Shown piece by piece: positions 1-64,000 of a DNA stretch of 64,000 nucleotides (positions are counted from its first letter, which is position 1; each line of letters opens with the position of its first letter). The notes beneath the pieces are model-generated. The model did no database searches. It was given only the letters and a program-made list of their open reading frames with translations, and was not told where the DNA came from. Source of the stretch: Nereocystis luetkeana (Eukaryota; Sar; Phaeophyceae; Laminariales; Laminariaceae); NCBI GenBank assembly GCA_031213475.1, contig JARUPZ010000036.1, positions 1,550,001-1,614,000 on the forward strand. The letters are read 5' to 3'. The position numbers were made by a program, and so were the translations under genes.

Positions 1-90
1 ATGCCTTGGGGTAGAACGCGGACAGGGGCCATCCTGCATTCCTACTGTTTATCGACGTTCCAAGAATGCTGCCAACTTACACTCTTGCAG

Positions 91-484
91 TTTCAGCAAC
101 AGAAGCACCCCCCACCGGGGTCGAAGTACCATCCACCGACGGTCGAACCAATGAGTATGCCATCCTATTGACTGTCTGGTACTTAACAGGCATCGCTCTC
201 ACTTGCTAAACAATTCTGTCCTTAGATGGATTCGAGTGTTCTCCAATTATGGTCCGTGTCCCCCACGATTGTATTCAGCTATATAACCCTTCCACTGCGA
301 GGAGAACTGCCCCCCCCCCCCCCCCCGCAGTACATAACTCCGGTCACGATTCATCATTCTGAGACATTCTTCACAGGTCGGGCGACGGGAGGACCAGTGG
401 TAGCGATGAAACATGTTCCTTTAACGACTATATTCATGACGGTCGCAGTCGAAGGCTCGCCAGTGACTGGAGGGAGGTGCAAAG
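91..484 (+). CDS. Two candidate exons (91-178, 377-484) of a plus-strand gene
   Basis: Exon 91-178 follows acactcttgcag and ends GTCTG|gtactt. Exon 377-484 follows ttcttcacag and ends GCAAAG|gtagtg. Their phases agree (2/1). They encode SATEAPPTGVEVPSTDGRTN and GSDETCSFNDYIHDGRSRRL, hydrophilic, no known domain. The antisense strand is open over the second exon too. The support is splice grammar and composition only. Confidence 0.38.
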
Positions 485-2995
485 GTAGTGGCCGAGGTAG
501 ACCTTCCTCCCGTTCGACGATGTTGTTGGCGGAGGCGGCAGTGGCGGCTGCGACAGCACTAGCCCTTCCCAAGGTAGACATTGCACGCGCCGCTACTACT
601 GCCATGCTCTCCCTCCTTGGCGTTTCTACGGCTGGTAATATAGGCTGGCAGTGCTGTAGACGACGTGTTTGCTGTATTCTTGATCAATGTTAGAGTTACC
701 CGCCAGACAGCGGTGCGATGTAAAAGACGTTTCGCAGTTTCCCAGAGTATCCCAACGTGCATCCACCTTCAACGGCATATATATACCAGGTATAACCAAA
801 ACAAACTGCAGTGCTACATACAGCAAACACCGGATCAGTAAGCAAGGCACAGTACAGCTAATGCGTTTCCGTCCTGTCCAACAATCTCCTCGATGGTGCA
901 ATTTATTTGGTCATCGGCCTGGTTCGTCTCCTCTGACCTTTGAGTCACCCCACCGTAGGGGTTGCACTTTTTAGGCCAAAGGTTTCAGACCAGTTGGGTT
1001 CCTTAAGTGAGGAACTACGAGTTGGGATGAAATATTTCTCGTATATTCGCTTTAGGACTACTGTCGTAGCGCATACAAGTGCCGGTCGGGTGGCACGAAC
1101 GAATTTCTCCCAAGTAGTATGTCGGGTGAGAGATTGAGCTCCTAATGTGAGGGCCCCAGGAACTTCTGGTGCACCCCTACTTGTGGGATGGCTCCTTTCA
1201 ATACAGCCCAGCCCGCCTTTACGACTTATTTTTCATCATGCCAGCACAGGACTCGGAACATGTGCGCGTCCCTAAGTATTTCTGCTCCATCTCCCACTTT
1301 CTCCCTTCATTGTACCATTCCTCGCCTAGCTATACGTGTACCAGTCTGACGAAAAAAGAAGGGCCTCATTTAAATAACTTGGAAAAAATAGAGGAAATAC
1401 TTTGAATCAGAAGAGGTGAATTCAAAAGCCTCCAAGAAGAGCACCTACCTGCTCAAATTTGTTCTCAAGTTTCCTCTTTTTTCCCCAGTTTTTTATGTGT
1501 GTATACTCAGCACACCAATACTCGGAGACAATTTTTTGGTTTCCCTGGGTTAAGGAGCAAAGACAATATAATGGCAATCGGATATTTGTTGCCAGGCAGT
1601 TATTCAAATGGCTAGAATTGCCGAGAATGGCATCGATCGAAAAACAAAAATGGTCTGTACGAGCTCTCTCTGTAAATCGCCCCAAACTTCCTTACTGACT
1701 GGGAAAATTGAGCGAAAAGCAGATACTGTAGGCGGGGCGTGGTAACGAAGCATCCTCGGGTCAGCCAATAGTTATTTTACGCCTGTGGTCTCTCTGTATG
1801 GTGATACGCATATTAACGATTTTTAGGTGTACGATGGCCAGTACCCCATGATCTTATTTCACAAAGGGCCTGAGATTTTGTTTTTCGAAAGGCCGGTATA
1901 TTTTTGGTGAGACTGGTATGTGCTTCGTCCTGCTGTGAGCGCGAGGTCCCGCCACCTGCCCAATTTCTCCCTTTTACTTTTTCCGAGCAATCGCGTCGAG
2001 TGCATGCGATTCCCACCCCATCAATAGTGACTTCGGAGCGATGGTTGGTACGCTGCCTCATTCTTTGCCTCCCACGACTTCTCTCAACTATTGTAGGCAC
2101 GATGAGCTACTCGCATACATATCTGGTAGTCAGCAATGCCCCCTCGCCTTCATTGTGTGCGTTCACTATTAATATTATTAATAGCGTGAATGTGCGTTCT
2201 CGTAGATTCTCTACCCTATTAGAATACTGTATGTTGTGCACCCTCACAGATCCTCACGCTCATCGCCTCCAGCCCACCCTATGCCCCTAGGTGTCTCGTG
2301 CTGTTCACATCGTGGAGAATCATCTTCGCGCGCAACCGTACCGGCCTCGGTGTTTTGGCGATCTTGATAAAAACTCATACCTACTACAGCAGTAGTAGTG
2401 ACTGGTAGCAAATTAATCACAGTTAGTTAGGTGTAGCACAGTCCTTTGGCACACGTTGCTATTAATAGTACGTACAACAACATGATAGAGTGTGGCACAT
2501 AACCAAGTGTACGGAACAGCAGTTTGTGCTGTATACTTTTCAGCCTCCGCTGACCCAACGCCAGTGGGGCATGTGTTACGCACAACACACGCATAGTAAA
2601 CCCACAGGATACCAATAATATACTCTGAAAAATGTGTCGTACAGCCGTCCAACTTGAACTCGCGCTTGACACTCCGTGATCTTCACGGGCGGTTTCTCTC
2701 AGGCAACTCCGCCTCTACGCCTGCCTTACGTTCTTTGAAAAAAAATCGAGTCCTCAGCCCATGCTTATTAATTAGCCGATGGGCGTTGGTATCCGTAAGT
2801 ATTGTTTTTGATTTGCAGTCACCACGACAGCTGATTGGCTGCATTAGTACTGTCTTCCTTTCAGGTGCACCAGGACCGATCAAAACGCTTGCTTCGCTCA
2901 GTGGCTCGCCGCCTCGCCCCGCCTAAAAGCAACCATACGAAATAAGCAAATCACTCGACATCACTCGTGCTCATCGACTCGGTCAATTGGTGCAG
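485..2995. other. No supported gene
   Basis: Apart from the 953-1183 MITE relative and one TACCAGGTA at 784-792, I see only short unsupported frames, AT-rich stretches and no recognisable domain. Confidence 0.5.
953..1183. mobile_element. MITE family 2 relative
   Basis: The left end CCGTAGGGGTTGCAC is inverted at the right end as GGTGCACCCCTAC. Internal stem sequences (GGTTCC-TTAAG-TGAGGAAC, GAGCTCCTAATGTGAGG) are those of the family 2 copies at 23188, 34164 and 49435. Non-coding. Confidence 0.55.
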
Positions 2996-3083
2996 TTTTC
3001 CCGTTCGGGAACGAGTTCTTCTCGATGATGACACTCGGGTTGTTTCCGGCGTCTGCAAACGGCGGCACGCTGCGCGGCAATAG
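2996..3083 (+). CDS. Candidate exon
   Basis: Bounded by ggtgcag|TT and GGCAATAG|gtgggc. It encodes FPFGNEFFSMMTLGLFPASA. It may belong to the same plus-strand gene as the exons near 91-484 and 4903-5096, but an intermediate exon would be needed to fix the phase. Confidence 0.35.
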
Positions 3084-4902
3084 GTGGGCTTCAGCTTTCC
3101 TCGAAGGAACGCTTCCCGGAAATAAATGGTATTTTGTTGATTTTTTGCTGCATGAAGACGCCACAATGTTCGCTGTTGACTACTACTGTAGGGACCGGTC
3201 CGTGTTGAGTTTCCAGGGCCCTAGCGATATCGGAGTCCTTCTATCCGCTGTGCCCATCCATATTTCTGAGAGCAGGTCCCCGTTCTGTACGGCTTTAAGC
3301 AGCCACTGCAGCGCCTTGTCCCCTTCCGCTGTATGTTCCGGCGGATACGCCAGGATTTATTTGTCGGGCCTTGTTGTTAGGTGTTTTTACAGTATGACAG
3401 CTACATGTAGTGTCGTATCGGTTCGGCTAATAATAGACCATTTATGCGTTAGTCCGTATTCGGGGTGATATGCTGGGGTGATGTGGCCTATGAGAGTACT
3501 CACCATTCTCCTGCATTTTCCGCCTCTACGCTGCTGCTGGCAGACTAAGAATACGACTACTTGAAACCTATCTTGCATGGAGAAAAGGAACACTCTAGAA
3601 CTACGAACAGTCCACGGTCTTTCTGGTTTGTTGGTTCCCGCCAGGAAGGCTCAAGCGCAACCAAGAGACGGCCCACATTCCAATACATGGCCATACGGAC
3701 ATCTGGGAACACTCGAGAGCACGCCCAGCCTGTTGAGACGTCGCTCTTGACAAAACGGACTTCCCTTGAGGTAGCAATCGAGGACTGCTCTGGTCATCAT
3801 GTATGTCCGATAAAACGCGCCTTTATATCGTCGTCCAGCGACGACCTTACACTAACAAGTACGCAGCACACAAGAGAGAATGAGGCGCCAATCTACACCA
3901 CCCTCAGTGCGAGCGTTTCCGTCTAAAGACCGAAATTACACCAAACCCGGGACCCCGGACCAATGCCAGCTCCAAAGATGATGGATTTGGGTGGTATCTG
4001 AGACATGCATGCCTACCCACGCGCAGGCACTCCATCATGCTGGAGTGTACCAGTCGCCGAAACGTACTGGCAAATGCCTTGCTCCAGTAGTAGCGCACTC
4101 CTCGAAGGCTCTAACTTCGAGCTCCCCACCCGATGTGCGCGTACCGGTTGGACACGTTCTGGGGCACTAGGCGCCCTCGACCACCCGCCCCTCTGACCCC
4201 CCCCCGCACCTTGAAACTTGCAAAGGGCTCCACTCTTGGACCGCCATCTACAACTGTACCAACATATTCTGGGGTTGGCTCTGCGGTAAGGTCCCGGGGT
4301 AACAAGTCGCACGAGCACTCCCACAAACCCCTGCTCAATACCGGAAGGTGGTCTCGCTCTCCCAGCTATAAACCGCTACTTGTGCTCTTCCTGGTATTCT
4401 GATAGTTTTTCTTGAGACGGCTCACCTTTGTTCGTCTCTTTATTTTTTATTTTTGGTTCTTCAGGTCTCAAGGATATGACTCCACCAGGACCGCTTTCAC
4501 GTTCCTGCACCGGGACGTATCACGAGGTACAACAAGCAAACACCCACCAGCGTGAGGCCCCTGCACGTTTCCAGACAGGCTGAGCAGATGGTGTTCCGTA
4601 CGCTTCAAGGCTAAAGAAGAGTTGCATGAGCCTCCTGCGACAATGGGAATGGCTTACATTATATATATATGTAAGTCATTCCCATTGCCCTGCGACCTCC
4701 TGTAGCCACAAAAGGGGTTTCCACAACTTCCCAGAACGTTACCACAAAATGTAACCGTCGCAGCGAAAAAATAATTAACGCACCAGTACGAGTACCAGAC
4801 AAAGTACTGGAATAATGTTTGAAGGCCCACCACAGGTAAACAAACGAAAAACGAACCACCAGGTAGGTAATATACAGCGATATCACGATCACAATAATTC
4901 AG
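3084..4902. other. No firm gene; fragments only
   Basis: Possible exon debris at 3216-3280 (after gtttccag) and open frames to 3926 with no recognised domain. The 47-bp palindrome insertion lies at 4642-4688. Confidence 0.4.
4634..4696. mobile_element. 47-bp palindromic insertion with perfect 8-bp target duplication
   Basis: CCTGCGAC occurs at 4634-4641 and again at 4689-4696. Between them lies a near-perfect palindrome with 18-19-nt arms (AATGGGAATGGCTTACAT / ATGTAAGTCATTCCCATT, one mismatch) and a TATATATA loop. An 8-bp duplication fits hAT-type insertion, but the element is far smaller than known MITEs. Confidence 0.6.
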
Positions 4903-5096
4903 GGATTACGCGATCGTCGTGTCCAACAATAGCAAGTACTGCACGCCCACTCCTCGTCCACCCGTCCTCGCAAATTGCGGCGACAGAGGCGACGGCAACT
5001 ACGGTGGGTGCCCCCCAATCTGCTCGCGGATATGGCGGCAAAAGTGACCCCAATCGGCGCTCAGTGAAAGAGGGCCCTCCTGATGTATGCCTTTGA
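4903..5096 (+). CDS. Candidate terminal exon
   Basis: Acceptor acaataattcag|GG, then 63 codons to TGA at 5094-5096: ITRSSCPTIASTARPLLVHP and SARGYGGKSDPNRRSVKEGP. Ser/Thr/Pro-rich tail. It ends about 150 bp before the first CCATGG island. No homology recognised. Confidence 0.4.
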
Positions 5097-5259
5097 CCGT
5101 GATGGATGGTAGGGTCTTGTCATCCCCTCCTCTTCTTTCACCCACTACTCCTGTCTGCGACACTCGCGTTAGCTGCTGTTCCCCTGAGAAAATTGCCTGC
5201 GGACGTAGCCTCGGTTTTCGCTCATGAATGCAAGTAAATAAATGGCTTCTTCTCCGTGG

Positions 5260-6085
5260 CAGTACCCTGGCGGTAGCAGTCCCATAGCAACTCCGTGAGT
5301 GTTCATGGGTAATCGTGGACGCTCATATGCATAGCATTATTGCCACGGAACTGCCATGGGAGTATCAACTACCACGTCAGTGCCTTGAATTATCATGAAT
5401 TTTGCCACGACACCGCCATGGCAGTGCCATACTGCTGTAAGACTGAAACACGGGAATGCCACCGAGCTACCACCGGACTGCCATGATCCATTCTGTGCGG
5501 CTATCATCAAACTGCCAAGATACCTGATGGGATTTCGCGGTATTTTCTATACTGCGCTTGCATGACGTCTCAGATCACCTTATGAGATGTCATGGAGCAG
5601 CATGGCACCTCATGGCCTTTTCGTATAGGGCATCATGATCTTCACTGAAGTGCCATGACAGGGTGCCATACACGGCAGTCCAATGACAATGCCGTATATA
5701 TAGTTAACTGTAGTGTAATGGCAGTTTCATGGCAATCCCATTGCCGTCCCCATGACAGCTTTCATGAAAAAGCTCGTGAAGGTGCGTGAAAGCTCATGAG
5801 GTGCCGTGCTGGGGTGACATCACAGGGGCCACGAGGGAGCATGGAGGAAGTGCCATACTCGTAGAATACTATTACGGGGGGCCATAGTTAACAGGACCAA
5901 ATATTGTTTGTAAAAATGGTTAAACATATAGGTTTTTATGTATACCATGGGCCCTGTTAACTATGCCCCCCCGTAATAGAGCCTTCCTTTGTGAAGTCCC
6001 GTGAAAATCCATGAAAGTGAAAAAGCAGCCCCATGGAACTGCCAGAAAAAACCCATGAAGGAGTTGCCATGACGGGCCATGACAT
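5260..6085. repeat. CCATGG island 1 (TGCCATGGCA type)
   Basis: Degenerate short repeats around TGCCATGGCA with flanks such as AGTGCCATG and TCATGG. Interrupted by MITE copy 1 (5872-5976), so the island predates that insertion. Confidence 0.7.
5872..5976 (+). mobile_element. MITE family 1, copy 1 (TA duplication)
   Basis: Terminal inverted repeats begin TTACGGGGGGCCATAGTTAA and are flanked by TA on both sides (5870-5871, 5977-5978). The 105-bp non-coding body contains AAATATTGTTTGTAAAAATG. A TA duplication suggests Tc1/mariner mobilisation. It lies inside CCATGG island 1. Confidence 0.85.
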
Positions 6086-7251
6086 GCCAAGAAATATTTC
6101 CATTGATTGGCGTCCATCAACAAGTGAACAATGTACGGCATCCGCCATTTTACTACTACTGTACGTGCTGTACTGCTGCCGGCACTAATGTACAGTGCAT
6201 ACAGTATTATATATACCTATTACTACCACAACCATGTCGACCGCGAAGCGACTGCGAACAATATTTACCAGGAACCAGGGTATGTATGTGTTTTGTGTTT
6301 ATTTTGGTTTTTGCGTCAATATCGTAGCACTAACTGCTTGCTGTACATCGTGGCATTTCTTGTCTCCTTCACACATGGAACCTCTTTCTTTCGTATAACA
6401 ATAACTATTTCTCGTGTTGAGCCGCAGTGTTCTTATTCTTACAATTCCTTTCGGCGAGCATTTCCACGAAAATGCACATGGACTTCCCGAAATAGCATGG
6501 GTGGGAAAAGGGGATACGCTGCCCCCATCACCCCCCTGCATGCGCCTCTCTTGTACCTAAAGTCATACCTGGTAGTGCACAGGCACAGGGGGGGGGGGGG
6601 GGGGGGGCTATGATGCCCCCTTTCCCCGCGTGGATATGCCGCCCTTAGCACATGCAACAAAAAAACGAGGCAAGCTTGATTATCGTTCGCACTACGCGAG
6701 TGGCGAGCCTCCATCTATCTCCCGTGTTCGCGGGCGGTTCAATGAACCCGTCCATAGCCGGTGCCCCATCTATATTACAAAAATCAGAGTTTGATAATCA
6801 ATGGTTCCGTTCTTAACGGTCCGCCCACATGAAAAAACGGGTTATTGCCAAAAAAATCAGGTATATATACCGTGTCAATTTTGTGCCAAAACCAGTTACA
6901 CTCCAAAAACAAGTACAAATCACACGCGAGGAGCTCCGCCATTGGCCGGCCTCACATCGTACTTATTTGTGGCTTGAAACTGGCCAAATGCACCCATCTC
7001 GATTTGTTTACTTCGTCTAGATTTCAACTGGTTTGCCTGATTTTCATCCAACCGGTGAGGCCATAAGTACACTGTTTTTTCTCGGCGTACGTATGTATGC
7101 GGTTTCCGGTCCCTCGGTTGCAAGTCTGATGTCTAACCTCTGTACGTGTGTAACTATACACATACGTACGTACGCTGATTTCACTTCTTCTTGTTTGGGT
7201 TTTGGTACGATGTGCTTCATCAATTTTCTTATGTGTACTCTGTTTTTGTAG
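6086..7251. other. No gene seen
   Basis: Holds a run of 18 or more G near 6590 and a TACCTGGTA at 6566-6574. The open frames are unsupported. Confidence 0.5.
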
Positions 7252-7456
7252 AGCATCGTGGACACAGCCGGCAGGCCGTCTGCCTCACCCCGCGTCGAGG
7301 TGGCTTGATACAGCACATAACTTCGCGCCGGGCAGGCGGTTACGCCAGGATTATCGAGAGGCGTCAAACCTGGCAGCGGGCGGGAGGCGCCAGAAGAAAA
7401 GCTCTTGGCACGCCCGCCGTGGCGAAACTAACGAAGCCTGGGGACCCTCTGCAGGT
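7252..7456 (+). CDS. Possible short exons
   Basis: Acceptor ctgtttttgtag|AGC with in-frame SIVDTAGRPSASPRVE and donor GTCGAG|gtggct (7252-7299), then gttacgccag|GAT with EASNLAAGGRRQKKSSWHAR and donor CTCTGCAG|gtctaa (ending near 7456). Borders are good, but the pieces are short and the other strand is also open. Confidence 0.25.
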
Positions 7457-10234
7457 CTAAGCGGAGCCCGTGGTACCTATATCCTGTAGAAAACACAGCA
7501 ATTCAGATTTTAGAGGCCCCCCGCTCAATGATCAGGCGTATTAATATATACCTGGTATATATTATATATATATATATACATATTTCATGGCCAGAAACAC
7601 CACTCGTGGCGTGTGCGCTCTTTACTTCAGGTTTCGGTATTTAACTGTTTTTGGCTCAAATGAAACAGGTGTACCTGGTTTTGGCAAACACCTCAACAAA
7701 AAAAGCTTGGCCGACCTCATCGCACGATCTCGGGAAGCTTGCAGTATATAACGGCCCGCCCATGTTGGGGTATACCATCACTAACCAACCCCTGCTACAC
7801 TTGCACGTGTTTTTGAGTGGGTTTGCGTCTCCAACGTCCTGCTCTGTAACGTGGATTCCGACCGTGTTTGGTTCCAGTTAACAGACGATTGTGATGGTTC
7901 CGTCGCCAACTCCCCGCCCATACCAAATTACATCACATACCGTACTCGACCGCTACGTGCGCGTAACTTCCGAGGGGGGGTTGCGCCTGCAATGGCACCG
8001 CAAGTGTTGAGAACCCACCACCACCACGGATGTTCGTCAATATTTTAGGATTGCAGTCCCGTTTTGAAATTCGGAGAAGTTTGTTCCCAAAACGGGACCT
8101 AGGGTTAAGCGTGCTCGTTCCGCCTCTAACATCCCTTCAATATCGGGATACACTGCCACTGCTTCTGTAGTTCATCAGAACAGTATGCACCTTGTAGTTT
8201 CGTTGTTTCGGGGGATTGCCCTCTCTAACGACCCGCTCGTACCGGGTACCTACCACGATGGCCAAACGACTACTATGAGTAGTAAGGAGTTCCGCTCATC
8301 ATGTATGTGGGAAGCACCATAGAATCGAGCTCATACATGTAATAATATCATGTGTCATTTAGGGATGGAGTACCGGACGAATCGATTCAAGTCTCTCCCT
8401 CCGTTTTCTGACCCATCCGTCATGTGAATGTATACGAGTGGGTGTGTACCAAACAGACCATGGCTCGCGATCCTTCTATTCTAAATGCCTCAATGATTCT
8501 CCACGGCAGCTATCTAGCCCTCTCTGCTCTCACGGTTCACTTCGAAGACGCTAAAGAAAGGATGATTTCGGTCGCTTGTCTTTACACGCTTCAGAATCTG
8601 GTGTGCGTATTCTGATATATTTGTTTACATCATCAGGTAACTAGTCTGGTGTTTATACCAGTACTGCATTATTAGCTTGTTGCGCCGTGAATTAGGCATC
8701 TCTTTCTTCGAACTGTTCCACTTTTTCTGCAGTTAACAGCATTATTATACCATATATATATAGCGTTTTAGGCATATATATATATATTCCTGCTGTTTCC
8801 CTCCAACCACGCGGTTGGTTCTTCTACATACTGGTACATATATGTGTTCGTGTTCTCTCTCCACTATCTCCGCTATCTCCCCTTCTTCCGCTCTGCGTCC
8901 TTCTGCTTCTGTTTATTTTGGTTTTGTCCCGATACCGCCTTCTTCGTTTTGGCTTCTTGTTCGTGCCTTTCCTTCATTTGCTTTTTGTTGTATGTTCTTC
9001 CTGTCGATGTCTCAATGAATAGTACGCCTGACACAGAGTAATTCATTCGTTTTGGCTCCAAAAAAACATCCCAGGTACAGTACATACCAAACCATCATGT
9101 GAAAGCCGGAAACTCGCTCAAAGCAACATACAGTAAGTTGGGTATAGAGCAGAAGACACGGGTTTCGGGTTGCACTCTATTAGACTATTTGTTCCTCGCC
9201 ATTTCGACCAGTAAACTATCTACCAGCAAGAAAGGTTTTTGGGCTCGCACAATGGTTTCGTTTCGTCTCGAAAAATGGCGGGACAGCACTTGACTTACTA
9301 GTGAAAAAATCGGCGGGAAAAGAAGACGCGTGTATTTGATGTTTGGTGATGTGAGCTCTTCTCCCGGTGTAAATAAACTAGACATCAAGAGCTACCAGGT
9401 ACTAATGTACGTGCACTTTGACGCACGGAACGCCATTATTTTCAGTAGTTAGTTGTGTGACCAAGTACGTACGTTATTTGTACTTGCTTCGAGTCTGTTC
9501 TATAATGATTTCCCTAGCAGATTGGTGTTAGTCTTGCATGATCTAGCATTATTTCATGATAATCGGAGCAGTTACAGTAAAGTAGTAGATAGTCACTATC
9601 TATCCTCGCGCAGTGAGTGTATACGCTTCCTATCAGCGTATAGGTGTGTGCTCTGCCGATCGGTACCTTCATGCCTTGCTCCTAAAGAGTACTGTACTGT
9701 CAAATTGCTACTGCTTCTACTACGTTACTGGTACTACAGCTACTACTTGTGTTGCACACTGACACCCTGATTCAATGCATTTGCTCCTACTTTACACCCT
9801 GGTATAAGTTTCAGCTTGTTCTTCCAGGGCACACACGGATATGACCAGCCTCTCTAGCCCATGAACAAAGCACACCGAAGCTTGCCGATTCATTCAAGCC
9901 CCGCCATCTTACATGCGCGATACTGGTAAGCTTGTGGCGCCGTATTGATTTCGCCCAACGACATTCGGAGCATTGTACGGAGGAGATGCGGCCGTAGTTC
10001 GGCGACCGCATGGTTCGCTGACTGACTGCTATGATGGCAGAGAGGGACTCGACTTTGCTCCGCACGGAAGGCTCCAAATCTCGAGTATTTCCTTCTCAAA
10101 TAACCTCTTAGACCTTTACTTGTACCGCCATACCAGAAGATACGCCTTGAGCTTTTCACCTCCAATTTGAGGTTGTCTGGAGTCTACCACTTTTCTGAAG
10201 CGCCACCACGGGCACGAACAAACCCCAACGAAGC
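7457..10234. other. No supported gene
   Basis: AT microsatellites (7540-7580, 8750-8790), an inverted CCCGTTTTG / CAAAACGGG pair near 8057-8100, footprint motifs at 7549 and 9393, and weak frames on both strands at 8815-9085 and 9811-10165. Confidence 0.45.
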
Positions 10235-10453
10235 GAATAAAAGCCCTAAACATATCTAGACAACGAACGCGTCTATCTCCAACCCCTGACGCGTAGAGCT
10301 TGCTAGTGAATAAAAGCCCTAAACATATCTAGACAACGAACGCGTCTATCTCGAACCCCTGACGCGTAGAGCTTGCTGGTGAATAAAAGCCCTAAACATA
10401 TCTAGACCACGGACGCGTCTACCTCCAGCTATTTTTGCTGCGTAGACCTTGCT
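10235..10453. repeat. 73-bp tandem repeat, three units
   Basis: Unit starts GAATAAAAGCCCTAAACAT at 10235, 10308 and 10381. The first two units are almost identical; the third decays after about 60 bp. Each unit carries ACGCGTC ... GACGCGT, able to form a stem. Confidence 0.9.
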
Positions 10454-11481
10454 TGCCTCAACAACCAATAGTCGGAAGCAGACCCGGCGTTTTTGTCTTG
10501 TTAGAGGCAGACACCTCTTGTCGCCCGCTTCAACGAGACGGGCGCGTGGTGCACGCTCACTACAAGGGTGCGGAACCCCCACCTCTTTGGAGATTAAAAT
10601 AGGAGAGGGGCAAGAGGCGGCAGGCGCTCTAGATCATACTGTACCTGGTAATACACATCTTGTGAAACGCCGAAAACATCACGTCGAGTCCGCAAACCGT
10701 AGACCAATCCAAAAGTAAGACAGACCTCCTAAAAGCACCGTTTGAGACCGAAAGCAGGACGCAACTTCCACCCAACGTTAAACAAATTCCGGGTCTGACG
10801 TGATTGTGAAACTTTCCAGGAGGAGGTGTTCAAGTAGAAGATCTGTGTATTCTACTAGGAACTCGAAATCGGGGATCTAGTCTACCCGTGTACTTGCTTT
10901 GGGTGCCATCTATACGATCTACTGGTCGTGTTTGCCAAAGGGGCTACGTGTCCAGGTGCCAAGGTGGAAACGCATCCAACACTCTTGCCTCCGATAACCT
11001 AACCGGCGCCACTCCAGACGGTACTCGTATGAAATTTCTCTCTGGTAGACCTTGCCATCTCACTCCAGTCTAACAACTCTTGCGCCAGTCTGTATAGATG
11101 CAGCTATGGTCCAGAGCCCCGCCAAAGCTCCCACCTCATCCCCCCACGAGGCAGTTTCATAGTTCCCCCATCATTGCTGTCTCTGGAAGTGGTCACACCG
11201 GAAAATAATTAACTCAGCGACGCTGTCATCCGTATGCGAAAAAATCCGAATCAAAAGCGGTAATTAGTATTAATAGGATGCAGCGCACTCTGCATGTGGT
11301 CTATGACTAAAACCATGCATGGTATCGGAAGTACCCGTCTCTCACGCGAATGGTGCGATATTGCCCTCAAATAGGATTGTGTAGTTTCGGATGGATATCT
11401 TGCTTGGAATTTCTTGGGCGTTGATGTTAGCACCGTGCTCCGTTGCCTCGCGAGGTTTTTCCCTGTCGATGGAGGACCTAC
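10454..11481. other. No supported gene
   Basis: Open frames on both strands without splice support. One TACCTGGTA at 10642-10650. Confidence 0.45.
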
Positions 11482-11632
11482 CGTGCTCGAACGTGGCACT
11501 CCGTCTCGAGCATAGCACGGTCTCGTCTCTTGCGGAGGGCTCTTGTTACGTCGAACAAACTCCTGCCCTTTTCACCGTCGAATTGTACGATAACTGTTGT
11601 TTTTCGTTCACCCCATTCCATGGCAAGGGATG
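11482..11632 (-). CDS. Candidate exon
   Basis: Minus strand, acceptor gcggtatttcag|CA, donor GAGCACG|gtaggt, 49 codons: SLAMEWGERKTTVIVQFDGE and KGRSLFDVTRALRKRRDRAM. It reads like a globular piece. Neighbouring exons were not found. A good acceptor (cccgtttttttcgcag) on the same strand at 12128 hints at another exon upstream. Confidence 0.42.
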
Positions 11633-12370
11633 CTGAAATACCGCGTGGAAATTCCCCGAGAAACCTCAATAATAGTATTCTGTAGACGTTTTGAACAGTC
11701 AAGCTTTAATTTCTGCCAACAACACTGTCCAATCGTGCGCGCCCCCGTCTATGAATGGTGTCGAATGGGCTCTGAATTACGACCACTATTCGCGCTTCAC
11801 GTGATTCGGTGTTTTCCATCGCCCGTTTGGCTGAATGCCGCAACGTTTGGATTATTCAGGGTCCATGGGGGGAGGGGGTGCTACTGGCCGCTTTTTAGAG
11901 GCCGCATTTTAGAGGCATTTCGAGGGGCCGTTTCGAAAGCCTCAAACGAGGCAAGCCTTTACTCGATGGGTTATGTACCGTAGTCTACTGCACTTTATAT
12001 CCAACGGGTGTATCTTGAAGACTAAGGGAAACATCGCGTATGTATCATAGCCATGCTGAAGCGCCTGGAGCAAGTGCACGTGCATCGGCGAAACCTGTCA
12101 ATGGTCGGATCGAGCGCTGGACCTGACCTGCGAAAAAAACGGGATGGGGGAACCAACGAGAGGACTTCGAAGGGACGGAGACGCGTACCGCCATAGATAG
12201 TGATAAGGAACACTTTTTGCCGGAAACAGTTCTGACCGACCTATTGCTGTAGTTGGAATCCCAACCACGGTTTACTACACTTCTCGCGCCATACCTGGCG
12301 TTTGCGATTGTTCATTGGGTTGCATGATCAGCTTGTATTTAGATCAGTTTTTCGATTACTTAGGGTCGTT

Positions 12371-12800
12371 CTTAGGCTCATTCTTGTCGGAGAGCTTTTT
12401 TCCATGATTAATTTCCAAAGGTTGGGAATATTTATTTGGAGATATGTATCAATATCCGGAGGCGTTCTGTCACTATTCGTGAAATTTTCCAGAAAAGAAG
12501 CAAGAAAAACCAAGTTTGTTAAATTTCACGTAGGGAAAAAACTCTCCGATAAGAATGACCCTTTATTGGAGAATTTTTCCCCATAATTTCGACATTTTTT
12601 TCGCGCAATTTTTCAATCTTCCATATTTTCCTGATATTTTTCCAAATACGTGAAATTTAACGAACTTGTTTTTTTTCCTTCTGGAGAATCTCACGAATAG
12701 TGACAGAACGCCTCCGTATATTGATATATACCTCCAAATATTTCGAAAACTTTGGAAATTAATTATGGAAAAAACGCTCTCCGATAAGAATGAGCCTTAC
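12371..12800. mobile_element. Foldback (long inverted repeat) element
   Basis: The left arm 12371-12540 (CTTAGGCTCATTCTTGTCGG, GGAGGCGTTCTGTCACTATT) recurs inverted at about 12630-12800 at roughly 85% identity, with an AT-rich 90-bp loop. A third partial copy of the arm tip (CTCTCCGATAAGAATGACC) lies inside the loop edge at 12541-12560. Non-coding. Confidence 0.8.
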
Positions 12801-13161
12801 TACTGTGATAGTTTAGAGTTCCTCAAGTAGTGAGGAGCCTCAGGTTATTTAGGTGCTGCCCCTACATGGCAAACAAGTGTCGGGGGATACGCTCTTCTGT
12901 CATTATGGGTTGGTGCTTTGGGCGGACGAACAGTAGTGCAATCCCCCCCGCACACCCCTCCCCCGTGACATAAAGATCCTGCAGTGGCCCCTATGCAACT
13001 GGTACTACTTTGAAACCGCCACACGCAAACACGAAATCTCCAAGAATAAGACCGGAAGCAGCAGACGGCAGTAGAGTGCGTGCGACCGTTAGGGAAAGTA
13101 AACGCACCGCCCCCCACCTATTATTCCCACTTCACGTATTCGCTCAAGAAAATCAGAAACC

Positions 13162-13341
13162 ATGGCTTCCGTGTCCAGGCCTGCTGCTCTAGCTCTGCTG
13201 TCCTGCTGCCTGGTGTTCGCGGTTTTGTTAGGGCTGACCGGTGTGGCGAAGGATTCACGCACCACGGTGCCCTCGCTTGCGCACAAGGAAGCCAGGGCGC
13301 AAGGTCTACGCAGCGTGGACGAACGGGTTTCTCGGTCAATG
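13162..13341 (+). CDS. Candidate first exon with signal peptide
   Basis: ATG in a good context (aaaccATGG). It encodes MASVSRPAALALLSCCLVFA followed by VLLGLTGVA, a textbook secretory signal (short n-region, 19-residue hydrophobic core, small residues at the cleavage site), then a hydrophilic segment ending at TCAATG|gtgcgt, phase 0, 60 codons. The protein would be secreted or membrane-anchored. The next exon is not certain; 13987-14084 is a candidate but out of phase by one. Confidence 0.5.
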
Positions 13342-13659
13342 GTGCGTGCACCGAAGGGAATATTGTCTCCTGCGCTCAATATAGCGGGGGGTCGCTGTTG
13401 CCGTTGGCCGGGGGTTGGATGTGCGCGGAGATACTTAATGCCTTGCGGAGTACGAGTTTACTGCAGTTAAAACAGAAACCACGCGATGAAATTTCGGTTC
13501 CGATTCGGGAAAGAGCGCTACAAGGGTCCACCACACGTGCGATCCCTTACGTTGTTAGCGTAAATACGAAGGGAGGTTACATACTGCATTGCCCACTGCT
13601 GTGCTTATTGCATACGTGGCAACGTAGTATCTCTGTGGCGTAGCTTTGTGACCTCATAC

Positions 13660-13752
13660 CTTGTATCTCTTCTAGGATTGAAGAATCGTCACGGGCACTG
13701 GTTGTGCTGGATGCCGACGGGTAGAAAGAACGGTTTAATGTGAAGAACACGC
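13660..13752 (+). repeat. Dispersed repeat, copy 1
   Basis: About 90 bp including GGCACTGGTTGTGCTGGATG and GTAGAAAGAACGGTTTAATG recurs near 61131-61226 at about 85% identity. It has an acceptor-like start (atctcttctag), so it could pass for an exon in both places. Confidence 0.65.
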
Positions 13753-13986
13753 TGACGTACGACGTATAGGAGGAGGGTCAGCGTTCGTTTCGCCGTACGT
13801 CAGTGAGATACGAATCAATGGGGTCTCCACCAACGCCCGCGCGCGGTACTCTCCCTCCGGGCCGATGCAGCTTTCCAGACATGAGGCACTTTTACCTCTG
13901 GTGGTGCTGAAGTCTTTTAAGAACAATGCGTCTACAGTTTTGTAACTGCAGCGGGTACTTGATATTTTTCCATGCCCCTGTTGTAG

Positions 13987-14084
13987 GCATTCTGCCTGGT
14001 ATTTTTGAGAGTGCGCGCGCCGATGCCTCCGACCCTCGGATGGCACGGAGTGATGGCGGCCATCAAACGGGGGCGATTCGTTAG
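13987..14084 (+). CDS. Candidate short terminal exon
   Basis: Strong acceptor (tttttccatgcccctgttgtag|GC) and open to TAG: ILPGIFESARADASDPRMAR and SDGGHQTGAIR. It could end the gene that starts at 13162 if a missing exon corrects the phase. A longer minus-strand frame overlaps it. Confidence 0.3.
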
Positions 14085-15607
14085 ATCCTGTCGTACTATC
14101 ACCGTCCAATATTATATTATAGTTAAACCGGGCTACTGTATATGTATACAGTAGGCCATTGCTGTACTGTAAGTGGATCACGCTAGATACCACCCGGCTT
14201 GTTTCGGGCTTACACTACTGTAGTAGTGGCTGCTGTATGTAGAGCTCGCGTGGTGTGCAATGCGAAGTATACATATCCGGCAGCCACTGCTGTCGACATT
14301 TACAGTATATAGCAACTATGTACGGGTGGCGGGCATCCTATAATAGTGCTCCACTTTGAAGTACACCGTGCCCAACTAGCTTTTATAGCCCCATTATTTA
14401 TTCTGTGACCATTCGATGCTCGTCTCTCTCACCCGCCACCCGCGTGCCGAATTATCTGTACTTCGATCTGTAGCAGCAGCTCGAGCAAGAAGGGGCAGCA
14501 GAACAGCGAAAGGTCGTCCTACTCGAGGAGAGAGCATTGATTAAACGCGCGAGACTAGGTGAGCCATACTGTGAGGAATTTGCGTCGGTTTTAGCGCAAG
14601 CGGTGTCGTCTTAATTAAGTTCTTGCTGTAGTAGTCAATCTGCTCTCAGCTAGCGCGCGGCCTAAATTGCAATAATAATACTACTGCTGTCCTTCTCCCG
14701 CTTGCCACAAGACATACCTGGTACGTACCAACGGAAACAAACACGGTCTTTCGCAGAACATACATGCAGAACCATTATATTAATAGTTTAAAAAGAGCAC
14801 ACAGGCATGCCCTTTAGAAAGCATGCGGGGCTATTTTGGATAACAAACTGTAGCATAATTTTGAGGTATCTTATCGTCTCTCTCGGATGCGTAAAATTAG
14901 TGTTTGTTTACAATAAAATTTCTATTTTTATGTTCTGGTAGTCTATGTAAACAATACCTGGTATTAAATTTAAGGGTATGGTTTTGCTGTCGCTATACAT
15001 CTACATAGTCGGGTACGGGCCTTACTTCCGAGAGAGAACTTACTCTGAGAAGTTTGTTCACATGGCAGTACTGTCAGTACGAGACTCGTACGTATATAGT
15101 ATTAATTAGTTACTGCTGTCGCTACGTATACCACTCTGACTTAAATATAATGAATGGCCGTCTACTTTCGTATGGTACAAAATGTACTACTCATAATATT
15201 TGAGGACAAAGTGGTACTTCTGAATGTAGATAAACTAGAAATGGGCGAGAGGGAAACATTTTTATCTTGTACCAGGTATTTAAATTTGCCAAATTTTTAA
15301 AGTGATAGTACAGTGCTGCACTACGATCGCTATAGAAACAAAAGCGAGATTGTCTAATTTGGCGAGAGGAGGCACGGAGGCAGTCTTCACTCTTCTTACT
15401 AGTATTACTACCTTTCGTTTGCTATCCTCAACAATGTGAAGGCAGCATGATCTTCAATGTTGATCACTCATAATAAGCATTCCAAAAAAGAAGGAAGCCG
15501 AGGGAAACAACAGGATATAAAACAAGACCTCGGCACAAAGTCTTCTGTTAGTAGCTCCCTTTTTTCTGTAGGTTTCTGCCATACCCTGTACTTGTACTAT
15601 TATAGTA
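14085..15607. other. AT-rich spacer
   Basis: Rich in TACTGTA/TACAGTA motifs (14130-14300) and three TACC(A/T)GGTA motifs (14715, 14955, 15270). No exon-like segment seen. Confidence 0.55.
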
Positions 15608-15712
15608 TTACGGGGGACCATAGTTAATAGGACCTATGGTATTCATCAAAACCTATATATTTAACAATTTTTACTAACAATATTTGGTCCTATTAACTAT
15701 GGCCCCCCGTAA
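15608..15712 (-). mobile_element. MITE family 1, copy 2
   Basis: Same ends and body as copy 1, opposite orientation, flanked by TA (15606-15607, 15713-15714). 105 bp. Confidence 0.88.
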
Positions 15713-15729
15713 TACTGTGTCTCCGAAAT

Positions 15730-15811
15730 TGTTATACATATTATTTTGGGCTGGGTAATCGATCGAGATCTTTTACCCCTGTACCTGGTAGCTCAGTAGG
15801 TAACACCTTCA
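15730..15811 (+). mobile_element. TRIM/SINE-like repeat, copy A
   Basis: Begins TGTTATAC and contains GGGCTGGGTAATCGATCGA, TTTTACCCC and TAGCTCAGTAGG, matching copies B and C at 21213 and 21499. It carries a TACCTGGTA footprint at 15782-15790 that copy C lacks. Confidence 0.6.
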
Positions 15812-17381
15812 CATTTTTTTGGCGAAAACAGTAAAAATGCATGAATACCAACCCTTCTTGTACTACTACACAAAGAAAGATGGCGTATACCCGTCCTATA
15901 CGATACCATACCTCTCTCAGATACCGCCGTTCTCTTCGAAGGAACAACTATTATATAGTAATAAAATACGAAACTGGACTGAAAACTCCACCGCACCTTC
16001 AAGATTACTCTTCAAGTCGATTGATCTTGGAGTGAACACGTAACATTGTTACAACGTACTTGCAATTAATTGTATACTGCACATTCAACCTTTCTTTGGC
16101 ATAATAAACGAAAGCGCCTGCAACAAGAACACTAATAATACCAGGCACAGCAGTACAAGATCGTCCGCTCGACAGTCCTCCGATCCAACCGGGCTCGTGT
16201 ATATTATATGTAATATTCAATTATACTGGTATTATGATAAGGAGACACTTACTTGGCGGTCGTGCTGCGTAATACAGCAGCAGCAGCAATAATAAGTAGT
16301 AGTAGTAGAACCCCCCCCCAGAATTTACATTAAAAAAGGGTTACGTTAAAAAAAAACCCAGAATTTTCACTGATGATGGGGTTCCTGATCATAAATATAT
16401 TATTTATACCACATTTGTCCGTAAAAATAATTACCTTTTATTATGGTATTATTGGCGTTGTACCCTGACAACGTAGACAGAGAGAGGCTGTGCCCTCTCG
16501 GTGTTAGCCGAGAGATGACACCGGGCAAGCGGTGGCCCTGGAAGTAAGATACTCCCGTGCGGCAGAGGGAAGAAGACGTGATAATAACACGTACGTACCT
16601 GGTAGTAAAAACACTTCCAGTATATATAGCGCTTAGATGGCCAACACACACAGATAGATGCATTCTACAGAGAATGCAGGAGTCCAGACGACGGCTGCTT
16701 CCAAAGATGAACAGGCAGCTAAGAGATGCCATCAAGAACCGGGTAGAGACCACTTCAGAGAGTGAGATACTCGATCCTACGAGAAGATACGACACGGTTG
16801 CTATTTTTCGATCCTACGAGAAGATACGATGTGGTTGATATTCCTCCGCAAAATATACGTTACATGCCGAGACGGTACATAGACTATGATCTACGATACA
16901 CGGTACAACAAGAAGAGCAGTGCTACTTGAACATTGACTCATACATGGTCATGTGCTAACATTCCATAACACCTTTTGTATAGTAATAAATATGTAATAC
17001 AAAAATTCCTTATATTTAGGGACATAATGTACACTCTAGGCGTAAACATGAGGGCCGCTTGGTGTTCATTTGTATGTTCAAACACTCCTCCTGATGTTCC
17101 GGACGGTGTGGTGTGACGTACCGCTGTAGGACCCGATGTGTAATTTTCGGTAGATAGCTACTACTACTACTACTGTATTATAAGCTTAGCCCGTGGGACT
17201 GAGTTTCGAGCTCAGCCTACAGTAATACCTGGTAGCTCACAATGCAGTGTTTTCCGAACGTGCTTTATCGCAGGTGGCACCGCCCAGTAAGCGGTGTGAG
17301 AGTGGTTTGCGACGTACCAGGTATTATACAGCAGCTGGTTATGCCCATGTATGTGTGTGCCTGGTACAACGAAAATAATTA
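15812..17381. other. No supported gene
   Basis: Contains footprints at 16596, 17226 and 17315, and a duplicated 20-mer, GATCCTACGAGAAGATACGA, near 16773 and 16811. Frames at 16400-16838 lack support. Confidence 0.45.
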
Positions 17382-17486
17382 TTTTGGGGGATCATAGTTA
17401 ACAGGACCTATGGTACACATAAAAACCTGTATGCTAAACCATTTTTACTAACAATATTTGGTCCTGTTAACTATGGCCCCCCGTAA
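17382..17486 (-). mobile_element. MITE family 1, copy 3
   Basis: Reverse orientation, TA flanks (17380-17381, 17487-17488), same body; one end is diverged. 105 bp. Confidence 0.85.
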
Positions 17487-17807
17487 TAGCTGTGTTGCGC
17501 TGTTTTGCGCTGGCGCAACATTTTGGTCAAAATAGCCGCTTTCCGCAACAACAGTTAAACAGCTGCGGTGGGCTTGTGGTTGCGCGCAGCGCACCCCGCG
17601 ATTTGGGGATGCAATTGTTTTGGCCACAGACAGGCCAAAAACTTTGTTGCGTTTTTTTTTGTTTGCCGTAGGCATTTCGATTTGTTTTTTTGTTAAACAC
17701 TGTTTTTCAAATTCGTCTTTGGCGAAAAAAAAAAATGAGCCCCCCTTTTAAGTTCGCCGCAGGCGATGTTGTTTTTCGAGGCCCTTCTCTATATTCGCCT
17801 GTTGTTG

Positions 17808-18020
<213 letters not shown>

Positions 18021-19234
18021 AACAAAATAAAATTAGGTCATGATCCCGATACACGCCTTTTCGAGGTGCAGGAGGCGTTTAAACGCAATTATGTTGTTAC
18101 TTGATTTCCAGGAATATATTCATTCATTCGCGTATGTATCACAATTTTCAGACACCGCATGGCTAATTATATATATATGCCTGGTGTGTACATGTTGAGG
18201 CGCTATTATTAGTAATATTAATAGTACAACAATGATAACTACATACATACCTGGTACGACATATATATGGTATGAAGAAGGTAGCGGTACACCGATTACT
18301 TTGAAAAAAAAACGTATATATATATATGCTGTACATATGCACCCAACATTATCGATTATATATAATAGTGTTCATCCTGTCTACGGCCATTCTTTGAGCC
18401 TTTTGCTTTTTGTAAAAAGTCATTTCCCTTGTTCGTCGTGACTTAAATCGAGGCTTTTCAATCAAGTGCGTCTCGCCTTCCGTCCTCTCTCCCTCCCCAC
18501 TACGGTATGTATATACGCCTTCGTTTGTACCGCGCGATGGGGTCAGCAGTAGTTTTCCCCAGCCAGCGTTTACATCTAAGCGCGAAACGTGGCCACATAC
18601 TCCCGCCCTGAAGTACTACCCACAAACAGATAGATGCCGAAGAATTCTTGCCGGGGCTCGAGCCCAGGAGGACTGTTGTCTACCGTCCGTGGGGTCAACG
18701 GTAGAAACCGCAACCAATAATCTACAGTAGGACCGTGCTCATCTAATAACGTTTCCCCTGATGTTCCTATTTTCTCGAAGAAACACAGAGGAAATGGAGC
18801 GAAAAAAGAGGATAAGGAAGATTCTTCTGTTAACTGTTGTTGTTGTTCGAATCAGGACAAAATCAGGAACGCTCAGATTTTCTCTGCTACGAAATCCAAC
18901 TAGGAACGCGAAAAAAGTGTGGCTCTAGTGTAAGTGAACACTCAAGATATAAGTTAGGCGATGACCATACCATATAGTAATGAAACGAGGCCGGATGCCC
19001 GAGCCCTTTTCCCTTTTTGTCGCAAAAAAGCGTCTTCCGACCGGGGCGCGTACAGGGTATCATCAATATATTTTGAGTCTACACGTTCGATCATCTTTCG
19101 TCGGATACTGCGCGTCGCGATTTGCAACATCCCGAGACTCGAACAGAATCAGTTTTGACTATTTTAACTCGGCGCGACTTCCCACATTAATTTGTTTTAA
19201 GTTTTTACTTACATGGAATTTTCTACAGATTTTG
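18021..19234. other. No supported gene
   Basis: One TACCTGGTA (18248-18256), AT microsatellites and weak frames near 18960-19378 that run into CCATGG island 2. Confidence 0.5.
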
Positions 19235-20265
19235 CTTCCAGGACGTAAAAACCTGGCAGGGGAGGGGTCTGTTTTACTTCCACAGGTAGAAGTAGACTTT
19301 TATATCCGCGGAAGTAAGAAATTCTTCTTCTATGGAAGTAAAAATAAAACATGGAAGTTGGATTTACTTCAACGTTAGTGGGTTTCCACTTCGATGTGAG
19401 TAAGTAAAAGATTCCTTGGAACCTTCCACCAACTTTCATGAAAGCTTTCATGAACTTCCATGGAAGCTGTCATCAATATCCGTGGGGGAAAAAAATGCGC
19501 CCATAAAAGTTGGACTTGCTTCCATGGGAGTAGTTGTGCACTCGTAAGCTTCGAAATAATCTGCCTCCAGGGGATGTTCCACCAATTTCGATACTGCCCT
19601 GCCCCCGCGACCCCGCAGGTGGGCCTTCCCATTAGGCACCCTCCGCAGCAACCGCCAGAGGCCCACCAGTTGCCCTGATCCCAGGAACCACGGAAGTAAA
19701 CCTGTTCCGTGGAAGCGAAACAACTTTCATTTTTTCATGGATTTACATGGGACTAAAATCCATGGAAGTAAAAACACGTCCATCGAAGTACAAAATGCTT
19801 CATGGGAGTAAGTTTTACTTCTACAACTACTTTCAAATAAATGGAAAATAGGAGCACTTCCATGGAAATAAACATCTCCAACGAAAGAAAGTAAAACAAC
19901 TTCCATGGAGGAAGTAGAATGTTGCTTCCACATTTATTTATTTACCCCCATGAAAGTAATGAAGCCTATTAATTATTGAAGATGGTGAAAGTAATGGAAG
20001 TCGGTAGATCCTTGTGGAAGTTATTGGTATTATTAGGTCCCACCGAACATGGTTGGTTATGGGAGCTCAAGTTGTGGGCGAATTTGGTGAAAACTTCAAC
20101 TTTCACCGGCGGCGTATTTTTCCACGTACTTCCATGGAAGTAAGAAAATACTTCAATGCAAGTAAAAACACTACAATCTAAGCTTCGACGGAGGTGAATT
20201 TAATTCGATGGAAGTAAAGCTTACTTCCTCCATGATGGAAGATACCTCGTACTTCCATGACGGTA
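19235..20265. repeat. CCATGG island 2 (CTTCCATGGAAG type)
   Basis: Dozens of degenerate GGAAGTAAA and TTACTTCCATGG words in both orientations. The core extends to the palindrome CTTCCATGGAAG. It interrupts otherwise ordinary AT-rich spacer. Confidence 0.75.
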
Positions 20266-21212
20266 TATTCTAAGAGAAGAGAAATACTGTGGGGGAGCCC
20301 ACCCGGCGTCTACAGAACCGAAGTGTAAATAAATGTAGTACTGTAATAAGCGTAGTAGCACCAGATTTTTTATTCCTAACTGGTGGAGCTTGTTTCGTTT
20401 TTGCGTTGCTACTCATGTCGATCTGGTCGCGGTGGCAGATTCTGCTCCGTGGTCCGAATAAGTCTGTGGGAGATATTGCAGCAGTAGTGTAGAGGCGTGC
20501 TACCATAGGGGTACAGTATCATTTTTTTGCTTTCCGGGATATTTTTTCTTGGCGAAAGGGTACCTTAAGGGCACTGACAACATGACCCAGTAAGATATGC
20601 CTTATCGTTGTAACATAATGCAAGTATAATGATGCGTGTCGCAATAGAGGTATCAAACTTTGGCCAAACTGTCACTGGGGCTGCTCCTTAACGGCAATGA
20701 GGAATTCCCCAATAAGGCGTTGAGCCATGCCCTATCGCCGGAACAAAGGTATGCCTCGTGAGCCACACGGAAATGTTCATCTAGCCGACTTTTCATTTTA
20801 TCTCAAACGCATTTTTCACGTTGAGTGAGGTACAAGGCTCGTCGAGTAAGGACCCTCGGAAACATTTTGAAACAATACTGTTGAGTATACCCTGTGGGCT
20901 AGTATTATCAGTCGGCGTGTGGTGCATATATGACAGTGAATTGTAGCCAACGGGACGTGTGAGTGAGTGTTTTTTGTTTCACAAAGGCTAAACCACTAAG
21001 CTACTCAGTCAGGGCTGACTGGAGTGGTTTACCCTCTATAAAATAAAACAGCTGACGGAGTAGGTAAGCGGTTCAACCTTGATAGAAATAAAAGTGTTTT
21101 TGTCCTTGATCACACTTTTTTTGCTAATAATCTCGGCTTGAAACGCACGCACACCGCCTTTTTGCTAGAAATATAATCAGCACTTTCCTTGCAGTTCTAT
21201 TAACTAGTATAC
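20266..21212. other. No firm gene
   Basis: A segment at 20371-20506 is open in several frames on both strands (for example a hydrophobic FLFLTGGACFVFALLLM), but I cannot choose one. Confidence 0.35.
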
Positions 21213-21571
21213 TGTTATAAGGATTACCCTGGGCTGGGTATAATCGATCGATATTTTACCCCTATATTATAGCTCAGTAGGAACCACATTCACATTTAAA
21301 TTTTGACGTCGTCCCCGTCACGGGTTCGAACCTCACTTACTTCGAACGTTTCTTTTTTTTTTAGAAACGCTTGCGCGTGCACACCTATAAGACACACCTC
21401 CCTGGTTCCCAAGGCAATGAAGCAAAGCGGGTAGGTCAGCGTACGGACGTACACGGTTCGGACGCCTCAAAGATCCCGCCGTTCAGAGGGGGGGAGAGTG
21501 TTGTTAGGATTACCTTGGGTTGGGAAAGCGATCGATGTTTTACCCCTATAACTCAGTGGGTAAAACCTTCA
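21213..21571 (+). mobile_element. TRIM-like miniature LTR element or tRNA-derived SINE pair (fossil)
   Basis: Two about 75-80-bp direct repeats, 21213-21292 (copy B, starts TGTTATAAGG) and 21499-21571 (copy C, starts TGTTGTTAGG), flank a 206-bp interior. A 14-bp polypurine run (21485-21498) sits directly before copy C, as expected before a 3' LTR. Against this, TAGCTCAGTAGG and GGGTTCGAACC (21329-21342) look like Pol III A and B boxes, so a SINE origin is possible. Non-coding. Confidence 0.5.
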
Positions 21572-22378
21572 CGATACGGTGTACTACTGTATAGTATACC
21601 TGGTAGCTTACACGTGCGAATCTATGATGCACCCCCACCGACAAACCTGGGCGATTGCGCGACTGACAATGCGTTTTGGTTTTATCTTTGAAGAAAAAAA
21701 CAAACCCAACCCGCAGTAGTAGTAGTAGCTCCTGGGGGTGTTAATCCTCACAACCACCCGAACATGTACACGACTGCCATCCGACAATGTGTGAGCAAAT
21801 CCGCTGCATCATCAAAACTATAAGTTGTGCTCCGCTCGCTCCTGATAAAAAACTTGCTTGTCACCTGCAAAGGCAATATCGGAGCGTGTAGTCTCATAAA
21901 TCGGCTAAGGTGTCCTCCTCCTCTAAAGACATACCTACAATATATTATAGTAGTACTCCGTGCTCTGTAGTACCTGTTGCACAGCACCGGTCTCGACGAT
22001 AAGGGGCCTAAGTAAGTGCAGGTAGCGTCAGCTCCTTGTCACAAAATGGATGTGGTTTCCTCCACCGCTATATATATCCCTATTATACCTGTACCCTTTT
22101 AAAGACCGCAGTCAAGTTTTGGGGGCAAACCAGTCAAATTTCAAGTAATTTTTCCCCTGATGAACGGGACTGCGGTTCCTTCCAAAAGGGATGACAAAAC
22201 ATGTAAACATGTTCGTAGTTTTTTCAACCCCTTTAGTAATATGCTGTTACCCCGCCTTTGTATAATGGTAACTCTATATTTTCGTCTCATTTCTTGCCTT
22301 TCTTTACGAAACTACCTTCCGCCCACCCAATACCGCGCTACATTTTTTTGGACAACTTGTGACGGCACATCTAAACAG
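21572..22378. other. No supported gene; small inverted-repeat element
   Basis: At about 22103-22180, ACCGCAGTC ends (GACCGCAGTCAAG / GGGACTGCGGTTC) are inverted around about 60 bp, a possible MITE. One footprint at 21597-21605. Confidence 0.4.
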
Positions 22379-22656
22379 ATCAAGAGGCATTGGAGTTTCT
22401 TACCTGGCCGGGGGAAGAGGAAGGAGAGGAAGTGGCACCGAAGGGGTTGTGGGGGCCAAACGACGACGAAAGGGAGGAGCTTTTGACTAACAGCGCCGAG
22501 GATGCTAGCGACGGCCCGGCCTGGCTTGAGCGCGATGGTGGCGACACGGAGGCCGTCTTTGGGTTGGACGTTAACAACGGGATTTACGAAAACTGGGACC
22601 GCCTCGTCTTAGAGATGTACGAGAACGAGTCTTTCTCCTTCTCTTTCGAGCTATGA
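22379..22656 (+). CDS. Candidate terminal exon, acidic protein
   Basis: Acceptor atctaaacag|AT, then about 92 codons to TGA at 22654-22656. It encodes QEALEFLTWPGEEEGEEVAP, WLERDGGDTEAVFGLDVNNG and LVLEMYENESFSFSFEL. Very acidic C-terminus with aromatic residues. Upstream exons were not found, and no family is recognised. Confidence 0.5.
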
Positions 22657-23187
22657 CTTACCTCCGCTACGTTCGGCAGTCTCTAGATAAATGATTCCTG
22701 TGTCCCATTATAAGCACAGCACCTTATTATGGGGCGTAGATCGTATCGCGAGAATACTGCAGTACCTCTCTTGCACCAACGCTTGACCGACTCTATCTGA
22801 GGGTTTTGTGGGCGACCCGGCGAGAGGGTGGGGCGGGCGCGAGTGGATCTCGTGTTTCCTGCTTTCTTAGCAAGGAGGGTGGTGCCGACTCGCGTTACTC
22901 GCGGCCCATTCAGCTGCCACATATGCGCAGGGAACCATTGCTTGTTGATCCCTCTTCGATGCAGCAGACGCCGCGTGTGTATGTTGCCTTCATATGAAAC
23001 CGTTGTTTCTACCCAATTACATCAACGCTGTACACCCAGTGCCCACCCGCGTGTATCTGCTGTAGTAATTGCAAAACTTTGTACTCTAGTGTACCAGGTA
23101 GTCGCTAGTGCCGATGTGGGCGCTATATCCACAGGCAAGTGCAGCACGCATATATGCCCACAGATTGGGGGCATTCTACGGAAAAGG
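22657..23187. other. No gene seen
   Basis: GC-rich stretch at 22800-22930 without splice support. TACCAGGTA at 23092-23100. Confidence 0.5.
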
Positions 23188-23416
23188 CGTTCTACGTTAG
23201 AGGTTCGCCCCAAATTTTCTTAGGCTCCTCTCGACGCCTCACCCGAAAACTAACTTCAGCAAAAAATCAAATTGCATCCCGATGAATAATCCCATGGCCC
23301 GAGTAATTACAACATCATTTTTCGAAACAAGATTTGCCTTCCGACGATTTTGGGTTTAATGAGTAGCGTTATTCAGAAACCTTTTAGCGGAAATGTGATA
23401 CCTCTATCGTAAAACG
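23188..23416 (+). mobile_element. MITE family 2, copy 1
   Basis: Ends CGTTCTACGTTAGAGGT and, inverted, CGTTTTACGATAGAGGT. The body shares CTTCAGCAAAAAATCAAA, GAATAATCCCATGGCCC and AAGATTTGCCTTCCGACGA with the copies at 34164 and 49435. 229 bp, non-coding. Confidence 0.85.
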
Positions 23417-23483
23417 CGTCGGAAGCAAATATGTGGGCGGAAGCTAAGACGCTTCATCGCTTTAGCATGCTCGTTGTGCGGAA

Positions 23484-23792
23484 GCGGTGTCCGAAGCGGC
23501 GCCCAGGTACGTAGCGTACCCGGTAGTCCCTAAGGGAAAAGGGTCGGAACTACAGTATGACATCGTGGGTGTGTGGGAAAAGGACATACATACGAAGTAT
23601 AATGATTGCGATTCGCTGCTAGCCAGAGCACAAGCGTGGACGTCTCGTCTAGACGCGACGCCCCCCCCCCCCCCCCCGCGCGCTCGCGACCGCTGCAGCC
23701 AAGAGTGTCACGGCCAAACCCGCTTTTTTGTTGGGATAGACACGTGCGACGATACCGGTGGGCATGATACGAAGCACGTTTTGGTCGCGTAG
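23484..23792 (+). CDS. Weak coding candidate
   Basis: Open frame with SELQYDIVGVWEKDIHTKYN and a C-terminal FFVGIDTCDDTGGHDTKHVL, split by a Pro run coded by a 17-C homopolymer. No clear acceptor. Composition is protein-like but nothing is recognised. Confidence 0.22.
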   Translation, partial: AVSEAAPRYVAYPVVPKGKGSELQYDIVGVWEKDIHTKYNDCDSLLARAQAWTSRLDATPPPPPPRARDRCSQECHGQTRFFVGIDTCDDTGGHDTKHVLVA

Positions 23793-24444
23793 TATTTCTG
23801 CCTGGCGGAGCTCCTTAAGTGTGGAAGTAACCGGCAGTCATATATATATATCCTGTTTGTGCTTTCCACCATATTTTTCGATGTACGCCTACGTAGGCCG
23901 TGGGAATATTCATCGGGTGATATAGGCCTACTTACTTTCTTACTACCAGTTGTGGAGGACGTTTGAGTAACAGTATGGAGCTCCCTGAACGAGAAAGCTC
24001 AGAAAATAAGGCGCTACTCTTGTAAGGCAAGCATGTGTCAATGGTTGTATTCGCGATAGATGCTGCGGCGTTCATGAAAACAATGGTTGCAAGGAAGGGT
24101 GTCCGTACGTTTTGTTGCCCTCGCTCGTTTCCTTGCGGTGTCACGCCGAGGTGTGGAGGACAGGGTCGAGATGGCGAGCGATGGACACGCCTCCTTTTAG
24201 AAATTCGCTGTCCCTACGTGCCATGTACCGTGCGAGGACGCAGTGAATTTCTAGTGTACTATACTTACTTGCCAGGGTGCTGTGGGTCACGGGTTCATGT
24301 TCATGTAGGCCCTGGGGCTGGTCATAACTTGTTTGGAAAACGTCGGAATAATTCTTGTTTGTGAAATACGAGGGTACCCGGTGAAAATAGTCGCTACCTA
24401 GATTCAGAACGTACTACAGTGGGAGGGTAAAAAATACCACCCTT

Positions 24445-24729
24445 TCACGCTTGCTCGCAAACGGTTTTAGCGATGGGGCTGATGTATTTGCTACCCTTTG
24501 CGTGACATGGCGAGCATTCTCCCCCTGAGCTCTCGTGAGCGCGTCTGTATGTCGTGAGGGGTGTGGTGGCACATAGCCCTCTTGTGCGGAGGTTGACCTT
24601 GCCTCCATGTCTCCATCGTTTTCTATATGTTTTTCTTTCGTTGAAGGCCGACAGGATGACACGATTTTGCAGCTTCGAGTGGACTTGGTGCAGCGTTGAA
24701 GACATGTCTTGATTTTGTTTCGCACCCAC
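24445..24729 (-). CDS. Weak coding candidate
   Basis: 94-codon frame with MSSTLHQVHSKLQNRVILSA and FNERKTYRKRWRHGGK followed by a possible donor (GGCAAG|gtcaac). A second long minus-strand frame (24414-24914) overlaps it, so at most one is real. Confidence 0.22.
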   Translation of the reverse strand: MGAKQNQDMSSTLHQVHSKLQNRVILSAFNERKTYRKRWRHGGKVNLRTRGLCATTPLTTYRRAHESSGGECSPCHAKGSKYISPIAKTVCEQA

Positions 24730-25531
24730 CGATGGTCGGTTCGCGTGATATTTCTAGAGATATTTGCGGTCGGGGTTAACGCGTGTTCGTCATGGAACGT
24801 CACTGCGTATACGTCTAGCGCGTTGCACCGCATCATGTTCATATATATGGGTATGATCTCTGGACGAGAAACATAATGCTCGCATGTTTTTTTTATGTGG
24901 ATAATATGGATCATGTCCGCGTGTCTTCATTGATTGTCTGGACGCGTTGCCTTCGTTTGTATAACGACTGTTGAGGATGTTGCCGCGTGCATGCTAAACC
25001 ACACCTTCTAGGAGGGGAAGACACTGGGATGCGTTATAACGACGGTTTCAACGTTGTTCTAATAAATATATATATATATACGGCGATTCGCAATCTTGCT
25101 GTAACGCATGCAGATGTCATGTATGTCTGTGCGGTAAATATGGGGTTTGGATTCGACTGGAAGGCCCTCCTTGCGGATGGTGATTGATTGTTGGTTGTAC
25201 AGACAGCCCACACGCGTAAAAAACAAAACAAATGTGATTGCCCGATACCTCGAAAAAAAAAGACCTGGTATGCACGTACAGTAATAATGTGGTGTGATTC
25301 AACATCACGGAACAAACCTGGTTCCAGCATTTTTTATTCTATCATTTTATAAAAATATGAAATAAATTTGTGAAGAATCGTGAGAAGCCCAGATATTTAT
25401 TTCAGTCTAGCCGATCGCCGCGATCATAGGATAGGCAGCAGAATGAATCAGATCTTCCCCCCCCCCGTTCAAATGTACTAGCCATTCTTTCGTGAATGAC
25501 CAGGTCATGTTTTACCCAGGGATGGCCCACG

Positions 25532-25872
25532 TGTTGAGCGTTCACTCAACGCGTTAGTTTATCCCCGGGCGAGAGCCCCCTGCTCCAGGCCCAAGGCCAG
25601 CGTAACGTTCATGCTTGGATTTCATTTAGTCCATGAGAAACATTCATTATCTGACATATTATATGATAGCAGTAGACTACGTACAATGCATCGAGGCTCT
25701 GTACGTAGCGCAGTCGTGTGGTATAAAACCTGCTGTGAGAGAAACAGACAGGTAGAGGAATCTATTCGTTAAGACGTGCATTAAACTACTGATGTAGCAT
25801 CCACTTAAAGCAAGTGTGTCCATAATAACTGTGTCTGGGTTTGAAGCAACACACCGGCAAGTTTGAGTAACA
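25532..25872 (+). mobile_element. Possible LTR (fossil)
   Basis: TGTT...AACA-bounded segment of 341 bp with a TATAAAA box at 25722-25728, as in an LTR promoter. No second copy, no flanking duplication and no confident pol domain downstream in the window. A stem (TTGAG/CTCAA) sits at its left end. Confidence 0.28.
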
Positions 25873-27271
25873 ACGTGATCTCAATATTTGGATTTAGTCT
25901 AAGAATAGGTTTAATCAGCTTTTAGGGTACTAGGAGCTGCAGCCTCAAGTCGCACAAGAAACGTTGATGTACGAAGCCACCAAGACGAGAGCAACTGTAC
26001 ACGTCCCGCGCTCTCACTCTCTAACGGCACCACAGCGCCTGAGCCCCCAGCGGCTCATATCAACATCAAATAAGTTTTTGACCAGAGAGCGACCCTTTCA
26101 AGATCAACATTCAACCGCTCGTCCAGTAGAGTCCGATGCTCCCCTGATTTCGGGGTATCGCCTGTCTCAAGATCAAGCACTCAATTAGCGTCATGACTAC
26201 ATCGTCGCAGGTCATAGGACCACCGGTTTCTAACACATTATCTCCCTCACGACCAAACCAACCTCTATTACTGTGGCATTTCACCCCCTCTGGAACCAAG
26301 TGTGTCCCTTGTGCGCGGTCTCCCTCTTCTACGTGCCCGATGGGACTCAAAACCAACATCATGATCGGCTCGCGCTGTTGGAAGACCAAGAGTAGGCCGA
26401 AGATGACGTGTGTGCTCCATTGGAAGACCGAGATTGAGCCACCGAAGACCTTCTCTATAACGACGGCGACGGAACAACTTTGTTAGCCCTGAAGCCCCTC
26501 CAACCCCGCCCCTTCTGACTTGCTCTAGTCACAGCTGGGCGGGCGCTTGTAGTCCGGTATTTGGGCAATGAGCCCGTACGAACTACTGCGTCGCGCTTTC
26601 AGTGCGGCTGTGGGATACGACAGGTTTCTACGGCAACGCGCCCTACCGATGCCGCATGACGCGATAGTTTGGGTATTCAGGACACACGAGCGTTACCTAG
26701 GGTGCATTTATTTGGGCAGTGTAACCAGCCCAGGATAGCCCTTCTTCGCCTTGGAACTCTCAAGCTAATACTGAGTGGCAACCTCTCCACGAGTTGTGGT
26801 CTTGTTTTTTACCGTCCTACCTTGCGCAGAACCCACAGCCGTGCCAGGCATGCAACATGACTGCTGTACTGTACGGCAGGGCTATCTATGGATATTCTGT
26901 GGCTACGGTGTCAGCTCTTTGGGCAATACCACAACAACACGCACAACCCAATCGACTACCCTTGACGACATGCAGCGCTACATATATCAGTGATAATGGT
27001 GCCCCCTCTATAGAGTCGGTATGCGCCAGCGGACAAAACTGGCACCTAGAGCGGCAACTGGCATTTCTACTGTGCCACACTGGGGAATCCCATCTGTGCC
27101 AAGCGATTCCGCACAGGCACCATAGCGGACAACCGGCACTACTCAACCGGCAGTATAGCGGGACCACTACTGGAGTCCTCAGCAGACTCTAGACGACAAT
27201 TTAACGAACGTTGGGGTATATAAGGAATACCAAGTTGTCCTTAGTTTCCGTTCGGAGCGCTACTGTATTGG
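25873..27271. other. Downstream flank of gene A; no recognised gene
   Basis: Open but unrecognised frames, possibly degraded mobile-element sequence at 25960-26700, then short repeats (CCGGCA...AGCGG) at 27040-27170. It would include the 3' UTR of gene A just below 27272. Confidence 0.4.
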
Positions 27272-27380
27272 CTAGGCACGGCTGAAGAGGAAGGTGAGAT
27301 TGATCCTGCGGTTCTCGTAACCTTCCCTGAAGCGAAAAGTGTCCGTCTCGTGCAGAAGCCGGGAATCGAACATGACGACC
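27272..27380 (-). CDS. Gene A exon 9 (last): distal His and Arg
   Basis: Encodes VVMFDSRLLHETDTFRF and EGYENRRINLTFLFSRA, then TAG at 27274-27272. The His of LLHETD is the third iron ligand, and ENRRIN holds the 2OG-contacting Arg. The acceptor cag lies at 27383-27381, immediately beside the (CCGAA)n array. Confidence 0.93.
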
Positions 27381-30300
27381 CTGCGATTGGTTCGGTTCGG
27401 TTCGGTTCGGCTTGATTCGGTTTCGTTTCGTTTCGTTTTGGTTTGGTTCGGTTCGGTTCGGTTCGGTTCGGTTCGGTTCGGTTCGGTTCGTTTTGGTTCG
27501 GTTCGGTTCGATTCGGTTCGGTTCGGTTCGGTTCGGTTCGGCTCGGTTCGGTTCGGTTCGGTTCGGTTCGGTTCCCGTTCGGTTCGGTTCGGTTCGGTTC
27601 GGTTCGGCTCGGTTCGGTTCGGTTCGGTTCGGTTCGGTTCGGTTCGGTTCGGTTCGGTTCGGTTCGGTTGGGTTCGGTTTGGTTCGGTTCGATTCGGTAC
27701 AGTTCGGTTCGGGCCGGTTCGGTTTGGTTCGGTTCGGTTCGGTTCAGTTCGGTTCGGTTTGGTTCGGTTCGGTTCGGTTCGGTTCGGTTCGGTCCGGTTC
27801 GGTTCCGTTCGGTTCGGTTCGGTTCGGTTCGCGTTTCCGTTCGGTTCGGTTTGGTTCGGTTCGGTTCGTTTAGGCGATGTGCAAACACAAAAACAAAGGT
27901 GGCTGTTATCGTGGCGTAGATATATAGGTTGTTTCATCTGCCTGCTTTCTTCTCGACGCGCGAAGTGTTTCTTCTCGGTCGAGTTTCTACAGATGATCTG
28001 AGATCTGATGGTATATGGCCGTGGTCGGCTGTGGCGGTGTCTCCCTGTCAAGCATATATATCTGATACGGTGCTGGTGTAGGTTCTTACCTACCTGTATG
28101 TTCTGCGTTTTCCTATGGGCGGAGGGGGTGCGCAACAGGCACGCACCTCTACATACACCTAAGCGTGTCACATTATTACCAACATCCCAGCACGTACGTA
28201 CGTGTCCGTGGCGCTGTACCGTTGACCCGTCGGATGTGCCAGGCGAACAAAAAAGGTTCAAGGGACCCGAGCGCACATAGTTTGACAGGTAGGATGTCGA
28301 CGCGGTTAGATCTACTAAACGTACGATTCGTTTGTCTACGATTGTGGTGTTAGTTTATTGTTGTTGTTATTGGCGGGGGGGGTAGTGTGATATGCAGTGG
28401 TGGTAACAGATACACTCGTCGAGTTTTCGGTGCTATTCTGAGCTTTCAAGCGCTCACGCAACCAAAGAAAGGGGGGTGTTTGACCAGCTGAGATATGAAA
28501 AAGCCACGTACGTGCGACGACGCGGAAACGGTGAATCTTACCTGTTCTGACGGTAAGGCACAGTTACGGCGAGATCGTACACGCCCTCGTCCTTGAGCCA
28601 CGATTTGATGAAGGACTCCTGAGCGAAGTTGTTCCACTTTTCCGCATCCAACTGGTGGGGCAGGCACATTCGTGGCCGAAGCGGCAGTTAGGGGGGTTAT
28701 TGAGTTTTGCCGGGTTGGGGCATTCAGGGCTGCACTCTCAACTATCAAGGAGTTATGTGCGGCCTCGTTTGTCTCGGTGACGATGCCGAAGCTGTACGTA
28801 TGTATGTATGGCAATACGCGAGCAGCCACGACACAGGTATTAAATATATTTCATGTACCTGACGCGTGCTTGCCTTATTATAAGGATATCGCCTGAATGA
28901 ATGTCGTGAGGTTCCGCACTTGAGCAGCTCTATTCATATAATCAATTCGTGAGTTGGGGGTCACAGGAGTGTGGCTTCGCTGAGTGTCTGACTCAGGGAC
29001 ACACGGTATGCCTCACCAAAAAAACAAAACAATGGAGAAAACGTGAGCTACAGTGAGCCCAAGGGACAACCCCACACCGGCTAGATATAGGATCTACCTG
29101 GTAGAGACTACATACAGTAAGATCATCGGGTCCGAAGACGGTAGGGGGTAGCTCCTCCGTTGAGGATCCCCTCCAGCCATATAATGTTTTTCTGTAGGTC
29201 TGAACATGTGGAACCCCTATCGCTGCCCGCCTCATCACCACCAATCTATCCAGTGGCACGAGGAGACCGAAAGAGCGGCCTATACCGACCCATGCTGCGG
29301 TAGATGCGCGCCATGTTTTTTCTGAGGAGGCTCCTGACTTGGGGAGCTCCATATATATCCCGGTGCCACACAATACCGTTTTTGGAGGGAAAACAAAAGT
29401 ACTACTCGATGAACAACCCTGTGGCCTAATAGTAAGAATTGCAACGAAAATGTTGCACCACAAGAACGGAATTCCGACGAGCTTTTGGTTAAGGGCCTCC
29501 GTCATTCAGAAAACGGTTTTAGCCGAACAGCGATACTCTCTTATCGTTGCACGCGTCTACAGTGTGTCTTGTATTGCACCGCCGCCGAGAAACCAGTCGT
29601 TGGCCATCAGCCAGGTGTGTCTTAGTCTGGAGGCCTACATAGAGCACCTTCGACTCCCCAGCCGAACCGTCCGTCGCGCCTCCTCCATGCGGTGGCTCCT
29701 TCGGATACACCACCAGACCCCCGGAGGAAGGATCCAAATTGGCATCATCCGGTGTCACCCAAAAGTTAAGGTTCACTGAAGCAACGTCCGCGTGCACCGT
29801 GATGCCATCCATGCTTCCCATGCCATAGTTCGATATTTGATAGGGGTTTCATTCGCCAAGGGAAGGGAAAGGGGCTGAAATCGATCAGTTTAGGCTTAGG
29901 GAGGCGCGATAGGATTGACTCGGGTAAAGGAGGGCGAGCTATCTATGGCCTGCACCACCGCATCGAAAGTATGGTTGATTCAGACTCTGCGTCGCACAAC
30001 TGATACGCTAACTTCTGTACTGTATGTATAACAACAAACAATGCGATTTTTTATCGTGATGCATCCGTTCCGATAAGGTTTTGCATACGCCTTCTCTTCT
30101 TGCTTGTACGTGTTGCATAGATAGATAGATACCGTATGCTTCTGCGCGGGTGTTTGCTTTCTCGCGCGCACCCGCTAGTAACTTTCGTATTTGTGCTGGG
30201 GGCTCGCATTGCGTCTCTATGCTGATAGCCCAAACTTGTGTCTTGGCGTTGAGGGCTCACCTTGTGTCGCTATCAAACTTGTAGGCCCATATGTTCGAGA

Positions 30301-33300
30301 TGGTCATCCCATCCAAAACACGAGGTAGACGCTCCAGCAGCTCCCGGGCTATCTGCACAAGCCATGGACTATATATATATATATACGTACCAGGCACACA
30401 CGTAGCGTGTGCGGTACGGTACCAACGAGTGCCAACAACGTCGGGGGTGAGGTGCTTAACTATGAGCGCGTGGATGGAAGGCTGGGGAGAGAGACGGATC
30501 TACAATATTTAATTTTTACCTGGTGCGTCACGGCAATTCCCATGGCCTGCCATGGTACACCGTGGGCTTTCATTGTACTGACATGCTCTCTCATGGCAAC
30601 GCCATGGCAATATGAGGGGTGTTCGTGGCATTGCCGTGCGTTTTCATGGCCGCGACTGCCATGGCCTGCTTTCAATGCGCCTATGGCATTTCCATGGGCC
30701 TTTCTCATGGCGGGGTCATGAGACGTCCCATCGCGTTGTCGTGGGGCTTCCATTGCCTTCGTAGATGTCGTTGCAGTAGAATGATGACCAGCGCCACACC
30801 AATCCATGGGAGATGAGGAATGAAATGTCATGGTAGTACAGCCACGGCAGTCTATGATTGTACACCCTTGTGGCGTACCATGGCGAGGCCATGGCGCTTC
30901 CCGTGGCACGTGCGTAGGCACTCCAATGGGCCCTCATGGCACCGACATGGTAGCGCCATGACAGGACCCTGGAAAGTGGCAGCGTCAAGATAATGCCATG
31001 GCGGCGCAAGCTCTGGCGTGAAGGCCCACGGGAGTGCCATGATGACCCATGGCAATGTCATAGCGCGTTGCCATTGAGTAGTGCATCGTGCAACTTTGGT
31101 CTCTTGACGAACAGCCGTCTGAATTTAATACGCTTATGACTGAGCGTAGGGCGGGTTTCCTAAAATACTACACATGTACCTCAGAGTTCGAAACTGCTGC
31201 CGCCGTATCCTGACATACTGTTTGATCTGGACTGAAGGTACTACGCAGTGTTCGACTTACTTTAACCCTTGTACCACTGCACACAATATTTACTCTATTT
31301 CTGAGTAATCTGTGCCCAAAAGCGTGCGTGCGGTTCTAAAGGGGATACCGGACAAGGTACGTTGAACGGGGTTAAATGTCCAACAAACAAGCCTGGCGTA
31401 ATATCGGCTATGATGCTAACCTTACGTACGATAAACTGGTGACAGCTCGGAGAATAAGGAGACGCACGGGCGGTGAAAGAACTGGAGATGCCATGCGCAG
31501 ACCCACCTGGAGAGGCCGTCGTTGAAGTAGGCCCCGAGGTAGCCGATCTTGACATCGAAAAACACTGTAGCTTCTCGGCAGTATTCCAACACGCCATCCA
31601 AAGCATCCTGTGACAGGAACCTGCCCTCGTTGATTGAGCAAGCGTGACCAGTCGTGGGGTTCACACTGACGCACGAAAGCCTCCCTCCGGTTTCAAGGTC
31701 TAGATGGCATGGTTTGAAAATTCTCAACTGAACGCTCTCTATTGTATTCGCACAAAGAGGACACGTCCCTTACGGAAGGCTTTCACTTTTTCCAACAGAA
31801 TACGCCCCGCACATGACTGGGGGCTGGCTTCTTCTGCACTCCCATTGCCTCCTTGAGACAACTTTCAACCCGCAGCAGCGTTAACCCGCACCGCGTACGC
31901 CAGAAACTGCTTGTGGTATATTGTCATGCCTCTACCGTTTACGTCAGGGCTGGAGATTCCTCTAGAAACTTACAATGGCCACATATTGAAGTTGTTGGGC
32001 ACGATATTTTTCGCAAAATTGGCAGTCGGCAGAAACGAAGAACACGGGGTGAAAGTAAGTGCCCTATCCGTCGGTGAGCTCTTGAGGTGCTTTTCCGACG
32101 CCTTCTCGAACTTGGCTACGATATCGGCCCAACACAGTTCCACCCTTCGGGAGGGGGGTGATTTTGTTTGTGGTGGGCCGTGGTTCGCGTCATTCGACAC
32201 AGTGGCACGTGCACCCCGCGGCACCTCACGCTGGCAATTCCCAAACGGGTATGTATTCGGACGTCACTGACGCACGCGCAAGGGATTTGCCCACTAAAAG
32301 ATGCGAGGCAAGACTGCGAGAGGTTGCAGAGTCTTGAGCGACAAAACAAACAAACACACAAAGAGCAGATGCTATTGTTCTAGTATGGTCCATAGGAAAC
32401 GCCTGTGGTCTCGTGGCTGGGACAAGCATGCATCATGAGTTCGATCGCGTATCGTCAAGCGCAAGCCCCTCACCCATCAAACCACACTAGCGGGAGCTCC
32501 TTTGAGAGATACTCCTTCTCGATGCCTTCCCAGTCCAGGTCGGGGTTGAGAGCCACCCGGGGTCCCATGGTACGCGTACCCCGTACACGCTCCGCGGGGT
32601 CCCGGGGGGCGTGCAGCAAGGAGTTGTAGGTTCCTCGGAGGCTTTCGAAGCTGTCTGACCCTATCGCATAGTAGCGTCCGCGAATGCCCCCCTACCGATT
32701 TGGGTTGGCCAAATAAATAGAAGAATACCAACTTAGGCAACCCGAGTTGAAGGGGTGTTGTAAAACCGAACCCTTTTGAGAAAGAAACGAACGACTGGAT
32801 CTGAGGTGCTGGCCTCGAAGTGCATATTGCACTACTGTAGCCATAGGATGGACGCGGGGCTACAAAGTTCCCCGGCGGGGTCCTTACCTACTGTAGGGCT
32901 TATGGCCTTCCTTCATGGGGCTGTGGTGCCAACTCTTAATACATACGAGTACAGACTTGAGTCACGGCACCGGTAGGCGGACGAAAGTCGTCTCGAAAAA
33001 TCGTCGTGATGAAGCATGCATTCAGTCTCGTTGTGGACGGTTTCGGTGTACGCACCACCACTGACCGATCAAAAAAATGTTCATTATCTAGACTGCTTAT
33101 ACCTTATCGTACGTATGGGACATGGTCTCCCCTCCACCTCTTGGCATGCCCGTGCGCTGTATGCAGATGGATGCCGAATGAAAACGTCGATGTATCAAAT
33201 GTCGAAATCGTTTCGGCTACGACCGTCGTTTTTGGTTCATCGGTATCGGATCGAACTCGAGTATCATACACACGTGCATACGATATGCAACACTGCTACA

Positions 33301-36300
33301 GTAATTCGACAAGATTCACAGATACAACAACACTATCAATATGACACGCGTGCTAAACGATCCGTGCTATGGTGCGTATATAGGGGGCACATTTTTTAGG
33401 CTGGCACAAGCAAACGCCAAAAGAGCCGTGCTACGGTATATACGGGTTCGTATAGCAGTTGCCCTTTTGAGGCAAAATCGTTTCTGATTGGCGGGACTCT
33501 TCGAGTTAAGAGCTACCGGCGCCCACCGTTGTTGGATCCGGTAGGAACTACCCAGCAGTATCTCATGGGGGACTGTGTACATCGGGCGTACTGTAGCCCG
33601 CTGCTGATATATTTTCTTAGAGGCGGTAGTTGGGTGGGTGTGCATGGAGCTCCTCCCGCAAGAAGCCTCAGAAACTTTGCTGTAAGGCTGCTGCCTCTAA
33701 CTACCGTATACATCACGCTTCAAACGAGGGTACGCCAGTCAGTGCACGCCCTAAAACGTCACGCTGTGTGATGCTCTTATCGTGCCCTTTTAGTCCTACG
33801 ATACTGTACCTCCGTATGGTTATGCCCCTCGGAAATAATGGCGGCGATTGTCTCCCGTACAGCTCCGTACTCCTTGGCGAGCTCTTCGAACTCCTGCGGT
33901 AGACGCTTCTTTTTGATCAGATACTCCAGCTGCACTTCCCCGAGGCACGTACGAGCAGTGCAAAGAACAAGGGGGCGGCGCAGCTGTCATCTCCCTGGAT
34001 CTCCCTAGCATCACGGTTCCGCGTGAAAGCGTTCGGTTCTGAGAAATCCCACGGTAGTGGTGTTGCGTTGTAGAGGTGTTGCCTTATTTTATATATCACC
34101 GGAATTACACGACTTGGAAGCAGCTCGTTGGCGCGATCCCACCAATGTTTCTAAGCGCTGAGGCGTTCTATAATAGAGGTTCACCCTAATTTTTCAAGAG
34201 GCTCCTCCCTTAAGGAGCTCCATGCCTCACCCGAAAACTGACTTCAGCAAAAATAATCAAAAAAGCATCGCGGCGAATAATCCCATGACCCAAGTCTGCA
34301 AAACGTTTTTTTCCCCAAATCAAGATTGGCATTCCGACGACTTGGGGTTAATGAACTGCGTATTTCAGAAACAAAATAGCGGAAATGTGCTACCTCTATC
34401 GTAGAACGGGTCCGCTAGTCCACAGACATATTCACTACAATGATCTAACCGGGCGGTTGTTCGCTCGAGGAGTCAGACAATATTTACTCCTCCCGCGGGA
34501 TGGTGCATGGGAAAATGGCAGTGTTGTCGCGGTTTTTCCTTTCTAAGGCAAGTTCAAACCAAAACAGCAAAACCAATGAGCAATGGGATACGACGAAACG
34601 TTTGTCGGTTCCACATAAGCATCGCGTGTATGGAGTGCTTCACCAACGACGTGCATTCGCAGTAAGGTGAAGAAGCACCTGGCAAGGGTTGGAGGGATTG
34701 CGAAGTCGTTGCTGCTGATATGATGTCTCGTTTGCCCCCTGGGGTAAAATACCATAATCTGCATTCATATTGTTTCGGTGCACCGATCGAAATTGTGCAA
34801 TGACATATGTGTACAGTGCTTCATTATTGATATTGTCCGTTGGCTGTTCCGTGGTTGACTATGTTTATACCCTGGTCAACTGTGGACTGGGCCCTGCACT
34901 GGTCCACATGGGCTGTCCAAGTAATGCAGGGCCTTGAAAATGCTTGGCTCGCAACGTACAACATCACTAATAGGGTTTGTAAAGCATAATATCCGAGTCA
35001 GTCGGGTTTGCAACGGCGCACATAGCCCACACAAAATATATTGGTCTATTGTAAAGTCTCTCGATGGCTATGGCACCCGCTCCTCGCCGAGGCGTCACAA
35101 CTTAGCCGGTGCCATCGGGCAGGTTGCAGTATCGATGGAGCGCGAAACGTAGGGCAGACGTTTGTACTGCGTTATCGGTCAGGCCGATAAGCGCACCGCC
35201 TTAGGGATTTGTGCTACCGCAGCGCTGCGTTGGGGGATCGCCCTTTAGAATCAGGCTCTAGGATTGGGCCACAGAGCCGCCATATGCTACTTTGCAGACC
35301 AGTTTGAAGGTTTGGCCTACGGGACCGCGTGTTTGTTACCGGTTAGTCTCGTAACTACCTCAAAGTGATGCATGCGTTGCGTCGAAATTACCTTAAACCC
35401 ATCCGCGTCCGTACGCACCTGTTCTCGGTCGTGGTCTAGTTTGTGCAGCGCGGTGATGAAGTTGTTTCCACGTGTCACGGGGTTGAACACGTCCGGTCCC
35501 CATAGCCCCGACATTCGAAAGCCCTAAAGTAGGCAATAGCAGCATAAGTGCGCACACGCCCATGCAAAAACTTCGAACTTTGGTGGGCGAAAGGCAGCGC
35601 TTGATGCGCAGGTGAGGAACTCGAGTGGTAGCGATCTCACTGCGGTGGTACCACGAGGGTATAGTATACACTGCTACCGCTGTAGTATTGCTTACCTGGC
35701 TGTGTTTTGAGTTGCAAGTGGCTAGAGTTTGGTGCGCTGTCTCTACAACATCAGGTACCGGCACCACCAAACAGAATCACCTCGATTCAATCCCAGTATC
35801 CAACATGCCATGTATCATTGGCACGCCTCACGCTTACTGTAGACTTCCGTAGATATATATACATATATATTATATATGTATATATATGCCGGCGTCTACG
35901 GTGGCTTGGTAGGTGGTCCGCGTACCTACTCAGATCAATTTTGTGAGGTCAAGTCTCACCGAGTATACACTCGTAAGGGCTTTTTTTCTTGCATGAAAAA
36001 ATGATGAGCGGAAAGCAAGAAATCGTGAGTTGGCAACATTCGATTATAATCGACAAACAACAGTGGGAACGCTGAAGCCTGTGGGCGATAAAAATACATA
36101 CACGTGCCGGGCGAAAGAAGGGACGACACCTGTGGCCACGGCTTGTCCGGAAGGAGATCGCTGAGGATAAAAACCTACTACGACTTAAGCTGGAAAGGGA
36201 AAGTGATGGTTTAATATATATAGATGCCGACTACTTACAGTAACGTACTCCAGGTCAACATACTCTGAGACCTCTACTGTAGTTTATGCTGGGGAGCACT

Positions 36301-37461
36301 TTTAGGCCAAAGTATTTTGTATGCACTCTGACGGACCCACTCCTGTGCACAGTAATCCCTAGCATCGCAGGAATCTCATTTGAGTATTATTACAACATTA
36401 CACCCGTTGGGCAAATCATCGTTTCCTACCTCATGATCCAGATATATTACAATAGGACAAATGCATTCATAGTCTGTAGGATCTATCTAGCGCATGCTAC
36501 CAGGTGGGAGCCGTAAAATCCGCATGATGTAGCGCATGTTTTTCCTAGGTCGAAGATGTAATGTGCAGATTTTTCACAACAACATCTCCTAGCATCAGGC
36601 TAGGATCTAGATGATCTAGATGATCTAGATGATCAAGATGGTCTACTGTAGATCTTGACCTCTGCCCAACGCGTGCAACATTATTTTATCACCTTTGTCG
36701 GCAATGGGGTTGCCCCTCAAGAGAAGCGTCTACTTCTTCTACAGTAGAAGTCAGGTTGCTAAGTAAGTGAGGAATATAAATGCAGATCCTCCACAACATC
36801 CCCTAGCATCAGGCTAGGATCAAGATGATCAAGATTATCAAGATTACCTACAGTAGTAGACGATCTACTGTAGATCTTGACGTACCCAACGCGTTCAACA
36901 TCATTATATCAACTTTGTCGGCAATAATGGGGTTGTCCCTCAAGAGAAGCCTCTATTTCTTCCACAGTAGAACTCAAGTTGCTATGTGAGTAGTAGAACT
37001 AGTCAAGTGAGGGTGGTCCTCAGACAATTACAGTAGGTGCATCCACCCACTCGTACATACTGCTGCAGCATGCACCTTACCCCAGTATTGACGAGGGCAA
37101 AGTTGTCTTGAGCGCGAGTGAAGAACTCCTGCACGGCGCCGTCCTTGGCGGCCAAAAACGCCTCCAAGCAACCCGCGCCGTCACCTTCCCGGCCACCACT
37201 ACTATTAATAGTATTAGCAGTAGTAGCAGTAGTAGTAGTACAAGTAGCATCGCTCTTTCTCCGTGGATCGCCGCTCCAGCACACACGATCCTTCTCAGAA
37301 GCGCCGTTTTCTGCCGAAGTATGCCCCGGCCAAGCAGGACCCCGCCGCTCTCGTGCGAGAAGATCGAATCCCTTGAGTGCGAATGCTAAGTCGTCCATGC
37401 CTATACCAGACTGACGGTTGTAGCTTTCCTGGAAACGTTTGTCGATGGTAGCAGGTTGCAT
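27272..37461 (-). CDS. Gene A: nine-exon phytanoyl-CoA dioxygenase-like 2OG/Fe(II) oxygenase
   Basis: Spliced model, minus strand, exons 37461-37081, 35523-35392, 33929-33810, 32691-32474, 31620-31507, 30368-30261, 29813-29648, 28651-28542 and 27380-27272. Every intron is GT-AG and every junction keeps phase, giving one 485-codon frame plus TAG. Seen: an ALNPDLDW block (exon 4), FLSQDAL and GYLGAY (exon 5), IWAYKFDS (exon 6), VHAD plus NLNFWVTPDDANLDP and GGLVVY (exon 7), VPYRQN (exon 8), LLHETD and GYENRRIN (exon 9). This order matches a PhyH-related family common in bacteria. The predicted Fe ligands are His365, Asp367 and His460, and the 2OG-binding Arg is 474 or 475. All ligands are present, so activity is plausible; the substrate is unknown. 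The KLDHDREQ motif in exon 2 is also typical of this family. The N-terminus upstream of 37461 is uncertain and no TPR repeat was found there. There is no signal peptide in this model. Confidence 0.88.
27388..27871. repeat. (CGGTT)n pentanucleotide array
   Basis: About 480 bp of GGTTC units with scattered substitutions. It has no stop codon in most frames and so produces false RTEPN and FGSVR proteins on both strands. It lies in the last intron of gene A, 5 bp from the 3' splice site. Confidence 0.97.
28542..28651 (-). CDS. Gene A exon 8
   Basis: The acceptor is ccccaccag|TTG and the donor CAGAACAG|gtaag. It encodes LDAEKWNNFAQESFIKSWL and VTVPYRQN, and joins in phase to the last exon to make Arg450. 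Confidence 0.92.
29648..29813 (-). CDS. Gene A exon 7: HxD metal-binding exon
   Basis: Encodes MDGITVHADVASVNLNFW, TPDDANLDPSSGGLVVYPKE and a Gly-rich tail. The VHAD motif supplies two predicted iron ligands (codons about 29794-29786). The acceptor is gggaag|C and the donor TCGAAG|gtgctc. Confidence 0.93.
30261..30368 (-). CDS. Gene A exon 6
   Basis: The acceptor follows an (AT)n run rather than a pyrimidine tract (tatatag|T). The donor is ACACAAG|gtgagc. It encodes PWLVQIARELLERLPRVL and NIWAYKFDSDT. The phases agree with both neighbours. Confidence 0.9.
30530..31078. repeat. CCATGG island 3 (GCCATGGC type)
   Basis: Near-tandem ATGGC/GCCAT words with CCATGG cores, within intron 5 of gene A (between exons 5 and 6). 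Confidence 0.72.
31507..31620 (-). CDS. Gene A exon 5
   Basis: Starts at ggcag|G and ends TCTCCAG|gtgggt. Phase 2-to-1 joining restores Gly with exon 4 and Ser with exon 6. It encodes FLSQDALDGVLEYCREATVF and GYLGAYFNDGL, family-typical. The frame is open further upstream to 31727, but the internal acceptor fits the family and the phase better. Confidence 0.9.
32474..32691 (-). CDS. Gene A exon 4
   Basis: 72 codons plus 2 nt. The acceptor is atcggtag|GG and the donor GATGG|gtgagg, a near-perfect consensus. It encodes GRYYAIGSDSFESLRGTYN and ALNPDLDWEGIEKEYLSKEL, the region just before the oxygenase core in the family. Confidence 0.9.
33810..33929 (-). CDS. Gene A exon 3
   Basis: 40 codons, phase 0-0, acceptor gtgcag|CTG behind a C/T-rich tract and donor ACGGAG|gtacag. 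It encodes KEYGAVRETIAAIISEG, predicted alpha-helical. Confidence 0.82.
34164..34408 (+). mobile_element. MITE family 2, copy 2
   Basis: Ends CGTTCTATAATAGAGGT and, inverted, CGTTCTACGATAGAGGT, 245 bp, with the subterminal GGCTCCTCCCTTAAGGAGCT. Located in intron 2 of gene A. Confidence 0.87.
35392..35523 (-). CDS. Gene A exon 2
   Basis: 44 codons, phase 0 at both ends. The acceptor is ctactttag|GGC and the donor TTTAAG|gtaatt. It carries FNPVTRGNNFITALHKLDHDR; the KLxHDxEQ pattern and the next exon's LIKKKRLPQEF resemble the linker preceding the catalytic part in the family. Confidence 0.8.
36560..36990. repeat. 214-bp tandem duplication
   Basis: AGCATCAGGCTAGGAT at 36591 and again at 36805. 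The following GATCTAGATGATC microsatellite, CAACGCGT, TTTGTCGGCAAT and CTCAAGAGAAG are repeated in order, about 85% identity. In intron 1 of gene A. Confidence 0.85.
37081..37461 (-). CDS. Gene A exon 1 (start uncertain)
   Basis: Open from ATG at 37461 to the donor GGG|gtaagg after 37081, 127 codons, phase 0. It contains FALKGFDLLARE and QEFFTRAQDNFALVNTG. The middle is a Thr/Asn/Ser-rich stretch that reads through a trinucleotide (agt/agc)n repeat near 37200-37240. The frame is also open for at least 15 codons upstream of the ATG, and a possible acceptor (tttccag) lies inside, so the true exon may start elsewhere. I chose the ATG because it gives a continuous frame. Confidence 0.6.
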
Positions 37462-37589
37462 TGCCGTGTATTCCTCTCGTGGCGGATGTAAACTGTCTTC
37501 TGCTGCTGTTGATAGGTGCAGGGGTGAGCACAGACGCGCGGGATAGTAAGCATAGATACTGGCATGTCAGGTGGGTATGGGTGATGTAC

Positions 37590-38658
37590 TGGGTTGATTC
37601 CCGGACTCCCACGGGTGCTCCCCCCGAAAATCCATGGGAACCCACCGTACATCATGGTGTCCCGTCGGGGTCCGTGATGTACCCCATGGGCACCTGTGGG
37701 ACGTCCCACGGGAGCCCACGATGCCCCATGGGCTTTTGACGTCAACCCGTGGGGTCTCCGCGAATACCCGCATGATCCCATGGTATCCCGTGGAATACGG
37801 CGGTACCCCACGAATAAAAAAATACACCCCGAAGGAATTCTGGTCACGAGAATTCGCAGTGTATTTCCCTTGGCAGCCCACGGAAATTCCCGTGGGAAAT
37901 CCCACGGAAACCCAAGGAATTCCGCGTATACGATGTGTATCAATGGTACTTGATTAAACTCCATGCATTTCGAATTTGTCGAGGACGCCACTTCGTCGTA
38001 GCCGCAGGATGCTGCTCGGGACTAAAAGCTGTGGTCATTCCCGAATCTGGTTTATGGTTGACTCTGGGTCCCCGCGGGTTTCCATCGTAATAGACTCATT
38101 GACCGCGGATATATCCGTAGAACGCCGATGATTGGCCACGGCTTTCCGTGAGTCATCCCGGGTTTCGTTAGAAGTTTCCTCTGTGACCCCGGGTACCTGT
38201 GGGTCATCGCGGGTTCCTGTGGGAATTCCCTCGGTCACCGCGGCTTCTCGTGGGAATTACCCATCAACCGCGAGTTCCCATGGATCACCGCGGGTTCTCA
38301 TGGGCCTCCGCGGGTTACCGTGGAAGCTCCATCTGCAACCGTGAGTTCTCGTGAAAACTTCATGGCAAACCGTGCGTCCCTCGCTTGAAAACAGTGGCTT
38401 TCCGCCGGTTCTCGTGTGATTCCCGGCATCTGGCCCATGGTTGACCATGCCTTCCCGCGGGTTCCAGTCCGCAATCCCTCTTCAACAGCACTGGGCTCTT
38501 GTGGGAAGCTCATGGCGAAACCACGGAGATACCCACGGACTCCCGAGGGTCGCCGCGGGTTCCTGTGGGAATTCGCTCTTAAACCGCGGGTTCTTCCTGT
38601 GATAATTCCCTTTCTAGCCGCGGGTTCCAATGGGCTCCCGCCGTTCCTAGGACTCACG
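37590..38658. repeat. CCATGG/CCGCGG island 4
   Basis: Two sub-blocks: CCCATGGG/CCCACGGG words (37590-37925) and ACCGCGGGTTC...GTGGGAATTCC words (38035-38655, roughly 30-bp spacing). It lies upstream of gene A exon 1. The frames inside are repeat-coded. Confidence 0.75.
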
Positions 38659-40490
38659 ATGGAGTCGCCATAGACCTACCACGGTGACACTGGAAACACC
38701 ATGGGCCCGCCATGGTGACGCTACTCGTATTGACTCACCATGGCTGACCATGGAGTCACAATGGTCTCACGAAGGACCATCATAGACTCATCTTGGACTC
38801 ACGTGAGTCACAAATAGATCCACCATGGGCTCACCGCCAAGCACCATGGACTCACCATGGACTCGCCCATGGACCCACCATTGTACCACTGGAGTCACCA
38901 TGAACTAACTATGCACGTACCACCGTCTCACAATGAACTCACCATGGTCTAGCCATGGTGGCGCCATTGCGGCACTATGGTCCCGCCATGGAGTCACCGT
39001 GGTCTCAGCACGGTCTCACCATAGCGTCACCATGGTCTCATCATGAAGTTACCATGGCCACACCACGGAACACCATGATGACCCTACCATGGAGTCGCCA
39101 TGGAGTCGCCATGGGCTCACCATGGATCCACCATGGTTAACCATGGTCTCACCGTGAAGTCATCATGGCCTCCCCACGGACCATCATGGTCTCAGCATGG
39201 AGTCACCATGGTCTCACCACGGACCACTATGGGCTTACCATGGAGTCGTCATGGACCCACCATGGTGTACCATGGACTCCCCATTGCGACGTCATGGACT
39301 CAACAAAGTCTCACCATGCAGTCGCCATGGTCTCGCCACGGTATCATCATGGTCTCACCCTGTAGTCACGATGATCTCACCACGGACCACCATGGACTCA
39401 CCCTGGGGTTGCCATGGACTCACCATGGATCCACTATGGGGATCCATAGACTTACTGTGGTCTCACAATGAAGTCACCAGGACCTCTCCACGGGCCACCA
39501 CGGACTCACCACAGAGAGTCGGAGAGCCACCATGGACCGCCAACGATGGATTCACGATGTAGTCACCGTGGCCTCACCATGGTCCCACCATGTAATCACC
39601 ATAGTCTCACCATGGAGTTACCATGGTCGCACCATGGACCCACCACATGGTCTGACCATAGAATCGCCATGGAACCACCATAAACTCACCGTGGACCCAC
39701 CATGGTGCTACACTAAACTTACCACGGACCCACCATGCAGTCAGCATGGAGTCAACATGGACCGCCACGATCGACGCCATGGTCTGTCGCGATGGAGACG
39801 CCATGGTGAGATCATGGTAAGACTGTGTCCTCCACGGTGAGACCGTGGTGAACGCATGGTGAGACCGTGGAGGGTCCATGGTGAAATCATGGTGAGTCCA
39901 TGGTGAGATGATGGTGTCGCCATGGTGAGTCCACGGTGGTCCATGATGACCCCACGGTGAACCGTAATAGATACCATGACGTCTCCATCGTGCGTCCAAG
40001 GTGGGTCTAAAGTGATCCATAGTGACTAAATAGCTACCATGGCGACGCCATGGTGAAGACCATGCAGTCCATGGTGGGTGCATGGCGAGGCCATGATGAG
40101 ACCATGGTGAGTTCATGGTGGTCCATGTTGATCCATGGTGAGTCCATGGAAAGTCCATGATGAGTCCATGGTGAGTTTATGGTGAGCCCATGGTGAGACC
40201 GTGGTGGTTCCATGGTGGTCCTTGGTGAGTTCATGGAGAGTCGATGGCGTCTCCATGGTAGGTGCATGGCGTCTCTATGTTGATTGAAGCCATGGTGAGA
40301 CCATGATGTAACTATGGTGACTTCATGGCGAAACCATGGGTCCCCATGGTGAGACCATGGTGTGTCCATTGTTTCACCATTTCTGAGCTCATGGTGAGAC
40401 GCTGGTCTCGCCATGGCTAGGGCTTTGTGATACTATGGTTGGCCCATGGTGCCTCCATGGCGAGACTATGGTGAAACCAAGGTGATTACC
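38659..40490. repeat. CCATGG island 5: 11-bp array with strand switch
   Basis: Units such as CCATGGAGTCA and CCATGGTCTCA repeat every 11 bp. Up to about 39770 they read TCACCATGG; from about 39800 on they read CCATGGTGA, that is, the same unit on the other strand. It fills most of the gap between divergent genes A and B1. Long frames here (39100-39562 plus, 39607-40414 minus) are array products. Confidence 0.9.
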
Positions 40491-41713
40491 ACAGTACAAA
40501 ACTATCGATAATAATATCTGCTACAAAACCACTAAGGCCTTCGAGCATATCAACACGTTTATAAGGTAAGTACAGCAGTGTATGTAGATCGTCGGATATC
40601 TGTTTTTCTGTGCGACAGAAGGTTGTTGGATCAACCACTACTATTTAGATACGAATTGCAAGTTTCGCAACCCCAAAACAGCGACACAGGACCACTGCTG
40701 TGGTGTTCCACTTGCTGCGGCATGGTTTTACCAGTAGACATGTTATACGCGAGTCCTGCCGGTACTCTGTTAATAGAGGAGGAGTGCACGTATGTACAGC
40801 AATAATATCAGTATCATTACTGTAGCAGACATGTACGTATCATATGATACGACGTGCAGTCAGCACACATTCAGACGTGTCAGGTTTCAGATACCTCTGA
40901 CCTGGTATAAAGACACAACAAGCTTGGCCCGCCGTCAAATATGGTATTGCTCCCGCGCGTATCTACTCCCTCCCCGACGATCATCATGTTTTTTTTTTCT
41001 CAGTGCGGCCACACAGTATTCTCGTCTGGTTCTCACGACCCTGCTGATCAGCTCGAGTTGCCTAGCCTACCACGTATATGCAATCGTCTTAAAGTATCGA
41101 TGCCCATTACCATCTGTTCGCCCTCTTGGACAATTATCGTATCCACCAGGATACGCTCGAATTATTGTTTTTTTGTGTGGTTTTATCTCCCAAGGTAGTA
41201 CATGCATGACTCGCCTGGTTTGAACACTGCTGCGACGTTGTGCAGAGCGCAATGAGACATGAAAGTCCATCGTATTGCCACCGCTGCTAGAGCCTGTGCC
41301 CGCATCGTCGCAGCAGCCGGGTGGGTGGGTGAGCCAGCCTCTATACGAAGCGCTAAACAATTGCTTGAAGCCCGAAGACAGTAGTAGTGATCCTACCGGA
41401 CACAACGTGATACGTAGTCCTGCTATTAAATATTAGAAGATCGCCGTACGATATCACCTGAAATCTCTCCGCATTTATTTCGCGGTCGGCACAACTTGTC
41501 ACGCTTCGGAACGACCATCGGTTTCTGTCGCAGTGCAGTTCGGGACATACATGTACGTACTACCAGCTACGCACGACTACAACCCAACGAGCACTCGTAC
41601 GAGGCACGTACTGCTCGAGCTCTCATATCAAATCGCCAGGCACAATCTTTACCTTTTGACACATCATTAGACAGAAGGCCGCCGATCACAAATATTGCAG
41701 TTAGGAAGCAAAC
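40491..41713. other. 5' flank of gene B1
   Basis: No exon seen. AT-rich, with TACTGTA motifs. It presumably includes the promoter and 5' UTR of B1; no core promoter element can be named. Confidence 0.4.
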
Positions 41714-41994
41714 ATGGATGTGGGCATGAAAGAGGGAGCAATCAGGGAGGGGTCGTGGCGTGGCGAAGCGAGCCGGGCAATTGTGGGGCTGCTGAACACG
41801 CACGGGCTTGCAAGCGCGTCGCCTGTTCCGCCTGCGTACAAGGCCAGAGGCGACGTCGAAAGCAGCGCAAAGAAGCCACGTGTGCCAAAGATTGCCCCAA
41901 CATCATCATCAATTCGCAGCAACAGACGCACGGCTGCTACCTGGCACACGGTGGGGGGTAACCGAGGAGGGATGGCATCTCCTCGTAGACCCAG
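41714..41994 (+). CDS. Gene B1 exon 1
   Basis: Begins MDVGMKEGAIREGSWRGEAS and ends at GACCCAG|gtatat (phase 2). It is basic and Ser/Pro-rich, with KKPRVPKIAPTSSSIRSNRR as a possible nuclear-localisation region. A possible 5'-UTR acceptor (attgcag, ending 41700) lies just upstream. A second frame here is Cys-rich but lacks the upstream and downstream phase support. Confidence 0.6.
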
Positions 41995-44900
41995 GTATAT
42001 ACATACGTGTCCGGTATCTGTCATCCATGTCCGTTGAGATCTATGTTGAGCAGCACGGTCGAGAAGCGTTGTTCGGCCTCCATCGTAGGATATGATTACT
42101 ATGAATACGTACGATATGTTGGATTCAAACGTCTTTACGTATACACGGCGTACAATTGCAGTACTATATTGGGCGCCGCATAAGATTTACCATGTCATGA
42201 GTGCTATGCCCCTAAATATAAGGAATTTTTCATCGTATACTCGTATAAACGGTATTCATTTTAAGGGGGTATTGATTTATTTTCGCTTCGATGTCCAGCC
42301 CCCAGGGAAATGTCTGTGCGGCAGGGGCGCGGTGCGAGTACACTTCATTGGCTATCACACACACACCCCGGTTTTGCGCATATCCTTTGCGAGCCATGGT
42401 GTATTACGTGTACGTAAATCTTCGGACGTTTGGGAAATCAAAGTCAGCAGCACGCGGCATCCACCCATCCACACCCACTCGCATAACCCACCCATACTCG
42501 CGTACCTGGTACCTGGTACCTGGTATTGCTTTGTACCTGGTAGGTCACACGATACTTACTAAAAAGTAATTGATCTACGATACGTACACACACCAGGTGT
42601 AAATCCTTACGAGTCGTGCTTGCGGCCATCCATATCGTGTGCCTCGTACATATGTGAGAAATAAGTAATGTCTTGAAGTACAGTAGCAGCAGCAGCAGTT
42701 AGTTGCAGTATGGATTAATAGAAAAATTGGCGTTGTATTCTATTACGGGGGACCATAGTTAATAGGACCACATATTGTTAGTAGAAATGGTTAAATATAT
42801 ACCAGGTAGGTTTTTAAGTATATACCACAGGTCCTATTAACTACGGTCCCCCGTAATAGACTAAGCGGTGAATAAAATGGCGTGTGCCAAACGGAGACCG
42901 GGTGTCGCAGGATTTTAATAGCATATTTCCTCAGGGAAGTTTGAAGGTGATCATAAGGGGTTGCAAAATAAGCTGTGCACCTATGTCTTTTGTAAAAACA
43001 AGAAAACAAGCGTACCACAGTATGTGTTTATACTGCTTGCTGTTGGCCGGGTTGCGTCTGTTGGCGAAACAGTACTGCACACAGGACTGGTATTAACCGC
43101 GCAAAATGGTGTACCAGTAGTATACAAGCCCAGTCTTCTTTGCGTCACAATTTTTGTCTAACAACTTGTATGGTGTGCCCCACAGGTTGAAACCAAGTAT
43201 ACGTAAACACATACGTACGTACTGTACCGTACAGTTCACTATAAAAAAGTTAGCGCTGAATCGTAGGTTTGTTAAAAATGTGCCAAACAGGACGAAGGGG
43301 TATAAGGCTCATTGTATTGAAAATGGATGGAATGATTGCGGGTGCGACTAGCCCAGGCGAGCGCGACGCATACATGTCATAGGTGTTGCAAGCAACGCGT
43401 ACATGCCCAAATTGTGGCCTCCGGCGGGCCCTGGGCTGGCAGCAGCCCCCTGCACTCCGGCCCGCGGTGCGCGAAGCTCTCGAATTGGAACCCTGCTATC
43501 AAACCAACGCATAATTTGATGCACTGCTGCACGTACTGCTGTATACTGATGTGGCACATTGTGGGTGGGCTGGTTGATGAGTGGGTGGTTCAGTGTGTAT
43601 CTTCGGTCGGTATGCCATGGAATCTGCACGTCGACGCCGACTGCGACTGCAACTGACTGCAACCAACTGCAACTGCACCAACTGCGACTACATGACTCGA
43701 AATAACCTTGCCCACGACCCTTCGAACAGATGCAGGGCCAACGATGGATCCCTGCAGGCCTCTAACCTACCCCACCACCAGATCGTCAACCGCGCAAGCT
43801 CCGCGAAGACCGGCACATCCATTTCACACGTTCCTGCATACGTGTCGGAGCACTCAGTATCCCTCAAGGGAGACCCCAACCGCGCAGCTACAGGAGCCTT
43901 GCCAACAGCCAAAGCGTCGTTTCTTGGACTAAAATTCGACCAGAATTCCGGTCGGGGGGGTGGGGATGCCATGGCCACAGCGGAACCCATATCGGCAACA
44001 GCAGCGCCACCATCGACAGTGGAGACCTCGTCAGTGAAAATCGACCGAAGCAGAGCTCCTCCTCGGGAGCCTCCTAGGAAGCGGCAACAGACAAGTGATG
44101 CCACCAAGCAGCGGTTTGCTGTGGACCCCAGCCTTGTTGCTGGTAAGATGGAGCCCGCAGCGGCGGAGGCGTTTACTTTGGCGCCGAGATGTGAGGCGAT
44201 CGGAACAACAGCTGGGTCGAGCGGCGTCGAGGACAACGCTGCTATTCGAGCGTCAGGGGTGCGAGCGGGCAGTAGGTGGCCTCTGGTGCCGCAACCAAGC
44301 TCGCCGCGGGTCCAAGCGGAGTCTCACCCCTGGTAGGCGAAAACGGGTCATTACTGTAAGGAAACCGCGGTTTGACCCCTTGAGCGACCGCCTCCCTACA
44401 CTACAAGAAGTGGTTTTCGGCCCCTCCAGCACTGCACCCACTTTTTTTAGACAAGGGAGTGCGCATGGTATCACGGTATAACAGACAGCAGACTCGCGCT
44501 GAATAAACTTCATTTCTCCAATATTCAACTGACCGGAGGATGTGGCTGGGTGCTTGTCGCGTAGTCCTCGACATAAAACATGAACCATAAGGTGTGCTCA
44601 AGAACAGGAGGCACGCCAGGGGCACTTGTTCGGGTCCTCGGCAGCGCGTGAATAAAAGCGCGGCGCTCGCCAGTTGCGCAGTCGATTCTGTCGAGCAAAC
44701 GTTCACCCTCAACTTTCGGTTGTGACAACAAAAGAAATACTCGTAGAGTCATTATCTCCTCTCGCTCAGAGATTCCGCTACAAGCGGTGTATATACTGTT
44801 CATCCATCCGTGTTTTGACCTTGAACCACCAACCACCAACCACCAACGACGACTGCCGTGTATGGGTCTCATCAGGCAACTGTCCTTGGACCGGTTCGCT

Positions 44901-47900
44901 TTTTCCGATTCTTCGGCGGTCGGGACCGGGTTGTGGCGCCTGGCGGAGGAGGGCGAGACAGAAACTGCCGACTACCCCGCTGATTTTGATAAAAGACGAG
45001 GTGAGGTGGGGGAAGACAAAACGTGGACTACGCTCGACACCACCGAATTAACCCTATTCAGAACTGCACTCAATTTATTTGGGGGTACACTACCTGGAAT
45101 TGGTGTTATGTAGTTTTCCGTATTATACGCCGTAAAAGGGTCAAGAAAAAACTAAGAATTTGGAATAGTCTCAATTTTTATGTCCGAATTCATGTTTTCA
45201 GACTTCTTAATTGAGGCAGACAGAGTGTGTCCTACCCTACTTTAGTATTTAAAACATATTTTTCTTCCTGACTCGTGTCCGAATTCATATTTTCAGACTT
45301 CTTAATTGAGGCAGACAGAGTGTGTCCTACCCTACTTTAGTATTTAAAACATATTTTTCTTCCTGACTCGTGTTCAAAAGTCGAGCCAAGGGATATTTTT
45401 AACTTTCCCTATTATTATTGGCATGCGTTTAACGGTGTCGCCGTGTACTCTATATATCGCGTTTCGGGTATAGCAGTGAAATTGTAGCGGAGAGCACCTG
45501 TGTGGGCCCCCCCTCGCGTCAAGACATGACGAAACAGCTACTTTTTATTCCAGTGCCTGTTTGCTTGTTTCGGGCATTATTTCTTGCAGCGCAGGGCACA
45601 TTGTCGCCCGGCAGGTGTTGCGGTCTGTTATAGCACAAGTCTCCGCCTGCTTGCCAAACCATTGCCCACACCGGTCAGATCAGATCCCATAAAAAAAATT
45701 AGCTATGTGCAAGGCATATTCACAAGTTATAGTGTGTGTGATCTCCGTGATCTATATGATGTCACGGGGTGAGAGCCGCATGGCCTCAATGACCTAGAAT
45801 GCATTTCCCGAGTTGGATGTGTAGGAGGCAGATCCCGGACAACCTCCCACGACCCCCAGCGGCAGATCAAGGTATTTTAAATGCAGAAAGATCGTAGTAT
45901 TCTCGATGCGTGAAAAAATTGTTCGAGTCTCTTACAGCCTGGGAGGGACCAACGTGATCTCGCGATATGTGATTTTTTGTAAGGAAAATCTGACAACTTG
46001 GAGGTGTCTAACGCAACCGCGCAGGACCCACCCCCCTGTTCCCCCAAGAGGAACGTCTGCTGCATTCGTCGGCGCGGCGTCGAGGACAACAAAACCAAGA
46101 TCACCGCGGGCTGACAACCCACCGTGACGGCGGTGTCATCAGGGTTTCCTCGCGGCTGTATTCAGACCCAATCCTTATCCCTACCCCCCCCCCTGAAAAG
46201 CCTGTGCACGGCGACAAGGTCATAAGCGCAACCTCCACAGGTTTTGTGGCGCCATACTCGGGGACCGCGAGCGCCGAAAGCCTCCTCGTGGGAGATTTCG
46301 GAGCGCGAGGGAAAACTAAAGAGGAGGATAAGCCGCCAACGCCAGGGCTGAGACAGAGACGAGTGAGGTGAGAAAATAATCCCGGCGGGGGGACAGGGTT
46401 GGCGGGGGGGGGGGAGTGGGGGTACTCATTTGTTGTTTGCCTTAGTCATTTGACAACTGACCTAGCAGGGGGGGCTACTCATCTGTCGCTTGCGTTAGTG
46501 ATTGGACCATTGACCACTCATCCTTTTCAAGACGGAGCACCGCCCCTCCACCTGAAAGGCATACCTCCTACCTGGTACATTTATTTGGGCGCCCATTCCG
46601 TGTTTTCCATATATTGGGGGGAGGGGAGAGGGGGGGGGGGCAGGGAGAGGGCAAGGGCGAAAGAGGGGCGAGCGTGGCGGGGGCTGCCTTTCAAGGCCGG
46701 CTGCCTGATGTTCGGTTAGCGACGACGGGGTGCCGTAGAACAAAGGGGGTTGCTTATATAGCTCTTGTGACGGCTCTTGTGCTGAATTTGCATTTATTTT
46801 CCTTGGTTTTTGCCCGCTCGCGCTGGTCGGTCTGCGGTTCCCAAATTTTCTTACGCGTAGTGCAAAAGAAATACAAAAACGCAAGCCCCTTTGAGATCTG
46901 ATTAACTTGAGCTCCACCCTGTACCGAAACATGAGGACCGTTTTCATATATCTATTCGTACAAAAATGCCTTATAAATTGGGTACAAAGCAGTATACTGT
47001 ACGTACCTGATACAGGGGAAAATAAAATAAAGCAATTACAGCAGCATCGGCCACATAAGGCAGCTCGGGTTGCTGAGGTAACGGATAGGGGATGAGTCCG
47101 GAGTTCAACGGAAGGAGGCGTACGATACGAGAGCATTGCCTTACAGAGGTGGTGCGTTATTGTATGAGCTCCCCCAATGGGGAGCTCAAATATCTCATCC
47201 GAAAACATGACTTCGAATAACTTCGTTCCTCGTAACCCGACCCAGACTTTTGTCCGCTTACGTACTGTAGTTCTGAAACAAATACACCTCTGTAGCAACG
47301 GCATCACTACCAACCCTTAAGGAACTCAACCAGCTAGAAAATCTCTCAAAGTCCGACCCCGACGGTGAGATGAGCCACGACATGCGCGCTGAATGGTGAC
47401 ACTGTATCTGTTGCACGCTCTTCCTGTCTATAGGTAAGGTTGCTACGATCGCACGTGTGTCGCTTTTGATTTTGGTTGCCGTGCTGCATGCCTCTTTCCT
47501 CAACCATCGGACAGGACAAGTCATCGGACAGGTCAGACAGACCAGACAGATCAGATATATCAGATAGATCAGATAGATCAGGTAGATCAGGTTGACCATC
47601 CAGATCAGATATGTCCTAGCTTGCCGTTGCGAGATGTTGTGCAGGATCATAGGTCCAATCCAGGAAACCTTCCCTGCCTAGATCGTGCAGATTTTCGTGC
47701 TCCCACGCGGCAAAACTAGCTATTCATATACCATACAAATTGATTCGGCTCCCGCGCGATAACATGATCTAGATTATACAGATCAAGAATCTACCTTCCC
47801 TGACATTTCTAGATCATGAAGTGGGAATGATCCATCTGATATGTAGATGATCTGTACCAAGATGTGACACACTACAACCGGCACCAAGTGAGCGACCAAA

Positions 47901-50085
47901 CCCCTGCCCCATGAAACCATCAACCAACAGATCGCTGGTTGAGGCCTCCCCCTCTACACGAGTTGAACGACCTCCTTCCGGAGGCGATGTTGAACAACGG
48001 GCTCAAGGAAAAGGGCGAGACCCACACGCCATCCCCGGCGCAATCGACAAACAAGACAGCTACGTCGACGCCGAATCAGAAACAACCGAAGCTGGTACGG
48101 GGTCTTGGTGGGGAAAACGCGTATATCGTGGTGGCGTGAGCGACAGCGAGGATGGTGGAGGGGCCGAGGGCATCACCCGGGGCGGTGGAGTCATCAGGAG
48201 CCAGGAGGTTCCAGAGGAGGTAGGCAATCGACCTCCCATACCGACAACGGTGACCCAGCTGCTGTAATGGTCGTATGCCCTCTTCCTTCCCCCCCCCCCC
48301 CCTGCGAAGGCATTCCTTTAGTTACCATCTACACGTTATTTATGTTTATTATCAGAGTGGTGAACTACAACAAAGCAAATAATGACGAAATCCCATTCGG
48401 TGGCAAAGCTTCGAGGTTTGTCGCGGTGTGCTGTGACCTGTTGCCGTCACCAGCGGAAGCCGTTTCTCCTGTCCAGATATGAAGTACCACCAGGAGTGCC
48501 ATGGAGGAACGGCGTTACATCTAGGCGGGGGTAAACATGTCACGGTTGGCCCCACCTTTAGACCTTCAGAATGCACGCTACGGTAGGGGTAGCACTTTTT
48601 TGCCCTCTAGGGGCAAACATTCTGACTGATGGGGTTCCTCGATTGAGGAATACAGCCAATGAGGCATGCCTTGTCGTTTGTTGTTTCACAACAGTAATCG
48701 CTATTGACCTGAGGCCATAGGTTTGTTTGTTTTACAACGCAAAATACGTACATTTTACTTTTAAGGCCACCATTGGGTAATATGGACCTCATTTTTAAAA
48801 AAGTGCACGCACCTCGCCATGCGATTTCATGGCACCATTATTTAGGGTAGCAGGGAGATTGATTAACAGCAGTGTACCAGTCGGTTTTCTCAGCGTTCGG
48901 TAAACTGGGGGGGCGTGATGTTTGCCATCCATCTCTGGGAGAAGCGCGTATCCACCGTGCTCTGTTCTGCAGAGGTGTTTGACGTACCAGGTAGCGTGGA
49001 GGGGTCGGGGTTGCCAAGAAAGGGGGCGTGTTCTTGCGTCTCGCTCGCCCCCGTATTTTCCGCTTTTATTTCCAGGCAATGGAATTTAGTGTGTTATACT
49101 ATTTCTCCTGTGTACGCGGTGTTCTACAGCACCCTTGACAAGTGTTTCCCCCTTTCCCCCCTCAACGTTTCGCACACCGTGTCCATCCATGAGTGGTGGG
49201 ATCGGGCTCGACCTAAATTGGTGTGTAGCCTCTGGTCGGTTGGACATCTGACATGTTTACAGTTCATGCTGCCGCCGCTACATGAAAGCGCACCCATATT
49301 CCTCCGTTCATCATTTTTTGCTTACAGTAGGTTGGCTCTTGAGACTATCGTGAAACGACAGGGGGCCGACCGAGCAAAGTCGCCGTCGTTTTTTTACTAG
49401 TTTCTCGTTTGCAAAAAAGGGAGTACAAGGGACGCGTTCTACGATAGAGGTAGCACGTTTCCGCTCCTCCGACACCTGAATGACGGGGTTCCCGAACCCA
49501 AAATCGTCGGAATGCCGATCTTGTTTCGAAAAATGACGTTTTTTGTGTACTTGGGCCGTGGGATTACTCGTCGGGACGCACTTTGATTTTTGCTGAAGTC
49601 AGTTTTCGGGTGAGGTATGGAGCTCCTCGAGTGGGGAGCCTCAGAAAAGTTAGGGTGAACCTCTATCGTAGAACGCCTCAAGGCCAGAGATGCAAACGCA
49701 TCCTCCGATTTTGTTTTCCGTCGTTTGTGCAACCAACTCAACGCGAGACATGGCAAACGAATTCTCCGTTTTTCGCTTGGTCGCTTATGCTCAACCAGCT
49801 CAAGGCTAGACATGCAAATACACCCTCCCATATTTATTTTTTTTGTCGTTTGACCCCACGAACACAAGGCGAGACGTGCGAATGCATCCTCGATACGAGG
49901 AAGTGCAGACGCTCCAACGGGAGAAGCAGCAGAAGCAGCAGAAGCAGCAGCAGGAGGAGGAGGAGGAGGAGGAGGAGGAGGAGGAGGCAGGAGGATCGTG
50001 CTCGGGGAGGCTGGTATCGGCGACTTCTGCGTTACAAGAAGCCTGGGCAAAGTTCCGCGCCCTGGTTCGAGCCGAGGGCATGGAG
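41714..50085 (+). CDS. Gene B1: six-exon low-complexity protein, function unknown
   Basis: Exons 41714-41994, 43730-44332, 44876-45000, 46025-46367, 47931-48219 and 49909-50085. The five junctions have matching phases (2/1, 2/1, 1/2, 2/1, 0/0) with consensus borders, giving 606 codons without a stop. The ATG at 41714 has an in-frame TAG four codons upstream, which supports it as the start. The protein is Ser/Pro/Ala/Arg-rich, with basic patches (PPRKRQQ, KKPRVPK) and acidic patches, and ends in a Gln/Glu coiled-coil run. I recognise no domain. The 3' end is unresolved: exon 6 may read to a stop at about 50152, splice onward, or join the following TPR gene. It is divergent to gene A, with the CCATGG array between them. 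Confidence 0.68.
42503..42525. repeat. Triple overlapping TACCTGGTA
   Basis: TACCTGG three times in tandem, closed by TA, as if the TA of one footprint had been hit again. A fourth copy lies at 42534-42542. Confidence 0.9.
42743..42856 (+). mobile_element. MITE family 1, copy 4, with internal footprint
   Basis: Same ends, TA flanks (42741-42742, 42857-42858). 114 bp rather than 105 because TA has become TACCAGGTA at 42800-42808, plus a 2-bp change. In intron 1 of gene B1. Confidence 0.9.
43730..44332 (+). CDS. Gene B1 exon 2
   Basis: 200 codons from ttcgaacag|A to CCCCTG|gtaggc. Ala/Ser/Pro-rich, containing SVKIDRSRAPPREPPRKRQQ and KQRFAVDPSLVAGKMEPAAA. An internal GCTG|gtaaga at about 44143 is a rival donor, but it would break the phase with the next exon. 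Confidence 0.65.
44876..45000 (+). CDS. Gene B1 exon 3
   Basis: Acceptor gtctcatcag|G and donor AGACGAG|gtgagg (consensus). It encodes QLSLDRFAFSDSSAVGTGLW and EEGETETADYPADFDKR. Confidence 0.7.
45181..45370. repeat. 95-bp tandem duplication
   Basis: Two nearly identical units starting TGTCCGAATTCAT at 45181 and 45276. Intron 3 of gene B1. Confidence 0.93.
46025..46367 (+). CDS. Gene B1 exon 4
   Basis: Runs from acgcaaccgcgcag|GA to CGAGTGAG|gtgaga, 113 codons. It was predicted from the phase-1/phase-2 gap between its neighbours and fills it exactly. It encodes PQEERLLHSSARRRGQQNQD and SAESLLVGDFGARGKTKEED. Confidence 0.65.
46395..46550 (+). repeat. G-run repeat, two tandem copies
   Basis: A poly-G tract followed by TACTCATTTGTTGTTTGCC...TTAGTCATTTGAC, then a second G-run with TACTCATCTGTCGCTTGCG. 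A third copy lies at 50108-50195. Confidence 0.65.
47520..47610. repeat. AGATC-rich microsatellite
   Basis: Repeated CAGATAGATCAG words. Similar GATCTAGAT words appear in the 214-bp duplication of gene A intron 1. Intron 4 of gene B1. Confidence 0.7.
47931..48219 (+). CDS. Gene B1 exon 5
   Basis: Acceptor caaccaacag|A and donor CCAGAGGAG|gtaggc. 96 codons, hydrophilic, with KQDSYVDAESETTEAGTGSW and a Gly-rich end. No known domain. Confidence 0.7.
49435..49675 (-). mobile_element. MITE family 2, copy 3
   Basis: 241 bp with CGTTCTACGATAGAGGT at both ends, inverted relative to copies 1 and 2, with subterminal GGAGCTCCTCGAGTGGGGAG. Intron 5 of gene B1. Confidence 0.9.
49679..49895. repeat. About 62-bp diverged tandem repeat
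   Basis: Three and a half units beginning CAAGGC(C/T)AGA(G/C)ATGCAAA, ending just before the acceptor of gene B1 exon 6. A good pyrimidine tract is absent here. Confidence 0.7.
49909..50085 (+). CDS. Gene B1 exon 6: Gln/Glu coiled-coil
   Basis: Runs from gaagtgcag|ACG to GGCATGGAG|gtgcag, 59 codons. It encodes TLQREKQQKQQKQQQ followed by eleven Glu and SALQEAWAKFRALVRAEGME, strongly helical. The (GAG)n and (CAG)n runs are length-variable by nature. If the donor is not used, the frame stops at about 50152 after a poly-G tract. Confidence 0.68.
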
Positions 50086-50107
50086 GTGCAGTCAGACGAA
50101 GGCTGTT

Positions 50108-50195
50108 GTGGGGAGGGGGGGGGGGGGGGGTTACTCGTTTGTTGCTTGCTTTAAGTCATTCGACACCCCTTTCGAGTCGGAGTATCGTTTCTACT
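50108..50195 (+). repeat. G-run repeat, third copy
   Basis: Fifteen or more G, then TTACTCGTTTGTTGCTTGC and CGAGTCGGAGTATCG. Matches 46395-46550. Confidence 0.6.
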
Positions 50196-50237
50196 CCTAG
50201 TAGAGACACCTCCAACGTTTGGGCGCTCAGTGCGGTA

Positions 50238-50400
50238 GGGGGGGTGGGGGGGTGTGCCCGTTATCATGCATAGCCGTAGTCGTACGACCATATGCCCCTA
50301 TCATCCCGAGAATGTCGGGATGGAGCATGTCGGGTTTCCACTGACCAAGGCAGACATTGATTGTTTGCACCAAGCGCGGAGCGAAACGGGAGGTAATCGG
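50238..50400 (+). repeat. G-tract-linked dispersed repeat, copy 1
   Basis: G-rich start, then ATCATGCATAGCCGTAGTCG and GTTTGCACCAAGCGCGGA. Matches 52098-52262 (GTCATGCATGGCCGTGGTGG, TTGCACCGAGCGCGGA). Confidence 0.65.
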
Positions 50401-50867
50401 CGGGCTGCATAAAGGGTTGGCTACATCCTACCGAGAACCTCTTGTGACGCGGACTTTCTGGCATATGGATGGCATTGTCGAATGAAACGGCTGGTGGCCA
50501 CTCGGGAGCGATTGGCTTTCCTATCAATGTATATGAAGGCGATATTTTGTTGCGTCTGGTGTTGCGTCACGATGCAGTAGAGTTCACCAGTTTTTCGACG
50601 CCATGGTTGGGGCACACTGCCGCTGTGTACGAGACAAATGGCTGATTGGGTTCTGATTGGCTTAGGCTTACTTCTTGTAGTATCGTGCAAAGCCGAACTC
50701 TCAATGTCGAATATTTGGTGAACCTCCCACTCTCGCGATGCACCACCATCTATCGTATTGTTTGCTACGCACGGTGCGCCAAACAAACTTGACGTTCGTT
50801 TCTGAGTGAGGCACAGTGCCGCTATCTAATGCAAATACTGTACCTGGTAGTAAATAGTGGCCTACTA

Positions 50868-50975
50868 TTACGGGGGGGGGGCATAGTTAACAGGACCGAA
50901 TATTGTTAGTAAAAATTGTTAAACATATAGGTTTTTATGTTTACCGTAGGTCCTGTTAACTATGGCCCTCCGTAA
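50868..50975 (+). mobile_element. MITE family 1, copy 5
   Basis: Same ends with an expanded G-run, TA flanks (50866-50867, 50976-50977), body as copy 1. A TACCTGGTA lies 19 bp upstream. Confidence 0.87.
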
Positions 50976-51327
50976 TAATAGTGCGAGAGTGACCTGAAAG
51001 CGGTCGTGAAAGAAGGGGGTGAACACCCTTAGGGGTACGCGCTTGAGCATCTGACGTAAATGCATCGATGGATTCCTTGACTGGGTAGTTCGTGCAGCTT
51101 CCTAAAGTCACTAGCGTTGGCCTTGGACGAGCTGCAGGGCAACCCGTAATGTTGTTGGGATCGTTCGCCGATCCCCATATTTCACTTCGTGCAGCCTCCC
51201 AGAGACGCCATTTTTGCCGATCTGTGGAGCAAGCCCGCACGACGTTCGGATCGCTGCTCCATCTCCATGTACCTATCCGTGCGTATCCACACACAACATC
51301 GCTGTTGCACCTTCTTCGTGCGCATTG

Positions 51328-51674
51328 ATGGCAGGAGGAAAAAACGCCGCAAACAATTCCGGGAAATCCACTGAGGATATACTAGTATCAGTGTCGGAGA
51401 CAGAGAAAACTCCTGTCCCGACGGATGCAAGCAGCGGTTCGGACACGCTTTCAAACTCCAACTCTTCGCAAGAAAGCGACGATGGCGAAGACGGTCTAGA
51501 GCCGGGGAAGTCCGACAAGGAGGAAAGATCCAAGTTACGCAAGAAAAGGAAAGGGAAGTCCGCGGTGGTAAATTTGGTGACGGCAACCCCGGAGGAAAAG
51601 CTGGAAGCCGAGGATAGAGCGAGGAGGTTGCTAAAGAAAGGCAGGCGTTTCCTCCGGGCTGGTCGCATCAAGAG
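51328..51674 (+). CDS. Gene B2 exon 1 (or internal exon from 51335)
   Basis: ATG at 51328, or acceptor gatggcag|GA giving a start at 51335. It ends AAGAG|gtcagc, phase 2. Ser-rich acidic stretch, then KLRKKRKGKS and TPEEKLEAEDRARRLLKKGR, the first helix of a TPR. Confidence 0.7.
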
Positions 51675-54600
51675 GTCAGCGAGCGAGCGAGCGAGCAAGC
51701 GTCGGATAGAAAAATGCAAGGGTGTATTCGGTATAGGGTACGCACCAAAGTAGACGGGGGGCATTTTCTCGGAAAATTCCCCACCGAAGTAGTCGGTAGA
51801 TTTCGGTAGGGATACTCCACCGACGTATTCGGTAAGATTCGGTGCCGCCTCAATATAATACGCTGCCGCGCACTCAGGTGAAGTTCCGATATCTGTACCC
51901 GACACTTCGGTAAGTACGGTACGCCCACGAAAAAGATCTCCCGTAGCTGTGTACCCTGCCGAACCCACCCTTCAAAAATCGGTTGTAGGTGAATCGACGA
52001 CATTGAGCTGGTGAAGAGGTGTCCTTAATTTTTCCCACGAGACAGAGTTGGATATTCTTGGTTGTGACTTCGGCTATGATGTTGAGCCGATCGAATGGGG
52101 GGGAGGGGGGGGGGGGGTCGTGTCATGCATGGCCGTGGTGGTATGACTATTAGAACCCTCGCATCCCGACACCGCCGAGACGGAGATTGTCGGATTTTTA
52201 CGGACCAGTCAGACATGGCTTGCACCGAGCGCGGAAGCGTGGGGGTCACCGATGTTTGCCCCACGAGACGAGGGGCGTTGTCATATGCATTTTATTGCCT
52301 GGTTGCTGAGAAGGGTGGTGGTGCCATGGCTTCGAACGGACTACGTTAGCGAAAAAGGTCGTGTATAGACCGCCACTATTGACTACCAGGTACGTTGTTT
52401 CGCGGGGGAAAGCGTCGTGCTCTGCCCAGGATCGGCTCTCGGAGCTTTGACTTTGGCTCCATGGTTGAATACGCTCGTGTTCCGACCAATCGTCGCACAA
52501 TACGTCTCCTGTCCCCTCGGTGCACACCGATTTCTGTACCGATGGTTTCTGTCGTGCCTTGGGTTCTGCATCACCAGCGCTCGTCCACTCTCTCAAGTCG
52601 CACACTTGTACACTGTGCTTGGTAGGGGTAATAGAATCACCACTGCACTACGCAGGGCGTTTCCTTTGGCAATAGAACCACCAAAACGTACTCCTCGTTG
52701 TGTTTGCATCCCGCACAACTATTCCTGTATACGTTAGCCGTGCGGCGCTCTCTAACCCATGTAACTACTCTGTGGCGCTCGTCCTTCGCGGAGCGCGGGG
52801 CTCAGGTAGATACTTGCGTCGGTCGGCGTGGCGAATGGCGCTGGAGCTGATCGCTATACCCAAGAACCCCCCCCCCCCTCCCCTCGGCCCCCCTTCCCCC
52901 CCCTCTTCTGCTCATTCCCCTAGGGCGCACGCGATTATATCTCGGGCTATTGCATTGACTGGACAACCCTACATGTGTGTCGTGTTGCGGGAGCTGCGGG
53001 CGCGTATGCGGTGCACATTGGGGAGATGGGTAGACGCAACCGAGGATGTGCGTGCAGCACTGCGAGCGCTGGAGAGGGGGGGTGGAGACGCCCGCGACGT
53101 GCGCGCCTCGAAGGGAACTCCGACGAAGTTGAGTGCACGATTTAATGTGGCTTATCGAGGAAAGAAACGAGTTGATGCTCATATAAGGTGAGGTGATTGG
53201 ACATACTGAAAAAATATATGCAGGGAAGGTAGGAGGTGGGTGCTCATGGGGTTGGAATGACTGAGTGCTCACGAAGGTGGCAAACGTATTAAGTTTTTTT
53301 TTAGAAAGGGCAATGTTATCGAACAAAGAACGGAGTTGAGTGCTCATAGAACGCGGCGTGATTGGGGAAAAACTAAATAATGCAATCGACGAAAGAGCGA
53401 AATTGAGTGCTTACAATAGTGGCGCGACTGGGGAAAACAATTGAAGTTTATGTGACATACAAGGCGCAAAGCTCCCGGTATCTTCAGTAGACCTTGCCAT
53501 GCTTTGCGTGGCCCCTTTATATTGCACGTGCAACAAACAAAACAAAGGCCCACCTTCAACTCAACGCTAGCTCGCGTCCCGCCCTTGCGCCCCGAAAAAA
53601 AAACGATAACAGGACGAGGCGGCTGCACTCGGAGCGAATAGGCGCTGGCGAGAAATTGCATGTGGCTTAGTCACGCGTCATCGTAAGCGTAGCATCCCGG
53701 GAAACTTTGGCGCAATCGTTTCCGCGGTTCTTATGGGATGGAGGGGCCTCAGGTGCGCGGCGTGGATTGCTTGAGAGGTACACCCTGCTGCTGTGGCATG
53801 CAGCTCTATGGCACCCTGCTGTACATGTTGACGCTGCTCTCCAATGGGTCCATCGTTCAGCGTGCGGCGGATGCCGGCCGAAACGTACTCCTGTTGAATT
53901 TAACACACACCGACGTGTGTTTCGGTACCATCGTAATCAGGACCGATCATACACGCAAAAAATCATCTACTACATTTTTCTTATGAAGCGGATTTTGTGC
54001 GGATTACTACTTTATATTCCCTCGTAACACCAGTAGTTTTTGTGAGGCTCCTCACTTGAATACAGTATAGAAGTTATACCTTATCTCGCCCGAAAACGTT
54101 TTTTTGTTTTTCAAAACAAACTAGACGGCCTATCGTAGGTGCTGTTCGGATTATTGGGTCCTGAAACAAGATGTTGTCAACGATAAAAGGGTCGGGTGAA
54201 GTAGTTTCTTAGTCGAGGAATCCCCGTCAGTCCCAGTGGCGATTTACCCTAAAAAGGTACAGCAGCACCCCTATACCCCTATCGTAGCATGCGTCCACCG
54301 TACCTTTTGCTGTGTGAAGAGTGTTCGAGCGAGGAGGGCTAACGAATGACTCCGTTTCGCCCCAGGGTGAGGTGGCCCAGTGTACCCTGCAGAGCTGATG
54401 TCGTGTTAAGCTATAACTCCCAGAGAACTACAGAGAAAAGGACAGCAACAAAAAAAAACGCACCGCTGTTTGTCCACAACATTGTTTCTTCGAGGGGTCG
54501 AAGTAGATGCAGTCGAACGCCCCTTTTCTACCCGGTATGAGACTCCCTCTGGAGAGCAGCACGCCGGACAAGCACTGACCTCGGAGACCTGTTAAGGATC

Positions 54601-57600
54601 AACACTGTACTCAACCCCCGAACACGTCAAGACAGAAGACCGACCTCTTCTTTAAACCACGTCGAATCGATACCCTCGAGAACAGCATCAGAAAAAAAAG
54701 TTTAGCTTATTTCAAGGATAGCTGGAACGTTTTGGCCGCCGTAAACCGCCGGCCTCGTCGTCGCACCATTCCTCCATTCCGCCCCTGGTTGCAACTCATG
54801 TCTTGCGAAGGGCAAGGGTTATGCTGGTGGCAGCGAAAGTTCTAGCGCAGCAGCAGAAGTTCGAAGCTGCCGTCGAATGCACGCGCGAAGTCCGAGATCT
54901 CGCAGCTCGACGCTCCGCGCAGCCGCACGGGCCCAACGGGGTAGCGGGCTCGGTGTTGAACGAAGCGTTCAAGCACGAGGTGATAACAAATTTAGCCATA
55001 TGTAGAGACGAGTATCAAATAACTACAGTACCTTCACCGTGCATCATACACCTAATGGTTGGCAATCTTTTGAAGTAGATATGTAGATATTACGGGTTCC
55101 AAACAATGTGGCTGGACTCTGGAACTGCGCTCAAAATTATGTATTGTATATTTGCGCCGACTTTCTAGCTCACACAACTTGGCCCTATTTTGTTGTGTTC
55201 TCGCTCTGTAGAGTCCGTCGGCTTTTTCCACATCCAGGCACACACTTAACGCGTCCCCGCCTGCTGGTTCTCATATTACTCCGGGAACACATCGCACCAA
55301 CTGCGCTAGAACACGTTTCCCCGTTGGCATCGGGTCGTGGAACGCGGGGTCATTTTTAGGCATCTTGGTGTGTGGCCGTACCATGGCTGAAAGCTTGGAA
55401 GGCGGCGACATGTCGACGAACCGAAATGACCGGGATGATGCTGTCGTGGAGGAAACATTTCGATGCTCTTGATTGTACAGCAGAAGAAGCGGACACGAAA
55501 ACCTAGATGGCGTCATCCCCTATACCAGCAGGGAATGTAAGGCCGCCGTTCGAACAAGGTATGTCTTGACTTACGAGGCGTGCTCTAGTTATCAGCTTGG
55601 TGGAAAAAGTAAGCCAACTAACTGACTTACACCATCAATAATATTTTATCAACAAAACAATCACACGTTCAACCAAAAACACTAATGAAACAAATTCCGC
55701 ACATTTTGTAGCGCCTAGTCGGCTCACTTACAGCCCTAACGCTGACGCAATATAGCGCTTGCGAAACAACTCCATTCCGGAAAAAAACGAATGTATCGAA
55801 CGATTGCCGCTGCAGATTCAGTGCCTCCGGGAGATGGGCGACGTCCGCGCCGCACTGCAGACCGCGCAAGACATGGACGGGCAAGCGAAGAAAACGATTC
55901 AAGAGCTGACCGCGCAGACCTCCACAATATTAAGCGACGGCTCCGGAGGGGGAACGTGTGCCGTCGAATCAGACCCCAGTGTTGTCGGTGTGCTTGTCCC
56001 CGATGCAAAAGAGGCGGCCGCGGGTCTCGAAAAGGCCTACGAGGCGGCGGTGTGGGCTAAGGTAACGATTGCAACCTTGACCACGCTTACTATTGACGCC
56101 GGCGGGCACTTGAACAAGGGAGATCGTGCGGGGGACACTGGAAGGAAACCGACGACCAGGAAGAAAATTCAACCGAGGGAGGTGCGTGATAGGACTTCAG
56201 GCCGTGAGAATAAAGACCCCGCTCGCAAGGTGGGCCATTTTCGAACGAGCGTATATTGCGTGATGTTATCATATCAATCAGCGAGCTGTTGTGGGGCCGC
56301 CTCCTACGCTATAAGCAACTGCGGCGACGAGTTCGCCGTGCAGGGAATAAATATGATGACAAGCGGAGAGGGAAACGTTCGGGTTTACAGTATACCATGT
56401 GTGCATTACGTGACGCGATTGCGTACATTCTTCTTGGGTCGACGTCAGGTAAAATATTGAAGTTTCGCTCGAAAGCTGAGCTGGCGCAGCCTGATCCGTA
56501 ACTTTTTTCTTGGACGCTTCGCCCCCCCCCCCCCCACCCCCACCGACCAGCCAGCACCCATCCACCAAACCCTTGCCCTTACCGGCACACCCTTTCTTAC
56601 AATGGTTATTTATATGTCTGCTATTCGACAATGTGCAAACTGCATGAACGCCAACGTCGCTCATTCCTAACCATTACCAGAACGAAGAAGGAACCCAAGG
56701 GGAACCAAAAAGGAAATCCTATTAATAGACCATGCACGAAGTCTAACTCGCTTGAACAACCGTTTGCCGCCCCCCCCCCACTGTCGCCACCGCCGCCGCC
56801 ACAATCGTCAAATCCACCGACAGACAAAGGCCATGGCATCCACCAGGATGAACGAGGGGTTGTTACTAGCTGCCACATCGCACCAAGCACCGAAGGAGAC
56901 GCTGCAACCGGGAGGCTACAGCTTGCGCTCGGCTGCCGCCACTGCCGCGGTATCGAGCCTCAACACAAGTTTTAGCGACGGAGCCGCCGACGACGGTGAC
57001 GATGGGGGAAGCGGGAGGAGAGGGAGGAGTGACTCCGCCGTCCATGGCGCTTGCGCTGTCGGTAGAAAATATAGCACCAGATTGCGGCAACGGCGAACAA
57101 CCACGCCCGCCGCGGAAAATGCTGTGGTCGCACCGCTCGTTGTAGCCGCAGCAGCTGCGGTAGATGAAGCGCGTGCTTCCGACGGGCTCCCAGGGGGAAA
57201 CATTTTTTCCGAAAGGATACCTGGTCATTCTGTTACGACACGTCCGGCCGGCCACCGCGAGAACGACGTTGGCAACGGAAAAGGAGAAGTTTGTGTATGC
57301 CTAGAAAAGGAGGAGAAGGGCGATGGCGCGGGGGCGAACACAATGAAAACCGATAGGACCGTTGGCGATGACGCGGACGCGGACAAACCCAGGGACACGA
57401 TCGTTGAGAAAGCGTCGGAGGTTGTCGGCGCGGACGGGTCGCTGCTGCAGGAACGGTTTCGCGATGCCGGTTTCGTCCGTCGAGAGGTAGGCGACCCCCG
57501 GCGTTCCCGCGACCCCCAAAGCAAGGCGAAGGCTCCATTGGATGCCCGAAAACTAAAAAATCGTGAGCTGGTCCAGGAGAAGAACAACGAGCCTGCCAAA

Positions 57601-60600
57601 GTTGTCGAAGGGGGTGCGCCGGTCCCGGTGCTCAACCATAGTCGACGTGCCTCGAGAGGCCAAGAGGAAGGCGTGGAAGAAGGCGAGAACGATCACGTGC
57701 GAGAGGACGACACAGAGACCAACGATTACAAGAAGGAGGAGGAGAAAGCGGAGGAAGACCAGGGCGACAACGAGGACAAGCGAGGCAAGGACGGCGATGA
57801 AGAGGACAAGAAAGAAATGGAGGAGTACAAGGAGTACCGGGAAGACGAGGAAGACAGGGAGGGCGAAAAGGACGGGGAAGACACGCAGGAGGAGGAGCAG
57901 GCCCAAACGGAGGAAGAACAGCGCGCTAGTCTCGAGACGTCCGTGAGGTTGCTTCGCTTGGTGCTGGCAAGTATTGTTCGGTCGTTCCGTTATTTTTTGC
58001 TGTTGTCGACACCTGAAGAAAGCGTCCAGAAAATCAGATGCTACCGTGGCGACTATCGTGGCGAACGTGAAGAGGCCTAGGAGGAGTTTGACAACGGGAT
58101 CATCTCGAGATTTTCTACTGAGTCCAGTCCTGGTGGAATGGACGTTATTTAGCAAGCTATTCCCGCACAATCGCAGCATTGCACATACCACTCACACGTT
58201 GTCCGCACGATATCTGTGTATCCCCAACGTTTGCGAAGCCCTCCCGACACTCATGACCTTCGGAGGTGAACAACTATTGCGGTTGCCATCACAATTTCAC
58301 TCGCACGCCGCAAACGCGTTTCATGCGTTACGTTAAATCATCGCCTGCTCCTACACCTGAATGACCACTGCACCCTCTTCCTCTTGACTCTGGCCCGAAA
58401 ATTTCGTTGTTCAACGTATGGTGCCGCGTTTTCCCCTCTCCAGGAAGATGGTCAGATGGCTTGGAGGGCCGACGTCCGTGCTCCTTGCATCCTGTCCGCT
58501 GCCTTCGTGAAACTCGCGGACCTGGCCAAGAACAGACGAGTCGAGCCAGCTGCTTTGGGTGCGACGGACACTCCTGGAGTGGGCGACGACCAAAGACGAG
58601 GCAGTCCTCTCCTCGGAAAGGTAAATTAACCCGCCCGTTTTTGAGGGGGGGGGGGGGGGGAGTAAAAAGGTACCTGGTAGTACATAGCTGTCGTGCGATA
58701 AATGGGAACTCGCGCATCAGGAAGTTAGCAACAGTTGTCAACTTGTGTGCGCTGGTGGTGTATAAGTATGTGGGTACGTAACTATTTCTACTTGACGACT
58801 ACACCACCAGCAGTAGTGTGCAGTATACACCCATGAGCATACCCGTCTCGGTCGGGTAAAACGTTAACGAGCCATCTCAGCTGCTCTCGTTTGGTTGCTT
58901 CGGTGTTGCTGTATATTCTGCTCGGTCTGATCTCCCTGCCACGGTGGCGTGTTCCCCCTGCTGGACGGATTCGATTTTACTATCGGGGGTTGTTGGTGTA
59001 AAAGACAGGCCTCTAAGCTCCTTCTGGGACGTAAAAACTCCCACACAAAAAAGCGCACAGAACGTGTAGTAGACACACCCAAGAGACAGGCGGCCTAAGA
59101 CGCGTGCATCGGTTGGGGGTCACAAAGATACTTCTGACTAAACTGGTTTCTCAACCCAACATCGCAGGAGTGCCTTTGCGATAATTGTTTTACGATATTT
59201 TTCGAGTGATATACCTACGGTAGGTTCATCGGACGCACTTTTGAGTCCTCTCACCACCAAGTTTCGGGCGTTGTTAAGAGCTCCTCACGCTTTGAGCCTC
59301 AGGAAAATACACGTGCACACCTCTACTGTTGTAACACGCATCCTAAGACCTTTTGGGGACGCAATAACACACACACAAAATCTGCACGGAACGTATTCCG
59401 CACGCCCGATAAAGTGGGGGTCTACGCGAGCCCATTTTGGGACGTCAGAGTCAAATAAAAACATAAAGAGGGTAGGCAAATCCGCACGTCATGCGCGATT
59501 TTGGACACCCCAAAAAAGCGCTCAGAAAGTATGTATAACGCCCACCTTCCACCAGGAACTCCTAATGGGGGTTCCCGTCCACCCAAGGGTGCGCGTGAAA
59601 TCGAATCCGACACCCCACTATCTTCTTCGAGGCCGTATACTATTAATAATACCATGCAAAACCAAAAATTTGAAAAAAAAACGTGTTTTGGTAAGTTCGT
59701 CCAGAAACCATTGTGACCTTTTTCGGGTGTGTCGTGTCGTTTCTTATGGCCTGTTCAGGAGTGTGGTGTCGTGCATTTTGACCTTTTTAGTAGTGTGATG
59801 TCGTTCATTTTGACCTTTTAGAAGTGTGATGCCGTTCATTTTGGCACTTCTAGGAGCGTAGGATCGTTCATTTTTTACCTTTCTAGGAGTGTGGTGTCAC
59901 GTATACATTTTTATATATGGTGCGCCCCTAATCCTCCCGTGGCCCGTGAAGTCAGTATTTTCGGGGACCAGCTGATATGACAAAAAAATGAGAAACGCGG
60001 TCTCATCAACGGTCTTCTCGTTGAGCTGTCTGAGTACTACGATTGTGATGTGAGCGTGCTGTTGTACAACCAAACTCCTTGCAGTGCAGTTCCAGTACGA
60101 AGTGTATCTATCATTCCCTGGATACGGCAGCAGCGTCGGGTTGCTTCGCGTGCTTGAGTTGCGTCATTTTTCCGTCCCTTGACGTCTCTACGCTATAATC
60201 AAGTTAATCGAGACTCCAAAGGGATAAAAATTGTCATCTTCTTGTTTTCCTTACATTCTATTTATTTTTTTCCCATAAAGTCAATGGTGGAACCTGTCGA
60301 TGGAGAGGAACGGCGAGCGGAAAATGGCCGCGGTGCTGCGGGAGAAGAAAAGCAAGTCGTGGTGGGCAGCAGCAACCTCAGTGAACACGCGGGCGCTGGA
60401 ACGACATCTGATGGAGCCAGCGGCGTTCTTGCGGTGGAGATGCCGGCCACAAGGCAGGAGATATTAAACACCGGCGAAGAGGTGTGGATTCGACATAACC
60501 TATTGTATACTCGTAGCCCAACGGAAAATACACAACCTACCGATAAAAACAGAACCCTTTGGACGCAAATATAAGAACTGGTTGGTCTCCATATGAGTGC

Positions 60601-63417
60601 CTAAACGATCCTCATACTTCTGCCCTGGTGGGACTCACTTTGTGGGGGGCGCTAAAACAAAAGGGATTAAGAAATCGTGCCCAGCGGCGAGCGTTACAGT
60701 AAACCCGTACGTATATATTAGCTTGCGCCCGAGGCTGCTCGAGGATGGTGTCACCATAACGATCGAAGGGTTTGCTCAGATGAAGCGGGGTTTTTTTTTG
60801 CGGGACTATACTGAAATTAAGTTATATGCGCTTGACCGAGACACTTTTGTGAGACAGGGCATGTATTATTCTCGCCTGGGACTCGCGCTGCTGGTGGGTA
60901 TTTGTCGGAATAAGGCGTGCCTTACTCTCGCTAGGAACTCCCGCTGGTGGGTATTTGTGAGAATAGCGCGTCCCTGGCCCTCGCTACGACCTCACCAAAC
61001 GCATGCCATAACGTGCATGTCTTGCCTGCCGTATCCAGTTCGATGGCATGGCATGGCATTGCCTACTCTGCTTACTGAAAAAACAATGTGATACCAGGTA
61101 TCTCTGTGTCGCGGTGTTTGTGATCGCAGGTCTTGTATCTCTCTACAGTAAGATTAAAGAATCGTCGCGGACACTGGTTGTGCTGGATGTCGACGAGTAG
61201 AAAGAACGGTTCAATGTGAAGAACATGTACACTGGTGGATATTTGTCGATACTACGGCATGCCTTACTCTCGCTAGGAGCTCGCACCAGTAAATATTTTG
61301 TGACTGTCGGCAAAACGGTGTGCGATGGCGGTGGAAGGTGTAGAAAAACAAAAAACAAATTCGGAGATTTCCGGTTCAGACACGGCGGATCTCTGACTTC
61401 GTCCATTTCATAAGGTGAGGTAAGGCATGCCCTGTGCTCTAGGGGTGCATGTATAACAAGCAAATTCCCAGCTAAAAAGTAAGACATGCCCTATATCTCA
61501 GGTGGCCGTGAATCGACAATTCCTAGTGATCTGCTGCGATACGAAGGGCGATTTAAACCGTACTGCTGTTGCTGCTGCTGTTGCTGTTGCGTTTTCAATT
61601 TGCAACAAGCTATACTGCTCGAACCACACACCGCCCTGGGTATAATGGCCACTCCCCCGATGCTTCCAATATGTTTCCCCCCCCCCCCTATCTCCCTCCC
61701 CCCATCCTTCCCTCCCTCTCAGAGCCTCGAGACTATATTCGAGATATTGGAGAAAAAAGTCTCTCTCCTGCTGTCGGCGTGGAAACCCCTATGGAGAGCC
61801 CACTGTAACGCCAAGGGTCTGCGCGCTAGACTAGCCGGCGGGGGAATGGGTTCGCGCTTGGCTACTAAGCGGAGGCGGGCAGGTGGTGGCCGCGGTGGCG
61901 GGACGTCAAGCTTAGGAGATATGGTGCTCGAGATGATGCGCTCGGTGGCAGGCGCCGGCGTCGATATTGAGGTACTTATAACGCAGCTGAGTACGTACTT
62001 ATATCCAGCACATAATTTCGTTCCCGGGCAACTCTGGGTGGTATGTTTCCGGGTACAGTATTGCGTACGTCCTCAGGGATATTGTCCGGCATATAGATGT
62101 ATGGGTAGGCATTCGTGGTGGCAAAATACAAAGGGAATGTCATATATATTTCTCTGCTGCTGCTGCTGCTGAGGTTTCGGGTACGGGAATGGCATCCCCC
62201 TATTGATTGCGTCGCCCCCCTTATCAGGCCTGCTTGCTGCGGACTGCGAGCGTTTAGGTGGACTACAATAGTACGCGCTGTATACACGTACCATGGGTAC
62301 AATTCAGACAAATCCTTCGATTCGATTCGGGCTCATTCTTGTGTCCCTTCGAGGAGGCATCTTGTACTGAATACATGGGGCCTTATCGTGTAGACACGGA
62401 GTGATGGAAAAATAACCTCCCGAGCATAATGCATATGCGCCAGGGGAGGAACATGTCTGCTATCTCTACGTATCCCTCCCCAACCTTTCCTTAAACATGT
62501 GGAACGTATCGAGTACAAGAGCACAATACCTACACCCAACGGGCACCACCTTCAAGTTGGCCCCCGGCCTGCCGTGGGAAAAAAGGGTCTTCCTTCTCAA
62601 CGACTGCCCGTTCTCTTTGTTTCTGCACAACGTTTCCTGGGAACGCCAGAAAAGCGGCTGCGCTTTGAGCCAGTCATGCTCGTAGGGTGTCTCGTTGCCC
62701 GTTCTGGGGCGCGTGGGATTCGTTGCGTTGCGCGCAGGAGGCCGATAGCGGCCGCCCATTACCCACCAGAGCGGGGGAATGGAAGCAGGTAATGTATGAG
62801 CTCGCCATAGCTGAACAACCCTGCTGCGGCCTTTTGCTCTCTGGGCCTCTCTACGTCCAATAGCCCTTGAAAACCGGGCTCAATACTCCATCTCCAGCGA
62901 TAGCCGATCGGGGGAGGCGGGGGAAGAAGTAGGGGTCACCGTTGACCGAGGAGTGGCCTCTCTGCGCGTTGCGTTAGCTTCCGACTACGGAGTGTGCTTA
63001 CAAGCTATCCTTTCAAGATCCCACGTTTATCGACCATTGGCTACACGTGGCCATTCTCTCGGCCCAAGTTTTAGACCCCCGCCGTTCAAGCTTCACAGCG
63101 TACCTTCCACCTTATGTTTCGCCTTCCCCCTTTTTTACCAATCGTGTCTATAAATCGTATAGTGCCGTCGTGCTTGGCGTACATCCCCTTCAGCGTGCAA
63201 CTCCTCACCGCTCCGAATTCCACGAACGTCGCACGGGTTTCCCCGACAGGCACATGCCAGTCTCAGCGGATCCCCGAAAGTTGGAAGCGGGGGGGGCAGG
63301 GGTGGTGGCAGCGTGGAAGGGGCGGGGCGAGCGAACAGTGCAGATGGCACTCGAATCGAAAAAAAGGCGGGAAAGCTTCCGAAGGAGCTAAAAACCCAGC
63401 TCTCTCAGCTGCTCAAG
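51328..63417 (+). CDS. Gene B2: nine-exon TPR protein with long acidic region (3' end beyond or unresolved)
   Basis: Exons 51328-51674, 52924-53187, 54811-54979, 55816-56229, 56824-57942, 58444-58620, 60281-60481, 61723-61971 and 63250-63417. All junction phases agree (2/1, 2/1, then 0/0), giving 1036 codons. Seen: a Ser/Asp/Glu tract and KLRKKRKGKS (possible NLS) near residues 35-80. TPR-like helical hairpins follow at about 100-166 (LLKKGRRFLRAGRIK...AIISRAIALTG, then LRELRARMRCTLGRW), 205-235 and 252-285. A Lys/Glu/Asp-rich region lies at about 650-765, and short helical exons follow. TPRs are protein-interaction scaffolds; partner and pathway are unknown. It may be the continuation of B1 through the acceptor gatggcag at 51334. 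Confidence 0.7.
52098..52262 (+). repeat. G-tract-linked dispersed repeat, copy 2
   Basis: See copy 1 at 50238. Intron 1 of gene B2. Confidence 0.65.
52924..53187 (+). CDS. Gene B2 exon 2: TPR
   Basis: Acceptor tctgctcattcccctag|G and donor ATATAAG|gtgagg (consensus). It encodes AHAIISRAIALTGQPYMCVV and LRALERGG, completing TPR1 and giving TPR2. Its 3' third shares sequence with the intronic minisatellite that follows, so the exon may end earlier; the phase supports 53187. Confidence 0.7.
53110..53460. repeat. Minisatellite overlapping gene B2 exon 2 and intron 2
   Basis: Diverged units with GAGTTGAGTGCTCATA...GGTG(A/G)NGTGATTGG at about 53125, 53170, 53235, 53333 and 53402. The exon's own 3' end and donor are one unit. 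Confidence 0.65.
54037..54293. mobile_element. Possible MITE family 2 relative
   Basis: GTGAGGCTCCTCACTTGAA and CTCGCCCGAAAACG at the left, CCCC(T)ATCGTAG at the right, as in family 2, but the ends are not well paired. Confidence 0.35.
54811..54979 (+). CDS. Gene B2 exon 3: TPR
   Basis: Acceptor cttgcgaag|G and donor AAGCACGAG|gtgata. It encodes ARVMLVAAKVLAQQQKFEAA and VLNEAFKHE. The helix pattern fits a TPR. Confidence 0.68.
55816..56229 (+). CDS. Gene B2 exon 4: TPR
   Basis: Acceptor gccgctgcag|ATT and donor CTCGCAAG|gtgggc, phase 0-0, 138 codons. It encodes IQCLREMGDVRAALQTAQDM and AAAGLEKAYEAAVWAK. An earlier donor GCTAAG|gtaacg at 56061 is also in phase and could give a shorter isoform. 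Confidence 0.72.
56824..57942 (+). CDS. Gene B2 exon 5: large disordered acidic exon
   Basis: 373 codons from accgacag|ACA, after a C-rich tract, to GAGACGTCC|gtgagg. The first half is Ala/Gly/Arg/Ser-rich. The last third is a Lys/Glu/Asp run with EEDKKEMEEYKEYREDEE, a likely single alpha-helix or disordered region. It is the longest open frame in the window. Two later in-phase donors (CTTG|gtgctg, GGCAA|gtattg) are possible. Confidence 0.75.
58444..58620 (+). CDS. Gene B2 exon 6
   Basis: Acceptor cccctctccag|GAA and donor GGAAAG|gtaaat, 59 codons, phase 0-0. It encodes EDGQMAWRADVRAPCILSAA and FVKLADLAKNRRVEPAALGA. No domain recognised. Confidence 0.75.
59757..59905. repeat. About 36-bp tandem repeat, four to five units
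   Basis: AGTGTG(G/A)TGTCGTTCATTTT followed by GACCTTTT(T)AG, diverged. Intron 6 of gene B2. Confidence 0.8.
60281..60481 (+). CDS. Gene B2 exon 7
   Basis: Acceptor after a T-rich tract (ttcccataaag|TCA) and donor GGCGAAGAG|gtgtgg, 67 codons, phase 0-0. Hydrophilic: MVEPVDGEERRAENGRGAAG and EMPATRQEILNTGEE. Confidence 0.7.
60850..61300. repeat. 53-bp repeat cluster and dispersed repeat copy 2
   Basis: GGTGGGTATTTGTCGGAAT...CCTTACTCTCGCTAGGAACTC at 60893 and 60946, with another unit at about 61228. The 61131-61226 segment is copy 2 of the repeat at 13660. Intron 7 of gene B2. Confidence 0.7.
61723..61971 (+). CDS. Gene B2 exon 8
   Basis: Excellent pyrimidine tract and acceptor (ccctccctctcag|AGC), donor GATATTGAG|gtactt, 83 codons, phase 0-0. 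It encodes SLETIFEILEKKVSLLLSAW and GDMVLEMMRSVAGAGVDIE, amphipathic helices with an Arg/Gly linker. Confidence 0.78.
63250..63417 (+). CDS. Gene B2 exon 9 (last seen)
   Basis: Acceptor tttccccgacag|GCA, frame open through KKAGKLPKELKTQLSQLLK to CTCAAG|gtgctg, 56 codons. An alternative donor GAGCAAAG|gtgaaa lies about 40 bp later. Gly/Ser-rich, then helical. A second frame here (GAKNPALSAAQGAGDD) is also open, so the end of the gene is unsure. Confidence 0.55.
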
Positions 63418-64000
63418 GTGCTGGGGATGATAACCATCGTTCTGGAGCAAAGGTGAAAGCGACGACGAAGACCACGCGAAGCAACAGATTTGATTCCCAC
63501 GACGAGCGGCTAGTATTAGTACGGTTGTACCTCGTATGGGCGGCATTCAGATGGACATCTTCGGGACGCAGAGATAGCGACCAAACAAATGATATGGGTG
63601 GGGTTTTTCGTCCACCGTCCACGAGCAAGATGGGCGCGCAAGAGCAGTGCGAGTAGGATCATGCTGCGACCGCACCGTACGGCGTCTCGATATGTAGTTC
63701 AGACGGCAAATTTAACCGCGTTGGGTCCCAGGTATCAAGATAGTTCAAGTCAAATAAACATGTTGTAGTTCAACCCTCTTGACTTGATTCTACGTAGTAA
63801 AGCGACCTACAAAACGGCAGAGTGTTGTGTTATCAAAAGCGCTTCGGAAGGGCATGCGGCATTATTACAAGCAGTGCCATCATGATGCGCGTGAGTCTTA
63901 CAGGTCCTCGCTTTGTATGAGTTCGGACACACACTCGAGGCGTGCTGTGTGCTATAGGATTAAATTTGAGGCCAAACTATGTTCTGACTGACCGAGATCC
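63418..64000. other. Right edge, unresolved
   Basis: May hold the intron or end of gene B2. One frame (63372-63656) is open but its phase is not supported. Confidence 0.3.

Follow-up and report, generated by a model that had tools for sequence, protein, structure and literature searches.

Transposons of the Sleeping Beauty type leave overhangs that anneal to each other with a single central A/T mismatch, and Passer takes TA as its target. According to the excerpts of the literature on which we draw, Tc1/mariner excision footprints span 2–4 bp (PMC7913693), the overhangs are 2 or 3 bp long and the Sleeping Beauty footprint reads C(A/T)GTA (PMC3878927), and Passer, a pogo-type element, leaves footprints of 0–4 bp (PMC9976928). 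Stowaway MITEs and plant mariner elements are described, again in excerpt, as leaving the TSD together with a short piece of the element end, after a staggered cut inside the TIR (PMC4561436). For brown algae, the excerpted Ectocarpus survey gives 17 Mariner-Tc1 families with 11,912 copies, most of them non-autonomous, and in that excerpt names no CCWGG ends for these families; the terms "footprint" and "excision" are absent from its main text (PMC12477816).

The word TACCWGGTA in the genome of Nereocystis luetkeana works like the excision scar of a TA element. It resembles the C(A/T)G footprint of Sleeping Beauty and Frog Prince, as excerpted, in its TA target, its duplicated TA and its palindromic scar (PMC3878927, PMC7913693). 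It is unlike them in that 5 nt (CCWGG) rather than 3 are left, in that about 182,000 scars are present in one genome, and in that neither the source element nor its transposase was found in the searches made. Passer shares the TA target, and DDE_1 genes of its class are present in this genome (28 matches). The scar differs from that of Passer, for which the excerpt gives 0–4 bp (PMC9976928), in measuring 5 bp, and 0 of the 10 DDE_1 loci examined in this genome lie between matching CCWGG ends. Stowaway and plant mariner scars are, in the excerpted text, small indels without a fixed form (PMC4561436), whereas the length here is nearly uniform. The Mariner-Tc1 elements of the excerpted Ectocarpus survey are likewise brown-algal DNA transposons (PMC12477816).

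With regard to class, plain TA becomes TA-CCWGG-TA in repeats, which is the insertion at TA with TA duplication that marks Tc1/mariner elements. The 5 bp between the two TAs exceed the 2–4 bp footprint of that superfamily, though offset annealing of 4-nt overhangs could yield 5. PIF/Harbinger elements have a 3-bp TSD and generally precise excision, and piggyBac elements target TTAA and excise without a scar; here TA is the target and is duplicated, and a scar is left. Because a source element with matching ends and a transposase was not found, we do not file the word under Tc1/mariner. The open-licence literature, in the part that our survey covered, reports no such genome-wide scar, none of these words and no uniform 5-nt footprint.

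Abundance and uniformity of TACCWGGTA

TACCWGGTA stands for TACCAGGTA and TACCTGGTA together, and the window is the full 64,000-nt stretch analysed here, a part of contig 36. A script search of the window returned 27 exact copies, 9 of TACCAGGTA and 18 of TACCTGGTA, and matches all 27 coordinates given by the first-pass annotation; its chance expectation of about 0.5 is also borne out, as a first-order Markov model gives 0.46 for both words jointly. The copies occupy 25 separate places, those starting at 42503, 42510 and 42517 overlapping in one array of three. The sites are as follows, none with a strand assigned and each located by the script search unless another basis is named.

784..792, TACCAGGTA site
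6566..6574, TACCTGGTA site
7549..7557, TACCTGGTA site
9393..9401, TACCAGGTA site
10642..10650, TACCTGGTA site
14715..14723, TACCTGGTA site
14955..14963, TACCTGGTA site
15270..15278, TACCAGGTA site
15782..15790, TACCTGGTA site; 7 bases absent from a similar stretch, window 21515–21572 (83% over 60)
16596..16604, TACCTGGTA site
17226..17234, TACCTGGTA site
17315..17323, TACCAGGTA site
18248..18256, TACCTGGTA site
21597..21605, TACCTGGTA site
23092..23100, TACCAGGTA site
29095..29103, TACCTGGTA site
42503..42525, three TACCTGGTA in tandem with TA in common
42534..42542, TACCTGGTA site
42800..42808, TACCAGGTA site within the minus-strand MITE copy at 42741–42858 (aligned MITE copies)
46569..46577, TACCTGGTA site
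48985..48993, TACCAGGTA site
50841..50849, TACCTGGTA site
52384..52392, TACCAGGTA site
58671..58679, TACCTGGTA site
61092..61100, TACCAGGTA site

The word is genome-wide, as had been proposed. Across 465,085,209 bases in 1,987 contigs we found 182,395 copies, against 1,744 of the reversed pattern that served as control, an excess of about 100-fold and a density of about one copy per 2.5 kb. A 144-kb sample, made up of the window and L009–L016 and selected independently of the motif, contains 62 copies where a second-order Markov model expects 1.43, and every one of eight 10-kb samples contains the word, with 1 to 9 copies each.

Among words of the form TA-N5-TA, TACCWGGTA occurs 69 times in 162 kb and the runners-up 16, 13 and 11 times; one of these, TAGTTAATA, stands 26-fold above expectation but belongs to the inverted repeat of the MITE described below. 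When the same letters are spaced differently, the excess in the 144 kb is weak at best: TACCWGTA occurs 17 times with 11.5 expected, TACCGGTA 5 times (2.4), TACCWTA 45 times (34.8), TACCGTA 31 times (20.6) and TACCWGGGTA twice (0.8). The length of TACCWGGTA is therefore nearly uniform, which supports the footprint proposed in the first-pass annotation. Copies with C or G at the centre in place of W number 7 against 1.29 expected in the same 144 kb, as decay of the centre would produce.

A decay series is also seen genome-wide. One-mismatch copies number 184,988 (367,383 minus 182,395), whereas the control word has 64,511 of them (66,255 minus 1,744). With either the control word or a Markov estimate (33.6 in 162 kb, scaled to the genome) as background, the one-mismatch excess amounts to about 0.49–0.66 of the perfect copies. 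This corresponds to roughly 5–7% substitutions per position if all sites are of the same age and stem from one burst; the ages look to be mixed, with an average that is not very recent. To leave this many scars, a small number of active copies would probably suffice, given a long period of activity.

The window holds several other repeats. A perfect GTA microsatellite of 70 units lies at 17810–18020, an array of about 95 copies of the 5-base unit GGTTC at 27389–27868, and two adjacent low-identity arrays, CCATGG-rich, of period 11 and in opposite orientation, at 38732–40369. An imperfect palindrome of 424 bases (77%) spans 12374–12797, and part of it recurs in L015. The words TACTGCTGTA/TACAGCAGTA occur 15 times in 162 kb with 0.44 expected, partly inside a local repeat (window 2385, 5430 and 43534; L015 8457–8679; L016 2902). 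With regard to exons, a kinase search gave coordinates for 139 matches.

Plain-TA counterparts in repeats

In a systematic test over 193 kb, we looked for repeats elsewhere in the sample that match the flanks of a site without gaps, with or without the insert. Six of the 76 TACCWGGTA sites have an empty match, in which the word is replaced by a plain TA; the gain is exactly 7 bases, or 14 where the word is double. These sites are window 15782, window 42800, L003:1501, L015:3237, L015:3281 and L019:2269. The comparable sites are thus few: four lie in one MITE family and two, L003:1501 and window 15782, elsewhere, and L019:2269 is the only one that also has an occupied match, in L015. The proposal that the word arises by insertion at TA, with a gain of 5 nt and a second TA, is thus supported by repeat copies that read plain TA against TA-CCWGG-TA. 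L010:642 was set aside as an empty-site case: both similar stretches read TG, not TA, and the site failed the systematic test.

The same test was applied to other words. The 754 TA-N5-TA words gave 11 empty and 73 occupied matches, and 9 of the 11 empty ones are the same six TACCWGGTA sites or shifted overlaps of them. The control word TACGATA gave 0 empty and 7 occupied matches (n=46), TACWGTA 0 and 2 (n=104), and TATTAATA 2 and 2 (n=41).

Two of these words are also frequent. TACWGTA, the known 3-nt Tc1/mariner footprint, occurs 85 times in 144 kb with 23 expected (window examples at 1724, 6157, 14134 and 36644), and none of its 104 sites had an empty counterpart among the repeats of the sample. 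TATTAATA occurs 35 times in 144 kb with 1.05 expected, about 33-fold, often as C-TATTAATA-G (window 2167, 2460, 11268, 18216, 37203 and others; L016:5669). One unit of a ~273-bp satellite in L016 carries TATTAATA, and units 98–99% identical to it have plain TA.

The MITE family that holds four of the six sites is about 110 bp long, with ends TTACGGGGG...CCCCCGTAA (TTAC...GTAA), TA flanks, long inverted repeats and many copies. TATTAATA could be the scar of this TTAC...GTAA MITE, with TTA overhangs annealing at TA by an offset logic. MITE copies in the window are listed below.

5870..5978, minus strand, empty MITE copy with plain TA
15603..15714, plus strand, empty MITE copy with plain TA
17386..17488, plus strand, empty MITE copy with TG where TA is expected
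42741..42858, minus strand, MITE copy occupied by the scar, a before-and-after substrate
50875..50977, minus strand, empty MITE copy with plain TA

At the position of the scar at window 42800, ten of 13 other aligned MITE rows have plain TA and three a one-base variant. Genome-wide, 6,953 places match one inner MITE stretch, occupied or empty: 676 show the occupied sequence WAAAAACC-TACCWGGTA-TATRTTTAAC and 6,277 its empty counterpart with plain TA, the reversed controls giving 0. Occupancy at this MITE TA is 9.7%, against 0.68% for the average TA, or about 14 times as high. The empty alleles that the first-pass annotation called for are accordingly present in paralogous repeats, both at the six sampled sites and in the 6,277 empty copies of this one TA.

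In L015, a MITE copy has the scar twice in tandem at the TA that is occupied at window 42800, and once more at a second TA. Two copies, in L015 and L019, have a scar at one and the same TA and with an identical centre. Of 100 listed among the 676 occupied copies, read in fixed orientation, 66 have A and 34 have T at the centre; in these 100, the excess of A is confined to one MITE subtype (53 to 21), and the other subtype has 13 to 13. Some of the 676 occupied copies may have inherited their scar.

Proposed excision mechanism, searches for the source element, and alternatives

We interpret TACCWGGTA as the excision footprint of a TA-inserting cut-and-paste DNA element, and give this reading a probability of about 0.78. 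It is the best explanation of the data and is now backed by the before-and-after pairs; from it we infer a long element, the length of the overhang and the repair of a mismatch. A DNA element with CCWGG or CCWG ends would insert at TA and duplicate it. On excision, a staggered cut would leave either flank with 5 (or 4) bases of the element, the overhangs would anneal to each other with one central mismatch, and joining and fill-in would produce TA-CCWGG-TA, one scar per excision. The scar, having two TAs, would match the preferred target, and a further hit would give rise to 7-bp tandem arrays.

Two overhang lengths would serve. In a 5-nt model, 5'-CCAGG overhangs on both sides would pair at 4 of 5 positions around an A-A mismatch. 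In a 4-nt model, CCAG overhangs would pair at their last three bases (C-G, A-A, G-C), followed by a one-base fill on each side. The first-pass annotation had proposed a 5-nt stagger; since a CCWG overhang annealed at CWG and then filled yields the same product, such a stagger is not required. The 4-nt model would keep the cut within the published 2–4 bp range, and it would allow element ends of CCWG followed by any base, so that ends should be sought without insisting on CCWGG.

The first-pass annotation had put the mixture of A and T centres down to mismatch repair. By itself the mixture is no evidence of such repair: apart from its central base the word is a palindrome, TACCAGGTA being the reverse complement of TACCTGGTA, and the mixture on one strand follows from orientation alone. 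More telling are the rarity of C or G at the centre and the occurrence of both A and T at the same TA in the MITE, where orientation is fixed. The footprint interpretation is thus supported in its insertion at TA, its genome-wide reach, its empty copies and its near-uniform length, but not in the A/T argument or in any need for a 5-nt stagger, and no full element was found in the searches described below. NHEJ usually leaves scars of more varied form, which counts against a footprint of uniform form, as does a 5-nt scar that is longer than the published 2–4 bp (Tc1/mariner) and 0–4 (Passer).

Searches for the source element took several forms. In 193 kb, we found no TA-flanked inverted repeat starting with CC and bearing CCWG ends that had convincing inner similarity, bar one that failed genome-wide. 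Candidates of the form TA-CCWGG...CCWGG-TA with 26–56 bases number 361 genome-wide against 415 for the control, showing no excess. Profile searches returned 0 matches for DDE_3 (PF13358), 0 for Transposase_1 (PF01359), a weak result as its control was silent, and 28 for DDE_1 (PF03184). In the 10 of 28 DDE_1 loci examined, with about 1.5 kb on each side, no matching CCWGG ends surround the DDE_1 gene, and these ten loci contain single half-sites. The full element with CCWGG ends and a linked DDE transposase, which had been anticipated, was found neither in the 193 kb nor among the 26–56-base candidates genome-wide nor at the 10 DDE_1 loci.

The DDE_1 matches in L018–L027 are pogo-type, several of them with open frames over 300 codons. 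A transposase-like frame in L019 has 82 relatives, the best at 94% identity; all seven named relatives with E < 1e-30 come from Ectocarpus sp. CCAP 1310/34, six at 48–62% and one at 34% identity. As far as one gene family can show, this points to a brown-algal host other than that Ectocarpus.

Several candidates for element ends were rejected. TACCWGG half-sites that lack the following TA, such as the TIR-like TACCWGGCAC, are probably scars that have decayed, a T-to-C change in TACCWGGTAC, rather than element ends. A TIR-like pair at 50841/52392 (TACCTGGTAGTMAATAGTGG, 1,552 bases apart) has 6 genome matches, two of which are this pair; the TACCTGGTAGTMAATAGTGG loci share at most about 20–26 bases around the site, except for a 37-base stretch at 86% (L030/L031), and we reject the pair as a coincidence helped by the target preference. 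TACCWGGAACTWWTTT is in excess, matching the genome 16 times where the control matches once; the three of its 16 loci examined show no element, two of them belonging to a single repeat and having an identical inner piece nearby, and we do not regard it as a TIR. L007 contains an insert of 25 bases ending in CCTGG...CCAGG; this and similar short inserts show no genome-wide excess over the control.

Alternatively, the 7-bp unit CCWGGTA might be put directly into TA, with no long element involved, by some enzyme such as a domesticated transposase or an activity of DNA repair. The 182,395 units and the absence of any element with such ends from the searches made would fit this proposal, as would the near-uniform length; the TA duplication, the symmetric target preference and the self-complementary insert are, however, predictions of transposon excision, and a second TA-flanked excess word, TATTAATA, can plausibly be derived from the ends of a resident MITE. 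We know of no enzyme that inserts such a fixed 7-bp unit, and consider direct insertion unlikely.

It is quite improbable that most copies go back to the amplification of repeats containing the word instead of to numerous independent insertions. Amplification would account for the excess of A centres in one MITE subtype (53 to 21 of the listed copies) and for the scar that L015 and L019 have in common at one TA, and some inheritance is likely. Against it, only 6 of 76 sites have an ungapped repeat copy and all 6 have a wordless one, a weak test that covers 193 kb of 465 Mb, and what the sites have in common is a flank preference, not flank identity. A functional DNA motif, protein-binding or chromatin-organising, that selection has retained or that has spread because of what it does, would suit a palindromic, very abundant word found in all eight 10-kb samples. 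It is scarcely credible, however, given that the word appears as a gain of 7 bases at different TAs in repeats of which other copies are without it, that decayed copies are numerous (184,988 one-mismatch copies, the control having 64,511) and that tandem arrays occur.

Target preference and a possible record of jumps

The excision reading extends to the target. Flanks of single sites (130 half-flanks, both directions) have T at 0.51 and A at 0.35 in position −7, A at 0.51 in position −6 and T at 0.05 in position −1, a preference that is absent at 208 TACWGTA half-sites and at 21,064 TA half-sites. TA occupies −7/−6 in 38 of 124 half-flanks, or 0.31 against a background of 0.058, a five-fold preference. 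The empty target is a symmetric, TA-centred stretch of 16 bases in which a further TA is favoured seven bases to either side.

Each TA of a scar has a TA neighbour seven bases away on one side, so scars should be hit again. Tandem pairs that share a TA number 15,917 genome-wide, against 2 for the control and about 2,467 expected if TAs were hit at random; this 6.5-fold excess is close to what the five-fold preference would produce. In the first 59 forward pairs listed, counted by hand, the centres were AA 23, TT 17, AT 14 and TA 5. Pairs with mixed centres need two events or two resolutions, and the excess of equal centres means that some arrays may have grown by duplication.

The observation in the first-pass annotation is right, and stronger than was claimed there. 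A wider proposal goes beyond the footprint itself and is one that we advance tentatively, as possible but rather doubtful. A TA-targeting transposase, perhaps now single-copy or domesticated, may have shaped a brown-algal lineage by cutting 5 nt inside its ends, outside the published 2–4; self-complementary ends would force a uniform scar, and more than 200,000 jumps, perfect and decayed scars taken together, would be recorded as 7-bp marks, each of which creates the target anew. The element itself would be nearly or wholly gone. If this is true, the scars are countable and datable 7-bp marks of jumps.

Excision scars are normally studied singly. Here there is about one per 2.5 kb, each apparently the product of one jump and each testable against empty copies. 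If the footprint reading is true, the lifetime transposition count, the target preference and the repair outcome of a DNA transposon would be measurable from one assembly, and the genome would offer many candidates for frame-shifting 7-bp polymorphisms.
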